Of a stretch of DNA of 64,000 nt, positions 1 to 64,000 are shown piece after piece. Position numbers and translations under genes: made by a program. Position 1 is the first letter of the stretch, and each line of letters opens with the position of its first letter. Below the pieces are notes generated by a model that worked only from the letters and a program-made list of their open reading frames with translations, ran no database searches and had not been told where the DNA came from. Source of the stretch: Azorinus chamasolen (lineage: Eukaryota > Mollusca > Bivalvia > Cardiida > Solecurtidae); the NCBI GenBank assembly GCA_963576725.1, contig OY755241.1, forward strand, positions 55,056,484 to 55,120,483, written 5' to 3'.

Positions 1-99
1 TCGAATCGGAAATAGTCAAAATTGCACTGGATATAATGTTGAGCCGATACTGTATTCACAACAGGGTAAAGGTCACTCGGAACTGTTAATAGATTTACA

Positions 100-469
100 C
101 AAAGGTGTCCGACACATGCTGGGACTCACCCACGCCCCTCACCCCACCCCACCCCAAACACACACCCCAATTTATGATCGAAGTATGCAAAACTAACCTA
201 AAACTATCTATTTATATCCCAAACCACTCCGAAAAACAAGAAAAACACGACCCAGAAAAAAATTCCTATCGGGTCTATATATCAATACATAGTATAGACC
301 CGATAGGATTTTTTCTGGGTCGTGTTTTTCTTGTTTTTCGGAGTGGTTTAGGATACAAATAAATAAGTTTAGGTTAGTTTTGCATACTTCGATCATAAAA
401 TTGGGATGTGTGTGTTGGGGGGGGGGGGGGGTCCCGTGGGCGAGTCCCAGCATGCGTCGGGCACCTTTG
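100..469. mobile_element. hAT-like palindromic MITE
   Basis: Ends CAAAGGTGTCCGACACATGC and its near inverted copy; flanked by 8-bp ATTTACA-type duplications (7 of 8 match: GATTTACA / CATTTACA). The whole element is one large palindrome with a G-run near the right end. Same family as 38094-38890. Confidence 0.8.
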
Positions 470-788
470 CATTTACATTATATAGCATTTATACCTTCTA
501 ATATCATCACATCGCACTGCACAATCCCTCTCTGTATGCATGTGATTAGTTGCACAGACGTACACTCGATGCGCATCAATGCATTTGACGACCTCTGACT
601 CTGTGGAGTGACTGTGCCCGTCCGCACACACGTGCGGGAACCCGTCCACCGTTCGCTTGTATTTCGTATTAGTGGAACACGGCCTATACTGGAACTGGTG
701 TGTAATTGGATTGGTATTGCTATTCCGACTCATGTCTGGAAGTAAACAAGAATTCAGTTAAAACTCTCTATAGTCTTATTCTGGATTC
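470..788. other. Unassigned DNA
   Basis: No gene, TIR or tandem repeat recognised. Short open frames here have no support. Confidence 0.5.
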
Positions 789-928
789 TTAACCCTTTAC
801 CTGATGAATATTCATATAAGAACTAAAGTCACGGTGCATATTAATTAGTTTACTTATAAAAATGCATGGCATGTGAACCCCGATTCTTTGGCCATTAGGT
901 TCTTGGCAGAAACTGTAGAATCCGAGCT
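789..928. mobile_element. T4-A fragment
   Basis: Starts TTAACCCTTTACC with GATGAATATTCAT; right half continues after the T2-1 insertion. Confidence 0.65.
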
Positions 929-929
929 A

Positions 930-1133
930 CAGTTAAACCTCTCTATAACGGCCAATAAATTGTGTTAATTAGTTGGTAGTTAGGGCAGGTGACTGCTTAA
1001 AGCAATGTGAAAGTTAAACAGAACGCTCCTATAGGAGCGTTCTGTTTTACTTTCACCTTGCTTTAAGCAGCCACCTGCATTTAACACAAAATACTTGATG
1101 TAATTTAGTGGCCGTTATAGAGAGGTTTTACTG
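930..1133. mobile_element. T2-1 element, full
   Basis: CAGTTAAACCTCTC...GAGGTTTTACTG flanked by TA; core AACGCTCCTATAGGAGCGTT at 1022-1041. Confidence 0.85.
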
Positions 1134-1237
1134 TATATTATTCCATAAACCTGATCAGCCCACTCCTACACCAAAGTATATTCATCGAGTGTCACTTCAG
1201 AGAAGCTTTACTGACAGAAATTGTAGAATCCGAGCTA

Positions 1238-1522
1238 CAGTTGAACTTCGATAACTCGAACTTCAAGGGACTATACAAATTAGTTCGAGATAACATATGT
1301 TCGAGTTATCCCTTTTTCTAATCTCAACAATACCTCGAGTTCACAGCTTTATGCAGGTCTAAAGCATTACTTTAGACCTGTATTAAGCTGTCACATGTGC
1401 TTCTATATATCTGTAGCGATGTTAGAGCAATTCTGTATTGTAAGTTTTGAAAGGACTGAACTTTTTGTTCGAGTTATCCCTAAGTTCGAGAAATCCGAGT
1501 TCGAGATATCGAAGTTCAACTG
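1238..1522. mobile_element. T2-2 element, full
   Basis: CAGTTGAACTTCGATAACTC...GAAGTTCAACTG flanked by TA, inserted in a second T4-A remnant (1160-1237, 1523-1590). Confidence 0.8.
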
Positions 1523-1597
1523 TATATTATTCCATAAACCAGACCAGACAACTCCTACATCACGGGTGTCACTTTAGAGAAGTTCTACTGTATATAT

Positions 1598-1825
1598 GTA
1601 ACCCATTATCTCATAGGCTAGTTTAGACCTATTACATCATAGGCTATTTTTAAACCCAACCGCTTTGAACAAAACTACCAAAAAGGAGTACTAACTAGAG
1701 TAAAGGAAACTTTTACAATTGTGTAGTTTAGGAACCATTGTGATAAACAGAGCATTTGCTCATATGGAGCAAATGCTCTATTTATTACAATGGTTTCAAA
1801 AAGTGACAATATAAGGGGATGGGTT
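1598..1825. mobile_element. T4-B element
   Basis: TAACCCATTATCTC...GGGATGGGTTA with the AGAGCATTTGCTC hairpin centred near 1765. Confidence 0.75.
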
Positions 1826-2060
1826 ACTATTCAAGACATTATTTTCAAGTTTTGCTTGCAAGCTGTTTAAATATTCAGGAATTTTTGGCTTATATGTCCC
1901 TTTGTTTGCTCAAGGAATTTCTTTTCATCGCTACGGGATAGTTCGTAATTACCATTGAAAACAAACTGCACCCAAAATAGTCACCAAGTAAATTAGTGTC
2001 TCACCAAGATCCAAACTGTTTGACATTCTGACATGAGTTTTTTTTAAAAGGAAATGAAAT
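1826..2060. other. Unassigned DNA
   Basis: AT-rich, only a weak T4-C-like trace (GATCCAAACTGTTTG near 2010). Confidence 0.4.
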
Positions 2061-2316
2061 TTAACGATCTACTTCATGAATATTCATTGAAGAAATAATT
2101 ATATCATCAATGTTAATTGGATACCTTTTCACAATAGCATATGATCACATGACCTTGTGCCCATAACAGAAACTTTAGAATTAGATCTACATTTATATTA
2201 TTTCATAAAGCAAACAGAGCAGACCCAGATCAGACGGCTCCTATCGGAGCCGTCTGATCTGGATCTCCTCTGTTTGCATAGGCGTATAAAAGGCGTATCT
2301 ATGGAGAAAAGGTTTA
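2061..2316. mobile_element. T4-A element, full
   Basis: TTAA both ends, core GACGGCTCCTATCGGAGCCG near 2233, one mismatch from perfect. Confidence 0.8.
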
Positions 2317-2730
2317 AGCATATGACAAATTTGGTTGAGGATAATTTTACAAGTTTTAAGGGTATAATGGACAGCGTTTAGCGGTAGGGGAGTATTATTG
2401 TCGACAACTTGTGATCATATTGACTAGGCACTATAGGCCTTTGTAATCAAAGGTAAATATCAACCATTCTTACGCTGAAAAATAGGTCTGCTAAAACCTC
2501 GACCTGTTACAATTTTAGTTATATTATTCAAGCTTTGTTTTTAGAAGCCACTGAGCGAGTACCAAACAGAACGGTGTTTATTAATCTGGATTCAAAACGT
2601 TTGCAAATATTTGTCAGGTACGGCTTAAAATGACAAAAAAAGGTCAAGGTCGGAGTTAGCATGGAAAGGGTTAAATCAATTGTGTTAGTCAGATAGTATC
2701 TAGGACTACAGAGCGGTTCTGAATTCGTTT

Positions 2731-3002
2731 TTAATCCTTTCCCTGTTGAATATTCATGTAAGAAATAATAACGTTGTGACTATTTTATTAGCATTTTTTT
2801 TATAAAGACATGTGTACAAATGAGGTTTTGGTATTTATAGAACTGCAGTTAAATCTATTACAAGTAATGTATCTGTCACTGTAAAATGTCATTAGCAAAC
2901 AGAACAGACCCTGATTAGACGGCTCTTCAAGGAGCCGTCTGATCTGGGTCTACTCCGTTTGCAATGGCGTGAATAGGTGTTTATAAGCGGGAAATGGTCA
3001 AC
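2731..3002. mobile_element. T4-A element
   Basis: TTAATCCTTTCC...GGTCAA; core GACGGCTCTTCAAGGAGCCG near 2918. Confidence 0.75.
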
Positions 3003-3024
3003 ATTTCAACCATCAGTAGCATTC

Positions 3025-3215
3025 TTCACCCTTTACTCCATGAATATTCATCTAATAAATAACTTTATGTATAAATAAGCTGAATTTTAATAACGACATT
3101 ATGGATGAGGCAATATATGACCATAGGTAATACAGTAAAATGAGATCTACATACTACTATCAGCAAACAGGACATACCCTGATCAGACGACTGCTAAAGG
3201 AGCAGTGTATTTCTT
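3025..3215. mobile_element. T4-A fragment
   Basis: ACCCTTTACTCCATGAATAT start and a core with the right arm decayed. Confidence 0.55.
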
Positions 3216-3300
3216 AGATTCGAAAATGAGAGGATATTTGAACTAAAATTCACATTTCACACCGATGTAAGTGAATTCGCCTTAAAATTATGATTATCAG

Positions 3301-3607
3301 TTAACCGATTCCATCATATTGACGCCTTTTGACCCATTCCCTCATATTGACGCCTTTTGACCCATTCCCTCATATTGACGCCTTTTGACCCATTCCCTCA
3401 TATTGACGCCTTTTGACGCCTCTTTAAAAGTCACTTTCTGAAACCATTGAAATAAATAAAGCATTTGCTCCATAGGAGCAAATGCTCTATTTATCACAAT
3501 GTTTTCAATACTACACACATCTAAAAATATCATTTCCTCTAATTAATGTTCCTTTTCAGTAGATGTATTCAAAGAGGTAGGATCTAAAAATATGGGGTAA
3601 TGGGTTA
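3301..3607. mobile_element. T4-B element with internal tandem
   Basis: TTAACC...GGGTTAA. The left end is expanded: a 29-bp unit (CCCATTCCCTCATATTGACG plus CCTTTTGA) repeats about four times at 3304-3415. Confidence 0.8.
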
Positions 3608-3629
3608 AGACACTGGGTATGTTTGTCAT

Positions 3630-3748
3630 GGCAAAAAAAACTGTAGAATCAGATATGCATTGTGCCAAAAGCAAATAGAGCAGACTCTGGTCTGATCTGG
3701 ATCTACTCTGTTTGCAATGCGTTAAAAGGGCGTATCAATGGAGTAAAG
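3630..3748. mobile_element. T4-A fragment
   Basis: AGCAAATAGAGCAGACTCTG...CTACTCTGTTTGCAATGCG with the core deleted. Confidence 0.55.
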
Positions 3749-3887
3749 TAAATAAATTATAGTAAATAAGTTTTACGACTTATTCGGTCATGGTTAACAA
3801 ATTTGTAAGTCAGAATATGGTGACGAATATATTGGATTATTGGCTAATCCTGATTAGATTATCAGGTGCTATAATCGGATACACATA

Positions 3888-4190
3888 TTAACCCATTTCC
3901 ACATAGGCTATTTTTAGGTCCTACCTCTTTGAATATATCTACCGAAAAAGAGCATATAGGATCTTAGAGGAAAGGAATGCTTTAGAATTGTGCAGTGATT
4001 AAACCATTGTGATAAATAGAGCATTTGCTCCTATGGATCAAATCGAGGGCTTGGTGCAAAACTATTCTAACTCCTTCACTTTGTGAAGGAGTTAGAATAG
4101 TTTTGCACCAAGCCCTCGAAATGCTCTATTTATCACAATGGTTTCAGAAAGTGACGTTTACAGAGGCGTCAGTATGAGGGAATGAGTTAA
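3888..4190. mobile_element. T4-B element with palindromic insert
   Basis: TTAACCCATTTCC...GAATGAGTTAA. The hairpin centre is split by the perfect palindrome 4044-4118. Confidence 0.8.
4044..4118. repeat. Perfect 36-bp-arm hairpin
   Basis: Begins CGAGGGCTTGGTGCAAAACT and ends with its exact inverse, with a 3-nt loop at 4080-4082. Confidence 0.9.
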
Positions 4191-4224
4191 GCACATAACA
4201 GCTGTAAAGAATATAATGTGTGCT

Positions 4225-4347
4225 CAAAGTTTGATTTGGTGCAATTTCCTTTATCTGACCAAGTTGTTTTGAAGAACTATTGACCGAGTTTGGAGCCTGA
4301 CGAGACGCCGAGTTACTCGGCATCTCGTCTGGATCCAAGCTGTTTGT
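4225..4347. mobile_element. T4-C fragment
   Basis: GACGCCGAGTTACTCGGCATC hairpin followed by TGGATCCAAGCTGTTTG. Confidence 0.65.
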
Positions 4348-4576
4348 TTAACCCATTCCCTTATATTGACGACTTTTGACGACTCTGCAAAAGTCACTTT
4401 GTGAAACCATTGTGATAAATAGAGCATTTGCTCCTATAGGAGCAAATGCTCTATCTATCACAATGGTTTCAAACTATAACATTCTAAAATTTTCCTTTTC
4501 TCTAGTTAATGCTCCTTTTCGGTAGATTTATTCAAAGAGGTTGTACCTAAAAAAAGCTTATGAGGTGATGGGTTTA
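4348..4576. mobile_element. T4-B element, full
   Basis: TTAACCCATTCCC...GATGGGTTTA; core CTCCTATAGGAG at 4431-4442. Confidence 0.85.
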
Positions 4577-4692
4577 TGTGAGTCAGGTCGGACTAAGCGG
4601 ACCAGGGTTAAGTGATTGACTTCAATTAACTTTACTTTAACACTATTGACATGATGGGACATTTAACATGGGACTGGGTGGTTGTACTTGTA

Positions 4693-4950
4693 CGGTAAAA
4701 CCCCTTTAAACCGGGCGTTAAATTCTGTATGAATATCGGTCTTGGAGACAGGTGATATCTTAAAGCAGGGTGAAGGTCAAGCAGAAAGCTAATCTATTAT
4801 TGTGACATATGACGTACATATAAGTAATGCATACATGTACATACATGTACAGTAAAACCCCTCTAAACCGAAATTCTAGTAGAGAGGAATTTAGATATAT
4901 TTAGGCAGGTGGATGCTTAATGCAGGGTGAAAGTCATGCAGAAAGCTCCT
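4693..4950. mobile_element. Two T2-4 half-elements in tandem
   Basis: 4693-4795 and 4850-4950 both read GTAAAACCCC...AAACCG...GCAGGGTGAA in the same direction; neither has its right half. Confidence 0.55.
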
Positions 4951-4954
4951 AGAT

Positions 4955-5080
4955 GACAGAAAGTGTACAATCAGATTTCATACGCAAAAATCAGACAATG
5001 AAAGGAGCCCTTTGACTTGGGTCTACACTGTTTACAAAGGTGTATTTATGGAGTAAAGTGTTAAACATCCAAATACAAGT
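4955..5080. mobile_element. T4-A fragment
   Basis: Right half with GGGTCTACACTGTTTACAAA and GGAGTAAAGTGTTAA. Confidence 0.55.
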
Positions 5081-5486
5081 AGGTATTAAAAAGCGAGACT
5101 TCATTATAACTTCATTATATATACTGGTATAAATACGGGTACTTTTCCTGCTATAGAACTAGGCAAAAACAACAGATCAAACCAGAAAAATAATCTTAAT
5201 AAGCTTGAATAGCATGTACATCGTTTTATCATGTAAATCAAGATAAAATTACAACAATAAATTAAAATGAAAAATAAATATCTCTGTCCTGAATTTTTGA
5301 GTAGTTTCAACACATAACAGATTGATAGAGCGTAACTAGATGATCTGCTTACAAGTTTTGTTTCATCAACCACGACGCCTCCGATTTTCACACTCTCGTT
5401 CAATATCCAATATTCCTCATTTACATTCTCCTAATCAATATTCTAATACAGAAAACACTTTCTAAAGCGGACACCAAAATGGTGGC
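5081..5486. other. Unassigned AT-rich DNA
   Basis: No repeat or exon recognised; a 99-codon minus frame here is rich in Ile/Leu/Tyr and has no known features. Confidence 0.4.
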
Positions 5487-5715
5487 TTAACCATTTCACC
5501 GCCGATGTCGCATAAAAATGCACCACGACAAATAGTGCAGTCCCAGACGGCGGCGTCTGATCAGGGACTTCACTATTTGTCTCAAACTCTATTTCTATAT
5601 ATGTGCTTTATTCCTTTGAAATTTGCATTTATTTATCTTATTTCCTTATTTTACCGAATGATTTAACAAAACTGGATTGCACACGACAATTTGAAAGTTG
5701 GTGCCAAAGGGTTAA
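5487..5715. mobile_element. T4-D element, full
   Basis: TTAACCATTTCACC...CCAAAGGGTTAA with CACGACAAATAGTGCAGTCC. Shares its right TTAA with the next element. Confidence 0.75.
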
Positions 5716-5961
5716 CCATTTCCCTGTTCTATATTTCTTCTAATTTTCAATACCTACTGAATATTCAGGGACAACATATTTATAATGAAATATGGAAGGC
5801 GGAACATTACCGCTATTTTAGAAAGTAAAGAAACATATTTTTCAAATTCCACTAGCAAACAGAGTATACCCTGATCAGACGGCTCTTATAGAAGCCGTCT
5901 GATCTGGGTCTACTCTATTTTCAAATGCATGAAAGCAAATTTATATGAAGGAAAGGGTTAA
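5712..5961. mobile_element. T4-A element, full
   Basis: TTAACCATTTCCC...GAAAGGGTTAA; core GACGGCTCTTATAGAAGCCG. Confidence 0.8.
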
Positions 5962-6330
5962 CCTTTTCAACGCCGAATTATTAAAATGGAATCGCCCAAC
6001 AGTGTTTAACTACAGAGTCCACTTAGTATGAAAGGGGATTTTAAAAAATAAACGCAAACTCATTTGAGTGGAATAGCTCATTAGTGTGTAACTATTGAAT
6101 CCATTCAGTATGAAAGGCAATCCCTCTGAACTGGGTCTACACTGTTTGAAAATGACAGTGCACGCGTGTCCCTTAAATTATCACAGTGGAATAAAACCAC
6201 TCGTGTGTAACTATTGAATCCACTTAGTATGAAAGACTTAGATTTGCTTGGGGGATTTTGAATTATAAACAGCGCAGACCCCGGTCAGAGGGCTCTCATC
6301 TGGATCAACGTTGTTTGCAAATGCCAGCCA
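5958..6330. mobile_element. T4-E element (internally repeated)
   Basis: Follows directly on a shared TTAA. A unit around TGTGTAACTATTGAATCCA and TTAGTATGAAAG occurs three times; a T4-A-like core lies near 6290. Confidence 0.5.
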
Positions 6331-6331
6331 T

Positions 6332-6592
6332 GTAGCCCTTTCCTTCACATAAACGTGTTTTCACGCATCTGCAAACAGAGTAGACCCAGAACAGACGGCT
6401 CCTATAGGAGCCGTCTGATCAGAGTCTGCTCTGTTTGCTTATGAAATCGATATCTCTATATCTTCACCTTCTAAAATGGTTATAATGTTCCACCTTCTAT
6501 ATTTCATTGTAACTATTTTGTCCATTAATATTTAGTACATGTAGGTATTGAAATTTGGAATAAACATACACAGAACAGGGAGAAAGGATTAA
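6332..6592. mobile_element. T4-A element, near full
   Basis: CCCTTTCCTTCACATAAACG...GAAAGGATTAA; core CTCCTATAGGAG at 6399-6410. Confidence 0.8.
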
Positions 6593-6680
6593 ATTACCAT
6601 CTGCTTTTATTGATTTCCATTTTATTCACTAAGTGAACGCATTGCAGAGGTTCTACTGAACTGTATGCATAATTATACCC

Positions 6681-7317
6681 GCATGCATTCTATCTATACC
6701 CGCATGCATTCTATTTATTGAGCATGCATTCTATTTATTGAGCATGCATTCTATTTATTGAGCATGCATTCTATTTATTGAGCATGAATTCTATTTATTG
6801 AGCATGCATTCTATTTATTGAGCATGCATTCTATTTATTGAGCATGCATTCTATTTATTGAGCATGCATTCTATTTATTGAGCATGCATTCTATTTATTG
6901 AGCACGCATTCTATTTATTGAGCATGCATTCTATTTATTGAGCACGCATTCTATTTATTGAGCATGCATTCTATTTATTGAGCTTGCATTCTATTTATTG
7001 AGCATGCATTCTATTTATTGAGCATGCATTCTTTTTATTGAGCATGCATTCTATTTATTGAGCATGCATTCTATTTATTGAGCATGCATTCTATTTATTG
7101 AGCATGCATTCTATTTATTGAGCATGCATTCTATTTATTGAGCATGCATTCTATTTATTGAGCATGCATTCTATTTATTGAGCATGCATTCTATTTATTG
7201 AGCTTGCATTCTATTTATTGAGCATGCATTCTATTTATTGAGCATGCATTCTATTATTGAGCATGCATTCTATTTATTGAGCATGCATTCTATTTATTGA
7301 GCATGCATTCTATTTAT
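6681..7317. repeat. 20-bp tandem array, about 32 copies
   Basis: Unit GCATGCATTCTATTTATTGA with rare substitutions and one 1-bp deletion (near 7254). The minus strand reads TCAATAAATAG, so each unit holds AATAAA on that strand. Confidence 0.95.
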
Positions 7318-7331
7318 CGATCAATCTTATG

Positions 7332-7537
7332 CAGTAGAACATGTCCTAAGCGACCATTCAATTATTGATCATTGGGGTGCTAAAAAGCGGATGGTTGCTT
7401 AATGAATGGCAAATAGAATACAGAAAACTCCTATAGGAGCTTTCTGCATTACTTTTAACCTGCATTAAGCTACCACCTGCCTTACATACCAATACTTAGA
7501 TCCTCATTTTGATGGTCACTAAAGACAGGTTCTACTG
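7332..7537. mobile_element. T2-3 element, full
   Basis: CAGTAGAACATGTCCTAAGC...GACAGGTTCTACTG; core CTCCTATAGGAG at 7428-7439. Confidence 0.8.
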
Positions 7538-7674
7538 TGCGGGTATGCTCTAGCTCTTCCACATGCCTGTTCGTTCTTCCGTCTGTTTCATTCCCTGTCT
7601 GTTTAATAATATAACTAACTATACGCGTACTTTCTCCTCTCAATTATAAAACGAACAGTTTAAGACTTAATCAA

Positions 7675-7785
7675 TCATTTATCTCACAGATATACCTTTT
7701 GGTGTTGCAAACATAGTAGACCCAGATCAGACGGCTCTTGTAGAAGCTACTTGACCAGGTTAGGCTCTGTATGCTTAAAAATAAA
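7675..7785. mobile_element. T4-A fragment
   Basis: TTGCAAACATAGTAGACCCA followed by CAGACGGCTCTTGTAGAAGC. Confidence 0.55.
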
Positions 7786-7839
7786 ATAGATATGATTCTA
7801 TATTTTTGTCATGGTCAAAACTCCTATGTTCAGTTAATA

Positions 7840-8043
7840 CAGTTAAACTTCTTTACAATGATCACTAAATTGTGTTAATTAGTTGATATTTAGGGCTGGT
7901 GGCTGCTTAAAGCGAAGTGAAAGTAAAACAGAACGCTCCTATAGGGACGTTTTGTTTTACTTTCACCTTGCTTTAAGCAGCCATCTGCCTTTAACACAAA
8001 CTACTTGATGTCATTTAGTGGCAGTTATAGAGAGGTTGTATTG
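7840..8043. mobile_element. T2-1 element, full
   Basis: CAGTTAAACTTCTTTAC...GAGAGGTTGTATTG flanked by TA. Confidence 0.8.
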
Positions 8044-8106
8044 TACACTCATTATTTCTTACATTAATATTTATGAGGTAGATAATTTAAGTGAAGAGGT
8101 GTAATG

Positions 8107-8355
8107 TTAACCCTTCGCTTTCTGTTCACGTCAATATATCTACCTGAAATAGTGAAGACCCAGATGAGACAGCTCCTGCAGGAGCTGTCTCATCAGGGTC
8201 TGCACTATTTACAAGTTGATTGTGCAACCAGTGCACTCCACAGCAGTGATTGCACAGCGAAATACTTGTACACAGTGAAGATATATGTAATTATACAACA
8301 GGGCATGGGTAAAGAAGGAGACATTTATTTTAAAATTCAGCAAGAGAAGGGTTAA
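8107..8355. mobile_element. T4-F element, full
   Basis: TTAACCCTTCGC...GAGAAGGGTTAA with the perfect core GACAGCTCCTGCAGGAGCTG. A nearly identical copy lies at 22606-22846. Confidence 0.85.
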
Positions 8356-8379
8356 TAAAACTTCTCTAGAGCGACCCCT

Positions 8380-8564
8380 TTAACCCATTCATTGATAAAT
8401 ATTCATGTAAAAATTAATGACACCGTGAATAGTTCTTTGCTGAAAATTCATAATGGCATATTGCAGTTTATGGTATTGGAGCAAATGCTGTATTTATCAC
8501 AATAGTTTTAAAAAATGGCTTTTTCAGAGGCGTCAAAAGGTGTCAATATGGGGGAATGGGTTAA
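8380..8564. mobile_element. Chimeric T4-A / T4-B element
   Basis: The left half has the T4-A GATAAATATTCATG end; the right half has T4-B GGAGCAAATG...ATTTATCACAAT and GGGTTAA. Confidence 0.65.
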
Positions 8565-8699
8565 AGCTTACATGACAAAACAGAACGTTTGTCGAAATCT
8601 AATCCATTAGCCTTCGATTTTTGTTCCATTTTGGTCAAAATAATGTTTTCATCTTTCAGACTGATGTTACGCACGCGCGTAAGTGAGTATCGCTAGCCA

Positions 8700-8790
8700 C
8701 GTCCATGACAAAGAAGACCTAGATTAAACAGCTGATGTAAGAGCCGTCTGATCAGTGTTTGCTCTGTTTGCTGATGAAAACACACAGACA
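8700..8790. mobile_element. T4-A fragment
   Basis: Core only: AGAGCCGTCTGATCAGTGTT then TGCTCTGTTTGC. Confidence 0.5.
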
Positions 8791-8871
8791 TGACTCTACA
8801 GTTTCTACCATTGCCACTAGTTTCTATCATGGACAATATTTCATGTGTTAATATGCCGTTGTAAAAATGAA

Positions 8872-9123
8872 TTAACCCTTTCCCTCATATAAACGTGTTT
8901 TCACGCATTTGCAAACAGAGTAGACCCAGATCAGATGGCTCCTAGAGGAGCCATCTGATCAGGGTCTCTGCCTTGTTTGCTAATGGAGTGTGAAAGATCG
9001 GTTTCTTTACTTTATAAAATGGCTACAATATTCCACCTTCCATATTTCATTATAACTATTTTGCCCATGAATATTCAGTAGGTATTGAAATTGGTAATAA
9101 ACATAGAACAGGGAAAGGGTTAG
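8872..9123. mobile_element. T4-A element, full
   Basis: TTAACCCTTTCCCTCATATA...GGGAAAGGGTTA; core ATGGCTCCTAGAGGAGCCAT. Confidence 0.85.
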
Positions 9124-9334
9124 ATGAATATTCATGCGTTATTATTTCTTTCATGAATATTCATGAAGTGAAGGGTCAATAGAATGTTTACTGCATTTTT
9201 AATAAAATGACAAGAAATAACAATTAACATTATTGAGTCGCCATTTTTGTTGCCATAACAAATATCGCGTCTCTGAATTCCATATCATGCATGAAGTTGT
9301 CTCATAATTTATTTACAAACACGAAAACAGCACA

Positions 9335-9465
9335 TTTAATGCTTTACTCCATAGATACACATTTTAAGTTTCTGACACCTTTGCAAACAGAATAGACCCA
9401 GATCGGAAGGCATCTGTTACCCAAGCAGTCTGATCATGGTCTATTCTGTTTATTTATGGAATAAT
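9335..9465. mobile_element. T4-A fragment
   Basis: GCTTTACTCCATAGATACAC, GCAAACAGAATAGACCCAGA and CTATTCTGTTTATTTATGG. Confidence 0.55.
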
Positions 9466-9525
9466 ATACATGCACATGTACATCTGATTCTTCGTTTCTG
9501 CCATTGCTGATCTGTAATGTGTGTA

Positions 9526-9846
9526 CAGTTGAACTTTGATATCTCGAACTCGGATAAGTCGAACTTCGGGATAACTCGAACTAAAAAATCGGTTTCTTCT
9601 AAAATCTTTCAATACAGAATTGCTCTAAAATGTATCACTACGCATATCTTGCAACACATTTCAAAGCCTAATGCAGGTCTACAGTAATGCTGAAAGCTCC
9701 TGTGGGAGCTTTCAGCATTACTGTAGACCTGCATTAAGGTCTGAACTTGAGAAATTGTTCAGATTACAAATCGCATAACTCGAACTTCTGTTATCTCGAA
9801 CTAATTTATATAGTCCCTTGAAGTTCGAGATATCGAAGTTCAACTG
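9526..9846. mobile_element. T2-2 element, full
   Basis: CAGTTGAACTTTGATATCTC...GAAGTTCAACTG with TA flanks; long hairpin core AAAGCTCCTGTGGGAGCTTT. Confidence 0.85.
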
Positions 9847-9977
9847 TATATTATTACTCTATATAAGCAATGTCACTTGGCACAGAGAATGTACAGTTAT
9901 ATATTCTATCGAACTCAACTCTGTTCTTCTGTTAAAATCGTCCTTATTTCAGAACTGAATATTCATGAGGCAAAGGG

Positions 9978-10252
9978 TTAAAGAGAAAACTTTTTTTACT
10001 TCATGAATATTCATGTAAGAAATAATGACCCCATGAACATTAACTAGATTAATTACATGTATTAAAATAGCACACGTGGACATATGGTCTTTTGAACATG
10101 GCCGAAACTATAGAATCATATCTACATGTATATGATAGCATACGCAAAGAAGGCTGACCCTGATTAGATGGCTCCTACAGGAACCGTCTGATCTGGGTCT
10201 ACTCTGTTTGCAAAGGCGTAAAAAGGTGTATTTATGGAATAAATGATTAACA
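9978..10252. mobile_element. T4-A element
   Basis: TTCATGAATATTCATGTAAG...GGAATAAATGATTAA; core TGGCTCCTACAGGAACCG. Confidence 0.65.
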
Positions 10253-10500
10253 CGGTCGAACTCAAAACTGTTCTGCTATTCTAAACGTCCCCAAGTGCGT
10301 AGGGGTGTGGTGAAGTTTGGGTATTGGGGTAATACGAAGTTATAACAATAGGTGTGTGGTTCTCATCTAAACCGGTCAACGACCTACATAAAATGTAATC
10401 AATATTATATTGTACATGTGTGTTATGCTTGTATTTACGTTAAGCTATTTTTACAGGCGACAGTATGTTCTTACGTTAATTAGACTACAACAGTCCACTA

Positions 10501-10706
10501 CAGTAAAACCCTTCTAAGCCGGAATTCTATAAGATAGAAACGTTTGATACTTTTAGGCAGGTGACCGCTTAATGCAGGCTGAAATTCATGCAGAAAGCTC
10601 ACAGAGGAGCTTTCTGCATGAATTTCTCCCTGCATTAAGCGGTCACCAGTCTCCAAGACCGAATTTAATACTAAATTTAACGCCCGGTTGAGAGGGGTTT
10701 GACTAT
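10501..10706. mobile_element. T2-4 element, full
   Basis: CAGTAAAACCCTTCTAAGCC...GAGAGGGGTTTGACT; core AAAGCTCACAGAGGAGCTTT. Confidence 0.8.
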
Positions 10707-11309
10707 GTACGGTAAGTCGATAATCAGATGAAATGGAACGAAAACATCATCGCAAACAAGTTTTACATAGTTTCTAAACGCCACCGTTAGTGACAATTCA
10801 TTGACATTTAAAAGCCACTGTTAGTCAACATTTATTGCCAATGTCTTGTGCAAGAATAAGGTGATTTAATCTGTATACATGTAATATATTTTGAACCGCA
10901 CATGTTGAAACTTGCATTCTATTTTCCTAGTGTAAAAGTCGACACTCCTACGTTAACAAGTTAGCGTAAATCAAAATAAATCGAGTGCGTTTCTCAAATT
11001 TTACGTTAAATTTCATACATTTAACAATAACGATGAATTAAAGATTAGATCTAAACTTAAAGTCTTACCTGGTATATTGTTAATTGTTCGTATGGTTAAG
11101 AACCTGTCACTCTTTCTCCGTGATCTTGCTAACACTAATAATTACAACTATACACCTTTCCCGATATGCACCTGACAGGTCTCTGTTATTGATTTCAAAT
11201 GGCGTGTTGCCATAATAAATAAACAAGGGAGACAACTATATGTTTTCAAAGCGGTGAAGATTTGAAGGCAGTTACTCCCCTTAGTAAGTTATATCCTACA
11301 ATGAAATTT
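10707..11309. other. Unassigned DNA
   Basis: Contains a weak doubled motif (GCCACCGTTAG / GCCACTGTTAG near 10780-10820); no gene recognised. Confidence 0.45.
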
Positions 11310-11455
11310 GGCCTTCTAACCCGGCGCATCGTTGTCGGTCTTTAAGACATGCTTAAAGCAAGATGAAAGTCCCATAGGAGCTTTCTGCATGATTTTCAAA
11401 CTGTGTTAAGCAGACACATGCCTAAAAACTTCCCAATTCTGCATAACAAAACGTT
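11310..11455. mobile_element. T2-4 fragment
   Basis: AACCCGGCG...CCATAGGAGCTTTCTGCATG...GTTAAGCAGACACATGCC. Confidence 0.5.
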
Positions 11456-11865
11456 TGGATCGGTGAGGTTTCATTGACAGACTGTTTCAGTATACAGGGT
11501 AGTCGATTTTCCGCGATTTCCTTTCTTCTTTCGGTGTGTAATTGTCGCTCGGTGATCACTGGATTTATTTTTAATCATTTGCAGTTGATTTGATGCTTAT
11601 ATTTTCTGTGACACAGTAAAAGTTTAACAATTTACACAGCTTTACAAAAGGTAGACCAAGATCAGAGAGTTCTTGTAGACGTTGTCTGATTAGGGTCAGC
11701 ATTCTATAGATTAGGGTCAACACTCTCAGAATTTCAATTTATCCGATTTAAATTTTTGACAATTTTTTAAGTTCACAGCTTAATGTAGGTCAAAAGTAAT
11801 GATGTCGACCTGCATTAAGCTGCCGCATGTGTTACGAAACGTGCATAGTGATACATTTAGAAATA

Positions 11866-12069
11866 CAGTAAACCCCTCTAATGCGACCACTTAATGAATA
11901 AACATGGGTGCCTTTATAAGCAGGTGGTTGCTTAATGCAGGACAAAAGTAATGCATAAAGCTCCTCTAGGAGCTTTTTGCATTACTTTTGTCCTGCATTA
12001 AGCTACTACCTGCCTCTACCACCCAGAATTATACCTCTATTAGGTGGCCGCATTAGAGAAGTTTTACTG
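11866..12069. mobile_element. T2-5 element, full
   Basis: CAGTAAACCCCTCTAATGCG...AGAAGTTTTACTG with TA on both sides; core AAAGCTCCTCTAGGAGCTTT. Confidence 0.85.
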
Positions 12070-12119
12070 TACATGTATTCTGTTCTGTAAACTTTGGAAG
12101 GACGGGACATTTACCGAGA

Positions 12120-12190
12120 GGCAAACATTTTGGATCCTGTTGAGATGCCGAGTTATTCGGCATCTCATCTGGATCCAAGTTGTTTGCTAA
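12120..12190. mobile_element. T4-C fragment
   Basis: TTTGGATCCTGTTGAGATGC hairpin GATGCCGAGTTATTCGGCATC. Confidence 0.6.
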
Positions 12191-12213
12191 TTAATTAATG
12201 CGAATCAGCGCAG

Positions 12214-12590
12214 GGACATGTAGTCACGGACATGTGGGCACGGACATGTGGTAACGGACAGGTTGTCACGGACATGTGGTCACGGACCGTGACATGTGGT
12301 CACGGACACGTGGTCACGGATATGTGGTCACGGACAAGTGGTCACGGACAGTTGGTCACGGACACGTGGTCACGGACACGTGGTCACGGGCAGGTGGACA
12401 CGGACAGGTGTACACGAACAGGTGGACACTGATAGGTGGACACAGACAGGTGGACACAGACAGGTGGTCACGGAAAATGTGAACACGGACAGGTGGACAC
12501 GGACATGTGGTCATGGACATGTACACACGGACATGTTGACACGGACAGGTTGTCACGGACAGGTGGACACGGACAGGTGGATATGGATTA
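12214..12590. repeat. 12-bp minisatellite
   Basis: Unit GTGGTCACGGAC, drifting to GTGGACACGGAC, about 30 copies. The open frames across it are low-complexity artefacts. Confidence 0.9.
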
Positions 12591-12689
12591 ACTACACTCG
12601 ATATGAGACGAATTCGTAAGACAATAAAACCTCACTTATCAGAACACAAATTTGCCATAATTACCATAAGTATTCGGACACTAAATATA

Positions 12690-12880
12690 TCTTCTAGTAT
12701 TCTGATATCCAATCTATCCTCTGATATTCGGAGACACACACACACACACACTCTCTCTCTCTTCTAGTATTTGGACATCCAATCTCTCCTCTAGAATTCG
12801 GGGACACACACTTTCTTTCTTTTCTGGTATCCGGACATCTCCTCTCTCCTATCTCCATCCCTCTCTCTCGCTCTCACCCC

Positions 12881-12912
<32 letters not shown>

Positions 12913-12990
12913 TCTAGTATTCGGACACCCAATATCTCCTCTAGTATTCGGAGACACACTTACTCTCCCTTCTGGTGATCAGACACCCAA
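12690..12990. repeat. CT/CA microsatellites in a ~60-bp tandem
   Basis: CTTCTAGTATTCGGACA and CTCCTCTAGTATTCGGAGAC alternate with CA and CT runs. Confidence 0.8.
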
Positions 12991-13120
12991 GGTCTGTCAT
13001 GAGTGAAAATGCGTAATATGAAGTAAAGGATTAACCATTTTGGTGCTGAGCGGAAAGGCACATCTTACCATATCTATATTATGTCATAAGCAAGCAGAGT
13101 AGACCCTGATTAGATATTCA

Positions 13121-13295
13121 AAATTTCTTTAAATAATATTTTCTAAAAATCTCTACAAGCTTGATATTGATGTCAGCGAAAGTCACTACTTTCGGTGTGT
13201 AAGTCTCTTTCGGTTTAAAACCGAAAGTAGTGACTTTCACCGATATCAATATCAAGCTTATAGAGAGTTTTAGAATATTATTATTTGAAGAAATT
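13121..13295. repeat. Long palindrome
   Basis: Arms of about 75 bp around 13195-13215, including AAGCTTGATATTGAT and GAAAGTCACTACTTTCGGT, near-perfect. It interrupts a T4-A-like remnant (13031-13115). Confidence 0.8.
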
Positions 13296-13339
13296 GTGAA
13301 TACATGATTTCCATTGATGCTATCAGACCGGGGCAATGC

Positions 13340-14230
13340 CTTATAGACCAGTTATATGGTGTTTCGACTTGAATTATAGCGTGTTTCTATTTCGAACCTC
13401 AGAGTCAACCTGTGTCCTAGAGGGGTTGGTTGTCACTTTGGCGACTCGTTGTAAAAGCGTGTTAATATTCTGAGAAAAAATAGATTACTGCTCATCAAGA
13501 GTGATAATTTCTTTGATAAATGAGACACAGTTTATGGAAATTCATGGTCAAATAAGCTTTCAAGGACGATCGCAGTGAATGAACCCATCGGTTTTTGAGC
13601 AGATTTCGGCCGGAGTTGTATTTCTGTCGGTTTCTTAGGTTTAGGGTAAACATCATTTATCCGCATTTTTTTTTAAAGAAAAGTGCAAAATAAAACAAAA
13701 ATAAAACTTGAAAATGCAAACAATATATTTCCACATCCTTCGTTATTCTCGATTTTGAAAACAACCTTGTGTAATCAAAGTGAAAACAATGAACAATGGA
13801 TAACAAACGGGTAACAAAGGACCAGAGGCATATACATGTATATGTCTGAAAGAACCTACTCGGTGGCAGCGCCACCTGGTTCGACAGGGCAAGAAAACCG
13901 ACAAATGACGCCCATATTTTTTATAAGTATATAGAGCAGGGGTGTTCGCGATTTTTTTGATTTTTTTAAAAAAGATATTTTGGTTGGGTCAGAAAACTAT
14001 CTTTTGGTATGATTTAGATACTTATGATATTTGATTGAAAATACTGTATTTGTGATGGAGTTGTTGTTGTTATCGAGACATAGCATGCGAAGGGCACCTG
14101 TGGGTCTGGGTAACTGTGTGTTTTTGTTTGGCGACTCCTGTCTGACCTTCATTGTCTATTTTTGTTCTTTGCAGAACAAATAGTTTAGTTGGTTCATGCA
14201 TGGCATGTTTTTTTTTTTATTCAGCTTGAT
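13340..14230. other. Unassigned DNA
   Basis: No exon, TIR or tandem unit recognised; a poly-T run lies near 14207. Confidence 0.4.
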
Positions 14231-14233
14231 GTA

Positions 14234-14437
14234 CAGTAGAATCTGTCTTAGGTGACCATCAAAACAGGTCTAATTTTGGGTCTGTAAGGGAGGTGGAGGC
14301 TTAATGCAGTTCAAAAGTAATGCATAAAGCTCTTATAGGAGCTTTCTGCATTACTTTTGCCCTGCATTAAGCAACAACGTGATTTTTAAGACTCTTATGT
14401 TTAATAAATAAATGGCCGATTAGGACAGGGTCTTATG
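14234..14437. mobile_element. T2-3 element, full
   Basis: CAGTAGAATCTGTCTTAGGT...GACAGGGTCTTATG; core AAAGCTCTTATAGGAGCTTT. Confidence 0.75.
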
Positions 14438-14537
14438 TAGGTTATAACAACGGGAAGAAAGAGAGAAAAAAATAGTGCAAAAGTATACCGCTTTAATTTC
14501 CGGAATAAAAGGAACATCATTACATCATCGTTCATTT

Positions 14538-14805
14538 ATAACCCTTTATCTCATGAATATTCATGTAAGAAATAATAGCATCCTGAATATTTATTATTCA
14601 TTATTGGATTTTCACAATGGCATATGCAAATACGATTTTTTAGAATGGCAGTAACTTTAGAATTATATCTATATTATTCCATTACCAACACAGATGACAC
14701 TGACAAGAGGGCTCCTACAGTAGCCGTCTGATCTGGGTCTATCTGATCCGGATCTATTCTGTTTGCAAAGGCGTTAAAAGGCGTTTGTTAGGAGTAAAGG
14801 GTTAC
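14538..14805. mobile_element. T4-A element near the 3' end of copy 1
   Basis: AACCCTTTATCTCATGAATA...GGAGTAAAGGGTTA. It lies 80 bp past the stop codon of copy 1, so the transcript probably runs into it. Confidence 0.75.
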
Positions 14806-14884
14806 AGTTTGGTTCTTCATTGTCACATATGTATTTCTCACTGTAAATGACTTTTATCTGTCTCAGTGCCTTATTACACCGACA

Positions 14885-15567
14885 CTAGCCGATTGAATTC
14901 GTCGGTCGGGTTAGAATGCCGTCCACAAACACCGGTCCATCTACGCACGTGTGGCTGTACGGGTCGTAGTAGCCTCGGCCGCCTCCGGCACAATCCCGCA
15001 GATACATATAACCGTAGAGATCACACTGGATATACTGGTGGTTGTTATAGGCATACGGGAAGTACAACTGATTGGCTGCTATATTTGCAGCAGTGCATGG
15101 GACAGCGTGCCTAGTATGGGAGTACACATAACCGTACGAATTGGTGGGACCAGTCTCGTACTGGTACACCGGGTTGCCAGCTGGCTGTGTGGTTGCTTGC
15201 ACCGGGTAATACGACGTAGTTCCGCCATGGCAGGTGTTGACGGGATGCTCAGTTCCGGGATATGAACCAATCGGGACACATGTTCGAGAAGCCGCGAGGA
15301 AAACGTAGTCAAATTGGCAGGACTGGACAAAGGACTGGTGGTTGGTATCGCAGTGGATGTACTTGTGAGGATCGCACTGATGGGGGTACAAATAGGGGTC
15401 TCCAGCAATGTGATGGACACAGGGATCGTAATCGCTATGTCTAATGCATGTGACCAAGGACTGGTCCCACTCCTGTCCGCTCTGGCACTCTCGTTCCCAA
15501 GGTTTGCCCCACACGTCACAGTGGATATACTTCTTTACGCTACCAGGGTACGGAAAGAACATCTTAT
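14885..15567 (-). CDS. Copy 1 exon 14: chitin-binding domains 2-4 and stop
   Basis: Residues 589-815 and TAG, phase 1 in, acceptor ATCTTTTAG. Domain 2 (C605, C616, C629), domain 3 (C638, C653, C661, C672, C685, C701) and domain 4 (C746, C770, C781, C796) each show the aromatic-rich YIHCD or YIQCD strand of peritrophin-A modules. A Tyr/Thr/Pro-rich spacer (about 702-740) separates domains 3 and 4. Only domain 3 has all six cysteines. No AATAAA lies close behind the stop; a T4-A element begins 80 bp downstream. Confidence 0.93.
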
Positions 15568-17766
15568 CTAAAAGATATATAATATTATGACCATTTACGT
15601 TATGAATATTCATGAAGGAATATCAATCAGTTGACTTTTTTATAATGGCACAAGAACACACCATGACAGACACTGTAGACTCAGGGTCCATGCTTATAAA
15701 ACTTTTAGTTGAGTCTGAGTTCGTTCTCAAGTTTTTGATTGGTCAGATTTGAGCCTTTGGCTCTGACCAATCAAAAGCTTGAGAACGAAACTCAGACTCA
15801 ACTAAAAGCTTTATAAGCATGGACCCTGATCTATATTATGTAATAGGCAAATAGAGCAGACGACTCCTATAGTGGTTATCTCATCTGATCTACTATTTGC
15901 AAAAACAATTTCAATGGACCATACACATTACTTCGAGATAGCAAAACATCGAGTCATCTGATTTCTGATCATTTTCCCAAGTTCAAAGCTTAATGTGGGT
16001 CTAAAGTAATGATCTGGGTCTACTCTAGTAGCAGCTACATACGCAGATGACTATGGAAAGGTTCTGATGCAAGTACTTGTTCACTCTTGAGTGGTTATGA
16101 ACCAAATTATCTACATCTTTTCATAAGCAGACAGAGTAGACTCATAAAGGAGCCGTCTGATCTGGGTCTACTTAGTTTGCAAAGGTGTGATAATGCATTT
16201 ACATGTATATGGGAAAAGGGCTAAAATCTAGAAATAAGACTTTGGGATGGTCGCTCTAGAGATGGTGTGCTATGTTCTTATGCATATAAAGAAAATACTC
16301 TTCTAATATTCGACTGCAATTACATTTTGTTAAATATTTCGGTAAAATGAAGGTCAAATGAAGAAATGAGATAAATAAATGCCAATTTCTAAGAAAACGC
16401 AGACAAAGAACTTGATGTTGAAAAGACGAACAGTGAAGTATCTGATCTGGCGGCGTCTGATCTGTGACGTCACTGTTTGTCGTGGTGCATTCTGGCGACA
16501 TTGGCGATGTAATAGTTATTCTTTGTGATTTATGTTTTCCTCTATAAGCTCAAATGTTGTTACTTTTATGTAAACTGTGTTGTTACTTTTATGTAAAGTG
16601 TGACGAAAATAAAGGATCTGTTCTGTTCTGTTCTGTTAAAATAGTGTTTTGTTCAGAGACACCGGATTTACCTTAAACACAGTAAAACCTTGACAAAACA
16701 GTCATTAAGCCAAATCTAATTGTAGATCTATAAGGCAGGTGGTAGCTTAATACAGGTCGAAAGTAATGCACTCTGGTCCTTCGGGAGCTTTCAGCATTAC
16801 CTTATTTCTGCGTTGAATAGCCACTTTGGTTTTATCGAACCCCAGTGTTTGTTGATTTAGTGGTCATTTAAATGAGGTTCTAGAAGAACCTTTAACATAT
16901 TCCCTCCTAGCGACGCATTTTGGGGCCTCTGTAAAAGCCACCTTTTGAAACCATCGTGATAAATAGAGCATTTGCTCCATAGGAGCAAATGCTCTATTTA
17001 TCACAATGGTTTCAAAACTACAAAATTCTAAATTTTCCTTTTCTCTAGTTAATGCTCCTTTTCTGTAGATTAATTCAAAGATATTGGGTCTAAAACAGCC
17101 CATGTAGGAATGGGTCAAATAGCGAGCAGTTAACAAACATTTATGCCTTTCACCAGTTACTTAATGAATATTCATGTAAGAAATTGTGACACCATGAATA
17201 TTAATTTTAGATAAATTACTTATGATAGCATACGCATGGGCACAATAAATTTTTGGCCATGGCAGAAACTGTAGAATAATATATCTATTATATCGTAAGC
17301 AAACAGAGCAGACTCTGATCAGACGGCTCATACAGGAGCCGTCTAATCTGTGTATACTCTGTTTGCAAATACATTGACAGGAAGGCGTATTAATAGAGTA
17401 AAGCGTTAATATCTTCCTTCATAAATATGCAGTTTGACGCCCAGGGGAAGAAAGTAGACCCAAACTAGACTGTCCCAACAGTAACAGACTGAACAGGGTC
17501 TGCTTTGTTTGCTTATGGGATTATATAGATCTTATGCTACAGTTTTGCCATGGTGCAATTGTCTTTTGCAATAGAAGTAGTAGTAGTAGTAGAAATAGTA
17601 GTAGTGGTAGTAGTGGTAGTAGTGGTAGTAGTAGTAATAGTAGTAGTAGTAGTAGTAGCAGTAACAGTAGTGACAGTAGAAGTTGTAAAAGTAGTAGTAG
17701 CAGTAATAGTAGTGACAGTAGAAGTAGTAGTAGTTGTAATAGGAGGAGGAGGGGAGGAGGAGTAGC

Positions 17767-17810
<44 letters not shown>

Positions 17811-20800
17811 AAATAGTAGTAGTAGCAGCAACAGTAGTGACAGTAGAAGTTGTAAAAGTAGTAGTAGCAGTAATAGTAGTGACAGTAGAAGTAGTAGTAG
17901 TTGTAATAGTAGAGTAGGAGGAGGAGGGGTGGGTGAGTAGCAGTAGTAGTAGAAGTAGTAGTAGCTGTGATAGTAGTAGTAGTAATAGTAGTGACAGTGG
18001 AAGTAGAAGTAGTTGTAATAGTAGGGGGAGGAGAAGGAGTAGCAGTAGTGGTAGAAGTAGTAGTAGTAGTTGTAATAGTTGCAGTAGAATTAGTAGTAAC
18101 AAAGCAGGTAGAAGTAGTCGTATTGAAGCAGTAGTAATAGGCGTTTACCTGCGAGTATGTTCTCTCTGGTGCATGGGTTGGCTATGGCGGTAGACAGAGG
18201 GTTCTTACAGTCGGTTGACACGGTCTGTGTGGTCTCACCAATACACTGGTTACAGTCCGCAACATACACCTACAGGAAATATAGCAGAACATGTCTTAAG
18301 CAGCCATTTAATTATCAAACACACGAATCTTAAAAAGTAGGTGGTTGCTAAATGCAGGTCAAAAGTAATGCAGAAAGTTCCTGTATATAATCCCACAAGC
18401 AAACAGAGCATACCTTGATCAGACGGATCCGATAGGGACCATATGATCTGGGTTTACTGTGTTTCTTATTGTGTCAAAATGTGCCTCTATGAGGTAAAGA
18501 GTTAATGAGAAAGAAATTGGAGAAAATATTATTAATGTTACGACAATTTAGCAGATGAAAATTATCTCGAGTAACGTTGTTTGGCATCGAGAGACAGACA
18601 TTGAGTTATTCGAGAAATTGTAGTAAGCGTAACAGGATCCAAACTTGTTCACTCTCTGATTGTTTTGTAAATATGTCGGGAAAAACCCGAAGAAGGCGAT
18701 ACTTACGGTGGCACTGAGGTGACATATGCAAGATTTTTTTTCAAGTTTGTTTTCCCCGAGATAATTTTTTTTATTATCTTGAGAAAACGAAACAAAGTTC
18801 GTTTTCCTGAGATAATTTTTTTTATTATCTCAAGAAAACGAAGTAGTTCGTTTTCGAGATAAAAAAATTTATTATCTCGAGAAAACGAAACAAAGTTCGT
18901 TTTCCTGAGATATTTTTTTTTATTATCTCAAGAAAACGAAGTAGTTCGTTTTGACGAGATAAATTTTTTTATTATCTCGAGAAAACGAAAAAAGTTCGTT
19001 TTCATGAGATAATTTTTTTTATTATCTCAAGAAAACGAAGTAGTTCGTTTTAACGAGATAAAAAAAAATATTATCTCGAGAAAACGAAATAGTTCGTTTT
19101 AACGAGATAAAAAAAATTATTATCTCGAGAAAACGAAACAAAGTTCGTTTTCCTGAGATAATTTTTTAAGTCGTGCGCACGACTTAATAAGCCAATCAGA
19201 ACCCTCCGTCAGAGTCAATTGTTCATCTATGGGGTTTCTCGTTTCCCGCTTAGCGAGGCTCGATAGATTTGCAAACACTTTTGACCTAGATCAGACAACA
19301 ATTAACAAGCGTCTGATCAGGATCTAAGCTGTTTGATACTCGGGCAATGTAATTTTCCCAAAGTAAGCGAATCAGAAGAAGTTACGAATTTATGTGGAAG
19401 TGAATTATTTTTTCTGCGTGATAAGAGTTATCCCTTTCCTCGATATATACGCATTTTATCACCACCTTTGCAAACAAAGAAGACCCGCATCAGACAGTTC
19501 CTATAGGAGCTACCAGATCAGGGTCTATTATGTTTCCTTAGAAAATGTCATAAATCAAGATTTTAACTTTCTACGCCAGAGTAGACCCTGAACAGATAGC
19601 TCCTGAAGGATTTGTCTAACCAGGTTCTTCTATGTTTGCTTAGAACATATACTAAAATATAGAATATAGGCTAGATTTACTTCCTCAAAAGTCTTATCAG
19701 TTTGCTCCTAAATAAATATTTATTATATCGGTATATTCATAGTGATGGAGCCTTTCACGAATAGCCATGTAGGAGTGCATGGGTTAATATGAAGAATCGC
19801 AGTTGTGTATAAACCTGTTGAAAGCCGGGATGATGTATTCGACATATGGGAAACGGATGGACGCTATCCATAAACAATTTAACCCATTTCCTTCATAGTT
19901 TCTATTAAAACTTAATTTTAGGTAGATCTAGTTATATAGATTTACATGCATTCATAAGTGTAGAAACTCTCTTAAATATTTATGGAGGAAATGGTTAGCG
20001 TATCAACGCGACTAACATTTGCGTCTATTGAAAATTGTATAGCCTACATGTACTTTGGTCTCATATCTAACCAATCTGATTCACTGCTTTGTATTAGTTA
20101 GTGTCTATTAAGTGTGGATTTAATGATTTTAAATGCCGAAGCGCAGCGAGCGTTAGCGAGCGAGCAAGGCATTTAAAGTCATTAAATTCGCACTTAATAG
20201 ACACTAACTGATATAGTGTTTAGCCTAGTTTTTGGACAGGATGTAAAGTGGGCGGAGTGAAGCTGGAATTGGTCGCGTGCGTTACTAGGGACAACAGCAT
20301 AAACCGTGTGTTGAGAAAGATGTCAGAAAGGTAGCCGACGTTCGACCTTTGAGACCATAGATGTTTTTGATTATGGACGATGCATTTCAAGATTGCAGTC
20401 TAACACAACTGTTAAATGTGCAGACCCAAAAGTTGTTCAACCCCGAATTAGGTAAGATATTTCATTGAGTCACTCTCGACGTTTCAAGCGCTATGCTCTT
20501 AAAAGAAAGCAATTTTTTTTAATGCAATAAAATGCTTTGAACTAAAATTCAGTTAAACGCTGGAATATGCATCATAAGAAATATTCTTATATCCTAGCTG
20601 ACGGTAGCTTAAAGCAGTCAGAAATTATTAAAGCAGAATGCTCTTAAAGGTTCTGCTTTAATTTCAGTCTGTTTTAAACAACCACCTGTATTCAATACTA
20701 CAAGCTATGGAGGAAACGGTTATTAACCTACAGTTAATATTATCATATTTTATAATTTCAGGGCCGGGGCGAGGGACCAGTGTCATCTAATGAGATAAAA

Positions 20801-23800
20801 GACAGAAATTACCATAAATACTTGTTTAACAGTCAATCGTTGTACAGTAGCCGTTCAACGGCAAAATAATGAAATCTCTATAGACAGGTGGCTGCTTATT
20901 ACAGACAAAGGTAGTTCGGAAAGTTCCAAATGGAGCATTCTACATTACATTTGTCCTGCATTTAGCATACTATGCTAAATGCAGGACAAATGTAATGTAG
21001 ATGATACACTTGTCTGACACGCTAAATTTTTTATATAGGGTCTTCTTTTTGGTGTTTTTAATAATGCTTTTTCTTGTTTTCTAATCTCTGTACATGTCTA
21101 CCAATAAATGTTTGAGTTGCATCAGTTTACCTCATTTCTTAGCCTTGGTATCTACACAGAACATTTACATGTATGTGTAATTGACGCTCGCGCTGTTACA
21201 TGGTGGGACGAGCTAAACGCTCTACGTCACAGGATGTACTCGCGCATGCGCTTGGGACAGCCGATTTAGTCGCTAAGTCAGCGATTAGTGCCTGACTATA
21301 AGAAATTAATCGTGGAGAAATTCAAAATTTCCAGCATTGTGATTGGCCCAAAAAGTAGGTTAAACACTATTGTATAATAAACCAATTACAAGCCTTATTT
21401 AGAACTACTCAACGTCATACTACTACTAGTACGCGCCATAGTGATGTTTGAAACGTCACGATAACGTTATACGCAATTATGACGTCATATAAGCTCATCC
21501 CTTGTCTCGGCCATGTTCTCATAGGCCTCAAATACTTGCGAAAACTGTTGACTCTGATGGAGGGTTCTGATTGGCTTATTAAGTCGTGCGCACGACTTAA
21601 AAAATTATCTCAGGAAAACGAACTTTGTTTCGTTTTCTCGAGATAATAAAAAAAATTATCTCGTAAAAACGAACTCCTTCGTTTTCTTGAGATAATAAAA
21701 AAAATTATCTTATGAAAACGAACTTTTTTCGTTTTCTCGAGATAATAAAAAAAATTATCTCGTCAAAACGAACTACTTCGTTTTCTTGAGATAACAAAAA
21801 ATATTATCTCAGGAAAACGAACTTTGTTTCGTTTTCTCGAGATAATAAAAAAATTTATCTCGGGAAAACAAACTTGAAAAAAAAATCTTGCATATGTCAC
21901 CTCAGTGCCACCGTAGATACTCCTATTAGCAGGTGACATGTTTTTGGCATCGAGTGTTCTCAAGCATATGAGAATGAGTGACCAATCAGATACTTGAGAA
22001 TGAATGACCAATCAGATACTTGAGAATGAATGACCAATCAGATACTTGAGAATGAATGACCAATCAGATTCTTGACAATTAATGACCAATCAGATACTTG
22101 AGAATGAATGACCAATAAGATACTTGAGAATGAACTTTGACTCAGACTCAGAAGTTGTGTAACCTCGACACAGATTTATGACAAAATGTAATGGGTAACA
22201 GAATTTGAGCAAGTTTTTTCGGTGTGATAAAAGTTACCTGTGCTTGATAGGAATGACTTACCTCCCCTGGTGGACACAGAACCACATACAACTTCTTAGT
22301 ATTGTCACACATGAGGAATCTGTTATTGTGATAGGGGTGGGGGAATCGTATGTGCCCCGCCTTTATATTCTCGTCTGTGCAGGGGCTGTTAAAGTTCCAT
22401 TTCTCTGTAAATTAAAAGCAGTAGAATAAAACTTGTAAACCCTGTCAAAAGCGATTTATACAGTAGAATCCCTCTAATGCGACCATTTAATGAATAAACA
22501 TTATACGTAGGTCACTGGCACTTTTTGAAACAGACTATAGTTGTATAATATAATAGTCATATCATATGTGTATTAATGTACTAGTTGCTATAAATAAACT
22601 ATATATTAACCCTTCGCTTGCTATTCATGTCAATATACCTACCTGTAAATAGTGAAGACCCAGATGAGACAGCTCCTGCAGGAGCTGTCTCATCAGGGTC
22701 TGCACTATTTACAAGTTGATTGTGCAACCAGTGCACTCCACAGCAGCGATTGCACAGAGAAATACCTGTACACAGGAATATATATGTAATTATACAACAG
22801 GGCATGGGTAAAGAATGAGAAATGTATTTTAAAATTCAGCAATATCAAGTGCCAGTGAAGCAGGTGGTTGCTTAATGCAGGACAAAAGTAATGGGCAAGC
22901 TCCTCTGGGAGCTTTCTGCGTTACTTTTGTCCTGCATTAAGCTACCACATGCATCTAGCACCCATAATTATTACCCTTTTAGGTAGTTGCATTAGCGGGG
23001 TTTTACTGTATTTTTAATTTTGTATCTTTTGCCCATTTCCTTCATATAAACGCCTTTTCATGCATTTGCAAACAGCGCAGACCCAGATCAGTGACTGCTC
23101 TGTTTGCTTTTGGCATGATTTAGATTTAATTTAACAGTTCTTTTCAAAGCAAAAACTTCCCTTGAACATTTTATATTTTTAAAATTGAGCTAATAAATAT
23201 CTATGATGTCATTATTTCTTACATGAATACAGAATGGGGAAAGTGTAAAGTCAGGTGGTAGCTTATTTCAAGACTGAAATAGTGCATAAAACCCGTTGTC
23301 TGAAGAGAAACAGAGGAAAATGTAGCAGACGACAAATTCTACTCATAGAATCACAGGCATACATGCATCTTATACATTATTACTTATTGTGTCTAGGTAA
23401 GTAATAGTCCCTTTCCTCCAGATATGATTCTGCGGTTTCTGCCATGGCCAAAACTTCCTGTAGCCATGTACATGTATATATTATAACAAATTATTAATAT
23501 AACTGACATTCGTGACGTCATTGGTTCTTTTATGGATATTCATGAGATGCGATAGCACCAGTCTCTTGATGTCGTCTCAGTGAGTATGACTTGTTAGGCA
23601 AGGGATAAATGCAAACGGCGAATCCATCAGAAGAAAACTTCCCCTGTTCTAGGTCAAGACTGTTTATTTTCAACAAATTGTCTTACAAAGCACCTTTCAG
23701 ATTAATATTAGGTTCGTCCAAAAGCATTTTTGGACAGGTACGGAATATTAAATATTACGTGATTCTTACCTGTGCAGTTGAAGTAAGAACTATCACACGG

Positions 23801-26800
23801 AATTTCCACTTTGCCACGGAAACATTTTACATGTATACCTGAAAAAGAATATTGAAAAACTCATTAACAGGCTCAATAAAACCGAAACTGAAATTTTCTC
23901 TTTTTGCAATTGCTGTTTTTGCTTTCGAAGGATATCCTACCATCAGAACTTATACACAGTAAAACCTCTCTATAAAGACCACTAAATTACATGAAGTATT
24001 TTGTGTTAAAGACATGTGGATGCTTAAAGCGAGGTGAAAGTAAAACAGAACGCTCAATAGGAGCGTTCTGTTTTTCTTTTACCTTGTTTTAAGCAACCAC
24101 CTGCCCAAAATACCAATTAATTAACACAATTTAATGATCGTTATAGAGAGGTTTTACTGTACTTCACTTCAGCAGGTGTAAAGTGCTTATGCAGCGGCCG
24201 TGAGAAGCCGCCCCGTACTTCATTCTCGGTGTTGAACTGAACATATTTGCTGGTACCTCGGGATCAATAGTTTCGATGTTATTAGTTTTGAAAATTGAAT
24301 ACTGCTTAAGCCTGTACTAGGGGCTTGAGTAGTGTTGCATTTTAATAACTGCTCATGAACAGACTCAATAAAATCGAGTCTGCAATTTTCTCCTTTTTCG
24401 AAGCAATGCAATGGCAACTCGAACCCATGGATAACTCGAAAGTTTGGTCCTTCCAAAATTCACAATACGAAAGCGTTCTAAACTGTATCACTGTACATAT
24501 CTAGAAACACACGTGGCAGCTAAATGCAGGTTGAAAGTAATGCTGATGGCTCGTACAGAGTCTAACAGCGGCGTTATAGCGAGAGTCACTATGTCTTACA
24601 GTTGTCTATGTAATCTCCAAAGCCCGGTGTTATAGTGATAATAATTCACTTACTGTTGACAATATAACCTCCTAAGTACGGTGTTATAGTGAGAATCGTG
24701 TACTGTTGTCCGTGCAATGTCCGAAGCACAGCGGTATAGAGATATTCCCTGACTGCTATCCGTGTAATCTCCTAAGTACGGTGTTATAGTGATAATCATG
24801 TAATGTTGTCCGTACAATGTCCGAACCGAAGCACGGCGTTATAGAGATATTCACTTACTGCTATCCGTGTAATCTCCTAAGTACGGTGTTATAGTGAGAG
24901 TCACTTACTGTTATCCGTGCAGTCTCCGAAACACGGTGTTATAGTTGTCGTGCACCCAGCACTTCCGTTATACACGTACCCGGCGAATAGTTGATTGTCC
25001 TTCAGATTAATGTACAGCGTCTTACCTAAAGTATAACAAAACCATGAGTATACCAGTGGCGTAGCTGGATCCAAATGTAATGTACGCTAGAGAGCTCCGC
25101 CGGAAAATGTTATGTAGATTTGAAAGTCTTGAAACCATTGTGATAAATAGAGCATTTGCTCCTATTCTATAATAAATGCTCCTTTTCCGTAGATTTATTC
25201 CAAGAGGTTGGGTCTAAAATGGTCTAGGATGGAATGAGTTAAATCTTTTGGCGCCAAAACATTTCGCATGCAAACAATATCGTCTGCTGCAAGACTCAGC
25301 TCCAGATGGGACACTGGGTAACTTGACGTCTCATTGGCATCATAATTCTGATAATAGTTTTAAAAAAGAACTTTGAAACTGATGCAGACGGTGCTTTAAG
25401 CAGACGAATTATAGCGTCGAAATTGTAAAGTGGGAATCAAGGCGGATCACTCACCATCCACATTGAAATAGTGTGCCTGTGACTGTCCCACGAGAGTGAC
25501 CAGTTTATTCTCGAACTGAGCAGAGCTTGGGTAGGGGTTGCTCAGACTCGAGAACACATTCACACCTCCGCACGAGACATTCGTCTGGAAAAAACCCCGA
25601 ACAACAAAGTAATTTGGTACATTCAACAGTTTAACCCTTTCACTGTTTGAATATTCATGTAAGAACGACAGTTAAACCTCTCTATGACGGCCACTAAACT
25701 GGGTTAATGTGTCGGTATTTAGAGCAGGTGGCTGCTTAAAGCAATGTGAAAGTATAGGAGCGTTCTGTTTTACGTTCACTGCTTTAAGCAGCTACATGCC
25801 TTTAGCACAAAATACTTGATGTAATTTAGTGTCAGTTACAGAGAGGTTTTACTGTAATGACATGGTATCAATGGTAGTTTTAGTTGATTGGATGCTATCA
25901 ATGGTAGTTTTAGTTGATTGGATGCTATCAATGGTAGTTTTAGTTAATTGGATGCTATCAATGGTAGTTTTAGTTGATTGGATGTTATCAATGGTAGTTT
26001 TAGTTGATTGGATGTTATCAATGGTAGTTTTAGTTGATTGGATGCTATCAATCGTAGTTTTAGTTGATTAGATGTTATCAATGGTAGTTTTAGTTGATTG
26101 GATGTTATCAATGGTAGCTTTAGTTGATGGAATATAGCTACGACAATCTTAGTTGAATGGATTGAGGCAATGGTAACTTTAGTTGATGGGATTGTTGTGA
26201 CGGTAGCTTTAGTTGATGGGATTGTTGTGGAGGTAACTTTGGTTGATGGGATTGTTGTGGCGGTAACTTTAGTTGATGGGATTGTTGTGGCGGTAACTTT
26301 AGTTGATGGGATTGTAACAATGATAATTTTAGTTGACGTGATTGTAGCGGTGGTAGCTGTTGTTGATGGGCAGTAGAAATGCCAGGTTTAGTTGATTGGC
26401 TGGTAGAGGAGGTAGCTTTCGTTGATGGGATGGTAAATGTGGTAGCTTTCGTTGATGGGATGATAGCAATGATAACTTTGATAGGATTGTAACAGTGATA
26501 GCTTTAGTTGATGGGATTGTAGCAGTGATAGTTTTAGTTGATGGGATTGTAGCAGTGGTAGCTTTAGTTGATGGGATTGTAGCAATATCATCTTTAGTTG
26601 ACGTGATGATAGCAGTAGTAGCTTTAGTTGGTGGAATTGTAACCATGGTAGCTTTAGTTGATGGGATGGTAGCAGCGGTAGCTGTTGTTGATGAGATTGT
26701 AGAAAACAAAATGTTGACAGATCTCACCTGTATAGTGACTCCAGTGGGTCCGGTCAGCACGGCCAAGGGTGGACAATGTCCGATTTCACAGGTAAACGTT

Positions 26801-29800
26801 TTGTTAATATACAGAGGGGCTGTAAAGGAAATATGAATTCGAGGTACAAGGATTGTGATTTGAATATCTCATCTGTTTGATGAATTAACCGCATCTATAG
26901 CAACTGTACTTTGAGGGATGAGCAATCAGCTTCATATAAACGTGTTTTCACGCCATTGCAAACAGAGAAAAGCCAGATCAGACGGCTTCTATAGGAGGCG
27001 TCTGATCAGGGTCTGCTCTGTTTGCTAATGGCATTTGAAAGTTCTGTTTCTTTATTTTCTAAAATGGCAATAATGTTCCACCTTCCATATTTCATTACAA
27101 CCATTTTATCCATAAATACATGTATACAGTCGGTATTGAAATTTGGAATAAACATAGAACAGGGAAAGGATTAACAATATCTATCTGTGTTTGAACTGCT
27201 TGTGAGTTTGTATAAACATCTCGCAGAAAATGATCCAACATTTTAATAAAGAAGAATTGAGAAAAAATCCACGTAGCTGCCCAATGCAGAAGAACTTTCT
27301 GCATGGACTTTAGTCTGCATTAAACTACCACCTGTCTAAACCATTTCCTTCATATAGATTCCATAACAAGCAATTGCAAACAGAGACTACCCAGATCAGA
27401 CGGCTGCTATAGGAGCCGTCTGATCAGGGTCTGCTCTGTTTGCTTATGGTATAGTATAGAGTCTGATTCTATAGTTTCTGCTTGGGCCAATACATTCAGT
27501 GTACTTTAACCATTATGACATTTCAGCTAATAAATATTCATGATGTCATTACTCCTTACATGAATTTTGGTCTGGAAAAGGGTTAACAGCCGATGGTGAT
27601 GCTGTGGATACTTGCACGGCAAGAAATGATTCACCCTTACCAGTTGCAATGCTGTTCTGGTATGCACACATCTCTTCTCAACCTGCTGTATGAATACAGT
27701 TAAACCCCTTTAAACCGGAATTCTAGAAGAATTCAGATACTTTTAGACAAGTGGCTGCTTAATGCAGGGTCAGAGTCATGCAGAAAGCTTCTAGAGGAGT
27801 TTTCTGCATGACTTTTACTCTGCATTAAGCTGCCACCGGTCTCTAAGACCGATATTTATACATGTACTAAATGTACAGTTTATATGGGGTTTACTGTACA
27901 TGCCTTCCAAATCAGATGGAACATTTGTCATGCTGAGTAACGTTTGTTTTGCACAAGTTTCGCCTACTTTATTTTCAGATAGTGCATGTACAAATGTCTA
28001 CACGACATGTAATGCAAACAAAGTTCAGCGGTAGTGCACATATGAAGTTCCATATTAGAAAAATTTGTAACAGTAGAGCACAAACAGAGCTCTATATCAG
28101 GTACATTTGCACAGGCAGTGCACATATACAGAGCTCTATATCAGGTACATTTGCAGAGGTAGTGCATATACATAGCTCTATATTAAGTACATTTGCAGAG
28201 GTAGTGCATACACGGAGCTCTATATCAGGTACATTTACAGAGGTAGTGCACATACAGAGCTCTTTATCAGGTACATTTGCAGAGGTAGTGCATACACAGA
28301 GCTCTATATCAGGTACATTTGCACAGGCAGTGCACATATACAGAGCTCTATATCAGGTATATTTACAGAGGTAGTGCATATACAGAGCTCTATATCAGGT
28401 ACATTTGCAGAGGTAGTGCATACACAGAGCTCTTTATCAGGTACATTTGCAGAGGTAGTGCACATACAGAGCTGTTTATCAGGTACATTTGCAGAGGCAT
28501 TGCACACACGGAGCTCTATACCATGTATATTTGCAGAGGTAGTGCACATACAGGGCTCTATATCAGGTACATTTGCAGAGGTAGTGCACAGACAGAGCTC
28601 TATCTCAGGTATATTTACAGAGGTAGTGCGCATAAAAATCTATATCAGGTACATTTGCAGTGGTAGTGCACATACATAGCTCTATATCAAGTACATTTGC
28701 AGAGGTAGTTCATATGTAGAGACCTATGCACCAGATATATTTGCAGAGGTAGTGCACATAGGTACATTGGCAGAGGTAGAGCACACAGAGTTCTATATCA
28801 GGTACACTTGCAGCGATAGTGCACATACAGAGTTCTATATCAGGTACATTTGCAGAGGTAGTGCATACACAGAGCTCTATATCAGGTACATTTGCAGAGG
28901 CAGTGCACATACAGAGTTCTATATCAGGTACATTTGCAGAGGTAGTGCACATACGGAGTTCTATATCAGGTATATTTGCAGCGATAGTGCAGATACAGAG
29001 TTCTATATCAGGTACATTTGCAGCGGTAGTATAATACGCACCAATGCACGTTGCCTTCTGAATTTCTTCTTTCATGAACCGGATTTCTTGGTAGCTGGCA
29101 GTCTATTAATAAAATGGAACAACAAATAGACACCCGTTCATAAAATGGAACAACAAACAAATAAAACAAACTACAGTAACAAACTGATTTGTGCTGCAAT
29201 CGAATTTAAGCAAAATAAACATCTACGCAAGGAAAACAGTTAATGATTATTAAGAAATGTTAATGTTTCATGTTTTCCTTCTAGATATATTATTTATATC
29301 AGTTTCAATTAAATTCCATAAAATGGCCTTACGGAAAGAGAACGGAGAGATAAATGACTTTGTAAGCAAATGAATTCTGTATTTTAAATGGCGCTTTACA
29401 TTGTATACACTTACCTTCCAATTCATTTTCAAAATAGTGTCAGGCCATGAGGTTATAAAACTCTTGACTAAAGTCTGAGATTATTCTCAACCATCCGATT
29501 GGTCAGATGTTGAGCTTTCACTCTTACATGGTATGAGTGAGTACACGATGGGTTAGAGGCTATCTACCTTGTATTTGTGAGTACACGAGGGGTACAGACT
29601 TATCTACTTGGTAAGAATGAGTACACGAGGGTTGGAGGTTATCTACCTGGTATGTGTGAGTACACGGGGGGGGGGGTGTTAGAGACTTATCTACCTGGTA
29701 AGTGTGAGTACACTTGTAAGGAGTTAGAGGCTATCTGCCTGGTATGTGTGAGTACACGGGGGTTGGAGGCTATCTACCTGGTAAGTGTGAGTACACAAGG

Positions 29801-32800
29801 AGTTGGAGGCTATTTACCTGGAATGTGTGGGTACACGAGGGCTGGAGGCTATCTACCTGGTATGTGTGAGTACACGTGGTCTTGAAGTCTATCTAGCTGG
29901 TATATGTGAGTACACGAGGGGCTGGGGGATACCTAGGTACCTGTACAGGGGCTATCTACCTAGTATGTGTGAGTACACGAGCGTTGGGGGCTATGTACCT
30001 GGTATGTGTGAGTACACGATGGGTTGGAGGCTATCTTGTGCAATTCCGTCGTGTGGATGGAGCTACCAACGCCGACAGAAAAGGTCACTATAGAGTCGGC
30101 ATGAGCTTTAAGCGCTGCTTCCTGGGTGCTAATTGGATCGTCCGAATCTCCGTCCGTTATAACAATCATCACCTGGAAAATATCAACGAAACAACAACGA
30201 AAATGAACATGATTTAGAAAGAAGCATAAGTGCCATTTTCTTCAGTTTTAAATACAGGCCTATTCTTTCTCGAGGTTTAAAATAGCACTCAACTGCTTAG
30301 TCCTTTAGGACGAAAGTACACTCGTATAACGAAGAAAGATCTCAGGGGATTTCCATGCATAAATTTCGTCCTGCATTCTAGAATTTGAATCTCTTTATTT
30401 TTTATTATTTTTTCATTATTGAGAGATTTACAGTATACAGCTGAACCAGCCATTTATTTATTGAACACAGAAGTCTTAAAAAGCAGGCGGCTGCTTAATG
30501 CGGGTCAAAGAAAGCTCATACAGGATCTTTCGTTATCACTTTTGACCTGCATTAAGCTACTACTTATTTTAGAAATCCGGATTTAGACTTCTTTTTATTG
30601 GCCTCTCAAGACCGGTTCTACAGTATAGCTAAACTAAGAAATGTCTGTGATTGTGTTCTTGATGTTTTAGACCCAACCTCTTTGAATAAATCTACCGAAA
30701 GGGAACAGTTACTAGAGAAAAGGGTGTTTTTAGAAATGTGTAGTTTTGAAACCATTGTGATAAATAGAGCAAATGGGAGCAACGCTCTATTTATCACAAT
30801 GGTTTCAGAAGGTGGCTTTTACAGAGGCGTCAACAGGCGTCAATATGAGGGAATGGGCCAAGCGGCCATTCATATATTAAACATAAGAATCTTAAAATAC
30901 AGATGCATGGTTGCTTAATGCAGGACGGCGGTAATAAAGAAAGCTTCTATATGAGATTCTATTACTTTTGACTTGCATTAAGCTACCATTTGCTTTACAG
31001 ACCAATGATCTGAATTATTTTTGATGACAGTTTAAGAGAGGTTCTACTGAAAGAAAACTGGAAACAGACGAGTTTTCTTTAATGAGAGGGGACGAGTTTG
31101 TGTAACAAATTGATTCGAGAATACCACCAATCATGTCTTCTGGTAGAAGTTGGGAACAAATGATTCATTTCTCAAAGAACCTCTCTAACACTGCCTTGTA
31201 TACATGTGACCTCGTCGAGAGCGCATTGCACTTCTTCTTAACCATTTCCCTGCCAAACTATGTTGTCTGTTAACTTTTTCCTCTGCTATAAATTTTCATT
31301 TTTTTTATTTTCTTCATTTTTGTTTCAAAAACATAGTAACAGTAACAAACAGTTTGGATCCTAATGAGACGTCGAGTTACTCGGCGTCTCATCTGGATCC
31401 AAACTGTTTGCATAGGCAATCACAGATCCGGCATTGGCAGCGAAAGGGTTAAAGTGTTATAAACATCACTAACCAAAGAAAACATCTATTTGATGAAGCT
31501 ATCAGATTCACTTCTCCATCCCTTTCTGTTCCTTTCTTTGGTGATCCTTATTTGAATTATGATACAAATATATTTATAGTCGGAGCTGTACATCGGTTTA
31601 CCCAAACCACAATGAGGTTCTGAATTCGGTAATGCTCAACTTCATTGTATTATATGTGTTGGCTCAGCTCAGAATCTTAAATCTCTCTACATATATGTGC
31701 CAACCTTCGTTTCTTTTTTATTCTAAATAATCATTATCAATGTTTTTGTGTAAACTGGGATATTCTGAGGAAATAATTGAATTAGTTATTTCATTGCAAT
31801 TATTATAATACAACAATTTGCAATCATTTCTGTATAAAATTGCTGTAGTCGATGCGGTGTTTGGAGAGAAACATAATAAGCAGTCTTGCTTTCGTTTCAT
31901 TCATTTTTTCCCTTTGTTGTATTTCCAATACAATATTCATGCAACTATTTGCAAATAAAACTATATGTTTAAACTGAAGGATTAACCCTTACGACGCAAA
32001 ATTTCTAATTGTCATCTGCAATCCAAGTCTATTACAGAGATCAGTAAAAAAGGAAATGAGATAAATAAATGAAAATGCCAAAGGAATAAAGCAAGATATA
32101 GAGATTGAGACAAAAACGAAGTCCCTTATCAGACGCCACCTTGAAAAGATCTGGGGCTGCACTATTTGTCGTGGTGTTTTATATGACATTGCCGGTGAAA
32201 GGGTTAATGTTTTTATTATTATGAGAATATGGTTGTGTTTAACACCAGTTTTAGTCAAATCCTGACCACGTTACCTTGACAACATTATCTCTGGCCCCGT
32301 ATGCGGGGTTGTAGACGTACGTCACGGCCTTGTCTATAGCTAACCCCGTCTCTGTGGAACCGGCATGGTAGGAAACGGCGTCTATGGCGTTATTCAACGA
32401 ATTTTTGTCTCTGAAATACAGAAACATAATGATTTAACCCTTTCCTTCATGCAAACACCCTTTCACACATATGCAAACAGAGTAGACCCAGATCAGACGG
32501 CTCCTATAGGAGCCGTCTGATTAGAGTTTGCTCTGTTTGCAGATGGAATTTGATATATCTGTTTCTTTAGTTTCTTAAATGGCTACAATATTCCACATTT
32601 CATTATTTTTGTCAATGAATATTCAGTAGGTATTGACATTTGGAATATATATAGCACAGAGAAAGAGTTAAACCTTTTCCTGTTGAATATTCAAGTAATA
32701 AATAATGCCATCATAAATATTTAATAGCATTTTTTTTTAAAAAAATTGGCCTGTACATAGGGAATGATGGTATTGGTAGAAACTGTAAAGTTAGAAATGT

Positions 32801-35800
32801 CTTACTTAACCCATTCCCTCGTATTGACGCCTTTTAGCGCCTCTGCAAAAGCCATCTGTTGAAACTACAAAATTATATTTTTTCTCAAGTTAATGCTCCT
32901 ATTCGGTAGATTTATTCAAAGAGGTTGGATCTTAAAATAGCCTATGAGGTAATGGGTTAAACAGAGCAGACCCCGATCAGACAGCTCCTAGTATAGGAGC
33001 CGTCTGAACTGGGTCTGCTCTGTTTGAAAAGGCGTTAATATGACGGAAAGGACTGAATGACCATGTTCTGGTTAACCTTATATGCATATTCATGCCAGAA
33101 ATAGTGTATGTATGAATATTAATTACCTGATATTCATAATGCCACATGAACAGGAGACCATTTGGCGCTGATAAAAACTGTATGAACACATCAATATAAT
33201 TCCATACGCACACAGAGCAGACCCTGATCAGACGGGTTCTGTGTTCTGAGTTTAATCAGTTTGCGCAGTTGTCAAAATGCGTTTCTGTGGAGTAAATGAT
33301 TAGGCATTTCCTCATATAAAAGCTTTTGTAAATAGTGCAGACCCATTTGCAAACGGAGCAGAAACTGATAAATCGCCTTCTATTAGACGGCTCCAACAGG
33401 AGCCATTTGATCAGGCTTTGTTCTGTTTGCTTCTGGAATTATAATAGGTCTGAATCTACAGTTTCTACCAATAAAAAAACTCATACCATGATAAAAATAT
33501 CTTTCGCTGCCAATGACATCCTGAATTCAGACGAAATGCTGAGAACTAGCGTCTCATTAGGATCCAAATTAGATGGTATAGTGATTATGTTCTAAGAATA
33601 AAAAATGATGATTTTTTCATTAAAAAATTGAAATAGACGACACTTTTTCAAATGAAAAAGTTGACAGTCAAAGAGTTAAGAGGAGCCGTCTGTTGTGGAC
33701 CCTCTCTGAGTGCAAAGGCGTTATACCTGTAAAGCTAATGTAGGGAGTAACAGGTTAAGCAACTGTTTTGCACCCGATCACCAGTTTCTTAAAAGCTTAA
33801 CGCATCATAAGTCAGTAAAAATTCGCAGTATGTTATAGTTTGAGCAGACATGATTTTCGCTGCAGGATCAGGGTTAATATGTTGGCATTTTAGTACAAAT
33901 AACACGTACCTATAGCTGTTAATAATACGTACCTGCAGCTGCTAATTACACGTAATTGTGGCTGCTACTAACACGTACCCGTAGCTGCTAATAATACGTA
34001 CCTGTAGCTGCTAATAACACGTACCCGTAGCTGCTAATAATACACACATGTAACTACTATTAACACATGCATATGACTGCTAATAACACACACTTGTGTT
34101 TGCTAATAAGTCGTACCTGTAGCTGCTAATAACACATACACATGGCTGCTGATAACACGTACCTGTAGCTGCTAATAACACATACACATGACTGCTGATA
34201 ACACGTACCTGTAGCTGCTAATAACACATACAAATGACTTCTAATAACACGTACCTGTAGCTGCTAATAAACATGCATAGGGTTGCTATTAACACGTACA
34301 TGTGTTAGCTAATAACTCGTACCTGTGTTTGCTAATAACACATACAAATGATGCTAATAACACGTACCTGTAACTGTTTAATAACAAATACAAATGACTG
34401 CTAATAACACATGCATATGACTGCTAATAACACGTGCTTGGGTTTGTTAACAACTCGTACATGTGTTTGCTTATAACACGTACCTGTGTCTGTTGAGGTA
34501 GAACTGGATGTCGGCGTTCGAAGAGTAGACAATCAGACCCACCTGGGCCTTTGAAGGACTTATTTCAAAGCCATCTACGACCTGTAGAATGGTGAAACAT
34601 TATAGAAATATTGCCATCAGCTGGCGTCATTATCTGCTCACTTAACCCTCAACGCTCTGTCAACTGTGTTTTCAAAACATAATCAGTGTATTTAGCAATT
34701 CGAGGTTTTCCTATTTTACCCCATTCCCTCATAGGCTATTTTAGACACTATCTCTTAGAATACATCTACCAAAAAGGAGCATTAACTAGAGGAAAGGAAA
34801 TTTTGTAGTTTTTGTAGTGTTGAAACCATTGTGATAAATACAGCATTTGTTCCAGAGGAGCAAATGCTCTATTTATCACAATGGTTTCAACAGGTGACTT
34901 TTACACAGGCGGCAAAAGGAGTCAATATGAGGGAATGAGTTTAAACACCGAATTCCTCTGTTTGTATGTAAACTATTTGGCAAAAATTACAGATTCGCGT
35001 ATGACATCAACGGTGTGAATCAGTTGTATGCAACATCACCACAATACAGTAAAACCTCTCTATAACGACCACTAAACTACATAAATATTTAGTATTAAAA
35101 GCAGGTGACTGCTTAAGGCAAGGTGGAAGTAAAACAGAATGTTCCTATAGGAGCGTTCTGTTTTACTTTCACCTTGCTTTAAGCTGCCACCTGCCCTAAA
35201 TCCCAACTAATTAACACAATTTAGTGGCCGTTATAGAGAGGTTTTACTGTAATTCCAGATTTACTATGCAGAAGTGTTCTACAAGGTATCACTACGCGTA
35301 TCTAGAAACACATGTGGCAGCTTCATGCAGGTCAAAAGTAATGCTGAACGTTCCTACTGCATTACTTTAGACCTGCATTTAGCTCTGAAAATGTGTCCAA
35401 AGTAGAAATTGGATTACTCAAACTTCTGCTGCATCGAAATAATTTGTATGGTCCCTTGAAATTCGAGATATTGAAGTTTAATTGAATATTATTCCAAAAA
35501 CAAACATAGCACAAACTCCTACTGGAGCCATCTGATATGGGTCTACTTTGTTTGCAAAGGCGTCACAATGCATATCTATGGAGTAAAGGGTGAATGGAGT
35601 ATTTCTGTATATGAAAGTATAGCAATACGCTATTAGTGATATCAGCAAAACCTCTCTATAACGACCACTAAATTACATCAAATATTTTGTGTTAAGGGCA
35701 GGTGGCTGCTTAAAGCAAGGTGAAAGTAAAACATAACGCTCCTATAGGAGCGTTCTGTTTTACTTTCATCTTGCTTTAAGCAACCAACTGTCCTAAATAC

Positions 35801-38800
35801 GAACTAATTAACACAATTTAGGGGCCGTTATAGACAGTTTTTATTGTATATTTGTATTTATTTTAGTATAATGACGAAAAGCGGTCATACAATTTTCTTT
35901 ACCTCTTTCATAAATAATTTTGCTCTCTCGAGGTCACTAGGGGTCAAACTGGCTGACGAATCAATGACGAAGACCAGGTCAACACGTTGGTGCAGAGTAC
36001 ATCCTGAAGGTAGTATAGAATTATATACAATAACCAACATATCTACCACTTAACCCATAACCCATTTACCTTAATATACCATTTAACCCATAACCTATTC
36101 CCCTAAATATACTATTTAACCCATAACCCATTCCCCTAAATCTGTCACTTAACCAATAACGCAATAACCCATTCCCTCATATTGACGCCTTAGGATGCAT
36201 CTGTAAAGGTCATGTTTTGAACTCCATAGGAACAAATGCTCTATTTCTCACAATGGCGATTTACACAATTCTAAAATTTCCTTTTCCCCAGTAAACAATC
36301 CTTTTCAGTAATTTCATTCAACGAAGCTTGGTCTAAAAATACCCTATGAGGGAATGGGTGAACCTGGTAGAGACGTACGGTGTTTGTAACGGTGTCTCAC
36401 CAGGACACAACTATCAAAACTTACTAATTGTTTACAGAAATGTAAGGAGACAATTTTACCGGCATTTTTTACAGGCAATTTACAAACGCCAATTTTATAA
36501 ACGGAATTTTTACAGACAATCTTACTGACGACAATATTTACAGATGCCAATATTAACAGACACCACTTTTTACAGACGGTAATTTTTACACATAGTATTT
36601 TTTCACAGAACGGCAGTTATTACAGAAAACATATTTTACAAAGTGCAGCTTTGACAATTTAAACAGACGGTAAGTGCAATTGCGCACCGGAAACTATCGA
36701 CGACTTGGTTCTGCAATGCGCTAGTAAAATAGGTAGTATTGCACTAATACTATTATACATGTACATGTACTCGGCTGTATTCATTCACTGATGCACGGTG
36801 AACTAAGGAATGTTGTTTACAGTAAGCCTATCTAACCCCTACTCCGCTAACAGCGACATTTGTTACAGATGCAAAAAACTTGGATCCAGATGAGACGCCG
36901 AGTAACTCGGTGTTTCATCCGGATCTAAGTTGATTTACACAAGTCATAGTCAATAGTTTCCCAAAAGCTTGTGTCATAACACTCGGTCAATAGAATCTCA
37001 AATTCTTCTCAAACTCTTCATTGTTTAGCTCCCCTTATCTTTTATTAAAACCATAACAACGGTATAAAGCAGTTTTGGATCCTGATGAGACACCAAGTTA
37101 ATCAATAGATCAAGTTAATTCTAAATTGTTTCCAACAGTTATCACAGATTTTTCTATTACAGCAGTATATATACCTTGGTCTAGAATCGACGCCAACTGC
37201 GAGAAATTTGAAGCCGAGCTACCGCCGTGGAAGTGAGAGGCCCAGAATTGGCCCTGCTCTTCCGTCTTCCAGCTGGTTCCACTCGGCGCGCTCTCAATTA
37301 GTGTGTACAAGGCAGCGGCAATGCCGGAATACAATGGTTTCCGGAGGTCGATCCACTGGACATTGTTCCAGTCAATGCCGATTTTGTTCCGGATAATTTG
37401 GTACTCTAATTGTAACTGAGCCTTGTTCTGTGTGGCAATGAAGGCACTTCGATCAACCTGACAAAAATGAAGAAATTGGAACCATATTAACCCATTACCT
37501 TATATGCTATTTTTAGACCAAACCTCAGAATAAATCTACCTAAAAGAAGCATTTACTAGAAAAAAAGAAAACTTTTAGAATTGTGTAGTTTTGAAACCAT
37601 TGTGATAAATAGAGCGTTTGCTCCTATGGAGCAAATGCCCTATTTATCACAATGGTTAAAAAAAAGTGTCTCTTACAGAGGCGTCAATATGAACGAATTA
37701 GTCAAAAGGCGTCATTATGATGGGAATACGTTAAAAGGCGTCAATAGGACGGAATGGTCAAAAGGTGTCAATATGAGGGAATGGTCAAAAGGCTTCAATA
37801 TGAGGGAATTAGTGAAAAGACGTTAATATGAGGGAATGGGTCAAAGGCGCCAAAATGAGGGAGTGGTTTAACCAGGGGTGAGGGTGGGGGTGTTTTGGAG
37901 AGGGACTCGTCCAAACATGCTGAGTTTCTCACATGTATTATTTCTTTTAACATTACCCCATATAAACGTTATTTACCACAAAGTAGACATAACCTAACAG
38001 CTCCTGGAGGAGGCGATGCGGCTGATCTTGGTGTACACTGTTTGAATGGCATTCGTATTCATACTGGCTAACCATTTTATAGATATGTTGAACCAAAGGT
38101 GACCGACGCATGCTTGGACTCACTAATAGACAACAACACCCCTCCCCCCCCCCCCCCTCCCCCCCCCCCCAAAAAAAAAGTGATCGAAGTATGTAAACTA
38201 GTCTAAAACTATCTATTTGAGCCTTAAACCACTCAGAAAAACAAGAAACAAGAACGGAGGTGGCTATTTCGCTGTGGCCCGGAAGTAGTATTCAATTTGC
38301 ATATCGAATAGTTTATGAGCCGGGTCACAGTTAAATGGTCGCATCCGTTCAAAAGGAAAGTTGGAGAAAGAAAACTGGCTCCTCGTAGCAGACTGGAAAT
38401 AGTAAGCGCCGTTTTAATTGCGGTGATATTAATGTTTTTCGATAGTGTTTCACCATAATTCGCGTTTTTGTTGAAAATATTAACGAATACAGAGCTCCCT
38501 ATATACTTCTATGCATCCTGACGGGAGTCACATCGTTTCGCTCTAGCGTATTTTCAAATTCGCGGTCTTGCAGCGACAAGACGGAGCAATATTTAAGGAA
38601 AGCACTAATTGTGCCGCTGAGCATATGGAATTTGAAACAGATCAAGACCAAAATGATTGAAATCGGTGTTTAATTGGCTTTGCTGTAAGACTTTGAAAAA
38701 CATGACTGTTGTATTTTCCGCCGCTGATCTGACGTAGTTAGGTACCTTTCAATGCATATAGACCCGATAGGAATTTTTTTCCCGGTCGTGTTACTTCGAT

Positions 38801-41800
38801 CACATTTTCTTTTTTTTCCTTTTTTCTTTTTTGGGGAGGGGGGGAGGGGGTGTTCCGTGGGTGAGTCCAAGCATGCGCCGGGCACCTTTGTGTTGAACAA
38901 GAAATGCCAGCGTCGGCTAGTTTATCACGACTCTTAGTTCGCTTGAACTCAAACAGCTGGAGTTCAACCCTAAAGGTTAGTGAGTACATCAGGTGATTTG
39001 CAGTGGTACTAAAATAGCATGTTTGACTGAAATGGTACAGTAAAACCTCTCTACAACAGCCACAAAATTGTGTTAATTAGTTGGCATTTAGGACAGGTGG
39101 CTGCTTAAAGCAAGGTGAAAGTAAAACAGAACGCTGCTGCTTAAAGCAAGGTGAAAGTAAAACAGAACGCTCCTATAGGTACAGATGAGATGCGTAAATC
39201 AAAACAGTTTCAAGCATATTTCCTTTTTCCCCACCAAATCCTATTTTGCGACCACTCTTTGCAATCGTCTCTTCCAGGGTTTGGTGGAGAAATGACGATT
39301 TTAGTGTTTGCGTGCGCATCTTTATCTGTTGCTCTGGGACTCAAGCAGTTGGATTTTAACCTTGACTGGTTTAGTGTTTTATCTAATTGCAACGTTACCC
39401 CGGTTCTTTACCTCCTCGAAAAATAAGTTCGATGATAACTTGCCGCTTCAAACATGAACAAGCTGAGCAATGTGATTATTTTACCGATGATCATGTCAAA
39501 AGACGCTTGATAAATGAACACTCCACGGAAGATAACGTTTTTGTTCTTGTTCTTATTCTTAACCCTTTACCTGTTTCATATTCATGTAAGATATAGTTAC
39601 ATTATGAATATTAATTATCTGATATTCATGTAAAATGTGCAATGTGTGTGTGTGTGTGTGTGTGTGTGTGTTGGGGGGGGGGTTCTGAAAAAACTGTAGA
39701 ATCGGATCAATATCATGTCATAAGCAAACAGCGCAGACCCTGATCATTCGGCTCCTATAGGAGCACGTATCTATTCTTCCAAGCAAAGCGAAGCAACCCT
39801 TTGGTGTCCATCGCACTATGTGGGAAAATGAACACGACACCAAAGTGCACTGCGTTGCTACATAGGATTTGAGACGGATACTACATTCAAACGCACCCAA
39901 TAACTTAGGAGTCTAATATAAAGGGTCTATACAGTAAAATCTCTCTATAACGGCCACTAAATTGTGTTAATTATTTGGTATTTAGGGCAGATGGTCACTT
40001 AAAGCAAGGTGAAAGTAAAACAGAACGCTCCTATAAGAGCGTTCTGTTCTACTTTCACCTTGCTTTAAACAACCACCAGCCTTTAACACAAAATAATTGA
40101 TCTAATTTAGTGACCGTTATTGAGGGGTTTTACTGTAGTTTTCATCGAATTTACTAATTACTTGAAAACCAAATCCCATACGTGAGCTGCATGGTGCATA
40201 TATTATAATGACAACATCCATGCAGTGTTCGACTCTTTAGAGGCTCGGCTCCACACTTGTTTTAATGCCAGTCTGATTTTAATCCAAATTAAGGGTTTAT
40301 TTATTAATAAATATGAGTCACGTCAAACATTAAAAAATTACTGAAAGTTTCACATATATAATATGTTTTGGTCGTATATCATATAGGTGTCCTTCCATCA
40401 GTTTAATCATATGTGGAAAATGGACACTAAAATGTGTTGATATGGTGCATACAAACGCACTTTGAGGTTCATTTTTCCGAATGGAATCCAAAATGCGTTG
40501 GACCCAAAAGTGCGGTTCAGAGAGCGTTAGACACCAAAATGCGTTAGATACCAAAGTGCGTTTGACACCAAAGTGCGTTAGATACCAAAGTGCGTTAGAC
40601 ACCAAAGTGTGTTAGATACCAAAGTGCGTTAGTCACCAAAGTGCGGAAACAGAGCCCCATTATTATACAATAAGCATTACCAAGGCAATAGATGAACGGT
40701 GTATATAATCTGTCTCATGTAAATAAAAAATAATGTCTGCTTAGTTTCTGGTTTGATGAACTTTTCACTGACTTCTGATTCGACCACACGTTTGAGAAAC
40801 ATTTGACCGAGCGTCAAACCGCTTGGGTCATGGACGCCGTGTTAGGCGCCGTCAGTTTGGAAATGCGAGTCAGGTTGCGGATAGGGGGGTACGAGTTAAC
40901 GCTTTATTTGAGAAATACGCGTTTCTACGCTTTTGCAAACAGGGGAATACGATTTTACCAACCAGGAATGAATCTTCAAACACTCTTGGAAGAAACCGCA
41001 TAATGAATTTATTATGCTTTAAATTTAATTTATTTTTTCTATCTCCGCGATTTTTTTTTATTTCGTTAGAAGTCCAATGTCTGCAATTTTAAGCATCGGT
41101 TATACATATAAGAGCCATCTGATCAGGGTCTGCTCTGTTTGTTTATATATCTTAATTCTGCATGTTTCAGACTCTACAGTGTTCGAAGTCACAATGTGTG
41201 TGAATAACTAGCACACAATATCCATAGATATACAAATATGGAAAGGGTGGTAATAGAAAAATGAGTGGTTTAGAAATAATTTCAGCTCGGATCAGAGGGA
41301 AAACGCGGAATAGATTTAAACATTTACATGATAAAAGACGCCTTTTACCAATTTGCAAACAGAATAAGCCACCCCAGGCAGCGCCTGCAAGAGCCGTCTA
41401 ATCATTTTGTGCTCTATTTGCTTATACAGTGATAAAGATCTGGTTCAATAGTTTTTGCCATGGTCACAAATCTCTTTTTCGTCATAATGCCACTATAAAA
41501 TTTATAAAAGATAACAATAATATTGCGCTAAACCGTTGATATAAAGTTTAGTATGCAATACCTGCCAAATGCCACCGTAGTAACCATAGCGAAACGTATC
41601 TGGGGCCGAACCGTCCTGAGATTCCACATACGCCAGGCGCCGCAAAAACCTCTTGTCATCTGCAAACAGGCATGACTCGCGAATTATGTTGACTACTGCC
41701 TCAACAACATCCGGTCCAAAGGCATTGGTCTGGCGCGTGAGATCAACAGCGTAACAAGAATAGCCGAGTCCAAGCAAAATGGTTGCAAAGAAGATATTCA

Positions 41801-41801
41801 T
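14885..41801 (-). CDS. Copy 1: secreted lysozyme-like / VWA / chitin-binding protein, 14 exons, complete
   Basis: Joined exons (minus strand, 5' to 3'): 41801-41562, 37457-37175, 36003-35903, 34581-34484, 32410-32275, 30172-29999, 29102-29042, 26819-26728, 25584-25455, 25025-24909, 23838-23770, 22404-22262, 18269-18149, 15567-14885. The sum is 2448 nt, 815 residues plus TAG, with no internal stop and all phases matching. Domains: signal peptide (1-18), lysozyme/SLT-like region (about 20-174; E60 in VESQDG, GIWQ at 77-80), VWA domain (about 182-365, MIDAS DSSAS at 189-193, T262, D293), a cysteine-bearing linker (365-500), then four peritrophin-A-type chitin-binding domains (509-557, 581-629, 638-701, 746-796). 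VWA plus chitin binding is the pattern of mollusc shell-matrix proteins (Pif, BMSP), so an extracellular chitin-associated matrix role is inferred. Assignment of the N-terminal fold is weaker than the VWA and chitin-binding calls. Confidence 0.88.
15600..15925. mobile_element. T4-A element interrupted by PAL-1
   Basis: GAATATTCATGAAGG...GACACTGTAGACTC, then PAL-1, then GATCTATATTATGTAATAGG and the core. Confidence 0.6.
15683..15827. repeat. PAL-1 palindrome
   Basis: AGGGTCCATGCTTATAAA... and its inverse; arms about 70 bp around TTTGGCTCTGACCAATC. Related copies at 44291-44400, 54585-54660 and 29440-29520. Confidence 0.8.
16290..16510. mobile_element. T4-D fragment
   Basis: GGCGGCGTCTGATCTGTGAC, CACTGTTTGTCGTGGTGCAT and GGCGACATTGGCG. 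Confidence 0.55.
16682..16881. mobile_element. T2-3 element, degraded
   Basis: CAGTAAAACCTTGACAAAAC...AAATGAGGTTCTAG; core GGTCCTTCGGGAGC. Confidence 0.6.
16892..17118. mobile_element. T4-B element, full
   Basis: TTAACATATTCCC...GGAATGGGTCAA; core ATTTGCTCCATAGGAGCAAA. Confidence 0.8.
17141..17409. mobile_element. T4-A element
   Basis: TTAATGAATATTCATGTAAG...GAGTAAAGCGTTAA; core GACGGCTCATACAGGAGCCG. Confidence 0.7.
17568..18135. repeat. (AGT)n / (TAC)n trinucleotide array
   Basis: About 550 bp of imperfect AGT repeats, interrupted by GGAGGAGGAG runs. On the minus strand it begins within 10 bp of the exon 13 donor. Confidence 0.95.
18149..18269 (-). CDS. Copy 1 exon 13: end of CBD1, start of CBD2
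   Basis: Residues 549-588 plus one base, phase 0 in, phase 1 out. It encodes VYVADCNQCIGETTQTVSTD and NPCTRENILA. The latter is the start of the second chitin-binding domain (compare PCTDENIKAG in domain 1). Donor GCAG|GTAAAC runs within 10 bp into a long (TAC)n array. Confidence 0.9.
18290..18505. mobile_element. T2-3 and T4-A fragments
   Basis: GTGGTTGCTAAATGCAGGTC then GCAAACAGAGCATACCTTGA...GAGGTAAAGAGTTAA. Confidence 0.5.
18740..19165. repeat. Tandem repeats in left arm of foldback element
   Basis: Units TTATCTCGAGAAAACGAA...GTTCGTTTTCCTGAGATAA, six or seven copies, each itself palindromic. Confidence 0.9.
19427..20000. mobile_element. T4-A remnants inside foldback element
   Basis: TTATCCCTTTCC, CAGACAGTTCCTATAGGAGC, GCATGGGTTAA (19785), then TTTAACCCATTTCCTTC...GGAAATGGTTAG. 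Confidence 0.5.
20098..20212. repeat. Palindrome inside foldback element
   Basis: TAGTGTCTATTAAGTGTGG...CGCACTTAATAGACACTA around a GCGAGCG-rich centre. An outer pair, GTGTTTAGCCTAGTTTTTGG at 20217 and its inverse near 21370, suggests a nested TIR element. Confidence 0.7.
20361..20790 (+). CDS. Candidate two-exon small ORF inside foldback-like element
   Basis: Exon a 20361-20451 and exon b 20762-20790 join to 39 codons: MFLIMDDAFQDCSLTQLLNV then QTQKLFNPELGPGRGTSVI. Donor TTAG|GTAAGA and acceptor TATAATTTCAG are good, and AATAAA stands at 21103. A GC-box-like GGGCGG lies about 110 bp upstream of the start. No family was recognised. It may be the captured first exon of a host gene, a very small gene, or chance. 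Confidence 0.35.
21103..21108 (+). terminator. Candidate polyadenylation signal AATAAA
   Basis: AATAAA about 310 bp after the stop of the candidate small ORF, followed by a GT/T-containing stretch. Weak alone; supported only by the upstream splice signals. Confidence 0.3.
21600..21870. repeat. Tandem repeats in right arm of foldback element
   Basis: Inverse of the left-arm units, four or five copies. Confidence 0.9.
21965..22135. repeat. 26-bp tandem array
   Basis: Unit CTTGAGAATGAATGACCAAT plus CAGATA, about seven copies; the unit comes from PAL-1 (TTGATTGGTCAGA, TTCTCAAG). Confidence 0.85.
22262..22404 (-). CDS. Copy 1 exon 12: chitin-binding domain 1
   Basis: Residues 501-548, phase 1 in, phase 0 out. 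It encodes CTDENIKAGHIRFPHPYHNN and RFLMCDNTKKLYVVLCPPGE, a peritrophin-A (ChtBD2) pattern with C509, C533, C544; the closing Cys (554/557) is in exon 13. Acceptor TTTACAG, donor GAG|GTAAGT. Confidence 0.9.
22461..23008. mobile_element. T2-5 element split by T4-F
   Basis: CAGTAGAATCCCTCTAATGC...GGGGTTTTACTG flanked by TA, interrupted by unrelated DNA and the T4-F copy. Confidence 0.75.
22606..22846. mobile_element. T4-F element, right end lost
   Basis: TTAACCCTTCGCTTGC...AAATTCAGCAA, nearly identical to 8107-8355 but the terminal GGGTTAA is missing. Confidence 0.8.
23030..23250. mobile_element. T4-A element, core deleted
   Basis: CCCATTTCCTTCATATAAAC...GCAAACAGCGCAGACC and GCTCTGTTTGC remain. 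Confidence 0.55.
23770..23838 (-). CDS. Copy 1 exon 11: short cysteine exon
   Basis: A 69-nt exon, residues 478-500, phase 1 in and out. It encodes SIHVKCFRGKVEIPCDSSYF then NCT (C483, C492, C499). Acceptor TTTTTCAG, donor ACAG|GTAAGA are both strong. It leads into the first chitin-binding domain. Confidence 0.85.
23957..24159. mobile_element. T2-1 element, full
   Basis: CAGTAAAACCTCTCTATAAA...GAGAGGTTTTACTG; core AACGCTCAATAGGAGCGTT. Confidence 0.85.
24415..24560. mobile_element. T2-2 fragment
   Basis: AACTCGAACCCATGGATAAC...GTGGCAGCTAAATGCAGG. Confidence 0.5.
24571..24955. repeat. 50-bp minisatellite made from the exon 10 donor junction
   Basis: About seven units of CGGTGTTATAGTGAGA...TCACTTACTG...CCGTGTAATCTCC. 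The last unit (24909-24955) is the coding end of exon 10. Several units keep the donor CAGTAAGTGA on the minus strand. Confidence 0.85.
24909..25025 (-). CDS. Copy 1 exon 10: linker, cysteine-rich end
   Basis: Residues 439-477 plus one base, phase 1 in and out. It encodes GKTLYINLKDNQLFAGYVYN and PCFGDCTDN (C463, C470, C474). Acceptor ACTTTAG, donor AACA|GTAAGT. The last 45 nt and the donor are repeated about six more times downstream (24571-24908). Confidence 0.85.
25128..25242. mobile_element. T4-B half
   Basis: GAAACCATTGTGATAAATAG...GGAATGAGTTAA; one hairpin arm missing. Confidence 0.65.
25455..25584 (-). CDS. Copy 1 exon 9: linker beta-sandwich-like segment
   Basis: Residues 396-438 plus one base, phase 0 in, phase 1 out. 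It encodes NVSCGGVNVFSSLSNPYP and LVTLVGQSQAHYFNVD. Acceptor TTTTCCAG, donor GATG|GTGAGT. The alternating hydrophobic pattern with exon 10 suggests a small beta domain; the identity is not known. Confidence 0.85.
25669..25854. mobile_element. T2-1 element
   Basis: CAGTTAAACCTCTCTATGAC...GAGAGGTTTTACTG; one core arm shortened. It sits in a T4-A end fragment (25631-25668). Confidence 0.8.
25861..26700. repeat. 30-bp minisatellite, two sub-arrays, after exon 8
   Basis: 25861-26115: unit ATGGTAGTTTTAGTTGATTG plus GATGCTATCA. 26116-26700: related unit GGTAACTTTAGTTGATGGGA plus TTGTTGTGGC. It ends 28 bp from the exon 8 donor. Confidence 0.95.
26728..26819 (-). CDS. Copy 1 exon 8: cysteine pair linker
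   Basis: Residues 365-395, phase 1 in, phase 0 out. It encodes PLYINKTFTCEIGHCPPLAV and GPTGVTIQ, with C375 and C380. Acceptor TTTACAG, donor CAG|GTGAGA. No family was recognised. A 30-bp minisatellite begins about 28 bp after the donor. Confidence 0.83.
26925..27173. mobile_element. T4-A element
   Basis: TTCATATAAACGTGTTTTCA...GGGAAAGGATTAA; core GACGGCTTCTATAGGAGGCG. Confidence 0.7.
27336..27587. mobile_element. T4-A element, full
   Basis: TAAACCATTTCCTTCATATA...GAAAAGGGTTAA; core GACGGCTGCTATAGGAGCCG. Confidence 0.75.
27697..27896. mobile_element. T2-4 element, full
   Basis: CAGTTAAACCCCTTTAAACC...ATGGGGTTTACTG with TA flanks. Confidence 0.85.
28020..29036. repeat. 42-bp minisatellite after exon 7
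   Basis: Unit GTACATTTGCAGAGGTAGTG plus CACATACAGAGCTCTATATC, over 20 copies. It starts within about 10 bp of the exon 7 donor; the first unit GTGCG...ACCGCTGCAAATGTACC includes the donor bases. Confidence 0.95.
29042..29102 (-). CDS. Copy 1 exon 7: VWA C-terminal helix
   Basis: A 61-nt exon, residues 345-364 plus one base, phase 0 in, phase 1 out. It encodes TASYQEIRFMKEEIQKATCI, which matches the closing helix and Cys of VWA domains. Acceptor TTAATAG (weak pyrimidine tract); donor ATTG|GTGCGT. It was chosen because phase and sequence connect exon 6 to exon 8; it is the least certain exon. Confidence 0.72.
29440..29525. repeat. PAL-1 half
   Basis: GGTTATAAAACTCTTGACTA, GTCTGAGATTATTCTCAACC, GATTGGTCAGA. 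Confidence 0.55.
29530..30030. repeat. 40-bp minisatellite made from the exon 6 donor junction
   Basis: Unit GGCTATCTACCTGGTATGTG plus TGAGTACACGAGGGTTGGA, about 12 copies. On the minus strand each reads GTACTCACACATACCAG|GTA, which is the end of exon 6 plus its donor. Confidence 0.9.
29999..30172 (-). CDS. Copy 1 exon 6: VWA DG strand
   Basis: Residues 287-344, 58 codons, phase 0 both ends. It encodes VMIVITDGDSDD (third MIDAS Asp, D293) and VTFSVGVGSS, then ELHKIASNPSCTHTYQ, the classic late VWA helix. Donor CAG|GTACAT is the first of about a dozen near-copies that form the minisatellite 29540-30030, so the exact exon end could slide to another unit. Confidence 0.88.
30430..30622. mobile_element. 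T2-3 element, degraded
   Basis: CAGTATACAGCTGAACCAGC...GACCGGTTCTACAG; arms GCTTAATGCGGGTCAAAG and inverse. Confidence 0.6.
30660..30858. mobile_element. T4-B element
   Basis: ACCCAACCTCTTTGAATAAA...TATGAGGGAATGGGCC; shortened core AGAGCAAATGGGAGCAACGC. Confidence 0.65.
30868..31050. mobile_element. T2-3 element, right part
   Basis: GGTTGCTTAATGCAGGACGG...AGAGAGGTTCTACTG. Confidence 0.6.
31238..31452. mobile_element. T4-C element, full
   Basis: TTAACCATTTCCC...GCGAAAGGGTTAA; core GACGTCGAGTTACTCGGCGTC. Confidence 0.8.
31453..31981. other. Unassigned intron DNA
   Basis: AT-rich, no repeat recognised. Confidence 0.4.
31982..32207. mobile_element. T4-D element, full
   Basis: TTAACCCTTACGACGC...GTGAAAGGGTTAA with the CACTATTTGTCGTGGTG arm. 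Confidence 0.8.
32275..32410 (-). CDS. Copy 1 exon 5: VWA MIDAS threonine
   Basis: Residues 241-286, phase 2 in, phase 0 out (136 nt, the same as copy 2). It includes GSTETGLAIDKA, in which T262 fits the conserved MIDAS threonine (TxTG..L). Acceptor TTTCAG|AG; donor AAG|GTAACG. A T4-A element ends 24 bp upstream of the acceptor. Confidence 0.9.
32434..32671. mobile_element. T4-A element, shared position with copy 2
   Basis: TTAACCCTTTCCTTCATGCA...GAAAGAGTTAA; core CTCCTATAGGAG. It ends 24 bp before the exon 5 acceptor. Confidence 0.85.
32668..33056. mobile_element. T4-A element interrupted by T4-B
   Basis: TTAAACCTTTTCCTGTTGAA...GACGGAAAGGACTGAA; halves meet around 32806-32960. Confidence 0.65.
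32806..32960. mobile_element. T4-B element nested in T4-A
   Basis: TTAACCCATTCCCTCGTATT...GAGGTAATGGGTTAA; the hairpin core is deleted. Confidence 0.75.
33071..33470. mobile_element. Two T4-A elements, degraded
   Basis: 33071-33302 (GTTAACCTTATATGCATATT...GGAGTAAATGATTA) and 33303-33470 (core GACGGCTCCAACAGGAGCCA). Confidence 0.55.
33490..33690. mobile_element. T4-C fragment
   Basis: GACGAAATGCTGAGAACTAG, GCGTCTCATTAGGATCCAAA and GTCAAAGAGTTAA. Confidence 0.5.
33890..34483. repeat. 23-bp minisatellite made from the exon 4 donor junction
   Basis: Unit ACACGTACCTGTAGCTGCTA plus ATA, about 25 copies. The minus strand reads GCTACAG|GTACGTGTTATTAG; exon 4 ends GACACAG|GTACGTGTTAT. Copy 2 has a related array (58896-59160). 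Confidence 0.92.
34484..34581 (-). CDS. Copy 1 exon 4: VWA core strand
   Basis: Residues 209-240 plus two bases of R241, phase 0 in, phase 2 out. It encodes SPSKAQVGLIVYSS, the usual VGLIVYS strand of VWA domains. Donor CACAG|GTACGTG opens directly into a minisatellite made of copies of this same junction (33890-34483). Confidence 0.9.
34714..34943. mobile_element. T4-B element
   Basis: TTTTACCCCATTCCCTCATA...GGGAATGAGTTTAA; core CATTTGTTCCAGAGGAGCAAAT. Confidence 0.75.
35047..35249. mobile_element. T2-1 element, full
   Basis: CAGTAAAACCTCTCTATAAC...AGAGGTTTTACTG with TA on both sides. Confidence 0.9.
35260..35490. mobile_element. T2-2 element, degraded
   Basis: GCAGCTTCATGCAGGTCAAA, GCATTACTTTAGACCTGCAT, GAAATTCGAGATATTGAAG. 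Confidence 0.55.
35643..35845. mobile_element. T2-1 element, full
   Basis: CAGCAAAACCTCTCTATAAC...GACAGTTTTTATTG; core CTCCTATAGGAG. Confidence 0.8.
35903..36003 (-). CDS. Copy 1 exon 3: VWA beta-1 strand and MIDAS motif
   Basis: Residues 175-208, phase 1 in, phase 0 out, donor GAG|GTAAAG. It encodes VDLVFVIDSSASLTPSD. DSSAS at 189-193 is the canonical DxSxS metal-ion-dependent adhesion site of VWA domains. Compare copy 2 exon 3, where this motif is destroyed. Confidence 0.93.
36046..36165. repeat. Short tandem of TTAACCCATAACCCATT
   Basis: Three to four units of ACTTAACCCATAACCCATTC with CCCCTAAATATACT spacers; derived from a T4-B end. Confidence 0.75.
36163..36363. mobile_element. T4-B element, core shortened
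   Basis: AACCCATTCCCTCATATTGA...TATGAGGGAATGGGTGAA. Confidence 0.7.
36430..36665. repeat. Degenerate TTTACAGACGGCAAT repeats
   Basis: Loose 18-20 bp units ACAGACGGTAATTTTT. The corresponding intron of copy 2 (55560-55880) has the inverse motif CTGTAAA / CCGTCTATAAA. Confidence 0.6.
36870..37110. mobile_element. T4-C copies in intron 2, one shared with copy 2
   Basis: TTGGATCCAGATGAGACGCC hairpin at 36882-36935, a remnant at 37075. The flank CTTACTGTAAACAACATTCC (minus) also flanks the T4-C at 55290-55345. Confidence 0.7.
37175..37457 (-). CDS. Copy 1 exon 2: second half of N-terminal domain
   Basis: Residues 81-174 plus the first base of 175; phase 0 in, phase 1 out (283 nt). The acceptor follows a run ending TTTTTGTCAG and the donor is CAAG|GTATAT. 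It is rich in aromatic residues and contains IGIDWNNVQW and DLRKPLYSGIAAALY, which align with copy 2 at about 85% identity (14 of 94 differ). No known catalytic motif was recognised here. Confidence 0.9.
37487..37871. mobile_element. T4-B element with tandem end, shared position with copy 2
   Basis: TTAACCCATTACC...GAGTGGTTTAA. The distal end has a 27-bp unit, AAAAGGCGTCAATATGAGGG plus AATGGTC, about six times. It begins 30 bp from the exon 2 acceptor. Confidence 0.85.
38094..38890. mobile_element. hAT-like element with perfect 8-bp duplication
   Basis: CAAAGGTGACCGACGCATGC...GCATGCGCCGGGCACCTTTG flanked by TGTTGAAC (38086-38093, 38891-38898). Copy 2 intron 1 (about 53655) has the site without the element. 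Confidence 0.9.
39039..39178. mobile_element. T2-1 half with internal duplication
   Basis: CAGTAAAACCTCTCTACAAC; GCTGCTTAAAGCAAGGTGAA occurs twice. Confidence 0.7.
39560..39790. mobile_element. T4-A element with GT microsatellite
   Basis: TTAACCCTTTACCTGTTTCA..., (GT)n at 39644-39671 and a G-run, then GCAAACAGCGCAGACCCTGA. Confidence 0.6.
39932..40135. mobile_element. T2-1 element, full
   Basis: CAGTAAAATCTCTCTATAAC...GGGGTTTTACTG with TA flanks; core AACGCTCCTATAAGAGCGTT. Confidence 0.88.
40520..40645. repeat. 18-bp tandem array
   Basis: Unit ACCAAAGTGCGTTAGATA, about seven copies with ACACC variants. Confidence 0.85.
40650..41100. other. Unassigned intron DNA
   Basis: No repeat or exon recognised. 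Confidence 0.4.
41562..41801 (-). CDS. Copy 1 exon 1: signal peptide and lysozyme-like start
   Basis: Residues 1-80, phase 0 out, donor CAG|GTATTG. The ATG at 41801 is chosen because the paralogue starts at the same place; a GTG two codons upstream is ignored in a eukaryote. Residues 1-18 (MNIFFATILLGLGYSCYA) are a hydrophobic signal peptide. Residues 58-80 carry YVESQDG and GGIWQ, which resemble the catalytic Glu and the G-x-x-Q motifs of lysozyme or lytic transglycosylase folds; this is inference. It is 92% identical to copy 2 exon 1 (6 of 80 residues differ). Confidence 0.9.
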
Positions 41802-41871
41802 TTTCACGACGTTCCCTCGGTCGTCGCGGGTGCAGAAATGATTTTGCAGAACGGGTATCCCGAAATATCAT
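41743..41871 (-). promoter_or_regulatory. Overlapping upstream ORF of copy 1
   Basis: An ATG 70 nt before the main start opens a 42-codon frame, out of phase, that overlaps exon 1 and ends at TGA (41743). The same uORF with the same length exists in copy 2. It may lower translation from the main start, if the transcript begins far enough upstream. Confidence 0.4.
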
Positions 41872-42010
41872 GAAGGCGCTTGCAAACACTTCCTTCTTGA
41901 TAAGACCAATTTGAAGCCCAGATTTTTTGTGATAAATGACAAGAGTACCTGGAGATTTGCTGACGTTTAATCTTTTACCTGCAAAGCAATCTTAAATATC
42001 CGATAGAAAA
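41802..42010 (-). promoter_or_regulatory. Copy 1 upstream region shared with copy 2
   Basis: This stretch aligns with 49089-49277 of copy 2, including TATCGGATATTTAA, TCTCCAGGTACTCTTG and CATTTCTGCACCCG. Copy 1 carries about 22 extra bases after ATATTTAA. It probably holds the promoter and 5'UTR; no start site can be fixed by eye. Confidence 0.5.
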
Positions 42011-42019
42011 CGTCATCTG

Positions 42020-42231
42020 TTAACCCTTTCGCTGCCAATGCCGGATCTGTGATTACATATGCAAACAGTTTGGATCCAGATGAGACGCCGAGTAACTCGG
42101 CGTCTCATCAGGATCCAAACAGTTACTGTTTGTTACTGTTACTATGGTTTTGAAACAAAAATGAAGAAAATGAAAATTTATAGCAGACGACAAAGTTAGC
42201 AGACGACAGAGTTTGGCAGCGAAAGAGTTAA
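42020..42231. mobile_element. T4-C element, full, upstream of copy 1
   Basis: TTAACCCTTTCGC...GCGAAAGAGTTAA; intact core GACGCCGAGTAACTCGGCGTC. A T4-C core also stands at the matching position upstream of copy 2. Confidence 0.85.
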
Positions 42232-42279
42232 AATAGAATTACTTCATTTATTTTTCAAAAAACATAACTGGCTACGTAA

Positions 42280-42345
42280 TTCAGCTTGGATCCTGGCTAG
42301 ATGCCGAGTTACTCGGCGTCTCATATGGGTCCAAATTGTTTGTAC
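42280..42345. mobile_element. T4-C fragment
   Basis: GATGCCGAGTTACTCGGCGTC then ATATGGGTCCAAATTGTTTG. Confidence 0.6.
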
Positions 42346-42717
42346 TATTTGCACTTGTCAAGAATAACTCGTAGCGTGCTCAAGCCTTTCCTTCATATAA
42401 AAGTATTTTGCAAACAAGAGTGCACCCAGACTATGGCATGATATACATCTGTTTTTACAATTCTTGTCAAAGCAAAAACATATCCCTTCACAATTCTACA
42501 TCTTAAAAATCCAGCTAATAAATATTCATGCTGTCATTATGTTTGACATGAATATTAAGCAGGCTAAGGGTTAAGGTGAAGAACCCTATAAGCTACTTCC
42601 TTCTTAGTACCGGAAAAATGGACAGACCCTTCAAGTCGATAATCTTTTATTGACATTTTTTATCTCAGTGAACTCTTTTACTAAATTGCTGACTACATCT
42701 GTATTTGTGAGTTTATC

Positions 42718-43036
42718 TTAACCCTTTAGCCTACTCCGTAAATACGCTTTTCTGTAACATTTTTGCAAAAAGAGTAGACCCGGATCAGACGGCTCTTATA
42801 GGAGCCGTCTGATCAGGGTCTGCTTCTTTTTTGCTTATGTAGTTTCTGCTAATGGTCAAAAATGCACATGCCTATGATCTAATTAATATTAATGACATTA
42901 GGAGTATAAATCCAAACTATGTTTATATTATTTCACAGGGAATATTAATTTGATAACATTATACGAGTTATTTGTGTATAATAATATTAATGACGTCATT
43001 ATTTCTTGTATAAATATTCATGGGGTAAAGGGTTAA
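42718..43036. mobile_element. T4-A element, full
   Basis: TTAACCCTTTAGCC...GGGTAAAGGGTTAA; core GACGGCTCTTATAGGAGCCG. Confidence 0.8.
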
Positions 43037-43229
43037 CCCTGGGATTGCTGAATTTTCGAAATAGAATGGACATCTGCATTGAACTATAGTGTCCTCTCAG
43101 TATCAAAGATTTAGATTGGAATGGCCAACGATGCAGACCTTGATCAGATGACCCATCTAGGAGCACTCTTGTCCAGGTCTATTGTGTTATAACTGACAGT
43201 GCACTCATTTCACACATTCAAATGATTAA
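43033..43229. mobile_element. T4-E-like element
   Basis: TTAACCCTGGGATTGC...TTCAAATGATTAA; shares its ends with both neighbours. Confidence 0.5.
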
Positions 43230-43406
43230 CTCTTTCGCTGCCAATGTCGCATCTGTGATTACCTATGCAAACAGTTTGGATTCAGATGAGACGCCGAGTA
43301 ACTCTCATCAGGATCAAACATGTTTATTACTGTCACAATGGTGTTTGAAGCAAAAATGAGGCGACAAAGTTTGCAGACGACAAATGTTGGCAGCGAAAGA
43401 GTTTAA
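43226..43406. mobile_element. T4-C element, one arm shortened
   Basis: TTAACTCTTTCGC...GCGAAAGAGTTTAA. Confidence 0.75.
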
Positions 43407-43469
43407 TAAATTCCATGCCCCCACTTTATGGTGCAGATTTATCCTGTTGTCTGCTTTGAATGCCCATGC

Positions 43470-43680
43470 CTTTTAACATTTTCCCTGTTCAATATAAATG
43501 TAAGAAATTATGACATCGTGAATATTTAGTACCTATTTTTTTAAAATGCAAACTTTTCAAGGAAATATTTTGCTTTGACAAAATCTTTAGAATCAGGTCT
43601 CTATCATGTCAAAAGCAAATAGAGTCTACTCTGTTTGTAAAATCACGAAACTGTGTTTATATAAAAGAAATGATTAGTTA
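43470..43680. mobile_element. T4-A element, core deleted
   Basis: CATTTTCCCTGTTCAATATA...AAAGCAAATAGAGTCTACTC...AAAGAAATGATTAGTTAA. Confidence 0.55.
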
Positions 43681-43689
43681 ACCAACATT

Positions 43690-43971
43690 ACAACGCGTAA
43701 ATCTATAAATGACATTCTCGTACATGTGAAATTGTTTTGACGCAACCTGCTCCTTTTCTCGAAGTTTCTAATGAACGATTAGTCAATTTAACACTGAATT
43801 ATAATTGGCAAGGAATTTTTAAGTAAGTCTCTTTATCGTTGACAATCTCAATATCAGTTGGTTTGGCACACCCCCAGGGTGATATTTATTTTATTTCCTC
43901 GACCGGTTTAGTTTGACCATGAAAATGCTCTGAAAGAAATGTTTCCATTGAAAACTTGACACTCGTACTTC
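43690..43971. other. Unassigned DNA
   Basis: Nothing recognised. Confidence 0.4.
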
Positions 43972-44179
43972 TTAACCCTTTACTCCATAAATATGCATTT
44001 CAATGCTGCTGCAAACAGAGAAGATCCCTTAAGGTCTGCTCTGTTTGCTTATGGAATAATTTATATCAGATTCTAAAGTTTCAGCCGTGGCCAAAATGCA
44101 TTATTATAACAAATTAATCTAATAGATATTTAATGACGTCATTACTTTTAACACGAATATTCATGAAGAAAAGGGTTAA
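43972..44179. mobile_element. T4-A element, core deleted
   Basis: TTAACCCTTTACTCC...GAAAAGGGTTAA. Confidence 0.75.
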
Positions 44180-44290
44180 CCCATATCTCTCTAACGGTGA
44201 TCTGACTTTCAACAGGATCCAATGTGTTTGAAATTCCTTCAGTAGATTCTGAACAACCTTGATCCTTTCAGAAGTAGTCAAAATTGCACA

Positions 44291-44400
44291 GGTATCCATG
44301 CTTATAAAACTTGAGTCTGACTTCGTTCTCAAGTTTTTGATTGGTCAGATTTGAGCCTTTGGCTCAAATCTGACTAATCAAAAGCTTGAGAATCCAAATT
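44291..44400. repeat. PAL-1 palindrome
   Basis: CCATGCTTATAAAACTTGAG..., hairpin CAGATTTGAGCCTTTGGCTCAAATCTG. Confidence 0.75.
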
Positions 44401-44409
44401 TGAGCAGAC

Positions 44410-44690
44410 ATTTTTTTCACAGCGGGACCTGGGTTGTACGAAATAATGATATGAGGAATATTTATTAGCTGTTTTTTATATGGATTATGTTCACAAGAAT
44501 AGAATCTATTTGGTATTGGTAGAAACTGTAGAAATCAGATTTATAAATAATTCCGTAAGCAAACGGGGTTGATCCTATTCAGACGACTGCTTCAGGAACC
44601 GTCTGAGCTGGGTCTACTCTGTTTGCAAAACAAAATTAATGCGTGAAAAAGTGTTTCTATGAAAGGAAGGCGTTTACTGGCTTCCGTGTA
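44410..44690. mobile_element. T4-A element, degraded
   Basis: GTAAGCAAACGGGGTTGATC, core GACGACTGCTTCAGGAACCG, CTACTCTGTTTGCAAA. Confidence 0.55.
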
Positions 44691-44980
44691 ATATACAGTA
44701 GAACATATCTAAACCAATCGTTAAATTTGGTACACCTGCCTAAAAGTATCTAAATATCTAAATTCTTCTCTACTAGAATTCCGATTTGAAGAGGTTTCAC
44801 TGAATTGACAAGTTTCAGATTTCTTCCGAAGAAAAGTCTAAACATTGTATGATAGTTAGCTATGAAGAATGTGACTTTCGTTCTGCAGAGATCAAACTTT
44901 TGCTTTTAACTCAGACTTGACATTTCCCTGTAGGAGCCGTCTAATCAGCATAGATACAAATAAAGGTGCGTACACATATA

Positions 44981-45174
44981 CAGTAAAACCTCTCTATAGC
45001 GGTCACTAAATTATATTAATTAGTTGGTATTTAGAGAAAGTGGCTGCGTTCTGTTTTACTTTCACCACGAAGTAAATTTTTACTTCGTGCTTTCACCTTA
45101 CTTTAAGCAGCCACCTGCCTTTAACACAAAATACTTGATGTAATATAGTGGCCGTTATAAGAGAGGTTTTACTG
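44981..45174. mobile_element. T2-1 element with substituted centre
   Basis: CAGTAAAACCTCTCTATAGC...GAGAGGTTTTACTG with TA flanks. The usual core is replaced by CACGAAGTAAATTTTTACTTCGTG. Confidence 0.85.
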
Positions 45175-45428
45175 TACTAAAATCGTCACTTCTCCACCAA
45201 ACCGTCTGTTATGACCACACTTTAGTATGGTATCGAAGAGACGATTCTAAAGAGTTGTCACAGCCTAGAGTTTGGTGGAGAAATAAAGAAGTTATTCTTG
45301 AAAATATTTGGACCTCTGAATCAGGGTCTGCTCTGTTTGCTTATAACATAATGTAAATAAGCCATTGTTTAAATGCCATTATGAATAAATCATCAACATA
45401 TAAGTAATAGTCATACATTTATTAATTC

Positions 45429-45644
45429 TTAACCCATTCCCGCATATTGACGCCTTTTGACGCTTCTGTAAAAGTTATTTTGTGAAACTATTGTGATAGA
45501 TCGCAGGAGCAAATGCTCTATTTATCACAATGGTTTCAAAACTACAATATTCTGAAAATGTCCTTTTCCATAGTAAATGCTCCTTTTTGGTAGATTTAAT
45601 CAAAGAGGTTGGATCTAAAAATAGCCTATGCGGCAATGGGTTAA
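45429..45644. mobile_element. T4-B element, full
   Basis: TTAACCCATTCCCGCATATT...GCGGCAATGGGTTAA; left core arm shortened. Confidence 0.8.
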
Positions 45645-45721
45645 GGTCAAAGGTTAATAAGACAAACAATGTGATTTCCTCTATAAGATTATGTATTCAA
45701 ATGAAATTCTGGTTTAAATAG

Positions 45722-45990
45722 TCACTGTTTGAAACACACTAAATTCTCTCGGTACCGTTTTATTGCACGATGGAACATCCACTTTTGTTCATGTTTTAAT
45801 GTGGGAAACGAAGGGAGGTAAATGTGCAAACAGTGTAGACCCATATCAGCGTCCGCCTGCAGGAGCCCTCTGATCTGGGTCTGCACTGTTTGTCGTTCAG
45901 AACCCTCTTGCAAGGGTATTTCGTTCTGAATGGATTCTATCGTTAAATTATGATGGGTCATTCCATTTTGAAAATTCAGCACTCAAAGGA
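45722..45990. mobile_element. T4-like element, unclassified
   Basis: GTGCAAACAGTGTAGACCCA, CGCCTGCAGGAGCCCTCTGA, GGGTCTGCACTGTTTGTCGT. Confidence 0.45.
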
Positions 45991-46136
45991 ATGTATGAGG
46001 GACTTGGAACAATCGTTTATTGTAAGTTTATTTGTTTCACAAGATATAGTGTCATCCTTGTTGAAATCGCTAGTCAGTTTAGCATATGCCGGTATGAACC
46101 ACCCTATGCTCTGATACAGTGCCTAATTCCTTACCT

Positions 46137-46327
46137 TTAACCCTTTCCTCCATAAATACGCCTTTCTACGTCTCTTGTAAAAGTCACCGCAGGAGCAAAT
46201 GCTCTATTTATCACAATGGTTTCAAATTACAACATTCTAAAAGTTTCCCTTTCTCTAGTTAATGCTTCTTTTCGGTAGATTTATTCAAAGTGGTTGGATC
46301 TAAAAATTGCCTTTGAGGTAATGGGTT
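46137..46327. mobile_element. T4-B element, one arm lost
   Basis: TTAACCCTTTCCTCC...GAGGTAATGGGTTGAA. Confidence 0.75.
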
Positions 46328-46333
46328 GAAGGC

Positions 46334-46427
46334 TTAAACCTTTTCCTCATATAAACATATTTTCACACCTTTGCAATCAGAGAAAATCCAGATCAAATGA
46401 CTCCTGTTGGCGCCGTCTGATCAGGGT

Positions 46428-46472
<45 letters not shown>

Positions 46473-46587
46473 ATGGAATAATAACATATCTAATATGGGT
46501 TCTAATTATACCCGTGTGTATATCACTTAATAAGATACTCAGGGTGTCATTATATTTTACATGAATATTCAACAGGACAAGGGTTAA
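46334..46587. mobile_element. T4-A element with (GT)n insert
   Basis: TTAAACCTTTTCCTC...GACAAGGGTTAA; (TG)n at 46428-46468 replaces the right core flank. Confidence 0.75.
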
Positions 46588-46799
46588 AGGCAGACACGTG
46601 CAACACCCTTTGCCAAAATACTTTATAAATTACATCCACGAAACGCCTAAAAACAGGTTATACCGTAATATGATCAGAATCTACACTGTTTTCTGCAACT
46701 AGTTAACTCATTCTCTCCTACTACTTATTGCCCTAAATAAAAATCACTTCTTGAAACCATTGTGATAAATAGAGCATTTGCTCCATTGAAGGTTGTTAA

Positions 46800-47200
46800 A
46801 GGTTTTCTTTATAGTTAAATAAGACAATCTAGCCCAGTCCCCTCGCGGTCATATGCTTTGAATTATCAACAATATCAGCAATTTAGGCAGAATTTCACTA
46901 GAAGACTACTCCTTTCAAATATCGTTAGTTCTGGCCACTGGTTTTAGGAAAAATACATTTGAATATTTATTTTGATTTCCACGACAACCAAGGTTCAACA
47001 AATCAATTTAGCAATTTTGTCAGACCATGATACTAATATAATTTATGTACAATATGGTTACATTCTGCCTTGTAAATTTGGAGGAGATGCCGTTTAAAGC
47101 ACGGACGGACTGAAAGATGAATGTACGGACGGACGGACACCGAATCATAAAAAAACACATCTGAGAATACTTAAGTGTGAAAAATCTGGAAACTACAAAA
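46800..47200. other. Unassigned DNA
   Basis: Contains GGACGGAC repeats at 47100-47140; otherwise nothing recognised. Confidence 0.4.
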
Positions 47201-47212
47201 GAAGTGTAGCTT

Positions 47213-47290
47213 GATAGAGATTGTGGTGAAACAGTTGATAGGTCTAGACTGTGTGGCTTGATAATAATAATAATCTTTATTACCTCCAGA
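47213..47290 (+). repeat. Partner segment of the SINE-like repeat
   Basis: TAGAGATTG...CTAGACTGTGTGGCT here matches the 50 bp just before the tRNA-like unit (47930-47980). Here it is followed by (ATA)n and CTTTATTACC instead of the tRNA part, like a SINE/LINE tail. Confidence 0.4.
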
Positions 47291-47972
47291 TAAGGAGAGC
47301 ATTCATATAAATGGATACAAACAGTGCATTGGTGTTTATACATATACAGTGAACAAACTAATGACATGAAAAATATGAAGCCGCTATGTGGCGATGTACA
47401 CCTGTGTGTAGCTGTTTCCCTTTTCTGAAGCAACTACACCCAAATACGCCACAGCCCATAGAATGGCATGCTTAAGGTAATGAAGCAGAGGTACATACAT
47501 GTACAATATCATTACAACTGCCGCAATACCCATACCGGTCCCTCCACTCCATCAATGCAGCGAGCCAAATAAACCCGAAATACATTAGTTGGACGTGCTA
47601 CAATGATGGAATAGAGAAAATGATATCACACATTCGGCATCGAAAAAGAAAACAAAATAGAAATATTATGATTACCTCGCTTCAGCACCCACTATCGAAA
47701 CGAAATATAGAAGGTGGTTGAGGTATGCCACTCAATTATATACAAAACACAAATTTCAGTGGTGGCAGAAAATCCGACGACAACTAAAACAAAACTTTTT
47801 CACCATGTTACATTTGGCGCCCAACGTAAATAACGCGCAGTGTAATTTATATGAAAAAAATGTAAATATTAGAAACTCGTGGAGTGTACTTATTGTAAGA
47901 ATTCTTGTGAAGAGGATGTCTGTAGCCGGGTAGAGATTGCTGTGAGCCCCAGCTGATAGATCTAGACTATGT

Positions 47973-48045
47973 GGCTGGATAGCGCAGTTGGTAGAGTGTT
48001 GGCATGGTAAGCCAAAGGCCCGTGGTTCGAGTCCCACTCGAGAAC
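47973..48045 (+). repeat. tRNA-Thr-like repeat (probable SINE head)
   Basis: A-box TAGCGCAGTTGG and B-box GGTTCGAGTCC, an anticodon stem TTGGC/GCCAA with loop ATGGTAA (anticodon GGT), and a T arm GTGG/CCAC. The acceptor stem GGCTGGA/TCGAGAA pairs poorly and no terminal consensus follows, so a SINE or tRNA-derived repeat is likelier than a working tRNA gene. Confidence 0.55.
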
Positions 48046-48069
48046 ATTTTTACCATGTTACGGAAGTAA

Positions 48070-48690
48070 ATAGGTTAAATCCAGGCTTTAAAAACAGATT
48101 CCATCTACTGCTAGGCAGTCTATATCTAGTTTCCTGTGCTAATCCTAATATCATGCGCATCGTGACATAGAAGTGTTACAACTACATGTATACGTCTGTT
48201 TTAGTTCATTATTACTAATATAAAGTATAATGTACATATAATAATACATATACTTGTATTGTATTCAATCTGTAGGCTGCTACTTATTTATTTTATATTA
48301 ACTCATAACTCTTTTTTTCAATTTGTATTAAATGAACACAATATACGATAGTCACAAGGTCCACGTGTTTTTGGGGAAAATCAAATTACGTTATGTTGAC
48401 ATTGTCAAATATGTTTAATGTCATTTGAAAAGAAAACAATCTCGGTACGATGTACCCTTTCTTGACAGGATTTGATTTTGTTTATTTCTCTTTTATTTCA
48501 TTTTACGTGTCTACAGGGGGGCTGACTATTATCTAACCATTTGATTGCGTAAAACGCATGCAGTCATTTGTAGACAATACAGATCCAGAACAGAGTGTTC
48601 CTAGATGAGCCATATCTAACCCGAGCCTTTCAAATCTAAATATTTCATACTGACTGGCTGTTCCATCTTGAACATTCGGCATCTCCCCAG
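48070..48690. other. Unassigned DNA
   Basis: AT-rich, no exon; a weak T4-A trace near 48570. Confidence 0.4.
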
Positions 48691-48692
48691 GA

Positions 48693-48915
48693 TTAACCCC
48701 ATATCTGCTAAGCATTCATGTGAGAAATAATGACAGCATGAATATTTATTAGCTGGATTTTTATTATGTATTAAACTGTCAAGGTTTTGTTTACTTTGAC
48801 AAGAACTGTGAAATCCGATTTAAACCATTTCATAAGCAAACATAACAGATCCGTAGTCTGGGTCTATTCTGTTTGCAAGAGCTGGAAAAGGCGTTTATAT
48901 GTAGAAAAGGGTTAA
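48693..48915. mobile_element. T4-A element, core deleted
   Basis: TTAACCCCATATCTGC...GAAAAGGGTTAA. Confidence 0.75.
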
Positions 48916-48949
48916 GCACGCTATGACCTATCCTTGATTACAGCATACA

Positions 48950-49035
48950 ATCAATTTGGAACCAGATGAGACGCCGAGTAAGCCAAAGGCCCTGATTTCG
49001 ACTAACTCGGCGTCTAGTCAGGATCCAAAATGTAT
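48950..49035. mobile_element. T4-C core split by tRNA-like filler
   Basis: GAGACGCCGAGT, then 24 foreign bases (48980-49003), then AACTCGGCGTCT. The filler begins AAGCCAAAGGCCC. Confidence 0.75.
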
Positions 49036-49088
49036 TACGTATCTAGTTATGTTTTTGAGAAAAAATGGAAGTAAGTCTATTTCAATAG

Positions 49089-49277
49089 ATGGCCTTTTCT
49101 ATCGGATATTTAAACGTCAGGAAATCTCCAGGTACTCTTGTCATTTATCACAAAAATCTGGGCTTCAAATTTGTCATATCAAAAAGGAAGCGTTTGCAAA
49201 TGCCATCATGATATCTCGAGATACCCGTTCTGCAAAATCATTTCTGCACCCGAGACGACCGAGGGGACGTCTCGAAA
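49089..49277 (+). promoter_or_regulatory. Copy 2 upstream region shared with copy 1
   Basis: Homologous to the copy 1 upstream region. TATTTAA at 49107-49113, about 165 bp before ATG, is a possible TATA-like element conserved in both. Confidence 0.45.
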
Positions 49278-49336
49278 ATGAATATCTTCTTTGTAACCAT
49301 TTTGGTTGGCCTCGGCTATTCTTGTTACGCTGTTGA
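49208..49336 (+). promoter_or_regulatory. Overlapping upstream ORF of copy 2
   Basis: 42 codons beginning MISRDTRSAKSFLHP, out of frame with exon 1, TGA at 49336. Collinear with the copy 1 uORF with only substitutions. Confidence 0.4.
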
Positions 49337-49517
49337 TCTCACACGTCAGGCCAATGCCTTTGGACCGGATGTTGTTGAGGCAGTAGTCAACATAATTCGC
49401 GAGTCATGCCTGTTTACAGACGACAAGAGGTTTTTGCGGCGCCTGGCTTATGTGGAATCTCAGGATGGTTCGTCCCCAGATACGTTTCGCGCTGGGTACT
49501 ACGGCGGCATTTGGCAG
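49278..49517 (+). CDS. Copy 2 exon 1
   Basis: 80 codons from ATG, donor CAG|GTATTG as in copy 1. It has a signal peptide (MNIFFVTILVGLGYSCYA) and the same VESQDG and GGIWQ motifs. The first 45 nt of intron 1 are also conserved with copy 1, then copy 2 is interrupted by a T4-A element. Confidence 0.9.
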
Positions 49518-52500
49518 GTATTGAACAATGAACTTTATATCAGTGGTTTAGCGCAGTATTACTGTTACCCATTATCCGTTTATTCCATGAATATTCATGT
49601 ACGAAATAATGACATATGAATATTAATTAATAAATATTTATAATAGCATATGTATATAGAACTATTTGGCAAAGGCAGAAACTGTAGAATCATGTTCATA
49701 TTAATTTATAAGCAAACAGAGCAGACCCTGATCAGACGGCTCATACAGGGGCCGTCTGATCATGGTATACTCAGCAGTTTGCAAAGCGGTGGAAAGGCGT
49801 TTTTTCTGGAGTAAAGTGTTACTCAACCTTTCTTTAATTTGTTTACCTCATGAAATTTAATATTAAGAAATACTGACAGAATGGATATTTATCCGATAAT
49901 TTTTGTACATGTAGAGGCATTATGGAAAAAAAACCTTTGTGAAAACCTGTTGAATCAAAATCTATATTATTGCATAAGTAAACAGAGCACACTATGATCA
50001 GGCGGCACTTACAGAAGCCATCTGAGTTGGTTAACCCATTCCCTCATATTGACGACTTTTGACGACTCTGTAAAAGTCACTTTGTGAAACCATTGCGATT
50101 AAAAGTCACTTTGTGAAACCATTGTGATAAAAAGAGAATCTGCTCCTATAGGAGCAAATGCTCTATTTATCACAATGGTTTCAATCTACAAAATTCTAAA
50201 ATATTCCTTTTCTTTAGTTAATGCTCCTTTTCGGTAAATTTATTCAAAGAGGTTGGATCTAAAAATAGCCTACGAGGTTATGGGTTAACTCAGTTTGCAA
50301 ATGGGTAAAAGGCGTCTTTGACAAGTAAAGGTTAAAGGCTAAAACCTGCTCCTCTTTTTTCTGACATGATCTGAAGTTGTTTAAGAAATAATAAATTCAT
50401 ACCAGTGTTTTATCGTGCAATCGAACACTGGTAGGAGTTGAGATGCGTAGTAATTAAATCACGAGGTCGATAGGCCGAGTGATTTAATTATAAGCATCTC
50501 AACGACCACCCGTCCTATAGGAGCCGTCTGATCAGGGTCTGCTCTGTTCGCTTATAACATGATATCGGTCTGACTCTTCAGTTTTTATCAGAGCAAAAAA
50601 TCCTTTGAATACTTTACACATGATGAATTTATATATTTAATTAATATTCGTGATGTCATAATATCTTACATGAATATTAAATAGGTAAAGGGTTAAGAAA
50701 AAGAACAAAAAAATAATCTTCCGTGGAGTGTTCATTTATCAAGCGTCATTTGACATATTAACCCTTTCCTCCATAAATACACTTTTCTACACCCCTGTAA
50801 TAGTAACTTCTTGAAACCATTGTGATAAACAGAGCATTTGCTCCAACGGAGCAATAGTTTCAAACTACAAAATTCTAAAATTTTCTTTTCTCTAATAAAT
50901 GCTCCTTTTCAGTAGATTATTCAAAGTGGTTGTATCTAAAAATAGCCTATGAGGTAAAGGGTTAATCGGCAAAATAACCGCACTGTTTGTGGCGACACGT
51001 TATCATCGATCTTACTTTTGAGGAGGTAAAGCACCGGGGTAACGTTGCAATTAGATATAGGCTGGGTCCTGGTCATGGTTACCGTAGCACCCCACTAGAC
51101 CCTTTATTTCATGGGTACCAATTGTTCGTTTTAGGAGAGGAATTTAATAAGCTCTTAGCTTTCATTCGAGTCCTTCTTAGAAGCTATGTACATTGATGCA
51201 TGTTGTATATTTCAATAATAAAATATGTTTTATCCAATGCGTCATAACTTTGCTTTTAGAGACAGTAGAAGGACAAAACAAAAACCAAAGTAAAGCAGAG
51301 ACATATAGCTTAAATATGGTATGTCATTGTATTAATATTCATAAGTGTATTCTTATTAATATGAACGAGGAAGTAAAATGCATTCTTTTAGGAAAAAGGG
51401 AGTTTGTGTTTAGTCTGAGAGGTCTATTAGTGCACACGAGTTATTGAATTCAGGTTTGAATGTTTTCATATGATCATACAATGAAAATAAACCATCTTTG
51501 GTTCAGATAATATTTCTATGAATATTAATACCATATCTATGTTCATGAATATTAATAGGTGTCTAAGGACCCAAGCTGTTTGCCACTCGGTCAATAGTGT
51601 CTCCAAAGCTACACTTGATCGAACTGAAAGTTAGAGAAAAGTTCAGCATGTCAGAGATTGTACAAACATTATCATGGTAAACGGTTGAGTGTTCGAGTGG
51701 CATGTTCTTGAATGTTTGATTGGCACGTCATTTGTATGTTTGAGTGGCCCGTCCTTGAAGTCTTCGGTTTATGTAACCATTGTCATGTCTAGCTGAATTC
51801 TGTTTGTATACTTTCATAAATATTCTTTTCATCTTAAAAATACAAAATTCTTCTCAACTTCTATGCAAATACGTCTCAAAAGGTTTAGATCATGATAAGA
51901 CGCCGAGTGACTTGTTATCTAATCTGGATCTTGATGAGACGCCGAGTAAGTTGGTGTCTTATTTGGATCATGATGAGACGCCGCGGAATTTGGTGTCTTA
52001 TTTGGATCTTGATAAAACGTCGAATGACTTAGCATCTTATTTGGATATTGTGTCTACAGCAAATACATCATGCTATTGAAGTTTGCCATAAAGAACGTTG
52101 GCATACCTCTGCTGTACAGTAAGGCTACATTCACACTAGCGCTTGCAATCGTTAAAGACCACTGGCGACCTCTGAGACCTCTGCAACTGGCGATCGGCTG
52201 CGATTGTCGGCGACTAAATTCAAAAAAAAAAATGAGTCGCAGTCACATTGGAGATGCATCTGCGACAAGTTGTTGACGAGCGTGCGCCAAGTCACTGGTA
52301 TTCGTACGAAGGTTCCACGATCACGTCCGACCTGTTGTGTGGTCACGTGATCAATGCCTAGTCGCGGGTAATCTTTAGACAATCGCTGGTGCTCGCACGA
52401 CAGTCGTAGGTAATTGTACAAAGGTCGCTGATAGTCGTACCAATGACCAGTTAAAGATTGTAAGAGATCATCCTACGACGATCGCACGATTGCCTAAACC

Positions 52501-55500
52501 CTCTAAGTTTACCTCTAGTGCATGATTAACAACCTCTCTGGGACTGAAATTGGTCGCACGACTCGAAACGATTATCAACGATTACTGAAGACCACCCGCG
52601 ATTAGGTAACAAGTGACTTGTCGTGCGACCTTCGTATGAATATCGGCGACAAGAGGTCGCTATAAATCGTAAACAGGTCATAAGTGGTCGTGGGTCTAGT
52701 GGGACTGATCCCTTAGACTGTTGTACATGATCAACAATTTCTCTACGACAGAAATGCGACTGAAATTGGTCGTACGATTGAAAACGATTTACAACGATTA
52801 CTGAAGACCATCCGCGATTAACATTGACTTCTCGTGCAACCTTCGTACGAATATCGGCGACCAGAGATCGCAAGCAATCGTAAACAGGTATTAAGGGGTC
52901 GTAAGACCTAGTGGGACTGGGCCCTAAAGCCCTAGCCCCACTAGGTCTTAAGGCCACTTAAGACCTGTTTACGATTGTTAACGACCTCTGGTCGCAAATT
53001 TTCATACAAAGGTCGCACGGCAAGTCACTGATAATCGCCGGTGTTGACGGAAATTGTTCGCACGACTGAAAACGATTGCCATCGATTACCGTGCGACCAA
53101 CTTCAGTCGTTGATCATGCACAATAACCTCCTTACGATCGAACTGGTCGGTTTTAACTAATCGTGCAATCGCCGTCCGATGGTCTCCAACAAGATTTAAC
53201 AGGTCGCTGGTGATCTTCCCAATATTTGGTTGCATATAGTCTTTTCTTAGTTGCCATCCAATCTTATGACTGTCAGCAACCTTTCTACAATTATCTAAGA
53301 CTGTCGTGCGATCACCACCGACTGCCTACAGACTACCTGCGATTAGGCATAGATCACGCAACCATACAGCTATATCATCTGGTCCAAGAAGGCCCATTCT
53401 TCATATAGCTGTTCTAATAATAAATAACGTATTAAAAATAAAAAATAGGCTTGAAAACAATTTGATTTTCGCATCTTATCTGGATTTCTGAATTACTGTA
53501 ACTACGTTTTGATCACACATGTTATTTATAGTATCACTGCAATGTTATCTAATAGCACATGATGTACTAACCTTTATGGTTGAACCCCAACTGTTTGAGT
53601 CCAAGCAAACTAAGAGTCGCGTCTACATGTCGACGCTGTCATTTCTTGTTCAACATACATGTATCTACAAAATGGTATGGTACAATGGTCTGTATGTTGA
53701 TTTTGCAATACTATTTCATATATGAGCCGTACCATATCAAAAACCAAGCTTAATGCCATTCAAACAATGTAGACACAGATAAGATGCATGGCCTCCTACA
53801 GGAGCCGTCTAATTTGGGTCTACTTTGTGTCTGCAAAGGTATAAATAAATAAGCCTTTAGATGAGAAACAAGGTTAAAAGAAATAATATATGAATGTACA
53901 ATTGTACCAGTTCACTAAGACAAAAGATTTTAACCATTCCCTCGTTTTGACGCCCTTTGAACCCCTCCCTGTTTTGAAGCCCTTTGAACCCCTCCCTCTT
54001 TTTGACGCCCGTTGACCCATGCCCTCTTATCGACGCCTTTTGACGTTTTTATAAGTGTCACCTTTTAAAACCATTGTGATAAATAAAGCAAATTCCCCTT
54101 TTTCTTGTAACTGCTTCTTTTCAGTAAATCTATTCAAAGAAACTGGGTCTAAAATTGCCTTTGAGGCAATGGGTTAATATGGTTCAAGCTTTATCTCTTT
54201 ATTTCTTTCAGGTTGACAGGAGTACCTTCGTTACCACACAATACTCTACAACTTTACAGCTAGAGTACCAGATTATCCGAGACAAAATCGGCATTGACTG
54301 GAACAATGTCCAGTGGGTCGACCTCAGGAAACCACTGTATTCCGGTATTGCCGCTGCCTTGTATACACTGATGGAAAGCGCGCCGTTTGGAATCAGCTGG
54401 AAGACGGAAGAGCAGAGCCAATTCTGGGCCTCTCATTTCCACGGCGGTAGCTCGGCTTCAAATTTTTCACTATTGGCGTCGATTCTAGACCAGGGTATAC
54501 ACTTCTTCATTAATTGTCGCCGGAAATCGAAACACATGCATTGCTGTTGTGGAAACATTCGTGGTTACTGTTGCAAACAGTTTAGAATCAGGTCCCGAGG
54601 TTATAAATGGTTTTGCTTGAGTCTGAGATCATTCTCAAGCATCTGATTGGTCAGGTTCTCGGGCCCAGATGAGACACAGCGTAACTCGGTCTCTCATCAG
54701 GATCCAAACTGCATTATACAGGGGTTATGTTTTGTAGGAAATGAAAGGAGACAAAACAGTGACGAATTTAACAAATGACAACTTTTGCAGAAAATACATG
54801 ACAGCAAAAGGGTTCTAGATACTCGTATACAGAAGAACTTGTCTTAAACAGTCATTTATTTATTGAACATAGGAGTCTTTAAAAGCATGCGATTGTTTAG
54901 TGCAGGGCAAAAGCTACAGCCTGCCTTACAGAGCCATAATTATACCACTTTTTGATGGTCGCTTAAGATATGCTCTACTGTTTATACTTTGACTTATTTA
55001 ACCCTTTACCATTCTTTAACCCATTGCCTCATAGGCTGTTTTTAGATCAACCCTCTTTGAACAAATCTACCATATTTAATAGAGAAAAGGAAAATTTTAG
55101 ACTTTTAGCAATTTTTTTGTTTTCCACAACGGTTTCAGAAAGTGACTTTTTCAGACGCGGCAATAATGGAGTAATAAAGAATGGGTTAAAGAGAAAAGTC
55201 TGCTAGAAATTGGATCTACACAAATATTTACTTTTAATTCGACCAAAAGCTTTAGAGAAACTATTGACTAAGCATCAAATAACTTTGTTCCTGATGAGGC
55301 GCCGAGTTACTCGACGTCTCATCTGGATCCAAGTTTTTTGCAACTGTAACAAATGTCACTGTTAGCGGGGTAGAGGTTAGAAAGACTTACTGTAAACAAC
55401 ATTCCTTAGTTCTCCATGCATCAGTAAATGAATACAGCGGAGTACATATATAATGGTACATGTACTACCTACAGTGTAATTTTCTCGTGCATGGCAGAAC

Positions 55501-58500
55501 CAAGTTGCCGATAATTTCCGATGAGAAATTGCACGCTTGCTGTCTATAAAAAGGCCGGCTGTTAATAAATTGTCTCGTGTTAAATTTACAGTCTGTAAAG
55601 TTCATGTCTGTAAACATTACCATTCTGCTATAAGTGTCGTCTATATAAACTGTCGTTTGTCGTAAGTGTTTTCTGTTAAACTATATATATATATCAGTAA
55701 AATTAGCTTTAAAATTGCGGTTCTATAAAAATGCCGTTTATAAAGATGTGTATCAGTAAAATTAGCTTTAAAATTGCGGTTCTATAAAAATGCCGTTTAT
55801 AATGATGTCGTCTATAAATACTATCGTCAGTGAAATGTTTAAACTGTAATTATTAGCTTCTAAAAAAGCCTGCCGTCTGTAAGCATTACATCTCCTTAGT
55901 AATAGTTTCGAACTTTGTATCCTGGTGAAATGCCTTATAAATGCGTCAATAGGAGTTTGTATCAGGTTAACCCTTTCACCGCCAATGTCGCATCAATGCA
56001 CCACGACAAATAGTGCAGTCCCAGATCAAGGCGGCGTCTGATTAGGGACTTCACTTTTTGTCTCATTTTCTATTTCTATATCTGTGCTTATTCCTTTGAA
56101 ATTTGCATTTTAATATCTCATTTCCTTATTTTACAAAATGATTTTACAAAAGTGACTTGCAGACGACAATTAGAAATTTGGCGCCGAAAGGATTAATCAA
56201 CTCCCAGATAGGCTATTTGTTAACCCAGCCCCTTTCGAATAAATCTACTGAAAAGGATTATTTACTATTTACTAGAAAAAGGGTAAAATGGAATCGTGTA
56301 GTGTAGAAATCATTGTGATAAACAGAGAGTTTGCTACTTTTCAGCAAATGCTATATATATCGCGATGGTTTCAAAAAGGGACTTTTAAAGAGGCGCCGAA
56401 GGGAATGGGATGTGGTTTTGTTGGTAGATTTAAAGAGGGTTCACTGTGCTTTATTCTAACCCACTTTCAGGATGTACTCTTCACCAACGTGTTGACCTGG
56501 TCTTCGTCATTCAATTGTCACCCAACCTGACGACCCCTAGTGACTTCGAGAGAACAAAACTATTCATGAAAGAGGTAAAGTAAATTGTGTGACCGTTTTT
56601 TGTCATTATACTGAAATAAGTATAAATATACCGCTAATTTCGTATTTTCATGTACAGAAAGCCTTTATTTACTCTTAACCCTTTCGGCGCAAACTTTCTA
56701 ATTGTCGTCTGCAAACCAAATTTGCAAACCATTCGGAAAGATAGGGAAATGAGATAAATGCAAATTTCAAAGGAATAAAGCACAGTTTTAGATAAAGAGT
56801 GAAGTCCCTGACCAGACACCACCCTGAAAAGGCGGCGTCTTATCTGGGACTGCACTATTTGTCGTGCTGTATGTTTGCGACATTGGTGGAGAAAGGGTTA
56901 ACTCCACTGGTACGCATTGAAACGTCTGTGCAAACAAAGTAGACCCAGATCAGACGACTCCTGTTTTGCTTAAGGAATAATATAGATCTGAGTCTACAGA
57001 TTCTGATATGCCTGCATTCAAATATCATTATAAAACGTCGGCTTATAAAAAATATTTATGAAGTAAAGAGTTTAACTCTAACCCCCCCCCCCCCACCCCC
57101 CATTATAACCCCAGTTGGTTTTTCGTCTCGTAGGATGTTTTTGTTTTCTTTTTTAATCCATTACCTCATAGGCTATTTTTAGATACAACCTCTTTGAATA
57201 AATCTACCAAAAAGGAGCATTATCAACAGAAAAGGATTTTGTTTAGAATTTTGCTCATATAGGAGCAAATGCTCTATTTATCACAATGGTTTCACAAAGT
57301 GACTTTTACAGGGCGTCAAAGGTCGTCAATATGAGGGAATGGGTTAATTTACACATTTTCTGTCATATATGCATCTGTAATAACATTTGCAACATGTTAG
57401 ATCTAAATGAGACAAACTATCCAAAATGATCCAAAACGAATTCGGCAGTGTCTTACATGAGGATCTCCACTCACATTGCTTGATAACTATGATATTGTTT
57501 TAAGAAAAAACTTCACTTTGAAACATGAAACAGACAGTAAGCTTGACACATTCCTCCTAGAACTTTAGACCCAATATCTTTAAATAAATCTTCTGAAAAG
57601 GAGCACTCATTAGAAAAAATGATGTTTTAGACTGCTATAATTTTGAAACCAATGTGATAAAAAGAGCATCTGCTCTATTTATCACAATGGTTTCGAAAAT
57701 GACTTTTACAGAGGTGTCAAAAAGCGTCAAGTAAGGCGCTTTCTGTTTCACTTTCACCTTGCTTTAAGCAGCCACCTGCCCTAAATACCAACTAATTAAC
57801 ACAATTTAGTGGCCGTTATAGAGAGGTTTTACTGTAACTTCTCAAATGTTTGATAGAATAGAGAGTAGTCAATTTTGCACTAGTTCCAAATTTCAGCAGA
57901 CATTTTTTTTCCAAAGCGGTGTAAAGGTTAAGCGGTGAGACAATGGCGCCACTTTATGACACTGGACATGTTTCTATTATGTTTCACCATTCTACAGGTC
58001 ATAGATGGCTTTGAAATAAGTCCTTCAAAAACCCAAGTTGGTCTAATTGTCTTCGACGCTAAAATCCAGTTCTACCTCCCTAGCCACAGGTACGTATTAT
58101 TAGCAGCCAACTGTACCTTTTGTTATACACCCATTCCACTGAGCGGCGATTCCGCTACGCTTCGGTAAAAACGCCGTGAATCGTAGCAGGAACGGCAACA
58201 GCGCATTAGAAACGCCATCTGATCAGGGTCTGCTCTGTTTGTTTATAACATGATATAGATATGATTCTACAGTTTTTGTCAAAGCAAAAACATTTCATGA
58301 AAAGGATAAATTTTAAAAATGCAGCTAATAAATATTCATACGGTCATTATTTCTTACATGGATATTGAACAGGGAAAAGGTTAATGCTTGAGTCACCCCA
58401 TAGGAAGACTTAGCAAAATGAAGACATAGATCAGTCCCAACACTGTGTTTTCTTGATCTGGGTCTTCACAACAATTTGATTCATTTTCTTCAAAGGATGA

Positions 58501-61500
58501 TGGTCAACTGTTTCGAAAGCAGTTTAATCACCTGTTTTATAAAGAAACGTTTCAAAAGCGCAATAGAAGCGCAGCTCCTGTGCTTATGTCGAAGCAAGGT
58601 CGTCATAGCAACGTAGTAAGCGTAGACGAAGCATAGCCTGAAATCCCATGTCGTAGTGGAAGCGTAGTAGAAGCATCTTGGAGAGACCTCAAGCGCCGTA
58701 GAAGCGCGGCAACATCTCGACAGGATCGTAAACAGTGCAGCGAGGTCGTTATTGAAGCGTACTATAAGCGTGCTGGAAACGCCCAAGTCCCAAAATTAGG
58801 CACATGACGGCGCTTCTGCGGCGATTTGGAATATTTTGGAGAAGCGTCATGATCGCCATGAGCGCAGTGGAACCGCCGCCCAATGGAATGGGGGTATTAG
58901 CAGCAAAAAGTACGCGTTAGTAATAGGTATGTGCTATTAGCGGTCACATGTACGTGTTATTAGCAGGCAGTCACAAGATCGTGTATTAGCAGTCACAGAT
59001 ACGTGTTACTTGTGTTCGCATGTACGTGATACTAGCGATCACAGGTACATGTACGTGATATTAGCGGTCACAGGTACGTGTTGATGGTGGCCACATGTAT
59101 TTGTTATTTAGCGGTCACAAATACGTGTTATTAGCAGTCACATGTATGTGCTATTTAATATTTATAGACAATGGAACGTGTTATTAGCAGACATTCACAA
59201 GTTCGTGTATAAACAATCACAGGCCTAACGGCTCGGGCAATATAATTTTCCTCAGCACGGAATAAAAAGTCAGATACCCCGCCAATGAGCTGTATAACCA
59301 ATACAATCTCCTTGCAGAGTTGTCGTTCGTTACTCTCACATACACATATACATGGGCTCATGTCAAGAATCTTGTCAAAACCAATTTGTGTGATATGATT
59401 ATCTGTGTCGATAGGTTATATCAAATTAGCCTGAATCAAGAATAAATAGCTTTTATTTTATCATAAATCTGGTAATACAGTTAAATTTCAGAGAATATTT
59501 GATGACCTATTTTCATGCCGCTTTACGCTTCGAGCATTGCACCAATATAAACAAACAAAATGGAATGATGTCTGCTCGAAAACAGTTTCTATAAATTATA
59601 GATTCCGAACTTCTTATAAGGGCACTGGAATTCTGCTATACCCCAAAAGGGCACACAGCTTATCGGAAATCCCAGCCTTTTGCCTTTCTTCCGTTGAACT
59701 GTCAAAGAAACAAACAAAGCAATTTTACTTTCTGTTTTGTACGGGAGTTAGTTTCATTTCGGACTTCTTTCTAAGCCTACTACAGAGGTATATGTAATGT
59801 AACCGGGTGTAATAATGTACACGGCTAGTCAACCAATCAGAAGTGAGGATTTTACTTTGCAGTATAATGATTTAATTAACAATTTCCTTTTTCAATATTC
59901 ATGTAAGAAATAACGACATTTTAAAAATGAAAATTTTCAAGGACACTTTATGATATGACCGAAACTGAACTCAAATCTATATCATGTCCAAAGCCAACAG
60001 AACAGACCCTGATCAGACGGTTCCTATAGAAGCCGGACAAAGAAAAAACGGACAAAGGTTATACAGAAATCAACCTTTAGTTATGGTTGAATATCTATGT
60101 AAGGAATAATGACATTATGAATATTTATCATGAATATTTATTAGCTGAACTTTTATTATGTCATATAAATACACGGTATATTTTATACTAGTAGAAATTG
60201 TAGATTCATGTCTATTATAATACCGTAAGCAAACAGAGCAGATCCTATTGGAAGCGTCTTGTCAGGATCTGCTCTGTTTGTAAATGGGTCTATGCTGTTT
60301 GCAAAGGCGTGAAACTGTGTTAATATGAGGGGAAGCGTTAACTATTAACTACATGGATACGCCTTATAACAACCGTGCAAACGATGTAAACCCAGAACAC
60401 AGAACCCGTCTGATCCGCAGGGATCTGGACCGCTTCATGGGGGTCTAATGTATTATATAATAACAAGGGTTCCAACTAGCAGAACGGACAACCTTATACC
60501 ACAAGTACAAATATGAATGTAACTCTTGCAATTCCAATGATAATTTTGTAATTCTTTCGGCTATTGAAAACCAATATATTTTACTATCAAATAAATATAA
60601 CCCTCTGACGGTAATTTATGCACAATTATCAATCCAACGATGATTTTCTAAAATTTTCACGTGTTTTCTGGGTCATTGACAAAACGTTCGTTCACCCCGG
60701 TTTCATTATATCACAGCCATAACATGGCAATTTTCAGTTCAAAAGATGGCGTGGTTCGATAAAACAACGCATTTATATCACCAATCTCCATTTGTTGCCC
60801 TCTAAATAAGTAAGCAACTAGCATCAGCGGCCTTTCCGTCTGTCGTTATGTTTCTATTTCGGATGGTGCCATTTTACAACAAATTTGAATGGAGCCATTT
60901 CATTGGATGAGCAAAGGAAAAGTTGGAAAATCCGTGACGTCACGTACAATGGCTCCTTCCTCGACGATGATGGCTATTCCTTGAAGCAAACTGACAAAAC
61001 TCGCTAGTTTTACATTATTCTTTTGATGCTGGGGACTAAAAATTGGAGGTGGGTGATAGAATTTATTCGTTTTATTGAACCACGCCATTTTTTAAACTGC
61101 AGATTGCCAGGTTATTGCTGTGATATAGTGAAACCGGGGTGAACGAACGTTTGTCAATGACCCAAAAACACATGAAAATTTGAGAAAATCATTGTTAGAT
61201 TGATACTTGTTCATAAGTTGCCGTTATAAGATTATATTCATTTGATAGAAAAATATATTGGCTTTCAATAGCCGAAAGAATTACGAAATTATCATTTACA
61301 TTGTAAGAGTTACAGTCATATTTGTACTCGTGGTACACGGATATCGGTTCTGCTAGTTGGAACACTTGTTATTATATAGTACATATAGACCCCAATGAAG
61401 TGGTCCAGACCCATGTGGTCTGATCAGGGTATGATCTGTTTGCGTATGAAATTATATTGATCTGTTCCTACAGTTTTTATCTGTACCAAATGTTCGCCTG

Positions 61501-62492
61501 CTGATGTCCCATTATAAATATCAGGCAATTAAAATTCATAGATACATTATTTCCAGCATAAATATCCGTGACGTAAAGAGTTAATCAGTAAATGGCTGTT
61601 TTTTACCCTTGGTCGTTACCTGTTTTTAACCCTTGGTCGTTATCTGTTTTAACCGTTGGCCGTCATCTGTTTTTAACCCTTTTGGTGCCATATTTCATAT
61701 TGTAGTCTGCAATTCAATTTTGTTAAACCTTTCGGTTAAACAAGGGAAAGAGATAAATAATTACAAATTTCAAAGGAATAAACCACAGATATAAAACTAG
61801 AGATTGAGATAAATAGTGAAGTTCCTGATCAGACTCCGCCTCACCTTGAAAAGGTGGTGTCTGATCTGGGACTGCACTGTTTGTCGTGTAGCATTTTCGC
61901 AACATTGGCGACGAAAGAGTTGAACAAAGTAGACCCAGTTCAGTTCAGACGGCCCAAATAGCAAATTGACTGAGAAATTATATCAGATCTGACTGTTTGC
62001 CCAACACCAAATCTTCTTGCGTACATATGAAATCAAAAAAGCTATTAAATATTCATGATTATGATCATGCTCATTATTTATTGCATGGATATTCATGAGG
62101 TTTAACCCTTTTCCTGTTCTATATGTATTCCAAATTTCAATACTTATTGAATATTTATTGACAAAATAGTTAGAATTATGAAAGGTGGAATATTGTAGCC
62201 ATTTTTTAAAAAAACAACAACTAAAGAAACAGATCTATCAAATTCCATGAGCAAACAGAGCAGACCCTGATCAGTCTGATCTTTATTTGTAAATGCTTGA
62301 AAGGGAGGGTGTTTATATGACGGAAATGGTTAATTCATTTTGTTTCTGTATTTAAGAGACAAACTTTCGTTGTATAACGCCATAGACGCCGTTTCCAACC
62401 ATGCAGTTTCCTCAGAAACGGGGTTAGCAATAGACAAGGCCGTGACGTACGTCTTCAACCCCGCATACGGGGCCAGAGATAATGCTACCAAG
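49278..62492 (+). CDS. Copy 2: paralogue of the lysozyme-like / VWA protein, 5' part (exons 1-5)
   Basis: Exons 49278-49517, 54212-54494, 56471-56574, 57998-58089 and 62357-62492 join in frame to 855 nt (285 codons) without a stop. The exon order and phases (0, 1, 0, 2, 0) equal those of copy 1. Exons 6-14 would lie past the right edge; nothing matching exon 6 is seen in 62493-64000. Relative to copy 1 it has a 3-nt insertion in exon 3 and a 6-nt deletion in exon 4, both in frame. The VWA metal site is altered (see exon 3). It could be a functional diverged paralogue or an early pseudogene; open frames and intact splice sites favour the former. Confidence 0.82.
49563..49822. mobile_element. 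T4-A element in intron 1 of copy 2
   Basis: TTACCCATTATCCG...GGAGTAAAGTGTTAC; core GACGGCTCATACAGGGGCCG. Absent from the matching site in copy 1. Confidence 0.75.
49839..50335. mobile_element. T4-A element interrupted by T4-B
   Basis: GTTTACCTCATGAAATTTAA...GCAAATGGGTAAAAGGCGTC; the T4-B sits just after the core. Confidence 0.6.
50031..50287. mobile_element. T4-B element nested in T4-A
   Basis: TTAACCCATTCCCTCATATT...GAGGTTATGGGTTAA, with a short internal duplication of AAAGTCACTTTGTGAAACCA. Confidence 0.85.
50395..50515. repeat. Double hairpin insert in T4-A remnant
   Basis: CCAGTGTTTTATCG...CGAACACTGG, then GAGATGC...TAATTAAATCAC...GTGATTTAATTA...GCATCTC; followed by CTATAGGAGCCGTCTGATCA. 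Confidence 0.65.
50758..50965. mobile_element. T4-B element in intron 1 of copy 2
   Basis: TTAACCCTTTCCTCC...GAGGTAAAGGGTTAA. Copy 1 (about 39490) has the flanks joined without the element. Confidence 0.8.
50966..51880. other. Intron 1 DNA, partly shared with copy 1
   Basis: 50966-51060 aligns with 39390-39495 of copy 1 in inverse. Open frames here are therefore intronic. The rest is AT-rich with ATGAATATTAATA motifs near 51520-51560. Confidence 0.5.
51885..52060. repeat. 48-bp tandem from T4-C
   Basis: TGATGAGACGCCGAGTAA and TTGGTGTCTTATTTGGATC alternate about four times. Confidence 0.75.
52120..53370. repeat. Unclassified 1.25-kb repeat with internal copies
   Basis: Starts AAGGCTACATTCACACTAGC. 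A block around TCGTGCGACCTTCGTATGAA / ATCGGCGACCAGAGGTCGC / CGTAAACAGGT recurs, including in inverse around 52915-52975. Not seen in intron 1 of copy 1. Confidence 0.65.
53745..53885. mobile_element. T4-A fragment
   Basis: CAAACAATGTAGACACAGAT, GGCCTCCTACAGGAGCCGTC, GATGAGAAACAAGGTTAA. Confidence 0.55.
53930..54177. mobile_element. T4-B element with tandem end, shared position with copy 1
   Basis: TTAACCATTCCCTCGTTTTG...GAGGCAATGGGTTAA; expanded end with CCCTTTGAACCCCTCCCT. It ends 34 bp from the exon 2 acceptor. Confidence 0.85.
54212..54494 (+). CDS. Copy 2 exon 2
   Basis: 283 nt, phase 0 in, phase 1 out, acceptor ATTTCTTTCAG, donor CAGG|GTATAC. It encodes VDRSTFVTTQ...LASILDQ, about 85% identical to copy 1. 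A T4-B element ends 34 bp before the acceptor. Confidence 0.9.
54560..54820. mobile_element. PAL-1 half joined to T4-C
   Basis: GGTTATAAATGG...TCTGATTGGTCAGG then GATGAGACACAGCGTAACTC...GACAGCAAAAGGGTT. Confidence 0.6.
54825..54985. mobile_element. T2-3 element, core lost
   Basis: CAGAAGAACTTGTCTTAAAC...GATATGCTCTACTG. Confidence 0.6.
55015..55189. mobile_element. T4-B element, core lost
   Basis: TTAACCCATTGCC...GAATGGGTTAA. Confidence 0.75.
55280..55345. mobile_element. T4-C core, shared with copy 1 intron 2
   Basis: GATGAGGCGCCGAGTTACTC...CTGGATCCAAG followed by CTTACTGTAAACAACATTCC as in copy 1. Confidence 0.7.
55560..55880. repeat. Degenerate CTATAAA/CTGTAAA repeats
   Basis: Includes a 60-bp direct duplication, GTAAAATTAGCTTTAAAATT (55694, 55753). 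Confidence 0.7.
55967..56196. mobile_element. T4-D element, full
   Basis: TTAACCCTTTCACCGCCAAT...GCCGAAAGGATTAA. Confidence 0.85.
56221..56410. mobile_element. T4-B element, right TTAA lost
   Basis: TTAACCCAGCCCC...GAGGCGCCGAAGGGAATGGG. Confidence 0.65.
56471..56574 (+). CDS. Copy 2 exon 3: VWA start with lost MIDAS
   Basis: 104 nt, 3 nt longer than in copy 1, acceptor CCACTTTCAG, donor GAG|GTAAAG. It encodes VDLVFVIQLSPNLTTPSDFE. The position of DSSAS in copy 1 reads QLSPN here (56512-56526), so the metal-coordinating Asp and the second Ser are gone. Confidence 0.9.
56675..56901. mobile_element. T4-D element, full
   Basis: TTAACCCTTTCGGCGC...GAGAAAGGGTTAA; core CCTGAAAAGG. Confidence 0.85.
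57153..57347. mobile_element. T4-B element, left core arm lost
   Basis: TTAATCCATTACC...GAATGGGTTAA. Confidence 0.78.
57555..57834. mobile_element. T4-B fragment joined to T2-1 half
   Basis: T4-B text 57555-57732, then from GTAAGGCGCTTTCTG the T2-1 right half to GAGAGGTTTTACTG. Confidence 0.65.
57998..58089 (+). CDS. Copy 2 exon 4
   Basis: 92 nt, two codons shorter than in copy 1, phase 0 in, phase 2 out, acceptor TTCTACAG, donor CACAG|GTACGT. It encodes VGLIVFDAKIQFYL where copy 1 has VGLIVYSSNADIQFYL. Confidence 0.88.
58124..58895. mobile_element. TIR element inserted in donor minisatellite
   Basis: Ends ACACCCATTCCACTGAGCGG and inverse (CCGCCCAATGGAATGGGGGT), about 30 bp of TIR. The surrounding repeat gives the empty site GTTATTAGCAG, so a 2-bp AT or TA duplication. 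A T4-A right half (58199-58384) lies inside. Confidence 0.7.
58896..59160. repeat. Minisatellite from the exon 4 donor, copy 2
   Basis: Unit GTTATTAGCGGTCACAGGTAC, about 11 diverged copies; same phase and sequence type as the copy 1 array. Confidence 0.85.
59210..59870. other. Unassigned intron DNA
   Basis: No repeat or exon recognised. Confidence 0.4.
59878..60345. mobile_element. T4-A elements, degraded, two in a row
   Basis: AACAATTTCC...core GACGGTTCCTATAGAAGCCG (60017); then TGAATATCTATGTAAGGAAT...GGGGAAGCGTTAA (to 60341). Confidence 0.55.
60341..61580. mobile_element. T4-A element with 0.95-kb inverted-repeat insert
   Basis: TTAACTATTAACTACATGG...GACGTAAAGAGTTAA. The T4-A core is opened by a large inverted repeat: left arm about 60410-60770, right arm about 61065-61410, with unique DNA between. 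Confidence 0.65.
61600..61675. repeat. Tandem TTTTAACCCTTGGTCGTTAT
   Basis: Three to four units of about 24 bp next to a T4-D end. Confidence 0.75.
61673..61922. mobile_element. T4-D element
   Basis: TTAACCCTTTTGGTGCC...GACGAAAGAGTTGAA; core CACCTTGAAAAGGTG. Confidence 0.8.
62102..62333. mobile_element. T4-A element, shared position with copy 1
   Basis: TTAACCCTTTTCCTG...GGAAATGGTTAA; core shortened. It ends 23 bp before the exon 5 acceptor. Confidence 0.8.
62357..62492 (+). CDS. Copy 2 exon 5
   Basis: 136 nt, phase 2 in, phase 0 out, acceptor TATTTAAG (weaker than TATTTCAG in copy 1), donor AAG|GTAATG. It encodes SSETGLAIDKAVTYVFNPAY; the MIDAS threonine is retained. 8 of 46 residues differ from copy 1. 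Confidence 0.87.
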
Positions 62493-64000
62493 GTAATGTG
62501 GCCTTGCTCTGAACGGGAAAAAATCAGCATTCTTATAATAAACAATCAAGCATATTTCAAAACATGAAAACTTTGTTCCGAACTTCTGGAGCGACAGAAG
62601 CAAACGTGTTTGTTGATATTCTTGAGTCGATTGTTCAAACAAACTCGTCACCTTTTGACTTTTTTCATGGGTACCAGGGTGTTTGGTAGGGTCTGCTGAA
62701 TCGAAAGAAAACTGTACCCGTGAAAAACTCAATACGGACGGACAAATAGACAGACAGACGGAATCGAACAAACCTGTAGTCTCCAACCGGTATGCTCAAA
62801 GTATACCGAAAAATTCAACCGCTTTCAAATTGATATAGCTGGTTTTATATCAAACGATTGTGTCTGTATCCGTTATTTTCTTTATACGGGCATGCTTTTG
62901 CACCTTTCTGGCATGAAAACAAATGAACAGTTAAGGTACAAGAGTGATATGAAACTTTAAAATCTGTTTACTTTTATATTCATAACACTGAGTAGGGTAT
63001 CACAAAAACACGTGAAATGATTTAGCCAGCGTCTGGCTTAAGCAAAGAATAAGATAATGAATCAAGAACTTAAACTTATTAAGTAAACTAAACGGAGTAT
63101 GTGTAGGCTGATGTCTCGGTTCATTTGAATACTGTAGTTGTATACATACGAGTATTTTCGTTGTCGTTACCCGCATCAGTACACCACAGCAAAAATGTTT
63201 AAAAATAATTTTTAAAGTATCAAGTTTTGAGGAGAACGAATGTAATGACGTGTAAATTAAATCTACTAGTATTGATGAGGACATCGAAAAGCAATATAAA
63301 ATGGTTTGTAAGTTAGAAATGAAACAAGACTTTTTAATTGGTGCATTTCGTGGCATACAAGTGACATTAGACTTATCGAAGCTAATGTTTTTGACGCATA
63401 TAATTTCACGACCGATTCAAAATAACACCCGGTTTTGGGCAGCCAAGATGGAATAACCAATCATGTTTGGTTCAAACGTGAAGCTGGGACATTGCAGATG
63501 AAATCAATATGTAGAATCTACTCACAATTTTGGTTGACCTTTGTGGCGTCTGCTCTACAATTGGATATGTACAATTTCACGACCGAATGGTACGGTTTAA
63601 TCAAATCATCATCTCGCCTAACACACCAGATCTAGATATTAATGTTTATTTAAAAATCTAAAAATAAGTTGGATCTTTTGCAATACGCATATTAAGTATT
63701 TTATAAGATCATAAATGGGAAAATTTAAATCTACAAGTTAAAATAGTAAATATCAATGTTAAATCAGGGTGTATAGCGTTTTTTATTACTCGTAACGCAC
63801 AACATATTCGGTAGATCTCATTAAATTTTAAGTGTTTTCTTTTTAAATTAAATGAGACAAAATATTTGTTGAATACAATTTTACGACTTCTATCGAAACA
63901 CTGTTGGGCCAACTTTGACCAACAACGTATCGTGTTTTATAGTTGGCTATGCAACGTTGACCCAACGAACACCAGCCAACGCGGTCAACAAGAGAAGGGT
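62493..64000. other. Intron 5 of copy 2, nothing recognised
   Basis: No match to copy 1 exon 6 on the plus strand, no TTAA or TA element, no tandem array; open frames are short and featureless. Confidence 0.45.

What the first reader, a model, noticed from the sequence alone, without database searches (positions are those of the whole stretch)
14885..62492. Inverted head-to-head duplication of a multi-exon extracellular gene
Two paralogues run away from each other with starts 7.5 kb apart. Exons 1-5 agree in order, phase and nearly in length (240/240, 283/283, 101/104, 98/92, 136/136 nt). Upstream sequence, the first 45 nt of intron 1, parts of introns 1 and 2 and several MITE positions are also shared. 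The pair is a dated frame in which each transposon can be called older or younger than the duplication.
Basis: seen in the sequence. Interest (0 to 1): 0.8.

Follow-up and report, generated by a model that had tools for sequence, protein, structure and literature searches.

The report
Mirrored clam gene pair, one altered
A clam-like mollusc carries two mirror-image copies of a secreted chitin-binding gene; this kind of copying is already known, but the second copy has lost the metal-gripping site of its adhesion domain while the part of it that can be seen still reads as an intact gene.

Summary
Two paralogues run apart from starts 7,477 bp apart; the five exon pairs have exactly the stated lengths and shared phases. 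Homology continues outside exons: an inverted collinear chain of low-copy non-exonic blocks scores 1,673 bits against 55-247 in five controls. It is patchy, so the 'dated frame' for transposons is partial, though one clean case exists: a 1,002-bp element in B with an 8-bp target duplication and an empty site in A. The best named homologues are bivalve. Gene A has 14 exons, 815 aa: helical N-terminal domain, VWA, chitin-binding CBM_14 repeats. Gene B is open through five exons to the window edge. Of 42 family-conserved sites, A departs at 0 and B at 4, all 4 in or beside the VWA metal-site (MIDAS) motifs. Reading: an old reverse tandem duplication in which B kept its N-terminal domain and probably lost metal-dependent adhesion. 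Reverse tandem duplication of VWA/chitin-binding genes with later VWA loss is published for Pif genes (PMC10543319): a new member of a known kind. Side finds: an N-terminal domain without a Pfam match, and minisatellites grown from splice donors.

The parts
14885..41801 (-). Gene A, 14 exons (e1 41562-41801, e2 37175-37457, e3 35903-36003, e4 34484-34581, e5 32275-32410, e6 29999-30172, e7 29042-29102, e8 26728-26819, e9 25455-25584, e10 24909-25025, e11 23770-23838, e12 22262-22404, e13 18149-18269, e14 14885-15567), 815 aa plus stop
   Evidence: open reading frame through all junctions, GT/AG sites, tblastn with Mya, Mercenaria and Dreissena homologues; no transcript data
49278..62492 (+). 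Gene B, five exons seen (e1 49278-49517, e2 54212-54494, e3 56471-56574, e4 57998-58089, e5 62357-62492), 285 aa, runs off the window
   Evidence: e5 acceptor ends AAG where A has CAG
41802..43228 (-). Upstream flank of A homologous to that of B (solid to 42562, weak beyond)
   Evidence: 154 of 168 identical in 41802-41970, 282 of 352 in 41971-42562
48534..49277 (+). Upstream flank of B homologous to that of A (solid from 48705)
43229..48533 (.). Spacer between the arms; no low-copy collinear block found in it
56512..56531 (+). B exon 3 stretch where the MIDAS DxSxS (DSSAS in A) reads QLSPN, with a one-codon insertion just after
   Evidence: 7 of 12 exon-3 substitutions fall in 17 of 101 nt; family comparison
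41562..41801 (-). A exon 1: start that looks like a signal peptide, and first part of the N-terminal domain
37175..37457 (-). A exon 2: rest of the N-terminal domain
60416..61417 (+). B-only insert of 1,002 bp in intron 4, with inverted-repeat arms 60420-60793/61040-61412 and an 8-bp target duplication (60408-60415, 61418-61425); empty site in A at 33226-33233
33898..34483 (-). A intron 4 minisatellite, 23-nt unit holding the exon 4 donor (9 AGGTACG)
58890..59190 (+). B intron 4 minisatellite of the same kind, separated from its donor by roughly 0.8 kb

Best explanation
A segment of a bivalve genome holding a multi-exon secreted gene was duplicated in inverted, head-to-head orientation. The copies kept their reading frames as far as they are seen, and a well conserved block just upstream of the start codon. 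Copy A kept the family's form: N-terminal domain, VWA with intact MIDAS, chitin-binding repeats. Copy B kept the N-terminal domain under purifying selection but replaced metal-coordinating residues of its VWA domain, so it probably no longer binds ligands through a metal ion. The duplication and the residue changes are shown. That B is expressed, that A binds metal, and that B works as a MIDAS-free variant are inferred.
Against: No transcript evidence for either gene. B is seen only to exon 5, so a later disabling change cannot be excluded; its exon 5 has dN/dS near 1 and an AAG acceptor. Faster evolution of B is significant with 2 of 5 outgroups (p 0.033, 0.033, 0.11, 0.11, 0.25). One of 95 homologues lacks D189 and one lacks S193, and P0113 has R at the GxT position and T at the later Asp, so MIDAS erosion is not unique to B. 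Many working VWA domains lack a perfect MIDAS (recalled). G258 and T260 are less strictly conserved (86 and 91 of 95), and T to S may still bind metal (recalled).
Confidence: 0.75

Rival explanations
1. B is a decaying pseudogene whose VWA changes are just the first damage.
For: Exon 5 dN/dS 1.02, AAG acceptor at e5, in-frame indels in e3 and e4, longer end branch (0.12 against 0.038).
Against: No stop or frameshift in 855 coding nt; e1-e2 dN/dS 0.25 and 0.19; the four departures from conserved sites lie in one functional site instead of being scattered.
Confidence: 0.25
2. The two copies are older than they look and are kept similar by gene conversion between the inverted arms, at least around exon 1.
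For: The 169 nt upstream of the start are 154 of 168 identical, against 282 of 352 further out (p 0.0006) and 365 of 464 in five intron flanks taken (p 9e-5); exon 1 dS 0.156 against 0.315 for e2-5.
Against: The synonymous difference is not significant (Fisher p 0.089) and exon 5 is lower still (dS 0.101); the five flanks leave out those that did not align, and the 200 nt before e5 are 150 of 172 identical; constraint on a 5' UTR or promoter would give the same pattern.
Confidence: 0.2
3. Assembly artefact: the two copies are alleles of one gene joined in inverted orientation.
For: Bivalves are highly heterozygous (recalled).
Against: dS 0.265, mostly unalignable introns with unmatched stretches up to 985 bp, and no stretch of near-identity in the 30-block non-exonic chain other than one 34-nt repeat match.
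Confidence: 0.03
4. The MIDAS replacement in B was driven by positive selection for a new ligand.
For: In the six codons DSSASL of A, five changes are nonsynonymous and two synonymous; 5 or more of 51 nonsynonymous changes in 13.5 of 659 sites has p 0.004.
Against: The stretch was picked after seeing it; relaxed constraint gives the same signal; no outgroup DNA for a branch-site test.
Confidence: 0.17

Closest known systems
Pif/LamG3 gene cluster of bivalves (PMC10543319; section 10 and passages seen)
   Same: Reverse tandem duplications of a VWA + chitin-binding gene on one chromosome, with later loss of the VWA domain in daughter copies.
   Different: There the VWA domain is lost; here the domain is still recognised by Pfam and the metal site is lost. 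Gene A has an N-terminal domain and no laminin G match in Pfam at E 0.1, so I do not call it Pif.
[quoted passage not shown] PMC7747718, passages seen)
   Same: One VWA followed by chitin-binding domains; family expanded in molluscs.
   Different: The passages seen mention no N-terminal domain ('n-terminal' occurs 0 times in the main text); whether A is in shell is unknown.
Integrin I domains and PTMP1 of mussel byssus (structures)
   Same: VWA fold with a MIDAS site.
   Different: Match is by fold, of a model of the Mya paralogue P0016, not of A or B themselves.
Lytic transglycosylases, goose-type lysozyme and a bacterial GH23-type chitinase (fold match only; the family number is recalled)
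   Same: Fold match of repeats of the N-terminal domain in P0097; conserved Glu in VES..GGIWQ.
   Different: No sequence-profile match; low-confidence model; activity unknown.
Intron gain by tandem duplication (PMC4974935; listing only), for the donor arrays
   Same: Tandem duplication that copies splice-site sequence (recalled for the mechanism).
   Different: Here the copies lie as arrays inside existing introns; no new intron is shown.

Membership tests
Reverse (inverted) tandem gene duplication | Neighbouring paralogues on opposite strands | tested here: met
Reverse (inverted) tandem gene duplication | Same exon structure and collinear non-exonic homology | tested here: met
Reverse (inverted) tandem gene duplication | Closest relatives are each other | tested here: met
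   pair support 100/100 among 24 rows; the rest of the assembly could not be searched
Reverse (inverted) tandem gene duplication | Defined breakpoints | tested here: inconclusive
   homology fades at 43228/48534; the outer end of B lies beyond the window
VWA-CB domain-containing proteins | VWA and chitin-binding domain in one protein | tested here: met
   gene A: VWA E 7.1e-45, CBM_14 E 1.5e-12 with 3 stretches; B is not seen beyond part of its VWA
Pif | Laminin G region after the chitin-binding domain | tested here: inconclusive
   no LamG family at E 0.1 in Pfam; the cited work used SMART and BLAST
Pif | Present in the shell matrix | not testable with these tools
   no proteome of this species at hand
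MIDAS-bearing VWA (copy A) | DxSxS, GxT and a later Asp | tested here: met
   D189, S191, S193, T260, D293 present in A
MIDAS-bearing VWA (copy B) | DxSxS and GxT | tested here: not met
   QxSxN and VxS; the later Asp would be in exon 6, beyond the window
Lysozyme-like fold, N-terminal domain | Sequence profile match | tested here: not met
   Pfam, NCBIfam and PDB sequences; best PDB hits are not lysozymes
Lysozyme-like fold, N-terminal domain | Fold match | tested here: inconclusive
Lysozyme-like fold, N-terminal domain | Conserved Glu of the catalytic type | tested here: inconclusive
   E60 in 28 of 29 single-domain relatives and in A and B, but in only 63 of 95 homologues of the longer family (where the column is printed as E61)

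The most novel reading that the evidence does not exclude
Duplication would be a route that frees the lysozyme-like head from its matrix anchor.
Probability: 0.2. Interest if true: 0.6.

Novelty: new member of a known kind. Interest (0 to 1): 0.4.

Why it matters
The pair sets a VWA domain with and without its metal site side by side in the same protein context, in a family tied by its domains to chitin matrices. It also shows a reverse tandem duplication of a VWA/chitin-binding gene that is not an evident Pif. The N-terminal domain without a Pfam model and the splice-donor minisatellites are the less ordinary parts, and each could be followed on its own.

Tried and rejected
Own-genome search for further copies and for the rest of B: not completed. 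Misplaced allele: rejected on divergence. Whole-intron dating of transposons: given up because introns 1 and 3 align at 43%; one element could be dated. Gene conversion at exon 1: suggestive, not shown. Faster second copy: p<0.05 with 2 of 5 outgroups for A/B, 3 of 5 for the Mya pair, 2 of 5 for the Mercenaria pair, so told as a tendency. The first gene A model, of 10 exons and 702 aa, was used and lacked four exons; one search mends it. That search scored only the 7,993 candidates sharing most words. PDB sequence searches of the N-terminal domain: best E 0.11 and 0.016 (single stretch E 11), not credible. Donor arrays: donor junctions exceed the maximum of 30 shuffles in 4 of 17 introns, acceptors in 1 of 17 (A intron 6), so donors are not clearly favoured over acceptors. 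A fourth array beside a donor (A intron 7, 42-nt unit) did not score as donor-derived. Literature searches. For donor-derived minisatellites and for this N-terminal domain I saw no title or abstract start on the subject; beyond the listings I opened three papers only.

Full report
Observation. The two gene models were rebuilt from the sequence. Exon pairs e1-e5 have lengths 240/240, 283/283, 101/104, 98/92 and 136/136 and the same entering phases, with GT donors and AG acceptors. The start codons are 7,477 bp apart on opposite strands. The e5 acceptor of B ends in AAG where A has CAG.

More than exons. With exons masked, inverted collinear blocks of low repeat depth between the arms form a chain of 20 blocks and 1,673 bits; the same measure gives 247 bits on the other strand and 55 to 165 bits for two other stretches of the window on both strands. 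Without the depth filter it is 2,699 bits against 702 to 1,342. Upstream homology is solid to 42562/48705 and weak to 43228/48534, leaving a spacer of about 5.3 kb. The homology is in islands: 30 blocks, 3,551 columns. Forced alignment of whole introns 1-4 gives 43%, 60%, 43% and 51% identity.

Transposon frame. It works where islands remain. B intron 4 holds a 1,002-bp insert (60416-61417) with inverted-repeat arms, flanked by the 8-bp duplication GTCTGATC; in A the two flanks run on without it and the 8 bp occur once, at 33226-33233. This element is younger than the duplication. The island 36674-36973/55244-55534 contains a short palindrome also seen at 42053-42113 and is shared by both copies, so it is older. 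Most other intron sequence cannot be placed this way.

Identity. The best named hits are bivalves: Mya, Mercenaria, Dreissena, Sinanodonta; below them come other molluscs, unnamed metagenome rows, vertebrate integrins and collagen, and a nematode (112 hits, 7,993 candidates scored). In a tree of 24 rows (22 homologues plus A and B), A and B pair with 100/100 and group with the Mercenaria, Dreissena and Mya rows (99/96). No call names the species. Gene A has 14 exons and 815 codons plus stop, with VWA (E 7.1e-45) and three CBM_14 stretches. The start looks like a signal peptide by eye.

Difference between the copies. Overall dN is 0.082 and dS 0.265; dN/dS by exon is 0.25, 0.19, 0.37, 0.36 and 1.02. 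I aligned A and B with 95 of the 112 homologues (P0001-P0095). Of 42 columns at least 90% conserved, A departs at none and B at four: D189Q, S193N, G258V, T260S. These belong to, or adjoin, the DxSxS and GxT motifs of the MIDAS (motifs recalled). In exon 3, 7 of 12 substitutions fall within 17 of 101 nt, with an adjacent 3-nt insertion; five of those seven are nonsynonymous. In the second search (45 hits) the eight new VWA-bearing rows keep DxSxS; one of them, P0113, is altered at GxT and at the later Asp. Against this reading: one homologue in 95 lacks D189 and one lacks S193, B is not seen past exon 5, and its extra rate is significant with two of five outgroups.

Age. dS of about 0.27 to 0.32 and the failure of most introns to align suggest tens of millions of years. 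This is inference from recalled rates, not a result of a call.

Exon 1 block. The first 169 nt upstream are 154 of 168 identical, against 282 of 352 further upstream and 365 of 464 in five intron flanks. Exon 1 dS is 0.156 against 0.315 for the rest, not significant (p 0.089), and exon 5 is lower still. Conversion between the arms, or a constrained promoter or 5' UTR, would both do.

Other lineages. Mya has P0001 (796 aa) and P0016 (443 aa), Mercenaria P0002 (794 aa) and P0013 (546 aa). Each pair reports one contig length and groups together (100/99), with end branches 0.031 against 0.17 and 0.011 against 0.15. P0016 lacks the chitin-binding part and P0013 keeps one repeat, if those gene models are right. 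This resembles the A/B split, but the rate tests are mixed.

Splice-donor minisatellites. In A, introns 4, 6 and 10 hold arrays whose unit contains the end of the preceding exon and its donor. B intron 4 has a 23-nt array like that of A intron 4, which suggests that this array predates the duplication. Donor-junction scores are 20, 31, 24 and 16 against shuffle maxima of 13, 12, 13 and 12; the other 13 introns do not exceed theirs, and one acceptor of 17 does.

What is known. Reverse tandem duplication of VWA/chitin-binding genes with later VWA loss is described for the Pif/LamG3 cluster of bivalves (PMC10543319: section 10 and passages seen). VWA-CB proteins as a molluscan family are in PMC7747718 (passages), and BMSP in a heterodont clam in PMC8217771 (passages). 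The pair is therefore a new member of a known kind; loss of the MIDAS residues with the domain kept is the local twist.

Verdict.

Noticed in passing
33898-34483, 29525-29998, 24597-24908 (gene A introns 4, 6, 10); 58890-59190 (gene B intron 4): Minisatellites whose repeat unit contains the 3' end of the preceding exon and its splice donor, giving rows of donor copies.
   Followed up: partly
41562-41801 and 37175-37457; P0097-P0106, P0108 and 29 short rows: An N-terminal domain with no Pfam match, also found alone or in tandem in other proteins, with a weak lysozyme/lytic-transglycosylase fold match.
   Followed up: partly
60416-61417: 1,002-bp element in B intron 4 with long inverted-repeat arms and 8-bp target duplication; empty site in A at 33226-33233. 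The length of the duplication would fit a hAT-type element (recalled).
   Followed up: partly
41802-41970 / 49110-49277: Upstream block more similar between the copies than neighbouring non-coding DNA: gene conversion or regulatory constraint.
   Followed up: partly
P0001/P0016 (Mya) and P0002/P0013 (Mercenaria): Separate duplicate pairs in which one copy is long and slow and the other shorter and faster.
   Followed up: partly
6681-7317: 20-nt tandem array, 31.9 copies, 96% matches.
   Followed up: no
928-1136, 7838-8045, 23956-24165, 35044-35254, 35639-35852, 39930-40137, half copy 57734-57841: A palindromic dispersed element of about 210 bp, pairwise about 81-94% identical.
   Followed up: no
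18743-19167 and 21599-21876: Two arrays of a 49/98-nt unit in opposite orientation in gene A intron 12, up to 93% identical.
   Followed up: no
17572-18098: Trinucleotide array of about 527 bp in gene A intron 13 that yields long ORFs on both strands, likely spurious.
   Followed up: no
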